Of a DNA stretch of 64,000 nt, positions 1-64,000 are shown in pieces. Every line of letters starts with the position of its first letter. Position 1 is the stretch's first letter. The notes under the pieces were generated by a model. The model worked only from the letters and a program-made list of their open reading frames with translations, was not told the origin of the DNA and ran no database searches. The DNA is taken from the NCBI GenBank assembly GCA_905160935.1, contig CAJHZI010000794.1:1322501-1386500 (forward strand). Direction: 5' to 3'. Both the position numbers and the translations under genes were made by a program. This DNA is from Enchytraeus crypticus (lineage: Eukaryota; Annelida; Clitellata; Enchytraeida; Enchytraeidae).

Positions 1-439
1 TAATTTTAATATTAACAACGAATTTTGTTTCTTAGTTTTAGGCTCATACGTATCTTCTGCAACTTCTAGAAAAGGTGTGTGTCTAAGTTAATACTATAGT
101 TTTAATATTAGCAATGAATTTTGTTTCTTAGTTTTATGTGGCAATTTGTTGAAATTATTACGTTACTAAAGTTCAGTTTTACCATGATTTTTATGATAAA
201 AGTTTTTAATTTAAATCAAATTTGTTATAACTGTCAAATGTTACCAGTAATTGCAAATTGCTTTACCTCGTGACTGCTGTTATTTTATTGAGGGTTCACT
301 GTTTTGCTGGGGTGTTTTGCTAAGAATTTTGTAGTATAGTTAACCGTATATCATTACGTATATTTGTGCTGTTTTATCGAAATTTTCTTAGGATATTTTG
401 TGAATTGATTGTAGTGACATTTTTCTATTTACATTGCAG
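1..439. other. EFL1 intron (3' part) with an imperfect direct repeat
   Basis: This is AT-rich intron ending in the acceptor before 440. A block of about 40 bases around 5-45 (key run GAATTTTGTTTCTTAGTTTTA) recurs at about 102-137, so this is a two-copy direct duplication of roughly 100-bp period. I see no coding potential in it. Confidence 0.5.
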
Positions 440-2009
440 GTTAATGCCATCAGTGGTGAACTGTTCAACAGAGGAGTGTTTGCTACATATTCAGAAGTAG
501 GTGTCGTTTTTGTACCGATATTCAACACTGTTTGACAAAGATTTTAGAAGGACTTTTGGATATTAATGTTTGATTTGTCTTGGACGTTAGAGTAATTTCC
601 TTGAAATCTCAGCATTGGATAGGTTTAAGCTATGGATACTAACTTATTATTTCTTAATTAGGTTAAAAATTCACATTGGTGCTTTCTACAGCCATTCTTC
701 ACAAATATGTACTGGATAAAAGAAAATGAAAACAAAACCAAAAAAAAAAAAAAAAGATATTTATTACTTGAGGAGTTTGTGCTATAAAATATTAATTTTT
801 GTTGGTATTTGTATATTTAATTTGTCTTAATTAATTAGTTAATTAATTAATTAGTGTAATGTATTACTTGACGAAATTTCTTAATCTTAAAGCTATTTAT
901 CTGAACTAATGTTGAAGATATTTTAAAAATATCTTCAAAAAAGAATAAGAATTGACTGGAGAGATAGAAGACTAATTCTGAACTTGTACATGAATCAAAG
1001 AGCAGTAATCAAAATCCAACGAGAATACTCAGAAGAAGGTGAAATAGGACGTGGAGTAAGACAAGGTTGTAGCATTTCGCCGCTGCTGTTTAACATTTAC
1101 GCTGAGGCAATGATGGAGGAAGCCATGGAAGACATGGAAGAAGGAATAAAAGTAGGAGGGAAATTGTTACAAGATGTACGATTTTGCAGATGAGCAATGT
1201 TAGCGGGTAGCGAGATTGGACTGCAGAAGATATTGGATAGGCTGAATGATACGGCATTGAGATATGGCTTGAAGATTAATATAAAAAAGACCAAGATTAT
1301 GAGAGTGTCCAATAATAAAGGTGAAGTTAATATCACAATAAATGGTACGAAATTGGAACAGGTAAGAAGTTTCAAATATTTGGGTCATACTATAACCGAT
1401 GACGGGAAATGTGAGACTGAAGTATGCATTAGGATTGCACAAGCAAAAGCGGCCTTTGGTAATAGAAAAGAACTATTAACAAAAAGTGTGAAGAAAGATA
1501 CAAAGATAAAGATAGTGAAAACTTTGGGTTGGACCACGCTATTGTATGGTTGTGAAACATGGACCTTAAGGAAGGAAGATATTAGGAAACTGGACATTGG
1601 AAATGTGGATTTGGAGAAGAATTGAGAGGATTAGTTGGACTCAAAAGGTTACAAATGAGGAAGTTCTAGAGAGAGTTGGCACTGATAGAAAGTTGATAAA
1701 GGTATTAAGAAATGGGAAGAAGAGTTGGATAGGACACATTCTAAGGAGGGAAGGTCCATTAAAAGAAGTCATAGAAGATAGAATGGAAGGAAAAAGAGGC
1801 AGGGGCAGGCCGAGATTAGGTATGTTAGATGATTTAAAGACCCACTCATATGTGGAAATGAAGAGGAAGGTGGAAGACAGAGAAGAGTGGAGGCGTTGTT
1901 TACCATGGACCTGCCAGTAGGCAGTGCACTAAGAGAGGGAGAATGTTGAAGACGTTTTATATGTGTATAACTGATAAATATGTAGAAAGTAACACTTTTA
2001 ACTTGTGTT

Positions 2010-2067
<58 letters not shown>

Positions 2068-2944
2068 TATTTATTTGTACTGATTAACAGGACACTACGT
2101 CAAACCCTAATGCGCTGCCTGCAGAGAAAACTACCAGCAATGATGCGGTATTTCTGCGCTTCTATTGTTTTTATTTTATTATTATTTTAGTTTCTATTTG
2201 ATAATGTTTAAGAGTTATGTATATCTTTAATAGAGTAGTTACACAAAATGGGAGAAGAATATTTTAAAATTAATTACAGGGATTGAGTTTTGCAAACTCT
2301 GTAAAGAGATACATGTAGTTTAATTGTGGGATCTTACTTCCTCAGTTTTTCTTTATATATAATAAGATTAATATGCTTGAAATTATGCTCTATCGATTAG
2401 GAATCTATTTATTTATATACTGATTATATAAATTCAAATAAAAATTAATTCATGGGAGCTAACAAATCAATATATACATTAATAGAATATTTGATTGAGG
2501 GAAAGTTTGCTACTGTCACAAAATACCTAAGATTACAGACGTACCCTTTATTTCAGAGTTTTTGTAGATTTCAGAATGTTTCATATTGATTTCAGAGTGC
2601 TCCATATTGTCGTGGCTGCTAGCGATGTTGATGCTGTTGTTGTTGTTGACTCGTGTAGGTTTACGACTGGGATGACGATGAAGATGAGATGTTTCTGTAT
2701 TTCTGTCCCGACCAAGGGAATGTCGTGTTTGGTAGCGCCATCGATGGCTGGGGATTTAGGTACTTAATCAATCAATCAATAGGAATTTAGCGTCCTGTTC
2801 CTCACCATATGCATACATCTATCATATGTGTATATATATATATATATCGGCTGGAGCCAGTGGCGAAGTCACTAATAAAAAGAATAAAGAATAAAAGAAT
2901 AAAGAAGTCGTTAATATATATATATACAGTATATATATATATAT

Positions 2945-2999
<55 letters not shown>

Positions 3000-5900
3000 T
3001 ACATCTTCATATATATATATATAAGTAATTGTTTTAGGCCTATAGCTCAATTTATGCGCAGCCTATTTGCTTTTCTGGTTTTTGTTGCATTGTTCTATGT
3101 GCAAGATTCATGTATGGGTTTTTACGCCTGAAATAAGGCAATAAATAATAAATAATAAATAAACATCTGTCTAGCGCACGTGTCTTATCACAACAAATGA
3201 TATCTGTGCAACATGTTTAAAGTCTTCACCCAGAGCAAGTAGTGTGATGGTGTGTCAGGAAATTGGCGAATGGTGTCAAATTATAAGAATAAAATTTAAA
3301 GATCTGTCATCGTAGTGACCTTGTTTTCTATATAATAGAAAAGTTGCTAATCCCTCATGTACTAAATTGTGACTTGATTGTGTCTGTAGGAGATTTTAAG
3401 CTATTTTGTGTTTGATTATGTTTACATCTGATTTATAATTTCACGTCAAAATACTTACTATAGCTATAGATTCAAGGATTCCAAGCAGAATCATTTTTAC
3501 GTTAAATTTTAGTGTATTAAATCATATTCACTGCACATTTTTTAAAATTATAGTATTCATTTTTTTCTTAACTATTTTTAAAAAAATTAGTATTGATATT
3601 TTCTGCTGCATAGGATCAGTCAGTTTGCTGATTTGTTTGCGAGGAAGATTGGTGTGAGTGCTGCGGTACTAAACAAAACGCTTTGGGGGGACTTCTATCT
3701 TGACGTCAAGACAAAAACTATTCGTAAAGGTGCTCAGGTAATTCTTATTATTTTTTTCCATATACTTTAAATATTTGTTGTTCTTTGTATATACGTTAAA
3801 TGATTCATATCGTAATATCTAATATCAGAGAAAAGTATGTTTTGTTTATTGAGTCTGATCTAGCGACATAAATTTAGTTTGAAAGTTTTGTAATTTTTAA
3901 TTTACTATATTTATTCAAGGATACCATAATTTTAAATAAATAATAAAGCATTGCTTACACTCAGTATTGCCCATTTAATGAATTGTAATAAACTCATTAA
4001 ATAAATAAGTGTACGCTTCTAGAGTGCTGTTAGATATCAGTTGCATTGCTTTTACTGTCCTATTGGCTTACACTGTAGTGGGTTGCAGACAACATTCTTC
4101 TACTTGATACAATTCTTCAATTTAATCCTATCTATTACCTTTATCATATGGTTCCTTCTATTCAAGTTAAAGACTTCCTGTGGATTTGGTTATCTAATAT
4201 TTTCAGTTGTGGTTTTTGACGGCTTTATTGAAATCCTGTCAATAGGTATAATTCCATTTTCTCGTAGTGACGGAGTAAAATGGCCTCAATTTCTTGCTAT
4301 ATCAGGTGGTCAAGAGCACCTGAGAGGATAGATCTTCAGAAAACTGCAAGTGTCGACAATGGTCGACAAACGCTGATATGTCAGCTTAGGATACAGTGAT
4401 GCTTTTTGAAATGCTTTTTTTGTGCTGGAGTAATATTTCTTTTGAAGTGAAAAGTTTGGCACACGTAGTTTTGCATTTTTTGTTAACGAGGGTAATTTTT
4501 CATTCACAGTTCTTTGATATCTAGCAGTGGTTTAGTTTTCAAGTATAGCGTATGTATAAGCTTCTGATTTAGGGATTTAGCATTACTGTTGTGCTAACTC
4601 TGCCACTGTACATTTAACAGAAGAAAGGCAAGAAGCCGTTATTCGTTCAACTTGTTCTGGAAAATCTCTGGGCCTTCTATGATGTGATTACTGTTTCAAA
4701 GTTGGTATCTCGTTTCTCTAGTTTAATTTTATATTTTTGATATTCTATCACAAATTTCTTTGCAGGATCTTTTATTTGCCATACTGTCACAGTATGTGAA
4801 CTAGTATATATACTTATTTGTGCATAGTTTTTTTGTTTTGAATAGATCTTTTTATGTGAATCTTCATGTTTACTTTAGGTTTGTATAAGTTTACATTGCA
4901 CTTTATGATTTTACTTGCTGTGTAATTCATTGCTTCACTGCTTCACTTACTGATTGATTGATTATATTTGATTGAGTGTTTGATTTAATTGATTAATTAA
5001 TTTATTAACTGATTGATGAATTGATTTATTGATATAGAGATAAAGAGAAGATTGAGAAGATGATGAAGTCACTAGACTTGAAGCCAGTCCCACGTTGTAA
5101 TGATCCGAAGGCTCATCTCCAGGCCCTGTTCAACCAGTGGCTTCCTTTATCTCAAACTATATTGGGTAGACTTGAATTTATAAACTAGCTTTGACAAAAC
5201 TGACATATTTTTATTCATTTAAGGATATCTTTTAGTCACATAACAATTTAAGTCTAACGGATCACAAGGTACAGGGTTCGAATCCAGTGCACTCAATTCA
5301 TCTTATCGTAATAGTGTCATTGTTATCATATTTATTCTGATATGAATTCATGTTGTATATTATTTTGGACTTCATATAACTTGTATGTAATATTGTAGTG
5401 GCATGTGATTCTGAAATAAACATAAAGTCTCTTTATCATAGTATTGTTTTATTGCTACCGTGTGCAAGGTTCAAATCCAGCGCATTCAATATCATCTTAT
5501 CTTAGTAGTGTCATGTTGTCACTGTTATCATAGTAGTGTCATTGTTATCATAGTAGTGATATTGTTATCATAGTATTGTTGTTGTTATCATAGTGTTGTT
5601 GTTATCATAGTAGTGTCATTGTTATCATAGTAGTGATATTGTTATCATAGTATTGTTGTTGTTATCATAGTGTTGTTGTTATCATAGTAGTGTCATTGTT
5701 ATCATAGTAGTGATATTGTTATCATAGTATTGTTGTTGTTATCATAGTGTTGTTGTTATCATAGTAGTGTCATTGTTGTAATCATGTGGTTGTTGTAGTA
5801 GTGTTGTTGTTATATAGTGTTGTATAGTGTTGTTGTTGTTGTTTCAGCGATGGTCGCTGAGAAGTTACCCAGTCCGGTGGACACGAGTGAGGAGAGAGTA

Positions 5901-7193
5901 GAGAAACTTCTCTGCTCCTCCTCTCACAAGTTCTCCTCACTGCCTCCTGCCACACAGCAGCTCAAACCTGGTCAGCTTTCTGCCTTCTGTTGTCTTGTCA
6001 TGTCTTTAATTAATTATATATTAGTTAATTATATATTAGTTAATTATATATTAGTTAATTATATATTCATTATGAAGAGACAGAGGCAGGCCGATTTAAA
6101 GATCCACTCGTATGTGGACATGAAGAGAAAAGCGGTGGACGGATAAGGGTGGAGGCGTTATATACCATGGATTATATACCATGGACCTGCTAGTAGGCAG
6201 TGTACTAAGAGAGAGAGAGAGATTCTATAATCATTTAATGGGAAAAATTGTGTTCTTTAATTACATATTAATTAATTATATATTCATCACGAAGAGGCAG
6301 GGGCAGGCCGAGATTAAGTATGTTAGATGATTTAAAGATCCACTCATATGATAAATTCTATTCAACCAAATTAAATCCTTCGGCTTATCTTACAATTTTT
6401 TTTATTTTCTAGAATTAGACGCTATTAAATATGTCATAAACTAATTTTAGTTATGAAAATAGGCTACATTTACATGTCATATATAAATTTTTATAAGGAA
6501 TAAATGGTATTTAATCCATCTAACTAAGGAAGGCAATGGGAAACCACCTCAGAAGTCATACTTTTCCCAGGCTACAGGCTACATATGGCTAAGGCAGAGA
6601 CTTTGTGAAGGGATTAACTTATTGATCTAAGGAGTGCTCTTATAGAGCGATAAAGCAGACTTTGAGTATGAATATGTACCTTGAACCTGCCGCTTGGCAA
6701 TGCACTGAAGGGAAGATATACATTTTTACAATAATCATTGATATGTTGTATTACTGAGGATGCATTTATTGTGCATTTTACTGGCTCTCAATGCTGTAGA
6801 TTTCATGGCAAGCAGTTCATCAGACTCCGCGCCCGTTGTTGTTTTTGTTTCAAAGATGTTCTCGGTGGATGCAGCTGCTCTGCCTCAGAATAAATCTAGG
6901 TTAGTTTATGTCAGTCCTACAGGTGACTTTCTACCAGCAGTGATTATACAATTTGGCTAAGGCAGAGACTTTGTGAACGAATTAAGTACCTCTTGATATG
7001 TAACGAAGAGCTAAATAATATCTCTTGAAGTATGTAGTGATGTGTGCTTTATTATTATTATTAACTATGCATATAAGCTAAGTAATGATAGCGATTGATA
7101 GTTCTAAATGTTGATTTGTTAGATATGAGCAAATAGCATATATTAATATATTAATTACTATAAATAATAATAATAAATAAAATAAAATATATA

Positions 7194-7249
<56 letters not shown>

Positions 7250-10200
7250 TAATTAATATCTAAATTACTTTTAATTAAAAATTCTAGGACTAAAAGAACT
7301 TTTAGAAGAGGTTGTTTCATGAAATCTGAATGAGATAGATACCTGTGTATGAAAAAGAAAACCCTTTTGTGAAACATAATGATTTTTTCTAAACATTTTT
7401 TGGACTGCCACAAAGAGGTTTTGATACATTGCTCTTTAGGAACTCAACAGCAGGATAACAATTGTGTGTTTTTGTAAACTTCCATTTGACCTGAATTGTT
7501 TGATTTGTCCATATACTGGCTGGAGCCAGTGGCGATGTCGGTAAGTTATTCGACCGCGGATCGGTATGTGTGGGGTTCAAATCCTTGGCTCGCCTGTCAC
7601 TGACATCACTTTCAAGTGAGGAAACTGACGTTAACATTAGCTTTAACTTTTTTATCAGTATAAACTTAATCTGCTTTGGATTTAGTTGCCATATTAGCTT
7701 TAAGGAGAAAGCTACTGCATCAGCTTGAACTCATCTAAGTACACAGTGCCGCGTTACTGTCGTGTAGTATTTGAGAAGTGAACAATGTTGTCTGTTCCTA
7801 AAAAGTAAACAGGCTAATTTTGATTTTATTTTTATTTTCTTTCCGAATTTTGTCTTCAAAAATATAATTTGCCTCAGACTCTTTGGCTAACATTGAATGT
7901 TATTATGTGAATTAAAAGTATAAGTAAGTTTTAATTCTAATATAATTGAAACTATTAAATAATATGACTAATTAGTTCATACTACTAAGTGTAAAAAATA
8001 GTTAATATATCTCTCTCTTAGTGCACTGCCTACTGGCAGGTCCATGGTATATAACGCCTCCACTCTTCTCTGTCTTCCGCCTTCCTCTTCATTTCCACAT
8101 ATGAGTGGGTCTTTAAATCATCTAACATACCTAATCTCGGCCTGCCCCTGCCTCTTTTTCCTTCCATTCTACCTTCTATGACCTCTTTTAATAGACCTTC
8201 CCCCTTAGAATGTGTCCTATCCATCTCTTCCTATTTCTTAATACATTTATCAACTGTCTATCTGTGCCAACTCTCTCTAGAACTTCCTCATTTGTAACCT
8301 TTTGAGTCCAGCTAATCCTCTCCATTCTTCTCCAAATCCACATTTCCAATGCCTTCAGTTTCCTAATATCTTCCTCCCTAATATAGTTAATACTGTATAT
8401 TCTTTATTAAATCTAATTTCCAGTGTTACACTATGTTAATACAGAGTACTGACTGCAGAGGAGATAGCTGAGAGGAGACAAGCAATTCTAGCAAAGAGAC
8501 TGCTGCAGCAGAGCAACGTTGAGTCAAATGTTAAAGATCCATCTGTTCCTAGTAGTGAATTAGGTTAGCATTTCTGTTTTTACTGTTACATTATAGGGCC
8601 TGTTCTGTTAGCTCTCTCTCTTTCTCTCTCTCTCGCTCTCTGTAGTCCTTTAGCAGAGATCTAGTAAAACTATAGAAGGCTACACCTAGTTTCAGGTCGA
8701 TTTGCTTTTCTAAACGTGTACCAGTGATGAGTGAGCCTCCGATTTGAATTGACACCTTCTGATGAGCAGTCAGAAACCTATGCGATCACGTCATGTAATA
8801 TTTAAACAGTATGAATGCTGCTAATATTTATACTATGAAATGTTGGACAAATGCTGACATATAATGATCATATTTTATGTTTTCTCTCTCTCTCTCTCTC
8901 TCTTAGTGCACTGCCTACTGGCAGGTTCATGGTATATTACGCCTCGACTCTTCTCTGTCTTCTGTTTTCCTCTTCATGTCCAAATATGAGTGGGTCTTTA
9001 AATCATCAAACATACCTAATCTCGGCCTACCTCTGCCTCTTTTTCCTTTCATTCTGCCTTCTATGACCTCTTTGGAGTGTTGGATAGGACACATGCTAAG
9101 GGGGGGAAGTTTATTTAAAGTCTCTTCATTTCCACATATGAGTGGATCTTTAAATCATCTAACATACCTAATCTCGGCCTGCCCCTGCCTCTTTTTCCTT
9201 CCATTCTACCTTCTATGACCTCTTTTAATAGACCTCCCCCCCTTAGAATGTGTCCTATCCAACTCTTCTTCCTATTTCTTAATACATTTATCAGCTGTCT
9301 ATCTGTATCAATTCTCTCCAGAACTTCCTCTTTTTTTTGTAACCTTTTGAGTCCAGCTTATCTGCCTCATATCCACATTTCCAATGCTTCTAGTTTCCTA
9401 ATATCTTCCTATTTTATGTTTATGTTTTGAATGTGATATGTGGTTTGAAATAATATAAAAAGTGGTTATAAGTAGTTTTACGTTCTTTGTTATAGTTTCG
9501 TCGTTTCTGTAATTAATTTTGACAATTTCAACAACAGAGAAAAACTGGATGAACATTAGAATTATAGTCTAAAATTCTTTATTTTTTTAGATTCTTTAAT
9601 GCCATTGATAATTATTTGAATAATATTGTTATTATTAACTAACTAGAAACTATTACAACTTCATTTATGTTTAATATGTAGTAGCCAAATCTGAGAAACC
9701 AGATTGCAGCAGTACTCAAATATTGACTGGTGGAGATGGCAGTGATGGTAGCGGTGAAGTATTCATAGCATTTGCTCGAATCTTCAGCGGAACTATTAAA
9801 AAGAATCAGAAGATATTTGTTTTGAATCCCAAATATGATCCTACTAAAGCTTCTGATATCGTTAGTATAGTCTTCTATTAGTATTTTACCATAGATTGTA
9901 TTGATCCTCTGCCCATCAGTGCTGAATAGGCCTCTTAACACAAAAATGTCTGCAAATGCTACTCACTAAAATAATTTATGTTATAATGTCTGTTAGTCTT
10001 GAATGTCTTAGTAGCGTAGAGGTAATGTCATGAAGTTTTAAATGACAGATCCTGAAGTGAATGGAACCCTCGTGGGTTCGAATCCCAGCCGCGCTGATCT
10101 GAGAGTAAAATCTCGGACATTCACTGGACTGGTTAAACGGAAAATGGAATAAATTGCCTAACGGTTTAAACATGTGGTATTACAAAGTGATAGATATCAA

Positions 10201-12953
10201 CGTACTTGATCATTTCACTATAATGCATGTTTACTTTTTTTTACTTTTAGTCCTGCCATAACAACAACTGATAGGATCTCCCATGGTTTCGATATAACTC
10301 ATCGTCATCATCATCTTCTCTTGAATCTCACTTTAGCTAGGATCGGGATACGAATGGATCTTCTTTACTCATCTCTGTCTCGAAGCATACCATCAGTCAA
10401 TCCCCTATTTTAAACATATGCTTTTCTATATAGCTTATACAGTGATGGGCGCAATAGTGTTTTTAAAATATAAAATTATTTTCAAAATAGGAAGTACTAT
10501 TTTATTTAGAGGGCGCAGCTGTTACAGTGACGTACACTGAGCATTTCTTTGACTCTTCAGTGGAATTCTTATGAGTCTGAATGCTTTTATACGTCTCAAC
10601 TGTTATGGATCTCTCTTTCTCTCTCTGACTTTTTAATTTGGTATTGTAGACTTAGCTTGCTGTTAAATATTCTGCTTGAGACGCAGAATACATCGATGTA
10701 CCTGACATCGTCATCGAGTGAGGGAACTGACTTCTAGTGAATATTTAACTTAATGTTTGTAACTATTCAATGGTTCAGGTGAAAGCAGAAGAGGAATTGA
10801 GTGAAGGAACGAGTGGATCCGTGCTATGTAGCGAGGAGCTGTTTAAACGTCTAAATCACGTGACTGAGGTCACTGTTAGCGACCTCTATCTGCTGATGGG
10901 GAGAGAACTGGTGGCTGTGGATGAGGTTCCTGCTGGCAATGTTCTAGGTAAGGTCTACGGATGAAGATTAGCGTAATAATGTCGTTCTTGTTTTCTTCTT
11001 TTTTATTAAAAATTTTATTATATTTATTTTTTTATTATACTATTCATCATTATCTTCCCTTAAATCCCAGTTTAACCTGGGTCAGGATACGAATAGACTT
11101 TATTATCCATTCGTTTAAGTTTTGTGACAATTACTGGAGCCTAGGCGCTCACCAACCGAATGCCCTTTCTGACGTTGGTATGAATCTTAGTGCTTTAGTC
11201 GCCTTCTACGACACGTGCAGTCACCGGTTGGTCAAATTCTTCAAACGACCCGGACGCAATATGGGGAATTTTTGCTTGTGAACTTCTCATATAGAGTGCA
11301 CTAAGGTGTTTAATATTACTCTAGCTTAGCCTTAACGTGAAGAACTAGATACTTAACCGAAAGTGTATTTGGTTTTGGTACCGTGTTAAAAACTTCTTTG
11401 AAACGTGCTATGTTTAGGTATTGGTGGGCTGGCAGATTTTGTATTCAAGTCTGCGACACTGTCTAGTACGCTATCCTGCCCCGCTTTCACTGACATGTAT
11501 CAGGAGGCGGCGCCTATAGTGCGTGTCGCTGTAGAACCGACCAATGCCGGTAAGTCTCATTGGCTCATTCATACACTAGCATGTATCAGGAGGCGGCGCC
11601 TATAGTGCGTGCGCTGTAGAACCGACCAATGCCGGTAAGTCTCATTGGCTCATTCATACACTAGCATACACCAGGGGGCGGCGCCTATAGTGCGTGTCGC
11701 TGTAGAACCGACCAGTGTTCTGTTAGTTAGCTCTGTAATACAATCAGTGGTTAAATTTGAGGGAACGCAGGGGAATAGATCGTATTTTCTGAGTTGCTTT
11801 CTCCTGCTAGGTGCCCTTATTAGATACTAGGGGACGTGTAAATGCAGTACAGGGACTCAAAAAATTTTGACCGTTCCACTGCTCTCAATTCTCACTTTAA
11901 CCACTGTATTTGCTAATATATGCCAGAAGACGTTCAATTCATGTTACTGGAAAACTAGTCTCAGAAACAATAAGAGCTAGTGGAACTGAGTCCACTGCGT
12001 TCTCTCCAGTTTAACCACAGCATGCATATGCGACTGTAACATGTAATGTAGTAACCATGTTATGGAGGCGTACATACCTTGGACCTGCCAGTAGGCCGTG
12101 CAGAGAGAGAGATAGAGAGAGAAGGTATATACTGTACATGTGGCAAGTTTAAATAAATACCCAATTTAGATTTTCCATTTTCCGTATAACTAGTCTAATG
12201 AATGTCCGAGATTTTATTCTCAGATCAGCGTGGCTGGGATTCGAACCCAGGAAGGCTCAATTCACGTCAGGATCTGTCGTTTAAAACTTCATGACATTAC
12301 CCCGACGCTATTAAGACATTCTATGCGACTGTAACATATAAGTGTAATAGAGACGTATATACCTTGGACCTGCCGGTAGGCAGTGCAGAGAGAGAGAGAG
12401 AGAGATAGAGAGACTATATAAACGTCCCTGACATTGCCTTATGGCGAGGAACCGGACGTTAGATTCTTATTGATTGATTGATTGATTGACTAGACTTGTG
12501 TCTTTGTGTGTGTGCAGGAGATTTGAAGAAGCTGATAAGTGGCCTGAGACTGCTCAACCAATCAGATCCCTGTGTGGAGGTGTCAGTAGAGGAGACCGGG
12601 GAGTACGTTATCGTGGGGGCGGGGGAGGTCCATCTGCAGAAGTGTCTCGATGATCTCAGAGATAAGTTAGTACTAGAATATTATATATTAATAATTAATA
12701 TAAGAATATATAAGAATATTAATTTCAAGTCTACAACTGTGTTCTTAGGCCTAATTGTCCATCTCTTTCCGCCATAGGTCTTAATTTTGACCCGATTGCC
12801 TTGAATCATGGGCTTGCACTGTTTTGATCTCACTTTCTCTTTTGGTCTATGTATACTCAGTCGTCTTCGTGTGGTGCTTTGCGCCTGTTCGTGTAGAGTC
12901 TGCTAGAGACGTCCCTGATATTGCCTTTTGGCGAGGAACCGGACTGCATTTTC

Positions 12954-12987
<34 letters not shown>

Positions 12988-15900
12988 TTCCTGCTATTTG
13001 ATAAAGATCCGTTCTTGCTATTTGTCATATTTGTGCCTGATTGCGGACGACTAGTCCCTGACATAACTTCATACTGTTATTTTTATCTTGCTTCTTTAAA
13101 TTATAGGCACTGTGTTTAGATAGAAGAATCTTAAATATTCATTATTGGGATCACATCAAAAATGAAAAATACTCGAAAGGTTAGGACAAAGAAAATTAGA
13201 TGAGACAGGTTCTAAATGAAGGTTGAGGTTCTTGGGTCACTTATTGAGAATGCGTGAGGATGGATATGCAAAGACTGCAGTTAACTGGAAGTCTAGCCAC
13301 GGAAAAAGGAAAAGAGGAAGACCTAGGAGTACTTGGTTCAGCATGATCAACAAAGATTTGAGAATTTCATAGAATTTCATTTCATAGGAAGGAGTTGTGA
13401 GGGTTGCTGGGGATAAAACAAATGGAGGCATGTTACCGCCCTATGTTTTGTTCAGAACGCAAGGAACTAATGTCGATGATTTTGCTGATATTGAGTTGTT
13501 ACAGGATGCACGATAAGATTAATTGTGCATATCTACATTGCTTGCTTTGTTTACACTTTTTAGGCTTTTCAGTGTGATCAATTAAACAGACTACTTTCTA
13601 ACGGACTTTCAGTTGATTGATGTTAGAGGGCCTAAGTCTATTGCAAATTGAGGATGTTTTATTTAAATTTGAATTATTTTAATTAAATGATCATCTCAAT
13701 CATATCTTAACGGACAATTACGTAATTGGTTGTGGCGATGAACCTTGCTGATTGTATTCATAAAATGTTTCATCGAAATCAAACAGTCAATCAATTAGAA
13801 TTTAACGTCCGGTTCCTCGCCATAAGGCAATGTCAGGGATGTCACAGAAGAAAAAACAAAAAACAAAAATAGAGATCTTAAAAAATTTCTATTCAATTCT
13901 TTGTCTCTCCTTCCGCTGTATCAGAGCTTTGCTCCATTACATCAGTGTGTTAATTATTAATTAATTGAATGACTAAATCATTTACTCATCATCATCATCA
14001 TCATATTCCCTTGAATCCCAGTTTAACTAGGGTCAGGATACGAATAGACTGAATCAAATCCTCTCTGTCCTATATCATATCATCAGTCAATCAATCCCCT
14101 ATTTGAGACTTTTCCATTCGTTTAAATTCTTGTAGCAATTTCTGGAGACTAGGCGCTCACCACCGAATGCCCTTTCTGACGTTGGTATGGACTAAATCAT
14201 TGACTAATTACTTTAATTGATTGATTGACTATGTTTACAGATTCGCTAAGATCCAGATCAGCGTATCGGCTCCTACCGTGCCGTTCAGAGAGACAATAGT
14301 TCTTCCTCCCACTGTAGACATGGTCAACGAGACCATCCAGGATTCGAACCCACAATCTAACGCACCCCGTAATCGAAATAAGCAGGCGACCAGTAGAGAC
14401 GATCAAGAACAGGAGCAAGAAGAAGACGAGGAACAAGAGCGCGGTGTTGCGCAGGGATTCACTGTCAGCAGGAATTGTATGGTTCAAATCCGTGCTTTGC
14501 CATTACCGGCTGAAGTTACGAGATTGTTAGGAGAGAACATAGCGTTGATTCGTTCAATAGAGAAATTGTCATTTGAATATAAGAAACAGGAGAAGGAGGC
14601 AATTGGAGAAAAAGACGGTAACGTTGCTAAAGAAGCCGGCAGTAGCATTACTAGTAGAATTAGTGAAGAAATGAAAAAATCAACGCACCAGCTCAAAACT
14701 AAACTGGAGAATGCCTTTAAGGAAAGCGATCCGGAATTATGGTCAGATATTGTCGAAAGAATTTGGTCGTTTGGGCCGAAGAGAAACTGTACAAATATTC
14801 TAGTAAACAAGGTCTCTGGTTATAATCGTCGTTCAATCTGGAGTTGTGTGAATGATAAAACTCAGAAAGACAATCTTACTACTACTCAACGGAAGGAAGA
14901 AACCTCAACGATAGAGAATACTGCTGATGGATCCCGGGATAAAACTGCTCCGGCAAATATAGATTTATTGAGAGATGATATCTCGGTGATAGATGATACG
15001 CTTAAGCTATTGCGCATTTATGAAACCAGCGTGGTTAGTGGATTTCAGTTGGCAACCCAAGCCGGTCCATTGTGCGAGGAGCCAATGACAGGAGTGTGTT
15101 TTGTATTAGAGCAGTTTGAGAGGATCTCTGAGCATCAGACAGGAAAACAGTCCAAGCGGACAGTAGATGGTCAGGAAGTGAGAACTAAAGAGGATGAAAA
15201 GATTTCAAATAGCTGTCATACTGAGAACCTTCTAGACGAATCATCACAGACTAGCGAAGCGGCTTGTCCTGATGGAGAATCAGTTAAGAAACTAGATTGC
15301 AATCGATTGGAGAAAATTAAAGAACCTAAAGTCGATACAGAGGCCGTAAGCGACGTCGCGGTAGAATCAACGTCGTTACAACGCTCGGAGATTTCTGAAG
15401 CGACAGTTGACGACGACGCTTCAGTCTGTGACGCTGTGAGTAAATCCAGTGCGAGGCAGGGCAGGTCGTCGTACCCTGTGGGACAGTTCAGCGGACAGCT
15501 GATCTCCTGCGTGAAGGAGACATGTAGAAGAGCCTTTCAGTCGCAGCATCAGCGTCTAGTATGGGCGATGTACTCCTGCGTCATATTCACCACTGCAGAG
15601 GCCCTAGGTATGACTTGCTATTATCAGTCATCATCATCTTCTCTTTAATCAGTCATCGTTATCTTCCCTTTAATCTCAGTTTAATTAGGGTCTGGAATCT
15701 CGGGATAAAACTAAAAAGCTAATGTTAATGTCAGTTTCCTCACTCGAAAGCGATGTAAGTGACCGGGATTTGAACCCCGCACATACTGATCCGCTGTCGA
15801 ATATCTTACCGCATCGCCACTTGGAGCCAGTGGCGATGCGAATAGACCTTCCCTCGTACTCTCTGTCCCACATCATATCCTTTGTCAATCCTCTAATATT

Positions 15901-18151
15901 CAGTACCCATGAAAAATTCCCATTCCCATTGTCAATATCCTTATAAAATCAATAGATAAGGATTATTTAATTTAATTTAATATAAATGCTAATGTTCCGG
16001 GCAGGATTGATATTCATTCTTCAAAATGAGACATGTTATTTATAGCCCCGTTAGGTTTGTTTAATGTAGAGATGAATTGTTAACAAATAAATATTTCAAA
16101 TTGTAATAATATCTTTATTGCAAACTACTTAAACAATGATTATAATTATTATATAGGCCTACAGTTTGACCTCGAAGTTCTATAATGTGTAGAGGTCATG
16201 TTAGTATTATCGTCCAAGCCTTCACCCTTAATAAGTCTCTTTTGGTAGCGAAGGTTAATCATTAGTTTCACTCCGGTCTTTGCATTATTGTATTCTGGTG
16301 GTGTTGAACTGGTGATTTTGAACTGATGTTGTTGAACTGTGGTGTTGAACTGTTTCAGAAGTACCTAACATAACTCTCAGGTGAGGAACCGAACACAAAA
16401 TCTTCATAGTATTTTGAACACTTATCATGTTTTACGTCCCTGACATCATCCCTGGATGAGGAAACGGACGTTAAACCTTTATTATTATATACAGGAAAGA
16501 TGTACGGAGTGTTGGGTAAGAGGAACGGACGTGTGCTGCAGGAAGACATGCGGGACGGGTGGTCTGTGTTCAGTGTGGACGCTGTGCTACCGGTCGTGGA
16601 GAGCTTTGGATTCGCTGATGAGATACGCAAGAAAACGAGTGGACTGGCCAGCCCTCAGCTTCGCTTCAGTCACTGGGAAGTGAGTATATCGCTCTTCCGT
16701 GTGAATACAGTGTCGAGAAGTCTTGACTGTTATACTCGTAATTAATTATCGTAATTGTTACTTACTTGTAATTATTATCCCTATGAATATGAAAAAGGCA
16801 GCTGGTAAATGTAGGATAACTTACCATCTCCTAGTACTTGAGGATAGTTTCATTCTTGGCTGGAACCTGTGGCGACGTCGGTATCATATTCGACCGCGGA
16901 TCAGTAGGTGCGGGGTTCAAATCCTGTGATCTCCCGTCACTGACATCGCTTTCGAGTAAGGAAACTGACTTTAACGGTAGTTTTTTTTACCAGCTGTATT
17001 CGGAATAAATTTGCTGCTTTTATATAATTATAATTTAAAGATCTCCAACTCCTACTCTTTAAATATTCGTATGAAATATTAAATTGTACAAAATTAATTA
17101 ATTAATTATACTTAAGAAAGTGGTTTTAAGCTCATGTTTATAATGCTGCTAGCAATTTTTTACACAAGCCTTGCAATATTACAATGCCTCATGTCGAAGT
17201 CTCTAGTAATGCATTTTTGTCATTATATATTTTTAACAGTGTTGTAAAAAGTACTCAGCAAAATACTTTAAGTAAAAGTAAAAGTAATGGTTGGTAAAAG
17301 TAAAAGGTACTTGATCAGAATTTTACTTAAGTAAAAAGTACTCGACAAAAAAGTAGTACTTTTGAGTAAAAAGTAAAAGTACTCGTACTTGTTTAAATAA
17401 ACAAAATATATACACTGAAATAATCGTTTTACAAGTTCTGAAATTGGTTTCAAATAGTTTGATTTTATTCTAATTAAAAACGAAAACTTGAAAATAAAGG
17501 CTAATGAAAATTTAAGTTCACGTCTAAAGTTTCTGAACTAAAATAATGTTCGATACACTTGCACAAGCGTCTCTAGAATTAAGAAATATTACATTATATT
17601 TAGACACCCTCAAGAATTAAATTTAAATTACCATGGTTGACTAAGACTTATTTTCAGGAAGAATTTTCCAGAAAATAAGTGTCCTTTAAAAATTATAGCC
17701 TATTTATTTTAATTCCTAATTTATTATTAACTTTTCTAGGTCTTAACTGCGGGCTGTTTAAATGTTACTATAGTAGTCGACAAAGGCAGCAGGTACGGCT
17801 GTATGACGTAGTTCAAAGGCTCTATTTCTATTATTAACGCTGTATGACGTAGATCAAAGGCTTTATTTCTATAATTATGCTTTGAAATATCTGCTCATAA
17901 ATCATCTACAGTAGGGGTTATCAACACGTGGTTCGCGAACTTCTTAATTCGGTGTCACCAAATCATAGTAGCTACTAATTTCTACAATGAACAAAATATG
18001 TAACTCAATCGCATCATACATCATCACTGTGACACTTCAGCCGCAATATCTCTTAATGCCTGTTTTAAATATATTATAGTGCCGGCAGCCACTTTCCAAT
18101 TTTTCGGGCAGTAAAGTAGCAGTAAAATCACACCGCCTCCAGGGCCTAGGG

Positions 18152-18238
<87 letters not shown>

Positions 18239-19060
18239 CATACATACATACATACATATAGAGATAGATATCTGTATGGCTAGATTCTCGGCATTATTGT
18301 TCACGTCTCTGGGCTAAAAGAAATAGTCTAGCCGCAATATGACTGTTAATATTAAAAAAGAAGACTGCTAAAAAGGCTCAGGGGTCGCCACCTGAAAGGA
18401 AAATATGGGGGTCGTAGGGGTAAGCTGGTTGGGTACCACTGATCTATGCTATGATAAGAAATTTCAAAGCATAATTATTGAAATGATGTAGTCCAATGTA
18501 CAGTAAGCCTAGGCCGATATCAAAACGCTTGATCTGCGTCATACAGCTGTAACCAAAAACCAAGCTAAAAACAGACGGCTATGATATTTTGCGATGTATT
18601 AAAGAATTTGGCGATTGGAATATCCGCAATTTGTCAAAAGCAACGCGACTTTTTCAGTTCCACTTATGAAAAGTAAAAGTACTAGAAAAATTACTTCGTT
18701 ACAAGTAAAAAGTACCCAGGCAAATTGGCTACTTCGTTACAAGTAAAAGTATCGGTTGAGTACTTTTTAGTCGTAACGAAGTATTTTTACTTTACTATAC
18801 AACACTGATTTTTAATAATTATCTGCCTCTTTATACAAATATGATCAATGTTACTGTGTCTTTTGGTTCAGCCGATCGACATAGACCCTCATTGGGTGCC
18901 CACGACTGAGGAAGAATATTTACATTACGGGGAGAAGGCTGATGCAGAAAACATTGCTCGCAGACATATGAACGCCATCAGGCGACGAAAGGGACTCAAA
19001 GTCAAGGAGAAAATCGTTGAATTCGCCGAAAAGCAAAGAACATTGAAAAAGAATAAATAG
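440..19060 (+). CDS. EFL1: EFL1, elongation factor-like GTPase 1 (60S maturation), C-terminal part
   Basis: EFL1 (yeast Ria1) is a cytoplasmic EF2-like GTPase that works with SBDS to release eIF6 from pre-60S subunits. Fifteen exons join in frame: 440-496, 2659-2759, 3614-3737, 4621-4700, 5038-5165, 5848-5970, 6800-6899, 8445-8563, 9682-9860, 10779-10947, 11418-11549, 12518-12665, 14241-15607, 16495-16679, 18872-19060. They total 3201 nt, 1066 residues plus stop. All have GT donors and AG acceptors with compatible phases. Diagnostic family stretches are [23 protein letters not shown]-like PAGNVLG, TAGEVHLQ-like [49 protein letters not shown] and the final [10 protein letters not shown]. These cover domains II to V. 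The N-terminal GTPase domain must lie left of base 1. The 1367-nt exon is exceptionally long and carries acidic, poorly conserved stretches. Human EFL1 is 1120 residues in total, so this orthologue is clearly longer. The identification is secure; a few exon ends could shift by a codon. Confidence 0.95.
926..1944 (+). mobile_element. RTE-like non-LTR retrotransposon, 5'-truncated, frameshifted RT
   Basis: The element lies in the first EFL1 intron of the window. Reverse-transcriptase sequence is visible: [16 protein letters not shown] (984-1193), then a second frame from 1197 with [20 protein letters not shown] and [11 protein letters not shown] third frame (1597-1920) has [11 protein letters not shown], a basic GKRGRGRPR stretch and a terminal PWTCQ. 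The region of the YADD-type catalytic box near 1175-1195 is disrupted: FADE is read in one frame and the flanking parts in others. The copy therefore cannot make an active enzyme. It ends in a GA-rich tail. The clade (RTE versus a related LINE) is a guess. Its 3' end is the source of many short copies in the window. Confidence 0.85.
2009..2066. repeat. (TA)n microsatellite
   Basis: Almost pure TA dinucleotides just downstream of the LINE copy. The predicted peptide of alternating Tyr and Ile is an artefact of the repeat. Confidence 0.95.
2762..2812 (-). repeat. Core-E short repeat, TTGA-tailed, fragment
   Basis: An AATC run followed by the reverse complement of the GAGGAACCGGACGTTA core. It sits immediately after the exon that ends at 2759, so the repeat begins about 3 bases into the intron, next to the donor. 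Confidence 0.55.
2830..3022. repeat. (TA)n arrays flanking a SINE-A head
   Basis: TA arrays at 2830-2847, 2913-2945 and 2955-3022 surround a 23-base head of SINE-A (2849-2871, GGCTGGAGCCAGTGGCGAAG). Open frames on both strands here are repeat artefacts. Confidence 0.85.
3023..3613. other. EFL1 intron sequence, no further feature seen
   Basis: AT-rich intron ending in the acceptor CTGCATAG before 3614. I see no coding potential or recognisable repeat. Confidence 0.4.
3738..4620. other. EFL1 intron, no recognised repeat
   Basis: The intron lies between the GTAATT donor and the CATTTAACAG acceptor. Open frames of 96 (plus) and 65 (minus) codons occur at 4041-4331 and 4310-4507, but they lack family similarity and sit entirely inside the intron. 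Confidence 0.4.
5250..5847. repeat. tRNA-like repeat scraps expanding into an ATCATAG-rich minisatellite
   Basis: Two B-box-like pieces (GGTTCGAATCC at about 5274, GGTTCAAATCC at about 5467) are each followed by TCATCTTATC and then TCATTGTTATCATAGTAG units. From about 5500 to 5815 these units form a higher-order array (TGTCATT, TGATATT and TATTGTTGTT variants). The array leads directly into the acceptor TTGTTTCAG of the exon starting at 5848. Confidence 0.7.
5995..6350 (+). mobile_element. RTE-like LINE 3' fragments with a TTAATTATATATTAG repeat
   Basis: A 15-bp AT repeat (about 6008-6068) is followed by the LINE 3' end (about 6074-6215), whose tail reads CATGGACCTGCTAGTAGGCAGTG and then GA repeats. 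A second shorter piece follows at 6285-6350. Confidence 0.7.
6520..6715 (+). mobile_element. LINE family B 3' fragment
   Basis: It contains GGAAGGCAATGGGAAACCACC, AGGAGTGCTCTTATAGAGCG and a tail ending CCTGCCGCTTGGCAATGCACTGAAG. It matches 36265-36480 closely and 28845-29000 weakly. The end resembles the RTE-like tail, so it may be a sister family. A further scrap lies at about 6945-6985, after the exon ending at 6899. Confidence 0.6.
7194..7246. repeat. (TA)n microsatellite
   Basis: Near-pure TA run inside an EFL1 intron. Confidence 0.95.
7518..7658 (+). repeat. SINE-A (tRNA-derived)
   Basis: The head GGCTGGAGCCAGTGGCGATG contains an A-box-like TGGCGATGTCGG. A B-box-like GGTTCAAATCC lies about 55 bases later. 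The core CACTGACATCACTTTCAAGTG and GAGGAAACTGACGTTAAC follow, then GCTTTAACTTTTTT. This is one of the most complete copies. Confidence 0.85.
8011..8385 (-). mobile_element. RTE-like LINE 3' end, reverse orientation
   Basis: On the minus strand it encodes the same terminal peptide as 1597-1920 ([14 protein letters not shown], terminal PWTCQ). It is a 5'-truncated copy ending in CTCTCTC on the plus strand. Confidence 0.85.
8893..9415 (-). mobile_element. Two rearranged RTE-like LINE 3' copies
   Basis: A first copy (about 8893-9070) is followed by a piece in the opposite sense (TTGGATAGGACACATGCTAAG, about 9080-9105) and then a second minus-strand copy (about 9120-9415). The junctions indicate nested insertion or inversion during target-primed reverse transcription. 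Confidence 0.7.
9998..10233 (+). repeat. SINE-B (tRNA-derived)
   Basis: It has an A-box-like TAGCGTAGAGG and a B box GGTTCGAATCCC, spaced as in Pol III SINEs. GCCGCGCTGATCTGAGAGTA, ATCTCGGACATTCACTGGAC and an AT-rich 3' part (GATCATTTCACTATAATGC) follow. Other copies lie at 12187, 19845, 36832, 46465, 50795 and 51540. Confidence 0.85.
10290..10410 (+). repeat. Family C (GAT-tailed) fragment
   Basis: Begins CATCATCATCTTCTCTTGAATC and continues with AGGATCGGGATACGAATGG and CATCAGTCAATCCCC, matching better copies at 11040 and 47760. Confidence 0.6.
11040..11272 (+). repeat. Family C repeat
   Basis: It shows CAGTTTAACCTGGGTCAGGA, CGCTCACCAACCGAATGCCC, GACGTTGGTATG and CAGTCACCGGTTGGTCAA. Its 5' plus-strand edge is usually ATC repeats (GAT on the other strand), as expected if the element reads from the minus strand and ends in a GAT tail. 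No clear Pol III boxes were found. Confidence 0.75.
11494..11722 (+). repeat. Tandem triplication of the EFL1 exon 3' edge and donor site
   Basis: Copy 1 (11494-11579) is 56 bases of genuine coding exon plus 30 bases of intron including the GTAAGT donor at 11550. Copy 2 (11580-11664) keeps a GTAAGT donor at 11635 but has lost one coding base. Copy 3 (from 11665) has substitutions and no donor. The period is 86/85 bases. Using the second donor would read into an early stop near 11603. Confidence 0.9.
12060..12490. repeat. Cluster: LINE tails, SINE-B (minus), Core-E repeat
   Basis: Two short LINE tails (about 12060-12122 and 12350-12412, TACCTTGGACCTGCC then GA repeats) flank a minus-strand SINE-B (12187-12325). 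A Core-E repeat follows (12422-12490, GTCCCTGACATTGCCTTATG, GAGGAACCGGACGTTAG, TTGA tail). The cluster ends 28 bases before the exon at 12518. Confidence 0.75.
12903..12987 (+). repeat. Core-E short repeat, (TTGA)n tail
   Basis: GACGTCCCTGATATTGCC, GAGGAACCGGACTGCATT and then a run of TTGA units. A minus-strand copy lies at 13785-13845. Confidence 0.75.
13985..14190 (+). repeat. Family C repeat
   Basis: ATC repeats, then CCCAGTTTAACTAGGGTCAG, GCGCTCACCACCGAATGCCC and GACGTTGGTATGG. It ends about 50 bases before the large EFL1 exon. Confidence 0.75.
15645..15935. repeat. Family C repeat interrupted by a minus-strand SINE-A
   Basis: Family C sequence stops near 15710 and resumes near 15838 (GCGAATAGACCTTCCCTCG). 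Between them lies SINE-A in reverse (about 15712-15833). This gives the relative age: family C was inserted before this SINE-A copy. The SINE head is duplicated as a small palindrome (CGCCACTTGGAGCCAGTGGCG in two halves). Confidence 0.75.
16432..16494 (+). repeat. Core-D short repeat forming an EFL1 splice acceptor
   Basis: ACGTCCCTGACATCATCCC, GAGGAAACGGACGTTAAACC and a TTATTATTAT tail run straight into ATACAG, the acceptor of the exon starting at 16495. The pyrimidine tract and AG therefore appear to come from the repeat tail or abut it exactly. Confidence 0.7.
16858..16992 (+). repeat. SINE-A
   Basis: Full head (GGCGACGTCGGTATCATATT), B-box-like GGTTCAAATCC, core GACATCGCTTTCGAGTAAGG and a T-rich 3' end. 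Confidence 0.85.
17237..18807. mobile_element. hAT-type DNA transposon, non-autonomous, with perfect 8-bp TSD
   Basis: The termini are inverted (CAGTGTTGTA at the left, TACAACACTG at the right). They are flanked by identical 8-base duplications ATTTTTAA (17229-17236 and 18808-18815). Subterminal regions are packed with AAGTAAAAGTACT motifs, typical of hAT elements. There is no transposase frame. Internal arms (about 17750-17890 and 18455-18560) are inverted relative to each other. They enclose a TA/TG microsatellite (18150-18260) and a possible nested hAT-like unit (17909-18441, ends CAGTAGGGGT and TACCACTG) without an identical TSD. The element fills most of the last EFL1 intron. Confidence 0.85.
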
Positions 19061-19349
19061 ATTGTTGATATTAATCTAGGTAATGTTAAATATTACTAGT
19101 TTTGACCAAATTCATTCAACACTAGTATATTTGTGTGAGCACAAGCTACTTTTGAAATTTCCTTGACACGTAATATATAATTGCATAAATTTAGCTAAAT
19201 TCGAATTGCTCCTCATCTCGTATGCAAGTCAATGATAATTACATGGCAATATTAATAAGTGTGTATTGAATTATTATAATTACTTTTTAAGACTTGACAG
19301 ACTGACCAACCAGTCCCTCAAAATATGTGCATCTGGTATTAAATCAATC

Positions 19350-19355
19350 AATAAA
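19350..19355 (+). promoter_or_regulatory. Possible EFL1 polyadenylation signal
   Basis: AATAAA about 290 bases after the EFL1 stop codon. The region is AT-rich, so the match is weak evidence. Confidence 0.35.
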
Positions 19356-20544
19356 TAAATATTTGAGTTGTAATGCAGTGCTAGTAGTCTGATCACTCAG
19401 CTTAAAAATACCCGGTGTGATCGAGACACCATAGTCAGACAATCGAGTCCTACGGTCTTACCACATCTTTGTAAATACAAGTAATGATAAGCGCTTCATC
19501 GTCGCGTTACCTCTATATACTTCATCTAATATCGTAATAGATTAGCGAGCGGTTTTTCCCCGTGTTGTCTGAAGAATTGACCAACCGGTGACTGCACGTG
19601 TCGTAGAAGGCGACTAAAGCACTAAGAGCCATACCAACGTCAGAAAGGGCATTCGGTTGGTGAGCGCCTAGGCTCCAGAAATTGCTAAAAAAAACGAATG
19701 GAAATGTCTCAAATAGGGGATTGACTGGTGGTGTGGTGTAGGACAGACAGGATTTGAGACAGTCTATTCGTATCAAGACCCTAGTTAAACTGGGATTCAT
19801 GGGAGGATTATGATGATGATGACTAGTGGGTGGTTCGTTGTTCAGTTTAGATGGCTGTTCCGGGTTTAAATATCAATCGAGCTATCTTTCTAGAGTAAAA
19901 CCTTGGACGTTTACGGGACTGGTAACGTTACAAATCGACTACAAACTATCTTCGATGTATTCCAAATGAGAGATATCGTCATGTATCATCATTTCACTCA
20001 AATGCATTTAATCTTTAAAGGCACAACTAGAATATTATGTTTCTGCTTTACAGTTGATTGCGATCTTACTATGTAAAATATTCCTTCTAGCTAGCCGGCA
20101 ATCTCGATTCGGGGTCGACATGAAGGGGACTAGATGGGAAATGGAACATTAAGGTCGGCTATCATCGGCCTGAATGTCGACGCAGGCCTACATGATCATA
20201 AATGTGGAGAGATGTGAGAAATGCTAATTTTACACATAACTATACTATACTTACACATAATTTTACATAATTATACACTAATGAATATAATATCTCACAA
20301 TATAGAGGGTACTACACTTTGAGAGCTTCAAAATCCTAAAATACATTTTAAGCTTCCTCTCCGTCTTCAAACCATTTATCGTTAAAATTAGAAACTTTTG
20401 AAGCAATCGTGTGTGCAGAACATGCCAAATGTATAGAGCACGTCATTATTGTGTAATATTATATTTATTATTGCAGTCACGGATAATTATTGAATAATTA
20501 TGTGTAAGTATAGTATAATTACGTATAATTAGCATTTCTCACAT

Positions 20545-20727
20545 CTCTCCTCATTTATGATTATGTACAAAAATACGACCTGACACCACCGAGTGTACAC
20601 GATTAGGTTTATATGCGCCCCTTGAAAAAGAAAAATCCAAGTTGCTATGCAGTCTCGAACCACCGACCTCTCATTCAAAAGGTTAGCCTCCCTACCGCTG
20701 CGCCACGAGGCGATCCTGATTGCAGTC
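20545..20727 (-). repeat. tRNA-derived SINE, third family
   Basis: On the minus strand a tRNA-like head carries a perfect A box (TGGCGCAGCGG) and B box (GGTTCGAGACT). The 5' strand GCCTCGT has no matching acceptor strand downstream, so this is a SINE head or tRNA pseudogene, not a functional tRNA. An unrelated AT-rich body follows. Confidence 0.7.
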
Positions 20728-22244
20728 ATGCTATAACCTATCTTATACAATTGTAAAATGGCTATGATATGTGTCATATTCGTTACTAGAAATAAAAAAT
20801 AATCTGATCTAAGAGGTCACGGCATCAGAGATCAGCACGCTCAGTTTGAGGAGTAATGGAAATATTAAAATGTACGAAATATAATAATGGCCGTATACGC
20901 CTAATATATAAGGAAAATATGTAAAGTAATAATAAAATAAAACCCTTATATTTCTGCACTAAGTACAAAAATAATAAAAAATCCAAATAAAAATAAAGCC
21001 CTTACATTTCTGCTAAAAAGTAATACTACCAATAATACCACTAATAGTACTATTAATAATTAATTATAAGAGTATTATAATAACTTTAAATAGTGCATGA
21101 ACGCCGTACTAAGCTATACATCAGTTCTAGAGCCAGTAGCAGAGGTTAAATCGCTCAGCGAGAAGATTAAAACAATTCACAGCGTGATCAAGACACGATT
21201 GTTAAGACAATCGAGTCATACCACATCATTGTTAAAACTGATAAGTGCTTCATCATTGCGTCACCTCTGCGTACTATCACCAGTAAAGCATGCTTTAATT
21301 ATATGTTTAGTCGTCAGATATTAAATTAAATTAATTAAATAAGCATTTGTATGGATTTAATGCAGAAAAACAAAATCCAGTACTAGGATATATCCCAAAC
21401 TAAGCCATTTAAGATATTCAGTTGGATTAAATATAATTTCAAACACAAAAACATCACTAGCCAAAATATTCGTACTTTATTTCAGGAATTTTTCTTAGCT
21501 AATCGGAAAAACTGTAATGTATATACGAAAGATATAATTGCAGATAATCATCTAGCCTTACAACGATATTATTTTAAATCTATTACACAAACATGCTGAT
21601 CATTTGCAACCTTCAGAAATAACCATTATTACACAACAACTATAATAGATTACGTAACTATAGTGGGTGTTGCATAACAGCACAGAGATATAGAATCATC
21701 ATCATCATCCCTTGAATCTCAGTTCAACTCCCTACCCGGACACAACACGGGGACACAGAGATATAGACTACTGCAAATATTTCTATTATAGCTTGCTTTC
21801 ATATACTACTGGCTGCCAGTCTAGTAACACCACAGGTAGCTTTGTGCATACTAACAGATTTTAGACTTTGCAGTACTTATACAAAGATACTAGTAGCTTT
21901 GTGCATACTAACAGATTTTAGACTATGCGGTACTTACACAAAGACACTTCTGCTTCACTCATTAGATTGTCGTTAATTTGCTAGTGCTCAAGATTGTCTC
22001 GGACAACAGTAGCCCGTTAATTGTCAAACTATACACTTTCATTAACAATTTTCCTACGACACACACTGAAGTGCTCAAATCTCCTTCAAACACAACAAAA
22101 GTTGTCGTTAAACATAGAATCAATACTGCATCGAAGAGGAATAGACGGACACTTCTATAGACAGGCCTGCATAATCTTATCGAGAGTTTCTTTGTAAGAA
22201 AACATAAATAGTAAAAAGAATTCAGTGTTTCTCTGGTACAGTCC

Positions 22245-25200
22245 TCAAAGAAAATACTCTGCCTGGGGTTTTTTAGAGGGAACTCCTCGATTTTCCTGCA
22301 AAATAAATTCATGAAATTACAAACTTTATTGAATATGAACTGTTACTTGTGCAGTCATTTTTAAATACTATAATATATACTTTACTACTATTATTATTAT
22401 ACTATGATTTAACTAATTAAAACATTACTTATGAATTTAAAAGCGGATATATAGAACTTAAATGGCAACACCTATGCATGCATAACTTGCTATAAAATAT
22501 AAAAATTGCACATTTGAAGTAGATATCCAAAAATTAAGATAGCAAAATTTTTAAAAATATATATATAATTAAAAAAATTTAGACGTTTTTCTTATGAAAA
22601 CTCAAACTTTTGTAAGAAGGACTTACAAGAAGAAATTTATCTGAAGCATGCACAAAAACAGCAACTGAAGAATTACAAACATAGCCCTATAAATTCTAGG
22701 TGATATCTGAGTTTATATGCTATCACGCCTATATACACTAGCTTATCAAAGAATGAGTTGATATGCTATCAGGGTTATAGGCACTAGCTTATCAAAAAAT
22801 GAGTTCATAATATATGAGGGTTATATACACTAGCTTATCAAAAGAATTAGTTGATATACTATCACGCCTATATACACTACCTTATCAAAGAATGAGCTGA
22901 TATGCTATCAGGCTTATATACACTAGCTTAGCCAAAGAATTAGGTGATAAGCTATCAGGGTTGTAGGCACTAGTCTATCACGGTTACATACACTAGCTTA
23001 TCCAAATAATGAGTTGATAAGCCATCAGGCATATAGCCAGTAGCTTTTCAAAGAATGAGTTGATAAGCTATCAGGCATATAGCCAGTAGCCTTTCAAAGA
23101 ATGAGTTGATAAGCTATCAGGCATATAGGCAGTAGCTTATCAAAGAATGAGTTGATAAGCTATCAGGGTTATAGGTACTTGGCTATCAGACAGTTAACCA
23201 GCTTATCAAAGAATGAATTCTTTATTACCTGGGGAGCGGCTTCAAAGATTGTGAAATTCCTCTGAAGATGTTCGTCTAATTCAAGAATAGCAGCAACGTT
23301 GCCACATCTGTTCAAATAGTTAAATTATGTTAAATTGTTAAAAATCGTTCATAATGATACCATGCACTTTGATAAGTAATTTAGAAAAAGAACAGCGAGT
23401 TATGCAAGCCTTCAAACTTTGTGAAATATGGAATAACAGGCAATTTCACACAATACTACAGTACATTATGTTACAATAATTGATATTATATTTTACAGTA
23501 GATTATATCAGAAATTAAACCTACAATGTCAGCAGACGAAAACCCCTATTCTCCACTACACCAAAACACAACTTCTAATTATTATTATACCAAGTAATAA
23601 TCCGGAAATTAATTTAATCTGGAGTACAACAAGAAGCAATTAAGGAAAGGATACTAATGCACCTTCCAACTGCCTTATTCGGTTACATTTGACAGTTACA
23701 AATGATCTAGCAAGCATTGAATATAGGGAAAAAAATCGAAGTCAGCGGTAACAATTTTAATGATTAACAATTAACTGTCCGCTGATAAACGAACCTGTAG
23801 CAGTAGTTAGGAGCCGACCACACAGTCAGCACTGTCTCGTTGAAGTGCCACTTGTAGCCCTCCATGACCAGCTGATGGGCTCTACATATTAGATCAAGAT
23901 TGTTCGCAGTGTTGAACTGCTGCACGACGTCGCTACCAAACAAGTACCCCGCCCCCCTAGGTGACACACCCCAGCCCTGAGTGTCTGAATCAATCAATCA
24001 ATCAATCAATCAATCAGTCAATCGATCAAACAAGTACCCCGCTCCTCGAGGTGACACACCCCAGCCCTGAGTGTCTGAATCAATCAATCAATCAATTGAA
24101 CAATCAATATATCAAACAAGAACCCAGCTCTGAGTGTCGAATTTAAAAAAAAAATCAGACAAACAAGTACCCTGCTCCTCTTTCAATGATTCAGCAAAAC
24201 AGCACGTATTGCTTTAATCGTTTTCATCAAAATAATATAATAGTTAAACATCAATTCTGATAGTTTCCAGAACAACATCATAGATATAGACACTTCTGAG
24301 CAATACTAACCCTCAGGATCTGACCACAGCAGATCACACATTGGTCCATCGTGAGGCACCTCCTGTTTACGATCTATAGCTCTAATCTGATCCAGCGTCT
24401 GTATGGACGGCGACAGACCACCGTGCACGCAGAATATCTGCACAACAGAGCAACAGATATACAATAAGACCACCGTGCACACAGTATATCTGCACAACAA
24501 AGCAACAGAAATACAATGAGACCACCATGCACGTAGAATATCTGCACAACAAAGCAACAGAAATACAATCAGACCACCGTGCATGCAGAATATCTGCACA
24601 ACAAAGCACCAGATATACAATCAGACCACTGTGCACGCAGAATATCTGCACAACAACGCAACAGATATACAATGAGACCACCATGCACGCAGAATATCTG
24701 AACAACAAAGCAACAACAATACAGTGAGACTAAAAGCTGGTAAAGCTAAGGTTAATGTCAGTTTCCTCACTCGAAAGCAATGTCAGTGACGGGCGAGCCA
24801 AGGATTTGAACCCGCAACTACTGATCCACGGTCGAGTATCTTACCGACTTTGCCACTGGCTCCAGCCGACTACCGTGCACACAAAAGATAAGACTACCGA
24901 TAAGACTACCGTGCACATAAAATAACTGCACAGCATCGTAAAAAAAAACATTGACACACTACCGAGCATGAAGATTGCACAATAGTGCAAGAACAATACA
25001 CCGTGAGACTGCCGTGCATACAGAATAACTACACAACAGCACAAAAACAATGTCACTAATGCCTTCACACGATCAATGAAGATACAAAAACACCTCTGCC
25101 AATCAAATCCATCTAATTCTTACATCATAATTTCTGACACTGCTATATCAAAAACAAACAAAATAACTGCAACAAACCGCTAACAAAATACAAATACATA

Positions 25201-28200
25201 TGTAGGAACACTAAAACTAAAGTACACTGATAACATCAACTGTTAGTGTGCAAAACACGACACTTCTTTCGAAAAAGGAAAACAAAACCAAAGAGACTGC
25301 CGGATGTGCAGAAATTGACGTCCCTGACATCATCCTGATGTCCCTGACATCATCCTGACGTCCCTGACATCATCCTGACGTCCCTGACATCATCCTGACG
25401 TCCCTGACATCATCCTGACATCCCTCACATCATCCCGATGTCCCTCACATCATCCTTATATGAGGAAATGGACGTTAAACCTTTATTATTATTATTATTA
25501 TTATATGCAGAAATCTTCATACCGAGCCGTCAATGATGGCTGAGAGACTGAGGTAGTCAAATATCTCTGTGCAGTACCTCCACACCGTCACTGAGCCGTA
25601 CTTACGCAAGCACTCGTCGTAAAACCCGTACACCTGCGTGATCTGTCGACTCTCGTGATTGCCTCGTATCAATGTGATCCTGTCTGGATAGCGTACCTAC
25701 ACAATTAAACATGTAATTATTAATGTGATACTGTTAATTAAACACGTGATTATCAATGTGATCCTGTTAATTAAACACGTGATTATCAAAGTGATCCTGT
25801 TAATTAAACACGTGATTATTGACGTGATCATAGATTGTAGATTATAGTGATTATAGATTTACAGGATGTTATTTAAACACATGATAATTATCGCGTGTTT
25901 AATTAACAGGATCACATTGATAATCATGTGTTTAATTAACATGATCACATTGATTATAATTAATCAATGTGATCATGTTAATTAAACACATGATTATCAA
26001 TGTGATCCTGTTTTGATAACATATCTACGCATTTCAACATATCATTATTTATCATTGCAATCCTGTCAGGATAACGTAGCTGCACATACAAAATCATGCT
26101 TACCAATGCAGTCTAGTCAGGAAAGCATACCCGTCGACACATATATAAACACATGATTACCTGGTATTAATGTGATTTTGTCAGGATCTATCTACACATA
26201 TCCACACATGACTGTCTTCTATCAATAATCAATGGGATCATGATAGACCAGTAGCTGCATCAATATGAGCTACCGTGAAAAATGTTACACATAGGAACAA
26301 ATGGTTATATCAAATAAATATAAAAAATACAAGTACACATACAAGGTAATTATACAACTTGTTCTAATAAAATTTTTGTCATTAGTTGTGAAGAGGCAAG
26401 TCAAGACCAATTCAACTTTATAGAGCGCTATGAAGTTGTATTGATACTCAGATCTATATAAACTAATAAGATTTCACAACTTACAACAGGGTTTTTATTC
26501 AATACCTTAAAAATATATCAGTAGGTAAATAAGTAAGTGATTCAAACCAAGGCTAACCGCATCCGAATGAGAGATCAAAAAGACGTTAAACCAGATTTTA
26601 ATTCTTGTAAATAACCTTTAGTGCAAGAAGCAGCAGGAATGTCTCGACGCTATAGAAGCCTCTGTCGACAAAGTCTCCCATGAACAAATAGTTTGTCTCC
26701 GGTACGTCACCTCCAACCTTGAACAACTCCCGAAGGTCGTAGAACTGTCCGTGTATATCTCCACATACCTGAGTCAGCAAACAGCACGGCTTTATGCACT
26801 CAACACCCGAGCACTCAAGTCAACAGTTCACTGCTTTATGCACTCAATAATTCACTTGAGCACTCAAGTCAACAGTTCACCGCTTTATGCACTCAATAGT
26901 TCATTCGAGCACTTAAGTCAACAGTTCACAGCTTTATGCACTCGATAGTTCACCAGAGAGATCAAGTCAACAGATCACTGCTTTATGCACTCAACACCCG
27001 AGCATTCAAGTCAACAGTTCACTGCTTTATGCACTCAACACCCGAGCATTCAAGTCAACAGTTCACTGCTTTATGCACTCAACACCCGAGCAGTCAACAG
27101 TTCGTTCACTGTTTTATGCACTCAATACCCGAGCAGTCAAGTCAACAGTTCACTGCTTTATGCAGTCAACACCCGAGCACCCAAGTCAACAGTTCACAGC
27201 TTTTTAATTTAAAACTAGATGAAACAATAGGCTAGACAAAAAATCGTAAATCAATACAGTTTATATACAATTATATAATCTATATAATATAATCTCTATA
27301 ATATACACAATATACAGTATTCCATAATATATACAATTAAAAATCTAAATGTATATAAGAATTATAAAGAATACTGCAATTCGAGCATAATTGAAGACTC
27401 AATTAAAAAATATATATTTAAACAAGAGTTCTATTTCAAATCTCAATGTGCCAATTTTTTTCAACACAATGGAAAATTAACTCATAATTGCACAGTCATT
27501 ATAGGCTGAAATTTCAATGCAATAGGCAATATGTGATTTCAAAACTGAAAATTTCTATATTAGGCTAATGTTTCCGAGAACATCACTTGCTAAGCCAAAA
27601 TCTAAACGTATCAATTTCTTAAACTTAAAGTGTAACACAATGCAACATTGACTTCGAAAGGATACTTATAATATTTCAATGAAGCTAAAATATTAATTAA
27701 AAAATTTATTACACTATTATATCTAGTATATGACTGACTCCTTAAGAAATTTTCATTGCTTGAGTATAATTAAAACATATATAACTTAACAAGCCATTAC
27801 AAAAATTAGACATATTTGAGTACAAAAAAAACCTATAAAACCAATTACAAAAAAATAAATAAACATAAAAACAAACAAAAATAAATTAAAAGAAACAAAA
27901 ACAAATTTTAAAAAATAATTATAAAAAAAAATACAAAAACCTATGAAACCAATTATTTTCTATTAAATTCTTAACCATTTTAAAATAAATTATTAAGTCG
28001 TTTCGAGATAGTAGCGTACCGTGACGGGGGAGTCTATCCTCTGCACGTTGCTCTCTTCCACCAGGATCTCTCGCGCCTTAGCACACAGCGCCTTTACCTC
28101 ACTCTCCTTTATTATCTCACATCTCCTCAGCTGCTCTATCTGCCTGCAACCAATCAATTTATGACAATTTGAAATATCATCTACCATTTCAATATTAACT

Positions 28201-29255
28201 TTAATCTGAGCTGCTCTATTTGCCTGCAAACAATCAATTTATGATGACTTTATGCCATTTGAAGTATCATCTACCGTTTCAATGTTAACTTTTATATCAT
28301 TACTTTAACTTAGATATCATCTATCATTTCAGTCTTGCGTTAACTTTCTAAAACAGCATTCACATTTTAATTGCATAAGAAGCTCATGATCTAAAAGACG
28401 ACATTTTGTCAAAAGTGTTCAAGAAACTCTTGTACAAATTAAAAAAAATTTAATTTATAAAATCATACATTTGTATTACAATAATATCATATATTATGAC
28501 ATAATATTTATGTTACAATTATATTGCTATTATATAACTATTGTAAGAGCAAAATGGACCTTAAGGTTGTTGTATAAAACAAAAATTGCAATCTTGAACA
28601 AATCAACTTGCTTCAGCAAAAAATGAAACAACGTCCAGTTTAATTCCAGCATGAAGAACAATGAAATGTGAATAAATTACAGGCAAATTTGGCTGAAATA
28701 TCAAATCTACGGACGACTTATTAATGAAATAAAACATTCAGTTTCAGAGTCGAGATGCTACAATGGATTAACATGGATCAATAAAATTAACAGCTTTTGA
28801 TAAATTATAACAACTGCAAAAAATAGCGACCGTACACTGCCGTAAGGGGGGAGTAGGCAAAAAACTGAGAGAACACCTCAGAAGCCATACTTAGTTATGC
28901 TTAAGGCTAATTAAAGTTTGGTAAGGTCTTAGTCTATACGGTGAGACGAACTTGTTAATAAGTGAAGTGTCAAACTCGCATGAGTATAAATATGATCCTT
29001 ATTCACCAAAACACATAGCAGCAAGAACAGAACAGAAATGAAACAACCAACAAACAGAACAACAGAAATCACGGATCAACCGCCAAAGAGTCTGCAAGTA
29101 GAAAAATATAACTAAATATGTTTCACAGGTATTCAAAGACCTATCATTTGACAGAACACAAACAGAGGTATAAGATTAACAGAATATGTTTTCGTAAGAT
29201 CTCAAAATTATTTACAAAGATATACTTACCGGTCAAGATCACTCACATCACCCAT
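22245..29255 (-). CDS. PPP4C: PPP4C, protein phosphatase 4 catalytic subunit
   Basis: PPP4C is a PP2A-family Ser/Thr phosphatase acting in centrosome, DNA-repair and splicing-related complexes. Eight coding exons, 5' to 3' on the minus strand: 29255-29230, 28143-28020, 26768-26616, 25696-25523, 24437-24311, 23984-23795, 23307-23229, 22295-22245. They total 924 nt, 307 residues, the same length as the human protein. Catalytic motifs fall at the usual residues: GDIHG (53-57), GDFVDRG (81-87), GNHE (113-116), HGG (164-166) and RAHQL with its metal-binding His. The C-terminus ends YFL, the leucine methylation motif of PP2A, PP4 and PP6. The start [14 protein letters not shown] matches the family N-terminus. 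Introns next to exons 2, 4, 5 and 6 carry tandem copies of the exon edge. Confidence is very high. Confidence 0.97.
22730..23221. repeat. Minisatellite in the last PPP4C intron
   Basis: Eight to ten imperfect units of about 55-60 bases with CTTATCAAAGAATGAGTTGA and TAAGCTATCAGGCATATAG. The array begins about 8 bases from the exon 7 donor (23228). Confidence 0.85.
23940..24165. repeat. Tandem copies of the PPP4C exon 6 edge with acceptor
   Basis: The true exon edge (coding up to 23984, then the acceptor and an AATC run) is repeated from 24030 with period 90. The second copy keeps about 45 coding bases (GACACACCCCAGCCCTGAGT) and the acceptor. Degenerate third and fourth pieces follow near 24118 and 24160. 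Confidence 0.85.
24415..25060. repeat. 52-bp tandem array carrying the PPP4C exon 5 acceptor and coding start
   Basis: Six copies start at 24415, 24467, 24519, 24571, 24623 and 24675. The first is the real exon edge, whose coding sequence begins IFCVHGGL at 24437. Each copy has about 23 exon bases, the AG acceptor and 29 intron bases. The array is interrupted by a SINE-A (24731-24868). It continues as degenerate copies to about 25060 (ACTACCGTGCACAC, ACTGCCGTGCATACAG). Confidence 0.92.
24731..24868 (-). repeat. SINE-A inserted in the exon-derived array
   Basis: A complete minus-strand copy (GCTGGTAAAGCTAAGG to GCCACTGGCTCCAGCC). It is flanked by the short matches GACTA (24726-24730, GACTA at 24869) that may be the target duplication. 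Confidence 0.8.
25312..25505 (+). repeat. Core-D repeat, tandemly expanded
   Basis: The first 20 bases (GACGTCCCTGACATCATCCT) occur about seven times in tandem. They then run into GAGGAAATGGACGTTAAACC and an ATT tail. The tail ends 17 bases from the exon 4 donor of PPP4C (25522). Confidence 0.85.
25665..26230. repeat. AT-rich array with degenerate copies of the PPP4C exon 4 edge
   Basis: The exon 4 start in plus sense reads AATGTGATCCTGTCTGGATAGCGTAC, with the acceptor at 25697-25698. Beyond it AATGTGATCCTGTTAATTAA recurs at about 43-bp spacing, partly in inverted orientation (25905-25975). Later units keep more exon-like sequence (GATCCTGTTTTGATAAC, AATCCTGTCAGGATAACGTA, GTCAGGAAAGCATACC). 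Confidence 0.6.
26770..27215. repeat. Minisatellite beginning at the PPP4C exon 3 acceptor
   Basis: About eight units of 50-57 bases with GCTTTATGCACTCAACACCC and AAGTCAACAGTTCAC. The first, diverged unit (GAGTCAGCAAACAGCACGG) overlaps the acceptor of exon 3. Open frames here are artefacts. Confidence 0.8.
27216..28019. other. PPP4C intron 2, distal part, nothing recognised
   Basis: Very AT-rich sequence with A-runs near 27820-27940. No repeat family or coding region was identified. Confidence 0.4.
28131..28290. repeat. Tandem duplication of the PPP4C exon 2 edge
   Basis: The exon 2 start with its acceptor (CTGCTCTATCTGCCTGCAAC, 28131-28150) is repeated at 28211 (CTGCTCTATTTGCCTGCAAA). The shared intron part is CAATCAATTTATGA, ATCATCTACC, TTTCAAT and TTAACTTT. 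The period is 80 bases. Confidence 0.85.
28291..29229. other. PPP4C intron 1
   Basis: AT-rich intron with a diverged LINE family B scrap (28845-29000). No other feature was recognised. Confidence 0.45.
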
Positions 29256-29803
29256 TCTGAAAAATTACAAAATAAGGCTATATTATATGGCTATGCATGA
29301 ACACTTAGGTATATAGAATAAAAATCATACCGTTCGTATAAAAAGTAAAGAAATCATTTACAATTACCATGATATGTATGTAATATTTAGACAAATACGA
29401 ATGTATCATATACGTTCTAACAAGCCCTAAAGAATTCACTGGATAATAACCATTACAAGGAATTCGAAAACCGGCAATACTTATTATATTATACCAAAGA
29501 TTAACTTAAAATCAAATCCAGTTATTATAACACATAAAATAAATCTTATTAGTAAACATAACAAAAAAAAGCGAAAACCGAATTATAAAATGAATCTTGA
29601 ACTGAAAAATCACCAAATTAAAACAAATAGGATCGATCTTAAATTAAAGATAATCACTATAGAATAGGTCTCAATCGACCATACGTACACTCATCGAACT
29701 CTTAAAGTATATAAATCTACATTTCAGTCCCACCATTTTCTCAACATAGCCGTAAAATCAAAGTTATCGACTGAAATTTGACAGAGAAGTAATTCATACA
29801 TAC

Positions 29804-29880
29804 TTGTTATTGTTTGCGACAGGAAGTTAAGACACTAAGCTTGCACTAGTGTTTGCATATGGCGGCAGGGCTTCCTTTTA
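29804..29880 (-). promoter_or_regulatory. PPP4C: PPP4C probable 5' UTR exon and promoter
   Basis: The start codon at 29255 is preceded at once by an acceptor (TTTTTCAG then A-ATG), so the 5' UTR is split. A good donor (AACAA then GTATGT) lies at 29803/29804. Upstream are GGAAG (ETS-like) and GCCGCCAT (YY1-like) motifs around 29830-29875, as in TATA-less housekeeping promoters. The upstream limit is a guess. Confidence 0.5.
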
Positions 29881-30744
29881 AATTTGTTTCTATCTTCATC
29901 AAATAATTGCAACAACAACAACAAGACGGTTGCAAAGTGAGATCTGATCTATTTCATCCACTTGCCAATGTCAAACCATGAAGAAGCATCATATATTCCA
30001 TAAGCCGTTGAATTACAAACCCTGAGAAACTAACAGTTCGATGACCATCGATAGACAAAATGCATGTATATTAAATACAAAATCGTCATATTATGATCGA
30101 TCTGCCATAGATAGATTAGCATAATACGTATGTGAAAGTCTATGGAATAAAGGATTACGTTTGATAAAGAATAAGCATTTTAATATCATCCTCTCTGTTA
30201 ATATATTAATTATAGTAGGCTACACATGGAAAAATGTGTTCTCTTCAATTTACCAATAAAATTCTTCAATTTCCAAATTATGATGCATAATCGAATGGTG
30301 TACAGTGAATTTCGGCAATAAAGATCTAATTAGAATAGAGATATAAAATTCTTCTTATTGACTTTAAATTGTAGACGGTGTAAGCTAGCCTTAAATGCAA
30401 TTAAATCAATTTAATTTATTGAATTAATTATTATACTATTTAGATGTCCCTGTGCATCTATGAATAGGGACATCTCTATCTAGGCCTACTATGCATCAAT
30501 ATAGCTACCCGCATATTGTAAGTATTCCTGAATATGTCGTGCATTGCTTCTATATATGTAGGCCTACATCGATGGTGTAAGCCTGGTAATGCTCAAAATC
30601 TAGCCTATAAGTGTTAGCAAATTTTTTAACTTCCCATTCGTCCATCATCGGCCCGTGTACATTTAATTTGTGTCGTATTGGCCTAATTATAACGTATAGA
30701 AAAGTATAGACAAATGACATAATTAATCTAATTAATATTATGTA
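29881..30744. other. Intergenic region upstream of PPP4C
   Basis: AT-rich, with no gene or repeat that I recognise between the PPP4C promoter and the CR1-like element. Confidence 0.4.
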
Positions 30745-31790
30745 TATCGTAAAAATAATAATAATAATAACAACAATTAGAGTGCTACAGTCATCAATGA
30801 CAACATCGAGCACTATTGAGACAAAAACAAGCCGGTGAGCTAAAAAGAAAGTCCAAAAACGGTGCAAATTCCAAAATCCAGAAATTCAGTCCAAAGTAAA
30901 GGGAGTTAAAGAAAAGGGGGTTTAGGCGCAGGTCGCTGCTCATGGACACTGGATGGAAAAGAGAGATGGAAAAGATAGGTCTTCAACTGCCTATGGAACT
31001 GCTCATAGGAAAGCAAAGGCTGATGTGATTCAAATGAAGATTTCCGAAGATTGGATGGAAGAGAATTCCAGATCTGAGGTGCAGCATGCTGGAAAGAACG
31101 ATTAGATAGCTTAGAGCGTGAAGGTAAGCTTGGTCTCACAAGAGTAATTAACTTAGAAGATCGAGTAACAGCAGGCTGCATCACTTTAATCAAGTGAGAC
31201 ATACAAGTTTGTCCAAGAATGGTGATGGACTTATAGGTTAACGAAAGCTGTTTTGTAAATGATACGCTCTTTAATCTTTAGCCAGTGCAAAGACTTCAAA
31301 ATAGGCGTAACATGTGAGTACTTGGAACTACAAAAAATTGCTCGTGCAAGAGAATTCTGAACAAACTGCAACCGATCCATCTCACAGCCAGGGAGATTTA
31401 AAAACAGGGAATTGCAGTAGTCCAACTTCGATTGCACAAGAGCAGCACCAATTGTAGCAGCTGTCTCACGTGACAAATATGGGCGTATTCGACGAAGATT
31501 ACGGATATGGAAGAAACATGCTTGTGAAGTTTTAGTTATGTGTTCGTGGAATCTTAGGCGTTTTTCAAGGATCACACCGAGATTTCTCACAGAAGAAACA
31601 GGTGATATTTTAATACCCGAAGATAACGAAAGAGTTTTCCCATTCAGCTTCAGAAGCTGTTGAGGTGTCCCGACCAACGAGAGTTCAGTCTTAGATGGAT
31701 TAAGTGCCAAGAAATTAGCAGACATCCAAGAGGATATAGACTGAAAACTTTGTTGCAGGAGGGAAATAAATTTTCGATCGAAGCCATATG
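30745..31790 (-). mobile_element. CR1/L2-like LINE, 3' half with intact tail
   Basis: Minus-strand RT C-terminal sequence reads ALNPSKTELSLVG, VRNLGVILEKRLRFHEHI, LVQSKLDYCNSLFLNLP, LQFVQNSLARAI and LHWLKIKERIIYKTAF (31725-31231). These are hallmarks of the CR1/L2/Rex1 group. A frame break near 31215 leads into AAPQIWNSLPSNLRKSS and a terminal PAPKPPFL (31202-30906). A 3' UTR (GGAATTTGCACCG, GTTGTCATTGATGACTGTAG) and a TTATTATT tail complete the element. It is 5'-truncated and frameshifted. Confidence 0.88.
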
Positions 31791-31853
31791 CCTTTTAAGC
31801 AGCATTCAAAGTTTTAAAATGTATAATTAAAATAACTGAAGCAAATAGCATAG

Positions 31854-31857
<4 letters not shown>

Positions 31858-31914
<57 letters not shown>
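31858..31914. repeat. (TA)n microsatellite
   Basis: Pure TA run between the LINE and the CFAP53 3' end. Confidence 0.95.
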
Positions 31915-31919
<5 letters not shown>

Positions 31920-32054
31920 CACATATTTGCTAATAGAATATATAACCGAAACTGTTCAGTTTGTATAGCTGTTTATCATGAAATTGCTTCCTATTTTTTA
32001 GATAATAAGATACCCCTTTTATAACGAGTCCGTCTTTATCATTATCAATGTGAC

Positions 32055-35000
32055 CTAAATACAGCAAATATTTTCTGCTTCTGCTGCACATGCCTCTGCA
32101 GCAGCTGCAGCAGTACCTTCCATAGCTGGCACACGAGAAGCAGCTGCTCTGCCAGCATCGTCGCATTCGCTATCCGCTGCATCACGGAGTGGATCACTAT
32201 CTCTAGAACCAGTACACTTGTCATAGCTGGGCGGAATGATAGCCACGACTTTCTTGCAGAATGACGTCACAGCGTCGTCATTCGGCTTGCCCAGGTAAGC
32301 ACACGGAGCAATTAAGCGGTCCCTGCGCAGTGTCGGCGCCAGTTTGGTTATCTTTACCTCAGGCAGCGCGCCTTTGAGATCTATCTCACGCCGCAGCCGT
32401 GGATGTAGCTTCCCGATGGCAAATTTTTCTGTTATCTCGCGAGTTTTTCTTTCCAATTCCGCCTCGGCTTCCAAACCTTTGCAGAACATGCGTTTCAGTT
32501 CTCTGCTTTCTTCGTCTCTCAGGCGATCGCTGTAGTGGACTTGACTGATAAGATCTGAACCGTAGCGGAATCGATTCTGCTTTTCCCTCTTCGTCTCTTC
32601 CGCTCCGATGAGTGCCTCCTTCTTTTCCCTCTCCAGTCGAGCTTCCACCTGCCGACACCCCGCTTCCACTGCTCGAGCCTTTCTTTCTTCCTGAAATAAT
32701 ATGTGACCATAAATAACTGTATAACATATGACCGTAAATAACAGTTGAACATGTGACCATAAGTAGCAGTATAACATATGACCATAAATAACAGTTTAAT
32801 ATGTGACCATAAATAACAAAAGAACAATTGACTGAACAACAGTATAAAAACGACCATAAATAACAGTATAACATGTGACTAAATAACAGTATAACGTATG
32901 ATCATAAATAACAGTAGGCTATAACATTTGACCATAAGTAACAATATATGCATTTATGCATTTATTGTATTTTAACGTTGTATCAGAGTACTCTACGTAT
33001 TGTATTATATTGACGTATTTATTGTATTTAGTTCACCGGGTTGTGTCCAGGTTGTTTGAAGATTTGACCAACCGGTGACTGCACGTGTCGTAGACGGCGA
33101 CTAAAGCACTAAGATCCATACCAACGTAAGAAAGGGCATTCGGTTGGTGAGCGTCTAGGCTCAAGACATTGCTACAATAATTTAAACGAATGGAAAAGTC
33201 TCAAATAGAGGATTAACTGATGATATGATGTAGGACATAGAGGATTTGAGACAATCTATTTGTATCAAGGCCCTAGTTAAACTGGGATTCAAGGGAAGAT
33301 AATGATGATTGTATTTTACATAGGTTGTATCTGTACGTAGAATCTCGAACGTAAAAGGAGCTTAAATAGGTAAGGGATTATAGACTGCCTAAGGTGGAGA
33401 ATCTGTGACATTATGAGCTACAAATATCATAATGATTATATCACTGAATGTCTAACCCCTTACACAACTACTTTATATCACACAATTCAGTCTAACCCCT
33501 TACACAACATTCTTACTATCATATACCACACAATTTAGTCTAACCCCTTACACAAGGTTCTAACTACTTTATATCACAAAATTCAGTACCTTATCGTTCA
33601 TTTGCTTCAGATGATTTCTCACACAATCCCTCAACAGCTGATCGCTGATCTCTTCTCTTTTTCTCATCTCCTCATCTTTCTCTCTGTTAGCCCTTTCCAC
33701 TTCCGCAGCACAGAGTCGATCCTTCTCCATCTCTAATCTCTCTTGATCTCTTCTCTTTCTCATCACGTACTCCCTGTAGAGATGCTGCTCTCTCAGCAGC
33801 TCTATCTGTAGCAAACAGGTTTAAAGTTGTACATTGTACGGGAGTTGGTATCAGAATTGAAAGAATGTGTCAATCAATCAACAATCAATCAATCAGTCAG
33901 TCAATAAATCAGTTACTAAATCCATCAATCAACACAAATTTAGCAGCCGATTCTTCGCCAAACGATTGCCAAATGTCAGGGACATTTCAAGCCGATGTTT
34001 GTTTAAAGTTATAAATTCTACGAGTGTTGATTTCAGAATTGAAAGAATGCGTCAATCAATCAATAAATAAATCTATAAATCAATCAATCAATTAATTAAT
34101 CAATCAGTCGAATAATCAATCTATCGATCAGTTAATAAATCAATCAATAGGAATTTAGCATCCGATTCTGTGCCATAAGAATGCCAAATATCAGGAACGT
34201 TTCAAGCAGACTCTGTGTTATCAGAAGCCAAAGCACCACTCGATGACGACTGAGTATAAAAATGTTAAAAGATGACGATGACGTCTGAGTATAAAAAGAT
34301 CGAAAGAGACCACCTGGGTGCGTGTGATTTAAAGACAAACAGACGTGGCATAAGTTATCGACTTGAAATTTGTTAATATACATGTACGTATGCAACTTTA
34401 TACAACTAACCCTGCTGAACGAGCACTACACGATACTGATGATCAATTAATTTGAAATCTAATAATAAAACATGACTTGCTCAGTAATTAATGGTTGAAC
34501 GAGCGCCAAACAAGTTCCAACGTCCTAACATTGATAATTACACATATTTCTCTCTCTTAGTGCACTTCCTACCGGCAAGTCCACGGTATATAACGTCTCT
34601 ACTCTTCTCTGTCTGCCGCTTTCCTTTTCATTTTCACATATGAGTGGGTCTTTAAATCATCTAACATAACTAATCTCGGCCTGCTCCTGCAATTTCACCT
34701 ATATAAAATGCAATTACGCATATATAAAATAACAAAACGTTAAATTAATTAATCGCAGAGTTAATCAATCAATCAGGTGCAACGACAACCTTGCGCTGTT
34801 GTTGTTGCTTTGCCTGTTCTGATTGACCGGTGAACAGTCTCTCCAGATGACCGAGATCAAACGTATCCTCCTCCAACAGCTCTCGACCAAGGACGGCCTG
34901 CCTCTCTCGAATACCTCTCTCGTAGACCTGCTTGAGTGCCTCCTTCTCTCTTTGCCTCTCCCTCAACTCCTCCTCATGTTGCAGCTGCATCAGAGCTACC

Positions 35001-38000
35001 TACAGTGCGACACAGTCTTCTTTATAGGCTGAAGATAAACACTGAGTTACCGTGGCAGGGTAGACAGGATTGTTTTCTCAGGGAATGACGCCCCTGACCA
35101 GTGAATGTTAGTCGAAACTGAGGAAGGCATAGGAGGTCCATCTCTTCATAAGCAGAATCCCCCAATAATAATGGTATATCACCAGGAATGTATAAACAAT
35201 TTAAAGATCCCCTTGTGGACATGAAGCGAATGACGGTAGATAGAAATGAAAAGAGGCGCTATATACCATGGACCTGCCAGTAGGCAGTGCTCTAAGAGAG
35301 AGACCCTGGCAGGTGCTTGTTCTACTCACTGGTTTGCTTTAAATAAAAACTACGGCTTTATGATGTTACCATAACATGTTTCCGTATTTGATTCTATATC
35401 TTAGATGACAAATGGTAGCCATTCCAAGCCGCAGACACACTGTTACAGATAAGAAATCTACTGTCAGACTTACATGTATAACTTACATGTATACCTTCAA
35501 AATGTTCAGTATAGTCCTACATTATAGCTTCCAGAAACCAGAAGCTAAACTCTATAAAATGCTTAATATTGACAAAAATGACAAGTGACAAGCAAACAAG
35601 AGGAAAGCAAATCTACGTTTTAACGTCTAGTTGCAGGGCCAAGTCGATAGCGCGCTAGCCTACTGCATTTCATTCCAGCCTTACTGACTCTGATATGTAA
35701 CATATGAAAAAACAGATGCCATTCTTTGATTTACAAATGGTATCGGTGCACTAACTATACATCACAAACGCACAAACTTACCGATCATTTAAATTTGATT
35801 CATTTTGGTTAAATATAAGCTTAACTACATTAACTGCTTAATAAATTCTCTATTTCTCTCTCTCGTCGTACACTGCCTACTGGCAGGTCCATGGTATATA
35901 ACGCCTCTCCTCTTAATTAATTAAATAATATAAAATATTCAGTATGAATGAATGATGGTGTACAGTGAGTATACCAGATCAAGTCTATCCTGTTGTTCTT
36001 TTTTCTTCTTTTCCTCGTCCTTCATTCTCTTGCTCTCCTTCTCTTCTATCTGCTGCCTCAGCGTGCTGGCCACAGACTTTGCCTTCTCTCGCCTCGTCCA
36101 CTCCACCACCTCTTCCTTGCAGGTTCTGGCTTGTGTGTCTGCGCATTTAAGCTCCGCCCAAATTCTCTCCTCTTCCTTGGCTGCCTCTCTTCTCAACTCT
36201 TTCTCCTTCATCTGCACCAGCCTGTCCTGTGCCACCTACGACATTAATCAAGTGATACAATCAGCAACGAGGAAGAATGAGGAAGGCAACGGGAAACCAC
36301 CTCAGATGCCATATTTTTCCCAAGCTATAGGCTACATAAGTTATGGATAAGGCATAGACTTTGAAAGGATTAACTTGTTGGCATAAGGAGTGCTCTTATG
36401 GAGTGAGAAAATAGACATTGAGTGTGAATATGTACTTTGAACCTGACACTTGTCAGTGCACTAAAGAAGAAGAAGAAGACAATCAGCATTCAACGTCCCA
36501 TTCTTCACCCAAAGGCGCCAATAGTGACGTCCCAGGCAGTGTAAGCATGTATCTAGCTAAGGCGCAGTGAATATTATTCATCGGCTATGACAGTATAATT
36601 ATTTGCGACAATGAGGCAGATATTGAACTAATATTTATTTAAATTTCCATCTCTTTTGCGCAGTGAATACTAACAGAAGAGAGAGTGGATTTATAGAATG
36701 CAAGTCCATTAGTCAAAGCTTGCATTCCATTGCTGCCGTTTACAATCGATCTTAGCATTATTAAATTCCTCAATCGTATATCAATTTAAAACAAATAGTA
36801 TATTATCTACATTTATGCTACAATTAAATTAACATCTCACGACAAAATCTCGAACATTCACTGGACTGGTTATACGGAAAGTGAACTAAATTGCCTAATG
36901 GTTTAAACATGTGATATCAAAAGTGAACGATATCAATATAGTTGATCACATCACTATAATGCGAGTTTAAACGAAGCTTTGTAAGGTGAGTGTACATGTT
37001 TAATAGCACACTATGCAAGAGTTTGTATTCCTATCTTCACTGATGTAAACATGTAGTTTAAAACTTTTAAACGAAGCTTTGTAAGTTCGAACCCTCTGAG
37101 TGAGAAGGTCTGACTGTTTGGCTCTCAGAGAGTCATTCTGACTCAACAGTTGCTGCATCAACTTAGCCTGCACCAGCCTCACTCTCTCTTCCTCCTTCCT
37201 GTTCCTCAGTTCCTTCAGTCTGTCCCTCATCTGCGCTGCCCTGTCCTCGGCCTTAACTTCCATCTCAGAGATCTGCCTCAGATTGGAAGCGTCTTCCTCA
37301 GCCAGAAGGCACCTGAGCTGATGACGACGTCTCTCCAGTACGCACTCGTCCACCTTGAGGGCTGTAGCCACCTTCTCCCTGGTCAAATCAGGTGAATAAG
37401 TGAATCAATCAATCAGTTAATCTGCAGATACCTTCTCTCTGGGCAAATCAGGTGAATAAGTGAATGAATCAACCAGTTAATCTGAAGACACCTTCTTTCT
37501 GCTCAAATAAGGTGAATAAGTGAATGAATCAATCAGTTAATCTGCAGATACCTTCTCTCTGGGCAAATCAGGTGAATAAGTGAATGAATCAATCAGTTAA
37601 TCTGCAGATACCTCCTCTCTGGTCAAATCAGGTGAATAAGTGAATGAATCTATCAGTTAATCTCCAGACACCTTCTTTCTGGTCAAATCAGGTGAATTAG
37701 TGAATGAATAAATCAGTTAATCTGCAGATACCTTCTCTCTGGTCAAATCAGGTGAGTAAGTGAGGGAATCAATCAGTTTATTTAGCCATAAATGAATTTA
37801 GTCCATAAGTAAACAATCACCAAGTTGCAGTTGTTTCGTACTTATGTTACAATGACCAAAAACTTATATTAGCCAATCAGATAATTATTTACTTGTGCAT
37901 GATTCAGCCAATCAGTTATTATCTCAAGAGATAAGTAAAGATACCAGTGAATCATACCATACCACAAAGATGCCATAGGTCATCTTTGGAACTGTCAGCG

Positions 38001-39407
38001 GCTTGAATGATAAAGCGATAAATTAATTGTGATTTCTGTTGATAGATTTAGGTAACGTTAATTGATAATTAAGCGGTTACTGAAAACTAGCATGCTATTA
38101 AATGTTGTATAATGAGTGCAAACGGGAAAATATCTATTTCTAGTGGTGTTTTCTCCATAAAAATGCTTTGTTAGGCCTATATGAGATTGACTGCCTTTGA
38201 CATACACATTTCTCTCTGTCTCCTCTCTCTCCTCTCTCTTTCTCTCTCTTCCTCTTTCCTTCTCTCTCTCTCTCTCTCTCTTTCTGTATTCTCTCTCTCT
38301 CTCTATTTCTCTCTCTCTTTATCTCTTTTCTCTCTTTTCCCTATCTCTCTCTTTCTCTCTCTCTCTCCTCTCTCTTTCTCTCTATCTCTTTCTCCCTCTC
38401 TCTTTCTCTCTCTTTCTGACCTTAACGTTAGCTTTACCAGCTTTCTCACTCTCTCTTCTCTCTCTATCTCTCTCTATATATATCTCTCTCTCTCTCTCTC
38501 TCTTCCTCTCAGTAGCACACGCACACACACATACTCACACTTACCTGAGAATACGTTTATATTGTCTAGTGTTGGTGTGACACATAAAGTCCTCCCTGTG
38601 TCTCTCTTCCTCTATCTCTCTCTTAGTCACTACTCTGGAATTCACATCTTCCACTTCAACCTTCACCTAAAGTAATCAGTTAGATGGAAGTGATAATATT
38701 AGCTGAATGGAGTCATGTAAAATTAAACAAATCAAGTGCCATTTTAATAAGAAATACTGTTACTAATTTAAGCATACAATTTGAACTTTTAATTTTAGTA
38801 TATTGATATTCTAAAAAATTAATAAATAATTTAGTGTAAAACTCATCTGCTTAAATAGCTTATTTAAAGTAAAATACGTCATTAATTTGAACTCTAACCT
38901 GTTAACCTACAGATTAACATAGAATTTAAAATCTAACCGCTTATATGCGATAAGGATTTCCTTATGCGATTTTGAAATTTGCCTTATTATTTGTCTAGTA
39001 GCTCTCTAGTGTAATATTGTTTAGTTATCGCACTTGTGATTTGCACTGGGTCTAAATAGGAAAAAACATTATTCATAGCATGTTGATCATCATCATCATC
39101 ATCATCGTCATCATCATCATCACCACCACCACCACCACCACCACCACCACTACCACCACCACCACTACCATCACCACCACCACCATCATCATCATCATCT
39201 TCGTGTGTTAGTCTTTTAACCGAGACAATCGAGAAGCCACTGGAAGCAGCTCCCTACCTCGGAGCAGCGGTTTTTCCACAGGAGGGTGGGGCGGTCCTGA
39301 GCGGTGAGGGGGACTATGCCCAGTGACCGGGGGTGCTGAGAGGACACCTCACGTACCGGGTGCCGGCACCCCCAAGCTCCCCGACAAGTCTTCCTCGTCG
39401 ACATCAT
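32055..39407 (-). CDS. CFAP53: CFAP53 (CCDC11), ciliary coiled-coil protein
   Basis: CFAP53 is an axonemal microtubule inner protein and centriolar-satellite protein needed for motile cilia and left-right patterning. Seven exons join in frame: 39407-39258, 38666-38545, 37378-37093, 36235-35975, 34999-34790, 33805-33590, 32690-32055. They total 1881 nt, 626 residues. Exons 3 to 7 are highly charged Glu/Arg/Lys helices that align in order with human CFAP53. Examples are the exon 3 stretch LERRRHQLRCLLAEE, exon 4 QDRLVQMKEKELRRE, exon 6 REQHLYREYVMRKRRDQERL, and LHPRLRREI at the old C-terminus. Human CFAP53 is 514 residues; here about 110 extra residues follow LHPR, ending in an alanine-rich tail. 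Exon 1 is less certain: MMSTRK, then PVREVSSQHPRSLGIV resembles the family QREV-P motif, and its donor phase fits exon 2. Confidence 0.9.
32695..32945. repeat. Minisatellite abutting the CFAP53 exon 7 acceptor
   Basis: Nine or so units of 25-30 bases (TGTGACCATAAATAACAGTA, TAACA). The first unit starts within 10 bases of the acceptor. Overlapping open frames extend from the exon into it but are intronic. Confidence 0.85.
33050..33310 (-). repeat. Family C repeat
   Basis: Complete minus-sense copy: GACCAACCGGTGACTGCACG, GGGCATTCGGTTGGTGAGCG and AAACTGGGATTCAAGGGAAG, then GAT repeats. Confidence 0.8.
33455..33589. repeat. Short tandem array at the CFAP53 exon 6 donor
   Basis: Three units (TCTAACCCCTTACACAA, TATATCACACAATTCAG) end at the GT donor at 33589. 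Whether coding bases are part of the unit is unclear. Confidence 0.65.
33860..34200 (-). repeat. Two Core-E repeats with AATC runs
   Basis: Copies at about 33925-33990 and 34135-34200, each an AATC run plus the reverse complement of the GTC-CTGACAT core. About 70 bases around 33840-33870 and 34010-34060 are also duplicated (GAATTGAAAGAATG). The intron therefore contains a local duplication. Confidence 0.65.
34550..34695 (-). mobile_element. RTE-like LINE 3' fragment
   Basis: TCTCTCTCTTAGTGCACTTC, AGTCCACGGTATATAACG and GAGTGGGTCTTTAAATCATC. Related fragments are at 35190-35310 (plus) and 35855-35912 (minus), the last about 60 bases from exon 4. Confidence 0.75.
35313..35974. other. CFAP53 intron 4 remainder
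   Basis: Besides the LINE pieces at 35190-35310 and 35855-35912 I see nothing recognisable here. Confidence 0.4.
36265..36480 (+). mobile_element. LINE family B 3' fragment with GAA tail
   Basis: GGAAGGCAACGGGAAACCACC, AGGAGTGCTCTTATGGAG and CACTAAAGAAGAAGAAG. It is the best-preserved copy of this family in the window. Confidence 0.7.
36832..36970 (+). repeat. SINE-B, 3' part
   Basis: AAAATCTCGAACATTCACTG to CACTATAATGC. A 45-base piece just downstream (TTTAAACGAAGCTTTGTAAG at 36967 and 37067) is itself duplicated next to the exon 3 donor. Confidence 0.75.
37371..37770. repeat. 60-bp tandem array carrying the CFAP53 exon 3 edge and acceptor
   Basis: Seven units at exactly 60-base spacing (37371, 37431, 37491, 37551, 37611, 37671, 37731). 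Each reads CCTTCTCTCTGGTCAAATCA, then GGTGAATAAGTGAATGAATC and a spacer. The first unit is the real junction: coding up to 37378, acceptor beyond it. Confidence 0.92.
37771..38544. other. CFAP53 intron 2 with a (TC)n-rich tract
   Basis: 38210-38515 is a long impure CTCTCT tract. A 35-base SINE-A 3' scrap is embedded in it (GACCTTAACGTTAGCTTTACC, about 38417). The tract ends about 30 bases from the exon 2 donor. The 164- and 127-codon open frames over the tract are low-complexity artefacts. Confidence 0.8.
38667..39257. other. CFAP53 intron 1 with ATC/ACC microsatellite
   Basis: 39085-39200 is a CATCATCAT and CACCACCAC array beginning about 60 bases from the exon 1 donor. The remainder is AT-rich. 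Confidence 0.7.
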
Positions 39408-39446
39408 GACGAAATCTATGACTAGTTAGACCTTTTGTAGCTAGCC

Positions 39447-39780
39447 AATCAACAATAAAGAAATATATTGTGTACTTATCTACGATAGATCAATCTACAA
39501 TAAAGAAATATATTGTTTACTTATCTATGGTAGAACAATCTAGAATAGAGCAATCTATTGTTTACTTATCTATGGTAGAACAATATACAATAGAGCAACC
39601 TATTGTTTACTTATCTATGGTAGAACAATCTAGAATAGAGAAAACTATTGTTTACTTATCTATGGTAGAACAATCTAGGATAGATCAACCTATTGTCTAC
39701 TTATTTGTGGTAGATAAATCTACAGTAGAGCAACTTATTGAATACTTATCTATAGTATATCTATGGTAGATCAATGGTAA
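39447..39780. repeat. 45-bp minisatellite just upstream of CFAP53
   Basis: Seven units of about 45 bases (TATTGTTTACTTATCTATGG, TAGAACAATCTA). The period is a multiple of three, so a 99-codon frame stays open, but it is repetitive and has no gene context. The array starts about 40 bases before the CFAP53 start codon and could lie in its promoter. Confidence 0.85.
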
Positions 39781-40394
39781 GGTAGTAACAATAGTAATAA
39801 TGCATGAAACGATGATAATAATGATGGTCGGAATGAATGGTCTATAATAAGGCAATCTACAGTAATGCAATATATAGTAGTGCGTGCTATATTAATGCCC
39901 AGTCTGTAGTATAGTGCGATCTATAATACTGAAATCTATAATACTGCTATCTGTAGTGGCGCAATATACAGTATAGTAGCGCGATCTATAGCGCAATATA
40001 TATTATTATAGTAGCAAAACTGTAAGTAGTAGAGGGGTTAGTAACATTATTAGCTAATTGATCTTTAAAATTGTTTTATTAATTGTAAACAAAATAAATA
40101 AAATGAGTAGCCATATGACGTCAGTCGTTTTCTATAATTAATCTCTTCTTCACTACTTTGCTATATAAATATTCTATCAGATCAATAGATTAGAAATATA
40201 TTCCAGATTTTATAAAGTCAATGAGAACTTTATCTCTGTCAGTCAGCTAGTCAGTCGGTAAAGCAACTATACTGTCAATCATTCAGTCACTCGTTTGTCA
40301 TTCAACAACCAAAGTCCATCTATGAGTTGATCATTTATAAGGTGTGACCAGCACGCAAACCTTCTTTTGTTTAATTTCCTTCATATTAGGACTG
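39781..40394. other. Intergenic region, no gene seen
   Basis: AT-rich with loose CTATAGTA-type repeats (39840-40010), probably degenerate relatives of the 45-bp array. Confidence 0.4.
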
Positions 40395-40647
40395 ATATTT
40401 TGGATTTATGAATTTGCACCGTTTTGGACCTTCCTTTGCTCGACGACTTGGATTTGAATAATATTGTTCGATGTTGCCATGGACGATAGTAGCACTCCAA
40501 TTGCTGTTATGTTATGTTATTCATCAATCAGTCACTCACTCAGCCCGCATCAATCGGTCAATCCATATATCAGTGATAATTTACAATTTGATTTCACACT
40601 CAAGGATGATGAAGATGGAATACTAGTAATATTATTATTATTATTAT

Positions 40648-40695
<48 letters not shown>
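40395..40695 (+). mobile_element. CR1/L2-like LINE 3' tail and triplet microsatellites
   Basis: GAATTTGCACCGTTTTGGAC and TGTTCGATGTTGCCATGGAC match the 3' UTR of the 30745-31790 element. TTA and CTA triplet arrays follow at 40628-40695. Confidence 0.75.
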
Positions 40696-40697
<2 letters not shown>

Positions 40698-40754
40698 TGA
40701 GCGCTCAGATGTGCTGTAGAAGTGAGCGAGGAACTGCTAGGCATGAATTATAGC

Positions 40755-41130
40755 TCGAGAAAAGATCGAGGGATGAAGTAGGGCTCGAGAAAAGACCCGG
40801 AGATGAAGAAGAGCACGAGAAAAGACCCTGAGATGAAGTAGGGCTCGAGAAAAGACCCTGGGATGAAGAAGAGCACGAGAAAAGACCCTGAGATGAAGTT
40901 GGGCTTGAGAAAAGACCCGGGGATGAAGAAGAGCACGAGAAAAGACCCTGAGATGAAGTTGGGCTCGAGAAAAGACCCGGAGATGAAGTAGGCTCGAGAA
41001 AAGACTCTGACAAGAAGCTGGGATACAGAAAAGACTGTATCCCTGTCTTTTCTGTATCCCTGCTTCTTCTCAGGGATACAGAAAAGACCCTGAGATTAAG
41101 TAGGGCTCGAGAAAAGACCGGGATAAGGAC
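40755..41130. repeat. 30/60-bp minisatellite with an internal palindrome
   Basis: Units of about 30 bases (GGGCTCGAGAAAAGACCC, TGAGATGAAG) alternate as two subtypes, giving a 60-base higher-order period. At 41022-41090 GGGATACAGAAAAGAC occurs in both orientations, forming a hairpin-prone inverted repeat. The 167-codon antisense frame is a by-product of the period being divisible by three. Confidence 0.85.
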
Positions 41131-41236
41131 GAGATATGAAGTGAGGATCGAGAACGAACCTGGAAATGAAGTGAGGATCGAGAAAGGACCGAGAGTTGAA
41201 GGGATCATACATTATGCACGCCGTTACGATAATGCA

Positions 41237-43554
41237 TCAAACTCTAACGACATTATCTGCCTCTAATAGCGCCGTAATTCTACCCCTCTGCACATCCGGC
41301 CAGCGAACGAACCAGGAACAGAATTTGACTGAGACTTCTTGATCTCCGTTTTCCATCCGATGTCCATGAGCTTCGGACAACCCGTAAAACATTTTCTCTT
41401 GGCTTAATCTGAGGATTTTAATTTCACGTCTTTTAATGAACCTTCGATTGTAGGCACTAGGTCGGTTTTAACCCTTCAGAGATCTATTTTGGCACGAATA
41501 ACAGAAGCAGTATATATCTATATAAATGTTGTTAATCTACTGCTGTTTGGTATATAGGCCTATGGAAAGTACGCCCATCCAAATAACAAAAAATATCTAG
41601 TCCTAAATTGTTAATGAAAATAATTTGACTTTGATTCTGCAGCCTGTGCCATATGCAACAGTTTTCTAAAATAAACTAAATGCCGCTGGTCTATAATGTT
41701 AGCTGAATTGGTCTCTCAAATTTCAGATTTCCAAATAACAGGTTAGACTACCTTTACATACTAACTCACTTTACTTCTACTTGTCCACCCATTGCTCAGA
41801 ATTTGCTCCTGATAGTAAGTAGTCTAATAAACAAACCAAATATAAAGGTATGGCACTACCAGGAAAAACAGTATGATATGTAAAAGATATTATAGTATGT
41901 AGACTTAATGCAGTCAAGCGAATCGTTTTGCTTGCATTACCTTGCAGTGTAATACATTTAGTTTAATTTAAGATCATATTCCTTTTAATTTTATTTCCTG
42001 TTGGTCTTATGAATTAAGATATTAATTAATTATGATTTATTCTAATTAATATATTTCTTATATTGAATAAATTTATACGGTTTAATACATTTATTTTTTA
42101 TTAAGTTTATTCTATTTAATAAGATTATTTTATTGTGCTGTAATTTATATCCGACATGTCGCAATATTACTTCAGTGCTATTACTTTTGACTCAATATAC
42201 ATATACCAAAAGAAATCAACAGAAGAATACTTACAAATGCATATGCTTGGAATACATGTATAGTCTTAGAATACAAGAGTCTAAATTTATATAATTATAA
42301 TAACAGTAATAATAGTCATAATAATATTATTTATATTAATATTAATAATAATAAATAATAATAATAATAATAAATAATAATAAGAATAATAAATAATAAT
42401 AATAATAATAATAAATAATAATAATAATAAATAATAATAATAATAATAAATAATAATAATAATAATAATAAATAATAATAATAATAATAAATAATAATAA
42501 TAATAATAAGTGTGGAGGGGGACATGGATAGTTATGGTCTAGAGCTCTCTGCCAGGAAATCAAGGGGAAATTCTTTCAAATTGTTAATTAATAATCCTAA
42601 AATAATAATAATAATATTTTTTAATAATAATAATAATAATATTAACAGTAACAATAGTAATATTAATAATAGATGCATAATAAATATTAAATAATAATTA
42701 TTATAAAAATATCAATTATAATTTATAACTTAACTAATCATATTTCAAGCAGCTGTAGATGGCTAGTAATGAGGGGTTCTATTTACGGTCAGCAGTAATT
42801 ATGACTTTCAGGAGCAGAATATCCGGCGCAGAAGGTGATTCGTCACGTGACAGATATGAGCCAATCATAGGGCTTCCCATTCATCACAGCTGATCGGATT
42901 AGACTAATTAACGGAAGTCTTGGAAAACTGAAACACTGGCACTTTAGTTCATCCAGAATTCGTCCTCAATGCATAAAAAATAATTTTAATAAAACTATTC
43001 TTTAAATGCAAAAATGATGTAGTGCAGCAGAATGAGCATCCATGACAGCATTTAGCACTTCAATATCACCTATTTAAATCTTTAGACAGTGTTGTTAGCT
43101 ATTCATGATAGCATACATCACAACGAGATCACCTACATGTATTTCAATCTTTGCGCAATGTTGTTAGGTATCCATTTACCGATCTCTTCTATATGTGAGA
43201 TTTTGTTCTATGATCTGATCTAGAATAGAACTCACGTGAATTAGTTCATCTCAGGACCTGCCATTAAACTGTCAATATGTAACCTGAAGCTCTACACGCT
43301 AAGTTATTTAAAATTGACGAACCTAATTAGGTCAGTCTGGTCATGTCCTAGAATACATCAATTCAATGTTCGCACTGTCATTAACGGTGGGACGTTTCGG
43401 TTTAAATCGCACATTGAAAGCCCACATTGAAAGCCCACATTGAAAGCCTACATTGAAAGCCCACCTAATTACGAAGTTTAGTTAAAATGTCTAACGTGTA
43501 TGACTATGCCTAACTGACAGAACTTTCAATCGTTCGCAACAATTCTGAATTACT

Positions 43555-43586
<32 letters not shown>

Positions 43587-44730
43587 AAGAAGAATATATG
43601 TTTAATTTCAATCACAACATCAATGAGTAGATAACAAACGCATATCGTAATCAGATGAAAGATAATAAAGCAGCATATGCAGACAAACATCATCAAACAC
43701 GCCATCAAAGTTAAAAATGAAAATGAATTAATGAAAAATTAATTAATTAGAATTATATTTATAAGTGCTACGTGATACAAAAACGTAATAAATATTGAGA
43801 ATGGTTTTCCTATAAAAAGAGATTAGAGGTAAACATTTCGACAGACTCACAGTGACTACTTCGGTGAAGATAATTTCTAAATGAACTAAGCTCTAAAGGC
43901 GGCGACACTTCATAGGTATCAGGCATTTCCGCAAAGAACTGCGCAATGAAGGAGAAAGGATTTCCGGGCAGTGCCTGAAGAGTCTAAAAAGAGCAACAAT
44001 GAGAAGCTTATCCTGCATAGAATCTTATAACACGCTATATTTTGTGCATTAAAGCTATACATCGCTCAAGCTGAAGGCCAATATGACATCCTAGCTATAG
44101 TTGATTATATAACTTTATATTTATTGCATTTAATTAATAAACCGTTAGACTATAGTCTCTGTCTTAGTGCACTGACTACCGGTGGGTCCATGGTATATAA
44201 CGCTTTCACTATTCTCTGTTTTCTGTTTTCCTCTTCATGTCCACATACGAGTGGGTCTTTAAATCATCTAACATACCTAATCTCGGCCTACCCCTGCCTC
44301 TTTTCTCTTCCATTCTACCTTCTATGACCTCTATTAAAATAGACCTTCCCTCCTTAGAATGTGTCCTATCCAACTTTTCTTCCTATTTCTTAATGCATTC
44401 CTAGCCTTAATATCTTAATATAAAATATTTATTTAAATCTAAAGAATCCACACTGAAGCAAATGCGTCAATCAAAATCCAACACCAGATCTCCAGTATTC
44501 CATCCGGAGACATTTGGCTAGTCTTTGATCTCGTTCACACTGGCTAAGGGTAGATTTATCTTTCTACATGAGCGGGGAATTGTCGTTAAAGCCGTGTAGG
44601 ACTTGTAGAACTGCAGTCGAGACGCTCTCATCTCCTATGCGTTAAACGGTCACACATCTGTTACACCCACCGGACTAATCAAATTAGCAAATCCGCATTC
44701 GACGCCTCGGGGTACGGGATACCGCGACAT
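41237..44730 (-). CDS. Proposed four-exon gene, RII-alpha/DPY30-like N-terminus, function unknown
   Basis: I do not recognise this gene. Four open exons join on the minus strand with matching phases: 44730-44671, 43974-43851, 43219-43180, 41456-41237. The donors are GTGGGT, GTGAGT and GTAAAT; the acceptors are CTTCAG, TTCTAG and CCTAG. The product would be 147 residues. It starts MSRYPVPRGVECGFANLISP and continues GNPFSFIAQFFAEMPDTYEV and SPPLELSSFRNYLHR. A very basic stretch follows (YRRDRAYNRRFIKRREIK), then a C-terminus with KFCSWFVRWPDV. The FANLI...NPFSFIAQFFAEM pattern resembles RII-alpha/DPY30 docking domains of ciliary and sperm proteins; this is inference. An X-box-like site precedes the ATG. 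Exon 2 is the best supported, as only one frame is open and both splice sites are good. Exon 4 and the final acceptor are weaker. Confidence 0.45.
42340..42512. repeat. (AATA/AAT)n microsatellite
   Basis: ATAATAATAAATAATAATA array inside the third intron of the proposed gene. Minus-strand Tyr/Ile/Leu frames here are artefacts. Confidence 0.9.
43408..43600. repeat. Short GAAAGCCCACATT tandem repeat and (GAA)n
   Basis: Four units of 16 bases (TTGAAAGCCCACA) at about 43408-43462, and a GAA run at 43558-43595. Confidence 0.8.
44148..44400 (-). mobile_element. RTE-like LINE 3' end
   Basis: GTGCACTGACTACCGGTGGG, CCATGGTATATAACGCTT and CTAATCTCGGCCTACCCC. It encodes the usual terminal peptide in reverse and sits in intron 1 of the proposed gene. 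Confidence 0.8.
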
Positions 44731-44773
44731 GGTTTTTCTTGTCTCACGAAGCTACCAGAATATAGCTAAACAT

Positions 44774-44786
44774 TGTTGCTAGGGAA
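44774..44786 (-). promoter_or_regulatory. RFX X-box-like site
   Basis: The minus strand reads GTTCCCTAGCAAC, an imperfect inverted repeat close to the RFX X-box (GTNRCC, short spacer, RGYAAC). It lies 44-56 bases before the start codon of the proposed gene. RFX factors drive ciliary genes, which fits a RII-alpha-like ciliary product. Confidence 0.45.
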
Positions 44787-45034
44787 CCCGATCCCGTGTA
44801 ACCTAGCTGTTCTAAACCCTGAAATTAGCTGAAATAGTCTTAAAATAACCCATTTATTAAAGGAGAAATGAATCCTGTTAAAACCCTTAATGGCCACCTG
44901 TTAACGAAGCTCAATAGCAACTAAATTTTATTTGACACCCTTAGCATACATTCTCTAATTCAGCTTATCTGTAGTATACTAGCTATGCCAATTAATATTA
45001 GCTTTATGAAAAATAAAAACAACAATGATAATGC

Positions 45035-45188
45035 TACAGTCGCCAGTGACAAAATCAAGCAATATACTTTGGACTGAATTTCTGAATTTTGGAATTTGCA
45101 CCGTTTTTGGACCTTCATTTTTTTGCTCGCCGGCTTAATTTTGTCCCAATAGTGTTCGATGTTGTCATTGATGACTGTAGCACTCTAA

Positions 45189-45244
<56 letters not shown>

Positions 45245-45245
45245 G
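45035..45245 (+). mobile_element. CR1/L2-like LINE 3' tail
   Basis: ACTTTGGACTGAATTTCTGA, GGAATTTGCACCGTTTTTGG and GTTGTCATTGATGACTGTAG, then a long TTA microsatellite tail. It lies downstream of the MAB21-like stop codon. Confidence 0.85.
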
Positions 45246-45478
45246 AACGAAAGTCAATCCAACGAACAAATCGTACAAAACGTACAAACGGTACGAACCC
45301 AATATTCGAAAACGAGCCTAAGATCTGAGATAAGAAATTATATGGTAGCGTAGCTTTGGAACTATGCAGCTTTCGGCATTTTGAAAACCCCGAATGGACC
45401 CAATGCTACATATAAGGAACAAACAAGTTGTATTAAATAGAATGTTTTAATAGAAAATCTAACAATTTTACATCTCTG

Positions 45479-48324
45479 TCACAATTTTTCCAGACATCGA
45501 GGATTTGTCAATAATTCTCGAAGCAGTCGCCATGCTTGTTTTGCCGCATTATCCAAAGAAGTCGTTGATTTACCGCGAAACAGATCCATACCGGGCAGGA
45601 AATAGTGAGGACACCTTCGATTCTGCAGACAGGAAATCAACTGGAGCAGTATCCCGTTAATCCTATCACCCATGCAACACTCTTCCCACTCTAGTTCCCT
45701 CGGATGTTTCTCGCACTCGTACAGCACTAAAGCTTTTATGTGTATGATCTCGACAGGTTGTCCGGGTAGGTCGAGGTGCTTGTCCCTCAGAGTCTTCAGG
45801 ACGCTGTAGACCTTCTTCCTGCTTCCTCCGTAGAGAAGGGTTGACTCTGCCTGGTGGAATGAGATCAGCCAGGCGTCTCCCTCAGTGGTCGTCTGCTTGT
45901 CCAGCCTTTAATATAGTAATGTTATACACTGGATGACTGTAGACTAAAGTATCTTAAATTTCATTATTTGTAAATTTGATACAATTTATATCAACATCAT
46001 CATCTTCCCTTAAATCCCAGTTTAACTAGGGTCGGGATACGAATAGATCTTCTCCAATCCTAAAGACTTTTGAAGTTTTTCCATTCGTTTAAATTTTTGT
46101 AGCATTTCTGGAGCCAAGGTGCTCACCAACCGAATGCCCTTTCTGACGTTGGTGATGCTATTTATATAATTTTTAAAAATTTTGATCCAGAAGGTAGATC
46201 CCTATATGTCGGCAAGTTTATTCTATGCATGGTGTACGGTGTCACTGTGAAAATAAAACGCCTATCTACAGTATAATAGACCCCTGAACACATTAACAAT
46301 CAACACATCGTCGTTGGCTGGAGCCAGTGGCGATGTCGGAAGATAATCGACCGCGGATCAGTAAGTTAAGGGCTTCAAATCTTGAGCTCTCCCGTCGCTG
46401 ACATCGCTTTCGAGTGAGAAAATTGACGTTAACACTGGCTTTAGAATGAGCTTTTCAACCATTCTTGTGAATCTCGGAGATTTCACTCTCAGATCAGCAG
46501 TACCACAAATCGAACCTGCGAGAGTTCAGTATACCTAAGGATCTCTCATTTAAAACTTCATGACGTTATCAACACCTCTAACCGCAATGCTATTGCGACA
46601 GTTGTTAGGTGGTTCAAAATGGACATAACTTGTGTAAATGTACATAGGAACGATTTATTTATGTTTTACTATTCATAAACATCACAGTAACCGACCTGCA
46701 ATATGAACTTTCCTTGGACAGCAGATCAAATCCCTCAGCCTTTATTTCTGCCACGAGACTGGGCGAGGGCCACTGAAGATGCAACGAGGGCCAATCGCAT
46801 GCACTCCGGGGCCAAATCCCGGAGCATCGGAATGCGGGAGTGATCTGGACTGTGTAACGATCCTTGACCTTCAGTTTGACCTCCGAAGTCTCGGATATTA
46901 GCTTTAAGCTCGCAGAATTAGACTCTGTTTTACCTGTAGCAAAATAGGCGCATAGGTAGTAGTAAAAATAGTAATATTTGTAGCCTACTACGTCCCTTAT
47001 TTTGAATACAAGTGAAAAGAAAGTTTTATGATGCGTTTAACTTTGTAAAGAACGTAAAATGTCAATCACTATAAATTGTATATTTGGAATAAGCCAGCCA
47101 ACTTCCAAGATACAATCATTGTCAAGCGAATAATTTAATAGTAGTAAAATTGTAAATATTAAATACTATGTAGGTCAATAATTATACTGATATATGATTA
47201 AGATATATAGGACTATTTCAGTTGCGGTATGCATAACGACAGATGTTTCTGACGAATTTGACGAGGAAATGGATATGGAAATAGTTCTCGATACTATTGG
47301 TATACAATGTTTTCATCCAACCTAAATAGAGCAAGCATTATCACAGCAACCTGTGTACTTGTCTACGGCCTGAGCCACGAGAGTTTGAAATCTGGAGCGA
47401 ATCTTTCTGGCTGAGAGGTACCCGGATGCGGTGATGAACTCGACCCAGAGGGACATGGATCTCTTCCGCCCATCGCTCAGCTTCAGCACGGCGCATCCCG
47501 GCACTGCCCCATCATCCACGAAGTTAAACACCCCCATCTGATTGAGGTACAAGATTACCTCAAACTGTAGCATAAACCAGTGTACATGCATTATACTCAT
47601 CATCATCATCATCGTCGTAGTCGTCATCATCATCATCATCATCATCATCATAATCATCGTCGTCGTCGTCGTCATAATCATCATCGTCATCATCATCATT
47701 ATCATCGTCGTCGTCGTCTCGTCATCATCATCATCATCATTATCATCGTCATCATCATCATCATCATCATCATCTTCCCTTGAATCCCAGTTTAACTAGG
47801 GTCAGGATAAGAATAGACTGTCTCAAATCCTCTCTGTCCTACATCAAATCATCAGTCAATCCCCTATTTGAGACTTTCCATTCGTTTAAATTTTTGCATC
47901 AATTTCTGGAGCCTTGGCGCTCACCAACCGAATGCCCTTTCTGACGGTGGTATGGATCTTAGTGCTTTAGTCGCCTTCTCTACGATACGTGCAGTCACCG
48001 GTTGGTCAATTCTTCAAACAACCCGGACACAATACGAGGAAAATATCCATTACTTAATTTTCTATAATTAATTACCTAATATTTTCATACCATTTATATC
48101 AATACCTCTGTCGGTGAAATCACTCTTAGCCCTTCGTAATGACCTCCACTTTCTGTGAGAGAGCTGACAAAGCGGGGCTCGTGCAGTTCAACCTCTTTGA
48201 GAACCTCCTGGACAACCTTGCAGATCTCTCTCAGGGACCGAGCTATGGCAGACCTTCGACCTTCCACCCTCTCTGCCTGAAACTGGTTCAGCTGATACAT
48301 CATCCGAGTTTGAAGAGCCAACAT
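45479..48324 (-). CDS. MAB21L: MAB21-like protein (MAB21L1/MAB21L2 family)
   Basis: MAB21-like proteins have a cGAS-type nucleotidyltransferase fold and act in eye, neural and body-wall development; no enzymatic activity is established for MAB21L1/2. Four exons join: 48324-48106, 47564-47351, 46933-46696, 45905-45479. They total 1098 nt, 365 residues (human 359). Long stretches match the family: KEVELHEPRFVSSL, YLNQMGVFNFVDDG, CAVLKLSDGRKRSMSLWVEF, SARKIRSRFQTLVAQAVDK, SGIWPRS, LKTLRDKHLDLPGQP, YECEKHPRE, GILLQLISCLQNRRCPHYF and the final LEKL. Human MAB21L1/2 have no introns in the coding region; here there are three, with the first exons best conserved and the middle (exon 3) diverged. The start MLALQTRMMYQLN aligns with the human start. 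Confidence 0.96.
45992..46605. repeat. Repeat cluster in MAB21-like intron 3
   Basis: Family C (45992-46158, plus), SINE-A (46315-46445, plus: GGCTGGAGCCAGTGGCGATG, GGATCAGTAAGTTAAGGGCT, GACATCGCTTTCGAGTGAG) and a minus-strand SINE-B (46465-46605). Confidence 0.8.
46934..47350. other. MAB21-like intron 2, nothing recognised
   Basis: AT-rich sequence with no repeat family or coding potential that I can identify. Confidence 0.4.
47590..48035. repeat. (ATC)n microsatellite and family C repeat in MAB21-like intron 1
   Basis: ATC/GTC triplets (47597-47775) lead directly into the most complete family C copy (47776-48035). This shows that the triplet array is the expanded tail of that element. It starts about 30 bases from exon 2. 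Confidence 0.88.
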
Positions 48325-49562
48325 CCTAAGATCGGGGTAGTTTAGATGCTGTTGAACAAAGACAATCGGTCTGTAATAGATACGTATTGGTCTCGTAAAG
48401 GGGTTGCAGTTGAATCATATAAAGTCATTGGCAGATCATTTTAGCAAAATCTAAAATTGAGCCTATGAGCTGGTAGCATGTTGGCCAAGTTGTCTGACTG
48501 CGGATCAGTAGGTGCAGGGTTCAGATCTAGTGCACATATAGTCACTGATACGCTCTTGAGATAGGAAACTGACGTTAAACTAATCCTTTTAGCCTTTAAA
48601 TTGAGTGGGACTGAGCACAGTGGGATTAGCACATTAGGATTGAACTAAAAACCTGTGTTTAGATTAAAGTTTGATCAAGAAACTGCCATGCAGCTTCGAT
48701 TAAAGATTTGTAAAGATTTGAATAATTTTATTTATAGTTTTTAATCATGGGGAATGAAATCCTAAATATTACAATTTATTGTAGTGTATTATAAGTGTCA
48801 TTGCATTGTATTTTTGTACTGTATACTGTAATGCAATTAACTAGTACTATTATGTTTACTGTAGCCTAAGTACTTTACTGCATTGCACTATTATTAATTG
48901 TTACTGTATTGTATTGCATTTTATTGTATTATATTGTAGTTTAATGCACATGTATTGTAATGCATTATTTACTTTTCATTGCATTGCATTTTATATGGCA
49001 TTGCACTCTATTTTATCGTACCGTATTTATTCGAATTATATGTTAGTGCAATGTGTTGCATATGCACATGTATTGTACTGTTTTGTACTATTTAGCATTC
49101 TTGTGCATGACTTTATAATTCTTTTAACCTTTAATGAGCGATAGCGTAACATTACTTTATTCATATAAAAATGCGTGACAACTTATAATGTTATATCTAT
49201 TTTGTTCAATTATTTTGGTGACTTTTCTTAAAACATTGCGCATTTTGTTAATTTAAAAGGATTATGTATTTGTTAAATTATACCGAACCTTTTTTCTATA
49301 AAAATAAGTAAATATCTTGATTAAACGATGCAATCCTTATCACTTTTATCAGGTCTACGCTAGATCTAAGTTGATAAGCGATAGTCTGATATTTGCAGGT
49401 TACTGAGTCCTATAGGCAGTCCCGTGCAAAATGATGGACAACGAAAGAAATGCTCTGATTGGTTGATAGAGGCGACCGGAAGTCCTAGCTATCCAATCGT
49501 CTTGGATTGACCGCAACATCGGGATGTGAACCGAAGTACACGACTGTCAGGGTTATGGGATT

Positions 49563-50758
49563 TTAGGGGAGAAAAGGCAATGAGGGACAATGAGGGCATA
49601 GAGGGCATAGAGGGCAATGAGAGACAATGAGGGCATAGAGGGCATAGAGGGCATAAAGGGCAAAGTGGGCATAGAGGACATAAAGGGCATAGAGAGCATA
49701 GAGGGCATAGAGGGCATAGAGGGCAAAGAGGGTAAAGTGGGCATAGAGGGCATAGAGGGCACAGAGGGCATAGAGGGCGTAGAGGGCATAGAGGTCATAG
49801 AGGGCATAACAGTAAGAACGGGGCAAGTTGATACGAGGGTAGGTTGATACTAGTGGCATAAAATTGCCAGTTTTAATTTCTTTCCAACGTGAGGCCGTCT
49901 ACATGTAGTCCCAGTAGTTCTACTTCTTCAGACATTTCCGTCAGAAAATGAAATAGGAGGTTTAGTCAAAAATTAGAAAAATTGTTTTTATTCGCTCATC
50001 TAAAATAATCAGGGATGTCTTCATAAGCTTGTATAATCAATACGTTAAGCAACATTATTAATATTTTTATATTAAAGTAAGCCTAGTTATACAGTGCATG
50101 GACTGTGCTGTTACAATTAATCTACTAATAAATGCCAATTTGCTATTACATTTTTTTGGATACGCGAGTGTGGATGGGGCTAGTTGATACATCGTGCGTG
50201 GGGCAAGTTGATACATGCATCAACATGACACTTTTAAATAGAAAAACAAGAAATGTGTAGATAACGTTATTGAGTGCTAAATGTGGGCACATTATGCTTG
50301 TACAAATAAAAATCAGCACTTCATTTGTCCAAATTGCAACTCTTATGATGCTATATAGCCACAGAATTTAAAAATAAATTTCAATATGATAAATTCGTAT
50401 TTGGTAACTCGTAGATGTACGGTATGAGAATAAAGCCATAGATTTAAGCAGTTTTCCCTAACTACTGACTTTTCTGAATAAGATATAGCTTTAGGTATCA
50501 CTATCTTGCGACAATTCAATCAGCTAATGGTATGTGTATCAACTTGCCCCGCTATGGGGTAGGATGATACAATTTTGGTTAGGGTATTTGAAGTCAATTT
50601 ACTGTTAGTTGCTTATTTGTATCAGAACGGTTATGCATTGAATATGTCATTGAAATATGTTGCTAAAATAATATATAGATTGGATTGTTCATGTCCTAAT
50701 ATATTATTGTAAAATTGGCAAAACGTTAAAATAGTATCAACTTGCCTCGCTCTCCCCT
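49563..50758. mobile_element. MITE with terminal inverted repeats and an internal 9-bp minisatellite
   Basis: The left end TTTTAGGGGAGA and right end CTCTCCCCTAG are inverted, flanked by TA. Subterminal GGGGCAAGTTGATAC motifs occur at the left (about 49820 and 50180-50215) and as the reverse complement at the right (about 50538 and 50735). A GGGCATAGA minisatellite (49585-49808, about 25 units) has expanded just inside the left end. There is no transposase. Confidence 0.7.
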
Positions 50759-50794
50759 AGTATGGATAGTCGATCGTTAATCCAGTAAAATTTG

Positions 50795-51030
50795 AATGTC
50801 TCAATAGCGCAATGGTTAAGGGTGTAAATAACGTCATGAAGTTTTAAATGACAGACCCAGAGGTGAATCGAACTCTCGTGGGTTCGATTCCCAGCCGCGC
50901 TGATCTGTGTGTAAAATCTCGGACATTCACTGGACTGGCTACACGGAAAATGGACTAAATTGCCTAACGGATATAACATGTGGTATTAAAAGTGACAGAT
51001 ATCAACATAGTTGATCATTTCACTATAATG

Positions 51031-51070
<40 letters not shown>
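50795..51070 (+). repeat. SINE-B with ATT tail
   Basis: Complete: TCAATAGCGCAATGGTTAAG (A-box region), GGGTTCGATTCCCAGC (B box), TCGGACATTCACTGGACTGG and CACTATAATG, then a TTATTATT run. It lies against the right end of the MITE. Confidence 0.85.
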
Positions 51071-53061
51071 CCATCAAGCAGTAAATTAATCAGTAAATCA
51101 TATGATAAATCAATCAGTTAAACAATCATCAATTAATTAATCTATTAACTAATTTAAGTAAATTTCAAACACAAAATTTAAAAAAAGGTATTTTGAAAGG
51201 CATATTGAAAATAATTTTGAAAATACTTCAACATACTTTTTAAAAGTATTTTGAAAATTCTTTTGAAAATACTTTTTAAACGTATTTAAGAAGAACAAAT
51301 GCTATCGTATCAAGTGAGTCTTCGCTACATATGCAATTACGCGTAACGAAATTAATCAAGTAAATTTTAATTATATATAATTTTACTAACTATTATAATT
51401 TTAGTAATTTAATTTTAATAAATACTACATTGAACCTAATAATAATTTATTTATTAATTTTAATATTTACAATAACTATAATTAATTTTACAAATTCTTA
51501 TAATTTAGTAATTTTAGCAATAAATTTTTTTCTACTTTAATAAAGTTTTCAATGACAGTTCTTGAGGTAAATCTTGCGGGTTTGATTCACGGCAGCGCTA
51601 ATCTGAGAGTAAAATCTCTCACATTTGCCGGAATGGTTGCACAAAAATGGACTAAATTAACTAACGTTTTAAACATTTTGTATTAAAGTGATAGACATCA
51701 ACATGGTTGATCATTTTATCTTTGGAATGGTTTTCTGGATTTCGAAATATGCAATGTTTTAGAAATTGTATTTGCTTACCGGCCTGAACTTGTCAGAATA
51801 GTGTTCGATATTATCATGAATGGCAGTAGCACACTAAATGTTGTTACATTAACTTATGCTTCAATGCTTCGCTTTAAAGCCTGTTATTAATTTATGTATT
51901 CTCTTGTTGTTAAAACAAAATTTTCACTTACAAAAATAGTGTTAACGCTAATCGAGCGTAGCTAGGCAAGCTCAGTGCCTAGCATTAAAAAATTACATAT
52001 GGACACTTTCATAAACTATTTTAAATCTTAAAATATTAGTGATAAATTCTAATTAAACCTTTTAAAACCTGAGTGAAAGTACAAAACTATCATATTTATG
52101 TAATTTGTTGGATCAATTGGCTCCAAATATATAACAATATAGTTGACAAAGTAGCGAGACTTAATATATTCGGGCCTTCTTCTTGTTACGGATTGGTCCA
52201 GTTCTTAAAATTCTCTGTAAAAGTACATTTGTTTACATCTTTTTTTTAAATCCTTAATTTATTTCTATTTACTGAATTTCTAGAAACTTCTTTTATTGAG
52301 CTTCGGTACTCGGTAGTGTGACTGTGTTTGTTTGATGGGATTGAGATTGTAGTTTTTTGTAAAAACCTATAAATATCGAATTTTGTTAGTGAGAAAAGGC
52401 AGAAGAGTTGATAATAGTGTAATGTATGTTGAAGATATAAAATCTTTCTCTATTAATAAATTGTTTAGTGCCAATTTGACGTCCTTTTCTCGTCGTAGTT
52501 CGAAGTCAGGTACTTACCAAGCGGAATGTAAAATTGAGAGTTATTTCTCATGAATGGAACTGATGTAATAATTGCGTTTAGACTTCTGGTGTAGTAATAT
52601 CTGACATACTGCATATTTGTTGTGCACTCAGGCTTAGCCTTTTTGAGCATACCTTTGGCTGAAAAGTGGATTTTCTGTTGTCTTATCTCTCTCTCTCTCT
52701 CTTCTAGTTCCCTGCATAACGGCAGGTTCATGGCATATAACTCTTTCAACCAACTCCATCCTTAGCCTTCTTTTCATCTGTGTTAACGAATTTGTTATAA
52801 GATCATCCAGCATCCCATGTTGTCTTATACTGAAAGCTATTTTATATAATTAAGGTTATTTTAAATTGTGAATGCTGAGTAATATGCCAGTTCTGGAAGA
52901 ATGAAACGTTTGCAGTGCTTGGTAGTTATGCATAATCTCGGAAAAAATTTGTATATATTATTTTAGACGGACTTTGTAGGAATCGTCTGATGATAATAAC
53001 TTTAACTAAACATTGACGCGCTTATTGAATCGTGGACGTGGAATCCTTGGATGAATTTAAG

Positions 53062-53537
53062 ATGGAACAACTTATGCGAGCTCCTAATAAGTAAGTGATC
53101 GGATGTTTCTAGTCTGCTATTTACCATCTAAGATGCATAGTGAAATTTTTACAGATATTCAGTAAAGAATATTTTGTTCATATAGATGGCGATTTCTCAT
53201 TCTGTATTATTTTATTATCTCTTATATTTTGAATTTTGAAACACCTATAGTTATTTTAATTATTTTGATATATTTTATGTATAAATATAAAGTATATATA
53301 ATACTATAAAATATATAACGTAATACAAAAATAATATCAGTATGTATGTGTATATATATATAAAAATAACAAAGGTTTAATGCCCGTTTCCTCATACAGG
53401 GATGAAGGCAGGGCTGTCCCCACCGTCACACATCACTACTAATTGATTCACTCAAACAATTTGAAAAAACATATGCTGAAGAGTGAGGAGAAAATATATA
53501 TACATGTATATACATTTGTGAATAAATTTACATGTAC

Positions 53538-53610
<73 letters not shown>

Positions 53611-56600
53611 GTATAAGATAATGTTAATAAATAATTTTGAAAAATTTTTTGTTAAATAATAATTTTGTTAATCTTCATATTTTCATAAATCGAGAGTTGA
53701 GAGGCCTCAGTCAGATTAATCACATTGCCGTTTCAGGAAACGTAAAACTAACGATATTGAAGAAGAAAGACGTAAGGCTCCATCTCGTGTGATCACCCGT
53801 ATGGTTTGGGACGTCGATGCAGAGAAAACGAGAGAGATGATGGAAGATGTAGGAGTAACTGAACTTGAGGATTCTGATAACGAACCAATGGATTTAGATA
53901 TCAAACCTACACCACCTATGTCTTCTGATTTCCCAACTTATTCCTTTCTTGGACCTTCGGTAGTTTAATGATATTTATAATGCATTACAGCTTGTGTTCT
54001 ATTAAAATTAAATATTAATTTGTTGATACTTGTTTTTTTTAATTTCTATTAAATGAGCATACTCTCTATGTTTTGCTTCTTTTAGTATCTTTCTTTAATT
54101 TTTATAGTATTTTTAGTGTATGCATCATCATCATTTCCCTTGAAGATGATGATGATGATCATGCAGAAATTAAAAAATGGTAGTATTTACTTTTAATGAA
54201 TTCATGTGATAATATTAATATGATATTGAAAAATAGAGGGATACAATACGGTTACTGGAATAGTAAGTAAAATAATGTTGCTATTGAACTATTTTTTTAG
54301 TGTTTTTTACTATCGGATGCACTTTATTTTTTATATAGTTAACTTCTGATGTTATTTAGATTAATTTAATTGGTGCATTTTGCAAAGTAATTCAAGTTTG
54401 AAGATTTTATTTTCTGTGCTTTTTTAAATGATTTACTTAGTGAATATTATCTGTAAATGCACATATATTATGTGATGTGTTTTGCTTAATACACATTCTT
54501 ATGTATAATGCCATGTGAATGTTATGTTATGTATATGTTATACTTGTTTATGTTAGTTATTATCTCACTCATCTCTTCTGCACGCATCTAATCGAAGGGG
54601 ACTCACTCGCACTGACGCTGCAGTGCTCAATTCATTAAACGATCTTTCAACTTGTGGTGTGTCACGCATCAACGACCAGCATACAGCTCTCTCTAATCAT
54701 CGTCCTGGTGTGAATGGTATATTTACTGCTATATAAAATCTCTGTACTTACTATTTCCAAGTCCTTGCCTTATGAATACTCTAAAACTACTCATTTTTTA
54801 TTACTATACTGTATATTTGATGTATGTTTTTTATATTAGTCTAATTTTCTTACATGTATCTTATTCTGTAGCACCTTAGCTGTTATACAGTATAATTCCT
54901 CTTCCCATTTTGGTTTATCTCTGGCGTCATTTGTGAATAATGAATAGTATGATTGCCTGAAATCATATATTTTGTGTATTTTTTGAAATTTTAATGCTCT
55001 ATAATGTGTACCTGCAGCTTAAAATATTTTCATCTTGATCTTTTTTTGAGGAGGAAATACAATCTTTACTCTTTTGTTGTTTAGGGATTTAAGAATCATG
55101 CTGTATTTTATCGTTCCATATTTTATTTCAATACAGTTTGAATTCTAATTAATATTTTTAGATCCTTGGTGTATTTTATCTGATGAGATAATGCTGTCTG
55201 TGTTCACTTGGTTGCCTAAATCAACGCTGGTGCGATGTGCCCGTGTGTGCAGACGTTGGAATAGAGTCAGGTTTGAAGCAATCATCAACATTTTATTCAA
55301 TATATAAATAAATAAATAAATAACAACAATTACAGTGCTACAGTCATCAATGTCAAGCTGGCGAGCAAAACGAAGGTCAAAAAACGGTGCAAATTCCAGG
55401 TTCCAGAAAATCAGTCCAAAGTAAAGGGAAATGCTCTGGCAGATACCAGGTTCTCATCAATAAATTCTTGCGCTCATATAATTGAAGCTTTTCTTAGAAA
55501 ACTTTTTTAAAAATATAGTCCACTAATCAAATGTTACATGTCTTGTCCTTATTTTATTCTCCAAATGATAGTTCAGGATATAATTCAGGGATATGAAATG
55601 GTTTACTTTTTTAATAGTTTTCTTTGCCCTGCTCAAGAGCTGCATTAGTACAGTTGGAAACTGTTACTCAGCATCTTCATTAAGTCGAATATTTGTAAAT
55701 TTATGCAAATTAGAAATGCTAAGATTTGTTGATATTATTAAATCTGAGGAGATTGTACTTCTCAGTGTTGTATTATGATTACTGAAATCCAGTGCATGAA
55801 AGCATAAATTGTATTTAATGACTTCATAATAAATAATAAGTAAATATGTATCTATAAATAAATTCTATTGATGACAGAGAAGGACTAGATAATTTATTCA
55901 GTGTGAAATATCTTGGTTAGTTGAGTTTTGTAATACTAAATATCTTACTTCATTTGTCCATTTATGCTTTTGATAATTCTGAAATACTGTTGAACTGTGA
56001 TCTGGCTTGTTTTGTAGTTTTGACGAGTCTTTATGGCGTAGGCTAGATGCCTCAGATAAATGTCTAAAACAGGGAACATTAGGAATAATTCTCGATCGTG
56101 TGTCCGTTGCGCTACGGCTCACTAATGCTGAGGTACTCCATTTTGAATAAAAATATCTAACACAAATGGTGTCTCATTTCAAATACAAATAGATAACAGA
56201 AATGGTCTTTATTACCGTAACTAAATTTTTGTATAGTAGCTGAGGTTAAATACAATATTTAATTGATTGGCTGTTTCACATAGTATTTCTTGCTACAAAA
56301 ATATAAACAAGTATTTAGATCTTCACTGATTTCTAAACAATCAGACAACCACTGATAGCTAATGTACGAGCATAGGAATGGAATATACAAACATGATAGC
56401 AATTTTAAGTTGTTTCTACTTGATTTACTTGAATTCTTCGAACTGTCACACAGCTAATGTGGTGTTCTAAACACACTTTAAATGGCATCTGTTGCTGGGG
56501 TGTTTTTTTTAAAGTTGCAAATTATAAGATGCAAAAGTAGGAAGATGGAAAACTCCTGAAGTGATGCATATTTAGAAGCAAAGGCCCCTATTGTTAACAT

Positions 56601-59600
56601 TTATATATATAAAATCTTATATATGATTTCTATTATGTAGCTCTCTTATTTTCAGAAATATGAATGTTGCCTTTATGGTGCTCTTGTATATATGGAATTC
56701 TATTAGTTTAAATTTCTTATAATTTATGATTTACATATATTTCCTTATGCTTCTAAAAAGTAGGTATTTTCGATGCAAATATTTATATGGCTTCTAGAAA
56801 ACGCTTTTTATTCTGGATTAATTATTTTGTATTTTCTTACATTATCTTGAGAATTATTTAACGTTGTTTTTACACTAATGAGACTTATTTATTTATATTT
56901 TCCTTTGTTATTTTCTTATTTATTCTGGTGTAACTTAAGTCATTGGTAAACTATGTTCTTGCCTAATTTATAATATTAAGCGTGCCTTAAGGACAATTAT
57001 GTATTTGATGCATATATCGGCATTGTTAATTTTTATCATGACTTGTTTGTACATTGTAGATTCATGCACCAATATACAATCTGAATCCTATGATCACAAG
57101 GCAAAGGTATGCCTTAGTTACTACATGACAGAACAAAATTTTTGAAATGATTTAGGAAGATTAATGAATAGATACTGTAATATTCATGGATAATTTTTAA
57201 AAGTGTTGTGGGGATTCATGTTAAATTTAATTTTTTAAATAGTTAAAAAATAAAATATAATTAGCTTCATTTTAAATATACTTGTTGTTATTAAATGAAC
57301 AATATTATGTAAAGGCTAAAAATGTAATTAAAGTATTCGTAGAATTCTTAAAGCCGTCTTATTGGCTGATACTTCATCTTAAATCAAAGCAAAACTTGAG
57401 CCTCGTGTATATCTAGAATTATAAATAGAGAATTGCATATTAAAATATATGGTAGTGCATTATCCTCTATTTTCTGCCTCAAGTCTGGTGCTTTAAATAG
57501 GAAAAATGTTTGAATTTTGAGCCTTGCACAAATATTTTTAACTTTTTATTAGGAAAAGATATTATGTTATTGTAATTTAATTATAATTTTAGTTGATATT
57601 TAATTCAGGAATAAAATAGTTTAGTTTAGGTACTCTGAAAGGAAATATATGATATATTCAGTATAAACATGGACAGACTTTTGAGACAATAAACAAACAT
57701 ACATCTTACTTTTCTTTAGAAGTCTACTGTTAATCGATGTTTGTTAAAAAGCTGGTAAAGCTAATGTTAACGTCAATTTCCTCACTGGAAAGCGATGTCA
57801 GTGACGGGCGAACCCAGAATAGAGGGACTGTTATAGACACACTGTTCGTTGCTGTTATATATTTTGCAGCCTGTTCATTGTCTATTGCAAATATTGTAAA
57901 CAGTTTATTGTTTGTTGTAGATATTGCAGACTATTTGTTGTTTGTTGTAGATATTGCAGACTATTTGTTGTTTGTTGTAGATATTGCAGACTATTTGTTG
58001 TTTGTTGTAGATATTGCAGACTATTTGTTGTTTGTTGTAGATATTGCAGACTATTCGTTGTTTGTTGTAGATACTGCAGACTATTTGTTGTTTGTTGTAG
58101 ATATTGCAGACTATTTGTTGTTTGTTGTAGATATTGCAGACCATTTGGTGTTTGTTGTAGATATTGCAGACTATTTGTTGTTTGTTGTAGATATTGCAGA
58201 CTGCTCTACCTAGATCTCTCTATGGCCTCTGTGACAGTGGAAGGCTTAGAAGAGATTCTCTCACAATGCTGTTCTCTATATAAACTCAGTCTGGAAAACT
58301 GTCAAGTCAATGACGCCATCTGCAGGTATATGCTGACAACTGACGTCCCTGGCGTCATCCTTGTATGAGAAAACGGACGTTAAACCTCTATTACTATTAT
58401 TATTATTATAACGATTTCATCAGTTAGTTTACATTGCCTTTTACTATTTTAATAGATCTGAAAGTTTTAGCATATTATGCTCTATTTGATATACCATCGT
58501 TCTGCATTTCTATTATTTTTTAAAATAGTTAAGTTGTAATATGCTCACTATTCGAAATACAGAGTTTTGCATTTTTTATCTTTAAAATTGTTTAAGCTGT
58601 AATTTACACGTTATTTGGTGAATCGTATTTTTATCAGAATTTAACTTTTTCATCATATAAAAACATATGGCAGGAGTAGTTATAAAAGCTAAAGATATAT
58701 TTTGATCTCCGATTAAGTTTTACTATAAATTATATTTATATAACTTAAGTATTATAAATTTATATGTATTTAATATTTAAGGCGTGAATAATGAGTAATT
58801 TGTTTATCATTACGGAAAATCTAATTTAGTTGTGGTGTTTTGCATAAATCATATGCTGGATATTCTCCCTAATATTATATATCAAAATACAACTGAAGAA
58901 AAGCTGCAGATATATGTCAAGCTTAATAAATATTAATAATAAAGGTTTCACGTCTGTTTCCTCATACAAGGATGCTGTCAGGGATGGCTTATGGTATATA
59001 GAGTAGATGGAACTAATAATAATAAAATAAGACTATCTTTAGAGGTGAAAATGAATCAAAATCACCAGACATATGAAAAATGTTGGCTATTAAATTTTTA
59101 AAGCAATGACAAATAATTAATTAATGAATTTTATATAATTTACTTCTGTTCTGCTCGTGTATAGGTACATTGGGCAGAACCAGTATTTGCAAACTCTCAA
59201 TATGGCGCTGTGTCAGGGTCTGACAGAAAATGCTCTCGTGCCTATCTGCAACAATCTGCAGCGGTAACTCTGACCAGAATTATTCTCTATCTCTCTATTT
59301 CTCGTTCTCTCTTTCTTTCTCTCTCTTTCTTTCTCTCTCTCTTTTGAGTTGATAAAATTTACTTGTCTAAATGACAGATTAATTTTTTTAACTGACGTTA
59401 TTATCAGTTATTATTCTAGTCATTTTCAAATTGGTTTATTGTCTGTCGGATCGGGTGAGTCACTGATTGATTCTTTAACTGATATATTTACTAATTTATT
59501 GATGTATTGGCTGTTACATGGTTTAATCGATTGATAGCTTGCTTGGTGATTGATTAATTGAGTGACAGATTGCTTGACTATCGATAGATTGACTGTCTTA

Positions 59601-62299
59601 TAGAAAGGTGTATTGATTTAGTTATAGATTGATTGTTTTATTTCGATTGATTTGTTGACTGCTTGATTTATTTTTTGATAGGTAGATTTATGGAAGGAAT
59701 GACTGATTGACTGAATTTTCTGAATTCATGATTTCTTGATAGTCTGAACTTAATGATTGATTTATGAACTGAATTTACTGATTTATTGAAAGGTTGTTAG
59801 AGTTAAGCTTGGTATACAAGGTGTATTAATTTAATAATTATAGATTGATTGTTTTCCTTCTAGATTCGTAGACTGATTGCTCCTTGATTTATTGATTGAT
59901 TGAAGGATTGATTGATTGATAAACTGAATTTATTGATTGATTAATGGATTGATTGACTGAATTGATTGATTAATTGATTGATTGATTAATTGATTGATTG
60001 ATTAATGGATTGATTGACTGATAAGCTGAATTGATTGATTGATTGATTGAAAGGTTGTTAGAGTTAAACGTGGCGTGGACTAACATGAGCCGAGGAGCCG
60101 TGGTTTATCTGGTCACGTGTCTACCAGCCAGCCTCGTCAGACTTAATCTCAGCGGCAACAGAGAGAGTCTTACTGACGAGGGTTTGACATATATCAATAT
60201 GAATCAATCAGTTCATCCAGTGCTGTGCAAATCAATGAATCGTTCGATGCCAATATGCAGAACGTTTTATGAATTTGAAATTAAAGTTCAGTTTATGAAT
60301 GACATTGTAATCCTACTATATTCTATCATAAAATCAAATTTTGAGTATTATCAGATGTGGTAAATGTGTAGGAATCAGGGCGATTCTTTTATTACTTATT
60401 AGATTAATATAATAATGCAGTAAATAAGTTCTGCCACTGCAGTGTGTGCAAATAGTCATCTCAAATTCCAGTTGTCGTATTCTGATTCATTCTAAAATAA
60501 ATTAAGATAACCATAAGTGTGCGTCGTCTTTTCACGGGATGATTGATTAAATGATTGATTAGTTCTTTTCACTGGATGATTGATGAAATAAAGCTGTTAA
60601 AGCTAAGGTTAACGTCAGTTTCCTCGCTCGAAAGCGATGTCAGTGACGGGCGAGCCCAGGATTTGAACCCGCACCTAACTGATCCTCGGTCGAGTATCTA
60701 ACCGACTTCGCCACTGGCTCCAGCCAAATGATTAGTTCTTTTCACGGGATGATTGATTAAGTGATTGATTAGTTCTTTTCACGGAATGATTGATTAATTG
60801 ATTGATTAGTTCTTTTCATTCGATGATTGACTAAATGATTGATTAGCTCTGTTCATGTGATGATTGAATAAGTGATTATTTAGTTCTTTTCACGGGATGA
60901 TTGATTAATTGATTGTTTAGTTTTTTCTGCTCTACTGACAACAGATGTACAACAGCTGTGCAACAGTTGTCCTGACCTGAAAGAACTTGATTTGAGCGAC
61001 GCGAGACCTCTAACAGCGTTGACTGTGGGTTATATTGTGGATGGGCTGAAACGTCTAGAATATCTGGCGCTCAGTCGCTGCTATAACATCCTACCTAGCT
61101 CTCTCTTGTACGTCTAACGTTACTGCATCTACTTAGGAATCTAGTTCTATATATTTAATTAATTGATTGCTAGGTTAGTTAACATAGTTCTATGTAGTTA
61201 ATTAATTGTTGCTAGGTTAATTAAGATAGTTCTATGTAGTTAATTAATTGATTGCTAGGTTAGTTAAGATATAGAACTATAATTTTGCCTAGGCTGGAGC
61301 CAGTGGCGAAGTCGGTAAGATACTCGACTGCGGATCAGTATGTGCGGGGTTAAATCCTGGGCTCGCCCGTCACTGACATCGCTTTCGAGTGAAGAAACTG
61401 ACGTTAACCTTATCTTAACCAGCTTTATCATCTTCATCCACATAGAACATTTCGCTTAGGTAATACTCAACTAAATGTCAAATCTGGCGTAAAATAATTT
61501 AAATTTTCTTTTATCTGAGTGAGCTAAACTGGTTTTCAGATTGACAGCTCTCATCATGAATTCATGCTTATTTAAGTTAGTAGGTCTTAATTCTAAAGTT
61601 GACGTCAATGATCTTTTATTGCTGTTGCTGAGAAATAGTTGGATGGTTTTATGCTCAATGCAATATGTTGACGGCTCTCTAGCCCTATAAGTAGGTACCA
61701 GAGATTCGATTCTCATCTGTCCCTGCCTATCTATATATTATTATTGTAGTTTGATACGAAAGCTAATACTAGCATTTTCAAATTATTTTATAGTGAAAAC
61801 ATTGTTATTTTGCTCATTATATGCACTGTACATAGAGCAGTGTTACCTGCTTGCATCATTTGTTTTTTTTATGTTTTAATTTGATAGATAGATTGATTTT
61901 AAGGGTATATTTTACATAATAGCTGTATCATTTTAACAGGATGATTCCAGTTGATCGATTCTATAGGTTTTTGTGGCTATATAGTTTCAATAGATAGCAA
62001 TGGATTGATTGTTTGATTTTATTAGTATATTTTATGTCGCCGCGTCATTTCTCTACAATGATTAACAGCGGTTGATCGATTTTTGTTGTTGTCTCTGCAG
62101 CGCACTGGCTGATCTGCCAAGCCTGGTGGCCTTCGACATGTTTGGAATGTTGAAGGAAGCCGCGGTGAACTGGTTAAGAGAAGCCCTGACCAGAGTCCGA
62201 CACGTCAACGACTTTCCACTCTCCAGTATTGCCAGACCTTCCACTATAGGACCTCAGAGTCGATCTATCTGGGGCGTCCATGTTGCCGATCCTTGCTGA
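53062..62299 (+). CDS. SKP2: SKP2, F-box/leucine-rich-repeat substrate receptor of SCF
   Basis: SKP2 recruits p27-type CDK inhibitors to the SCF ubiquitin ligase through Skp1 and Cks1. Eleven exons: 53062-53090, 53737-53959, 54557-54707, 55163-55270, 56018-56132, 57060-57106, 58200-58325, 59165-59263, 60054-60181, 60945-61107, 62101-62299. They give about 462 residues (human 424). The F-box is in exon 4 (PWCILSDEIMLSVFTWLP, then VRCARVCRRWNRV) and continues FDESLWRRLD in exon 5. LRR units follow (LYLDLSMASV, LYKLSLENC, LQTLNMALC, LLELNVAW, LVRLNLSGN, LKELDLSD, LEYLALSRCYNILP). The C-terminal exon ends ARPSTIGPQSRSIWGVH, the SKP2-specific tail. A basic KKRK lies near the N-terminus, as in human. 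I count exon 4 as 108 bases but the frame needs 109, so a one-base slip or indel near 55200 should be checked. Confidence 0.93.
53091..53736. other. SKP2 intron 1 with Core-D repeat and (TA)n
   Basis: A minus-strand Core-D copy (53370-53425: AAAGGTTTAATGCCCGTTTC, TCATACAGGGATG) and a TA array (53538-53602). Confidence 0.75.
55312..55432 (-). mobile_element. CR1/L2-like LINE 3' tail
   Basis: AATTACAGTGCTACAGTCATC, AAAAACGGTGCAAATTCC and TCAGTCCAAAGTAAAGGGA. It lies in SKP2 intron 4, 42 bases after the donor. Confidence 0.8.
56133..57059. other. SKP2 intron 5, nothing recognised
   Basis: AT-rich intron without a recognised repeat. Confidence 0.4.
57745..58200. repeat. SINE-A 3' fragment and 30-bp array of the SKP2 exon 7 acceptor
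   Basis: 57745-57818 is a minus-strand SINE-A 3' piece. From about 57900 to 58200 ten units of 30 bases (TTTGTTGTAGATATTGCAGA, CTATTTGTTG) lead to the exon 7 start at 58200. Every unit contains GATATTGCAG, the same acceptor the exon uses, so there are about ten candidate AGs in tandem. The 158-codon open frame reflects a period divisible by three. Confidence 0.9.
58340..58412 (+). repeat. Core-D short repeat beside the SKP2 exon 7 donor
   Basis: ACGTCCCTGGCGTCATCC, GAGAAAACGGACGTTAAACC and an ATT tail, starting about 15 bases after the donor at 58326. A minus-strand copy lies at 58938-58985. Confidence 0.8.
59270..59345. repeat. (TC)n tract after the SKP2 exon 8 donor
   Basis: CTCTCTATTTCTCGTTCTC and TTTCTCTCTC. 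It resembles the reverse complement of the GA tail of the RTE-like LINE but carries no LINE body. Confidence 0.6.
59440..60053. repeat. (TTGA)n-rich tract ending in the SKP2 exon 9 acceptor
   Basis: Irregular GATTGATTGA runs increase in purity from 59880 to 60050. The exon 9 acceptor (GATTGAAAG at 60045-60053) is the last unit of the tract, so the pyrimidine tract is unusually poor. Confidence 0.75.
60545..60930. repeat. 35-bp minisatellite interrupted by SINE-A
   Basis: Units TTCTTTTCACGGGATGATTG and ATTAAATGATTGATTAG. A minus-strand SINE-A (60591-60725) splits the array. The array ends near the exon 10 acceptor at 60944. Confidence 0.8.
61130..61425. repeat. Tandem repeat and SINE-A after SKP2 exon 10
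   Basis: Three units of TTAATTAATTGATTGCTAGG and TTCTATGTAG (61150-61285) are followed at once by a plus-strand SINE-A (61292-61422). Confidence 0.8.
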
Positions 62300-64000
62300 G
62301 AAATAGTTGATCCTTATACGGCTACTCCTGTCTCTGTTGTGCTTCTGCTCGCCTGTATATTCTCATATAAGATGACTGTAGTAAACTTGAGATATTATTT
62401 ATATAAAGCTTAAAGTATCTATTAGTAGTAAAAAAAAGCTAATGTTAACGTCAGTTTCCTCACTCGAAAGCTATGTCAGTGATGGGCAAGCCCAGGATTT
62501 GAATCCTTCACATATTGACCAGCGGTCGAATATCTTGCCGATATCACCATGGGCTGGAGCCAAAGGAGATGTCGGTAGTATTTGGTAATAGGATTTTTAC
62601 ATACTGTATTCGTTTGGAATAACAGTATATTTCTCATTGTGAGTTACGTTGAACGTCATAAACTATTCTATCTGCACAGCTTGCTTTCATTGACGTGTGT
62701 GCTGATTGAAGCATCATTTACACTGTTTATTTTTTACTGCCTGCAAGTATTTATCAACAAAAACAATTGTGCGTGTTTTAGGAAACTTATTTAACCTATT
62801 GTGCCTATTTAACAATGCAGTCGTTAAGCTTAAGCATAAGGTGTATATAGTTAAATTATCACTGCAGCTTTTCAAGTATATTTTTTTTTAAAATAATGAT
62901 AGATGATTTTCATCATCTTTTCCTCATCAGCAGATATGAAAGGAGCCATTCTTTAAATTTGTTGGCTACTTGCAAAACGTATCTTTAGTTGGTCATTGTA
63001 TCAGTATTAATGTGTAAAATCCGGTGTAAAATAATATTGAATATATTATGATTAGGTAATGTTTGGTGGTGGTACTGATAAGGTGATTTCTTTCAATTAG
63101 ATCAGAATTATGTATATTTAAAACTTATCACCCGCAAATAGGATAAATTGCTTCATGTCATAAATTGTTTTCTACTACTTATAAACTTTGGTGAAATTAT
63201 GGTCTAATTTAGATGTGAATGTCGAATTCACCAGTAAATCATGATGAAAATGTTTAAATGGATTCTTTTTTTTTGAATGCTTTAAATAGAGACGGTGGCA
63301 TGTCGACATTACTTAGACTCACTTAGATTATTGTAGTTTTTCTTGTTTCTGTTGTAACGCCTTAGTTTTGTTTCATTTGCTAGGAAATCGCTTATATATT
63401 TATTCGTAGCTTTATGTTATGATCTGTGATTCTAGTTTGTGTATGTTGCGACTAATTGTATGTAATCTAGTTGATTTATAATAAAGGTAACTTCTGTTTC
63501 TGTATTACAATGGGTACCGTCAGAGACTGCCTGGCTGGGATTCAAACCAATCACCTCCTGCTTCTCGTGCAAGCTTGCTATCCAATTAGCCATCCAAACA
63601 ATTACAATTCTAGTGGTTTACGTGGATGATGGCTGAAACCTCTAAAATCCTCTCTAAACTAAATCATATATCTTTACCTTTGCGTATAAGACCTATACAT
63701 GAATAAATGTTTATTATACAAACTAATATAACAGTAATGATTATAATGTGTATTTATACATATTTGATCAATAGAGGTAAATTGTATTTAATATAAAAAT
63801 TGCAATGAAAATAGTTATAATTTGCATTGAATATACAAATTATTATAAAAATGGCAGTATATATTTGTTACACAAATTTATTGTCGTACTCCGAGATTTA
63901 GTTAAGTTCCTGTGTTTTAAGGATGTTTTAAGGGTGTTTCCTGTTTAATCTTTTGTTTAATAGTTGGTTTCTGTTAAACTTTCTGAAAATTGCTAATTCT
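62300..64000. other. SKP2 3' region and right flank
   Basis: It holds a minus-strand SINE-A (62427-62560), followed by a second SINE-A head in plus sense (62551-62577). A tRNA-like SINE in reverse (63515-63605; A-box-like ATGGCTAATTGGATAGC, B-box-like GGTTTGAATCCC) is also present. An AATAAA lies at about 63480, a possible distal poly(A) signal. I see no further gene. Confidence 0.6.

Follow-up and report, generated by a model that had tools for sequence, protein, structure and literature searches.

Known tandem duplications at exon boundaries

Minisatellite-like tandem duplications extending over intron-exon boundaries have been described in amphioxus, where these so-called mirages occur in several copies at either exon edge in Adh3, the globin genes BflGb6 and BflGb9, troponin C and PGBD5 (PMC3087553, PMC3902484). 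As outlined in those reports, their units measure from tens of bp to ~160 bp and the AG or GT is kept in many copies, with regular splicing being suggested by RT-PCR (PMC3087553). Since boundary-crossing arrays have thus been described in a few amphioxus genes, as PMC3902484 already documents, the view of the initial annotation that no described system matches the arrays of the annelid Enchytraeus crypticus was wrong. These arrays are very probably minisatellites of the mirage type. Their repeat unit crosses the exon-intron boundary at 19 acceptor loci, as well as at donors in EFL1 and in the chaperonin gene C620 (the donor cases with checked copies), both the 5' and the 3' exon boundaries are affected (20/69 acceptors, 4/69 donors), and the units of 30-109 bp fall inside the range of roughly 10-160 bp. 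The host is nonetheless an annelid, crossing arrays reach nearly a third of the acceptors counted, and there is a strong lean toward acceptors that goes unreported for amphioxus in what PMC3087553 and PMC3902484 outline. Splicing and length variation were tested for the amphioxus mirages, whereas the E. crypticus arrays are known from one genome assembly.

Other described systems share part of this anatomy. In the potato RdRp gene, a single duplication created a new intron, with RNA reads in support, and the duplicated segment likewise lay over an acceptor with its branch site, polypyrimidine tract, AG and exon start (PMC4974935); the multi-copy ladders of E. crypticus differ in remaining within the old intron. 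Internal tandem repeats altering gene structure in human segmental duplications are also a case of minisatellite growth within genes, but, so far as outlined, they are not centred on splice junctions (PMC2812944). The literature searched gave no report of annelid mirages, the nearest case being minisatellites in an earthworm metallothionein intron, for which splice-site crossing is not described in the account as outlined (PMC12783039). A further report resembles this work in wording only, its subject as outlined being group II introns (PMC6823432).

Beyond the amphioxus reports, the arrays are common in the examined genes and polar toward acceptors. What had been a curiosity of a few lancelet genes would thereby be both frequent and polar in another, only distantly related animal. 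Introner-like elements, which are also repeated sequences associated with introns, are copies of a single family scattered across many loci. The E. crypticus repeats are instead local, with exon-edge copies lying beside their source and none of comparable score in other chaperonin introns: 32 chaperonin exons compared with the introns of the other chaperonin genes gave best matches of 20-37 bits (4/32 above 26), while copies in their own introns reached up to 121 bits. NAGNAG tandem acceptors consist of two AGs a few nt apart and give small in-frame variants, unlike the present copies, whose adjacent spacing is 30-109 nt and whose use would be followed by an in-frame stop in 45 of 55 cases.

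Arrays in the window

The window is the whole 64-kb stretch of E. crypticus DNA that was analysed. Amphioxus was rejected as its source, since the mitochondrial gene order fits E. crypticus and the genome gave no match to the GFP family, which lancelets possess, although such a null result does not demonstrate absence. The six arrays named in the initial annotation as spanning an exon-intron junction, in EFL1, PPP4C (three), CFAP53 and SKP2, were borne out by TRF and gene models. TRF recovered the arrays where they had been placed, bar the 80-bp PPP4C case, a two-copy duplication absent from the TRF list that was seen by copy comparison. An older array before PPP4C exon 25523-25696 constitutes a seventh junction-crossing case. 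The arrays are as follows.

11494..11714, plus strand: EFL1 donor-crossing array, unit ~85 bp; exon 11418-11549
23937..24106, minus strand: PPP4C acceptor-crossing duplication, 90-bp unit with at least 48 nt of exon; exon 23795-23984
24415..24730, minus strand: PPP4C acceptor-crossing array, 52-bp unit; exon 24311-24437
25697..26187, minus strand: PPP4C older acceptor array; exon 25523-25696
28143..28260, minus strand: PPP4C acceptor duplication, unit 80 bp; exon 28020-28143
37370..37778, minus strand: CFAP53 acceptor-crossing array, 60-bp unit, six upstream copies; exon 37093-37378
57904..58202, plus strand: SKP2 acceptor-crossing array, 30-bp unit, ten copies; exon start 58191
22708..23174, minus strand: PPP4C abutting 46-bp array without clear exon sequence, 4 nt from the donor of exon 23229-23307
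26785..27203, minus strand: PPP4C abutting 44-bp array, ending ~10 nt before the acceptor of exon 26618-26768
32696..32916, minus strand: CFAP53 abutting 25-bp array, ending ~2 nt before the acceptor at 32690
33450..33587, minus strand: CFAP53 abutting 48-bp array, reaching the donor (-1 nt) after exon 33590-33805

The last four had been noted as adjoining splice sites, in agreement with the measured distances (4, 10, 2 and -1 nt). The EFL1 unit is composed of ~56 nt of exon, the donor and 29 nt of intron, with two extra copies, both downstream of the real donor. The 80-bp PPP4C duplication has a single upstream copy, its exon part starting from 28223, and the older array consists of a 33-bp array with exon-derived sequence, detected by TRF at 25703-25819, and of eroded copies of the acceptor and the exon start that extend out to 26187. 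Alignment of PPP4C to PP2A, and of EFL1, CFAP53 and SKP2 to PDB chains, supported the claim that the exon-proximal copy continues the conserved protein, and the arrays were likewise found to be recurrent with units unrelated to one another. The 29-70 intron bases allotted to each unit did not hold at the lower end, SKP2 having ~19. The outer copies had also been described as more diverged, but no age gradient outward along the arrays was found at the 12 loci with at least two upstream copies, where the nearest copy was more like the real unit in 6, less in 5 and equal in 1.

Prevalence and polarity

Five chaperonin genes, picked irrespective of repeats, have an acceptor-crossing array in 14 of the 27 intervals between recognised exons, where 0.98 would be expected; these counts agree with a recount. 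Over 38 intervals in seven genes, 17 acceptor crossings and 1 donor crossing were counted, with 1.6 expected for either edge, and over 69 exons the ratio was 20 to 4. The two exon edges, which the initial annotation had treated alike, are therefore not equivalent, and its claim that junction crossing exceeds chance stands for acceptors and fails for donors, which fit random founding duplications. The acceptor excess is about tenfold over random founding duplications; a coverage null, in which arrays are shifted whole, gives 8.8 expected acceptor crossings, so that the excess under it is only about twofold. A founding unit of 110 bp combined with a doubled lifetime raises the chaperonin expectation up to 4.4 (P = 0.0002), and the chaperonin acceptor crossings lie above every null tried. 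In the window alone, 5 acceptors and 1 donor of 29 are crossed, an edge difference that is not significant (p = 0.22), and the phosphatase loci alone have no polarity (1 acceptor and 2 donors of 8). Intron-only arrays have no acceptor lean, 16 being closer to the acceptor and 22 to the donor.

In the 69-exon count, most exon edges are approximate, being limits of profile matches or reading frames, with only those of PPP4C and CFAP53 near exact. The 38-interval test and the copy analyses are based on hand-chosen AG/GT edges of 45 exons, the former leaving out the phosphatase loci as well as EFL1 and SKP2. Among the chaperonin intervals, at least four (in C795, C368, C620 and C385) are long, skip profile positions and may contain unrecognised exons; crossings at these would be counted as intron-only, a bias against the acceptor-excess result. 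The 200-kb C370 block, with 19 predicted exons scoring at least 8, several of them low-complexity, is gene-poor and was thus left out of the counts.

Anatomy of the unit and state of the upstream copies

At the 19 acceptor loci with exact edges, the unit comprises the whole acceptor module, namely the intron end, the AG and the exon start. Its intron part measures 15-49 nt at 14 of these loci and its exon part 7-79 nt, with the spacing of adjacent copies ranging from 30 bp (SKP2) to 109 bp (C795 exon 6) by TRF and copy spacing. Altogether 58 copies were collected, of which 50 were kept where the alignment itself covers the junction; 7 of the 8 omitted copies are without AG. Overlapping matches were dropped, leaving SKP2 represented by 4 copies. 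Of 2602 aligned bases, 223 (~9%) distinguish upstream copies from the real unit, and the copies have substitutions and indels of their own. Their AG is almost always retained: among alignable copies, 0/100 AG bases are changed in the 50-copy set (10.3 expected, P = 0.0004) and 1/110 in a second count (10.9 expected, P = 0.0019). At the locus level, mismatch in the exon part differs from that in the AG (p = 0.007), whereas exon and intron parts do not differ significantly (p = 0.13). As acceptors, most upstream copies score close to the real one.

Origin of the ladders

In the favoured explanation, a stretch with an entire acceptor module (the intron end with its polypyrimidine tract and AG, and the exon's first 7-79 nt) would undergo tandem duplication into the intron, after which the array would lengthen via slippage or unequal exchange. 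Splicing would take the exon-proximal copy, which is the acceptor closest to the downstream donor and has its own module intact, while upstream copies would be skipped or the resulting products degraded. The polarity would arise if founding duplications were commoner at 3' splice sites than elsewhere, or longer-lived there. Taken as a whole, this combination of mirage-type growth, proximal-copy splicing and founding bias or longer persistence at 3' splice sites has about an even chance of being right, and the odds that the polarity stems mainly from a duplication bias are slightly lower. The protein alignments, continuous with the proximal copy, and the anatomy shared with amphioxus mirages support the explanation, as do the excess of acceptor crossings, the composition of the units and the in-frame stops beyond 45 of 55 upstream copies. 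A pure duplication bias predicts neither the spared AG of the upstream copies nor the absence of an acceptor lean among intron-only arrays, and both count against the explanation. So do the unpolarised phosphatase loci and the absence of a link to simple repeats, which lie within 80 nt of 7/18 sites with a ladder and 7/26 without (p = 0.51).

It is possible, if unlikely, that the 3' splice site is subject to continuing, acceptor-specific copying, either coupled to splicing or selected, such that at the 3' end of a large share of introns the spliceosome would face a ladder of intact acceptors and would always have to take the last. The initial annotation had proposed slippage at exon edges or back-up splice sites as causes, and either may apply. 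As to selection alone, extra acceptor modules might be maintained as spare or recruiting sites for the splicing machinery that make exon recognition faster or more accurate. The spared AG, together with its difference from the exon part and the near-equal acceptor scores, leans mildly toward this account. On the other hand, 7/58 copies of the looser set are missing the AG, use of an upstream copy mostly leads to a stop, which leans against productive use of those copies, and the exon and intron parts are indistinguishable at the locus level. Ladders are also not found at weaker acceptors (6.7 vs 7.0 elsewhere, p = 0.7), nor is their presence linked to longer introns or to the upstream donor score. 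Selection appears a rather unlikely source of the ladders.

Copying coupled to splicing is improbable. Here the module would be copied through a splicing intermediate or RNA-DNA hybrid and inserted beside its source, for example by reverse transcription of a lariat-exon intermediate halting near the branch point. An excess confined to acceptors is consistent with this, as is the 15-49 nt intron part, which would match the usual branch-point distance, while the exon part varies; tolerance limited to modules that bring their own branch point would nevertheless give the same intron length. Random tolerated duplication, with arrays arising anywhere in introns and some crossing junctions by chance, is already disfavoured and quite doubtful: the fit of the donor crossings, the merely twofold excess under the coverage null and the raised expectation with longer, longer-lived units speak for it, but the chaperonin acceptor crossings beat all nulls and the edges differ 17 to 1. 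That the extra copies are assembler stutter is highly improbable, since the copies carry their own substitutions and indels and are present in all but one of the seven genes whose edges are exact, even though the published assembly is reported as a PacBio and Illumina hybrid (PMC8460440) and tandem repeats are hard to assemble.

Consequences for splicing and gene structure

The ladders raise the issue of how the correct copy is selected during splicing. Each constitutes a natural competition among near-identical acceptors, so that RNA reads could measure the choice. Intron gain by the route documented for potato RdRp also starts from such a duplicated module, and ladders of different ages could therefore let the steps be counted. 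In addition, ladders are a likely cause of wrong exon starts in the annotation and assembly of E. crypticus, a model for soil toxicology.

Judged from the reading frames, most upstream copies lead into a stop, so the acceptor in productive use is probably that of the exon-proximal copy. Mismatches between upstream copies and the real exon at the three codon positions (9.6, 5.4 and 15.9%) fit a picture in which upstream copies drift and the real exon accumulates mostly silent changes. The in-frame stops make it unlikely that most upstream copies serve as coding inserts. Parts of C795 exon 5, C620 exon 5 and PPP4C exon 24311-24437 are open but out of phase, with one PPP4C copy in phase. SKP2 may be an exception, its length being a multiple of three and the reading frame open and in phase throughout the array.

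Junction-Crossing Arrays in the Window

The initial annotation had described six minisatellites that copy splice sites in EFL1, PPP4C, CFAP53 and SKP2. The gene names were borne out by protein alignments and Pfam, and all six arrays (tandem near-copies of an exon edge in the intron) are present. The observation is confirmed and strengthened. Tandem Repeats Finder (TRF) returned 115 rows in the window; the rows whose unit is 20 bp or longer condense into 32 arrays, which cover 8.7% of it. The unit contains the acceptor in five of the six named cases and the donor in EFL1. A seventh, older case adjoins a PPP4C exon (25523-25696), with worn exon-start copies detected up to 458 nt upstream and exon-derived sequence found inside a 33-bp array before this exon. 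The following features concern PPP4C and SKP2:

25697-26187, exon-start copies of very unequal wear adjoining one another before PPP4C exon 25523-25696, a ladder that looks as if it had been renewed more than once
57904-58213, SKP2 array with a 30-bp unit, a multiple of three and open in the exon's own frame, so that upstream acceptor use would be predicted to add in-frame 10-residue repeats and not a stop
59789-59812, 24 nt that repeat, at 92%, the beginning of the SKP2 coding segment (taken from 60050) and lie 238 nt upstream of it, perhaps another worn acceptor copy

Polarity Between Acceptor and Donor

To counter the bias that comes with picking a case by its repeats, further exons were located by protein profile alone. 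A Cpn60_TCP1 search of the assembly (524 Mb, 802 contigs) gave 57 matches; five of the nine clusters with several exons, from CCT and Hsp60 genes, were taken, chosen before their sequence was seen, and eight phosphatase-family loci were added. The sample consists of seven genes with exact edges and others with approximate edges, rather than the genome. At a threshold of at least 26 bits, the 5′ edge was copied upstream on the same strand in 11 of 32 chaperonin exons and the 3′ edge downstream in two of 32. Opposite-strand controls reached at best 17-26 bits, and controls in the introns of the other four genes at best 20-37 bits, exceeding 26 in 4 of 32 exons; the two weakest edge copies (27 and 29 bits) lie inside this range and rest on their position.

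When 69 exons were pooled (29 window, 32 chaperonin and 8 phosphatase), arrays crossed 20 acceptors versus 4 donors (p = 0.0015). The difference persists with the window left out (15/40 versus 3/40, p = 0.0075) and in the chaperonin genes only (14/32 versus 1/32, p = 0.001), while it is not shown by the 29 window exons alone (5/29 versus 1/29, p = 0.22) nor by the eight phosphatase loci alone (one acceptor, two donors). Across the 69 exons, the share of non-simple duplicated bases in the intron is 35-42% up to 100 nt from the acceptor and 15% at 300-400 nt; the donor-side values are 13-23% and 18%, respectively. Inside the exons, the share is 27.5% over the 5′-most 20 nt and 6.4% over the 3′-most 20 nt.

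Tests Against Random Placement

Hand-set AG and GT edges delimit 38 intervals between recognised exons that follow one another in seven genes (41,680 bp in all, median 928); these intervals contain 56 arrays, namely 38 intron-only, 17 acceptor-crossing and one donor-crossing. Under a null in which 60-bp duplications are founded at the within-intron rate, 1.6 crossings are expected per side; the acceptor count departs from this (P = 2e-12) and the donor count fits it. The 27 chaperonin intervals (25 intron-only, 14 acceptor and one donor) gave 14 acceptor crossings against 0.98 expected (P = 4e-12), with P = 2e-8 when the lifetime of exon-anchored copies was doubled and P = 0.0002 with a 110-bp unit in addition. 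When the thresholds for identity and overlap were varied in ten combinations, P was at most 2e-6 for the chaperonin genes and 0.016 to 0.11 for the two window genes. A harsher null, the circular shift of whole arrays, predicted 8.8 acceptor crossings where 18 were seen (P = 0.0005), and donors, with one crossing, look depleted under it. The acceptor excess is therefore tenfold or twofold depending on the null, while the acceptor-donor difference is independent of that choice.

Nor is the excess a general 3′ hotspot: in the 38 intervals, intron-only arrays did not lean to the acceptor (16 closer to the acceptor, 22 to the donor), and six ended no more than 25 nt from either edge. The presence of a ladder showed no association with simple repeats lying up to 80 nt away (p = 0.51), with the score of the acceptor, with the length of the intron or with the score of the donor upstream. 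Simple repeats, many of them TTGA tracts, occupy 15-16% of bases within 40 nt before acceptors versus 1.5-5% after donors. Tetranucleotide tracts of TTGA or TGAC are common in the last 40 nt of introns, directly ahead of the acceptor, at loci L035-L039 and in the window, and resemble strings of branch-point motifs.

Unit Anatomy and Predicted Splicing

The copy closest to the exon was measured at 19 acceptor loci. Its exon part is 7-79 nt long (median 28), and its intron part is 15-49 nt at 14 loci, the usual place of the branch point and polypyrimidine tract; the 62-298 nt found at the other five probably reflect missed intervening copies. Since the unit covers the predicted branch point and polypyrimidine region, the AG and the exon start, upstream copies are mostly complete acceptors, with scores mostly near that of the real one. 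A stricter set comprises 50 upstream copies from 16 loci whose alignment itself spans the junction. Not one of their 100 AG bases was changed, where dinucleotides drawn at random from the neighbourhood in those copies predict 10.3 changes (P = 0.0004); other AGs within these copies had 23 of 220 bases changed. A second set, obtained with a longer query and a different score limit (55 copies, 19 loci), had one of 110 changed versus 10.9 expected (P = 0.0019), with mismatches at 133/1293 exon and 89/1199 intron positions (per-locus tests: exon versus AG, p = 0.007; intron versus AG, p = 0.011; exon versus intron, p = 0.13). In a looser set, 7 of 58 copies lack the AG, where the intron half stops aligning. 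This sparing is suggestive, though not proof, of constraint on the upstream acceptors.

Predicted translation gives an in-frame stop for 45 of 55 upstream copies, the ten open ones belonging to exon 5 of chaperonin genes C795 and C620, PPP4C exon 24311-24437 and SKP2. Protein alignments run continuous with the proximal copy. Because of these two properties, the spliceosome most likely picks the last of several near-equal acceptors, a choice that exon definition would permit.

Relation to Known Systems

The initial claim that no described system matches is refuted by the mirages of amphioxus (PMC3087553; PMC3902484). Mirages are minisatellite-like duplications of intron-exon boundaries in the globin genes BflGb6 and BflGb9, with Adh3 as an earlier case (PMC3087553) and PGBD5 and troponin C as further lancelet cases (PMC3902484). 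BflGb6 copy number varied between haplotypes, regular splicing was suggested by RT-PCR, and the authors proposed that new introns may arise from mirages (PMC3087553). A potato gene gained an intron via a duplicated segment across the acceptor, including branch site and polypyrimidine tract (PMC4974935). Given these precedents, the E. crypticus arrays are of a known kind. The literature search found no annelid report of mirage-type arrays; as far as searched, what is new is the phylum, together with prevalence and acceptor polarity, for which no report was found. Candidate causes of the polarity are, in decreasing order of likelihood, duplication bias, selection and splicing-coupled copying.

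Genome Setting

The window covers 1322501-1386500 of contig C696. The published E. crypticus genome has 525.2 Mb at 35.4% GC, with mitochondrial DNA of 15,205 bp whose gene order is nearly that of Lumbricus (PMC8460440). Contig C802 is the mitochondrial genome, also 15,205 bp; its genes all share a strand and run cox1-cox2-atp8-cox3-nad6-cob-atp6-nad5-nad4L-nad4-rRNA-nad1-nad3-nad2 (protein genes named by eye from their reading frames; large-subunit rRNA found). Partial COX1 matches with stops occur outside it on contigs C361, C424, C796, C373 and C166, possibly nuclear copies of mitochondrial DNA. Other window features were as follows, with tRNA-like short repeats seen elsewhere by eye only:

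about 44000-48400, minus strand, Mab-21-like gene between CFAP53 and SKP2, with a Mab-21_C domain matched at 45.5-45.9 kb and no Pfam match for another piece near 48.1-48.4 kb
about 927-1920, 8030-9357 and 31231-31794, retroelement-like reading frames (reverse-transcriptase and other fragments), recognised by eye only
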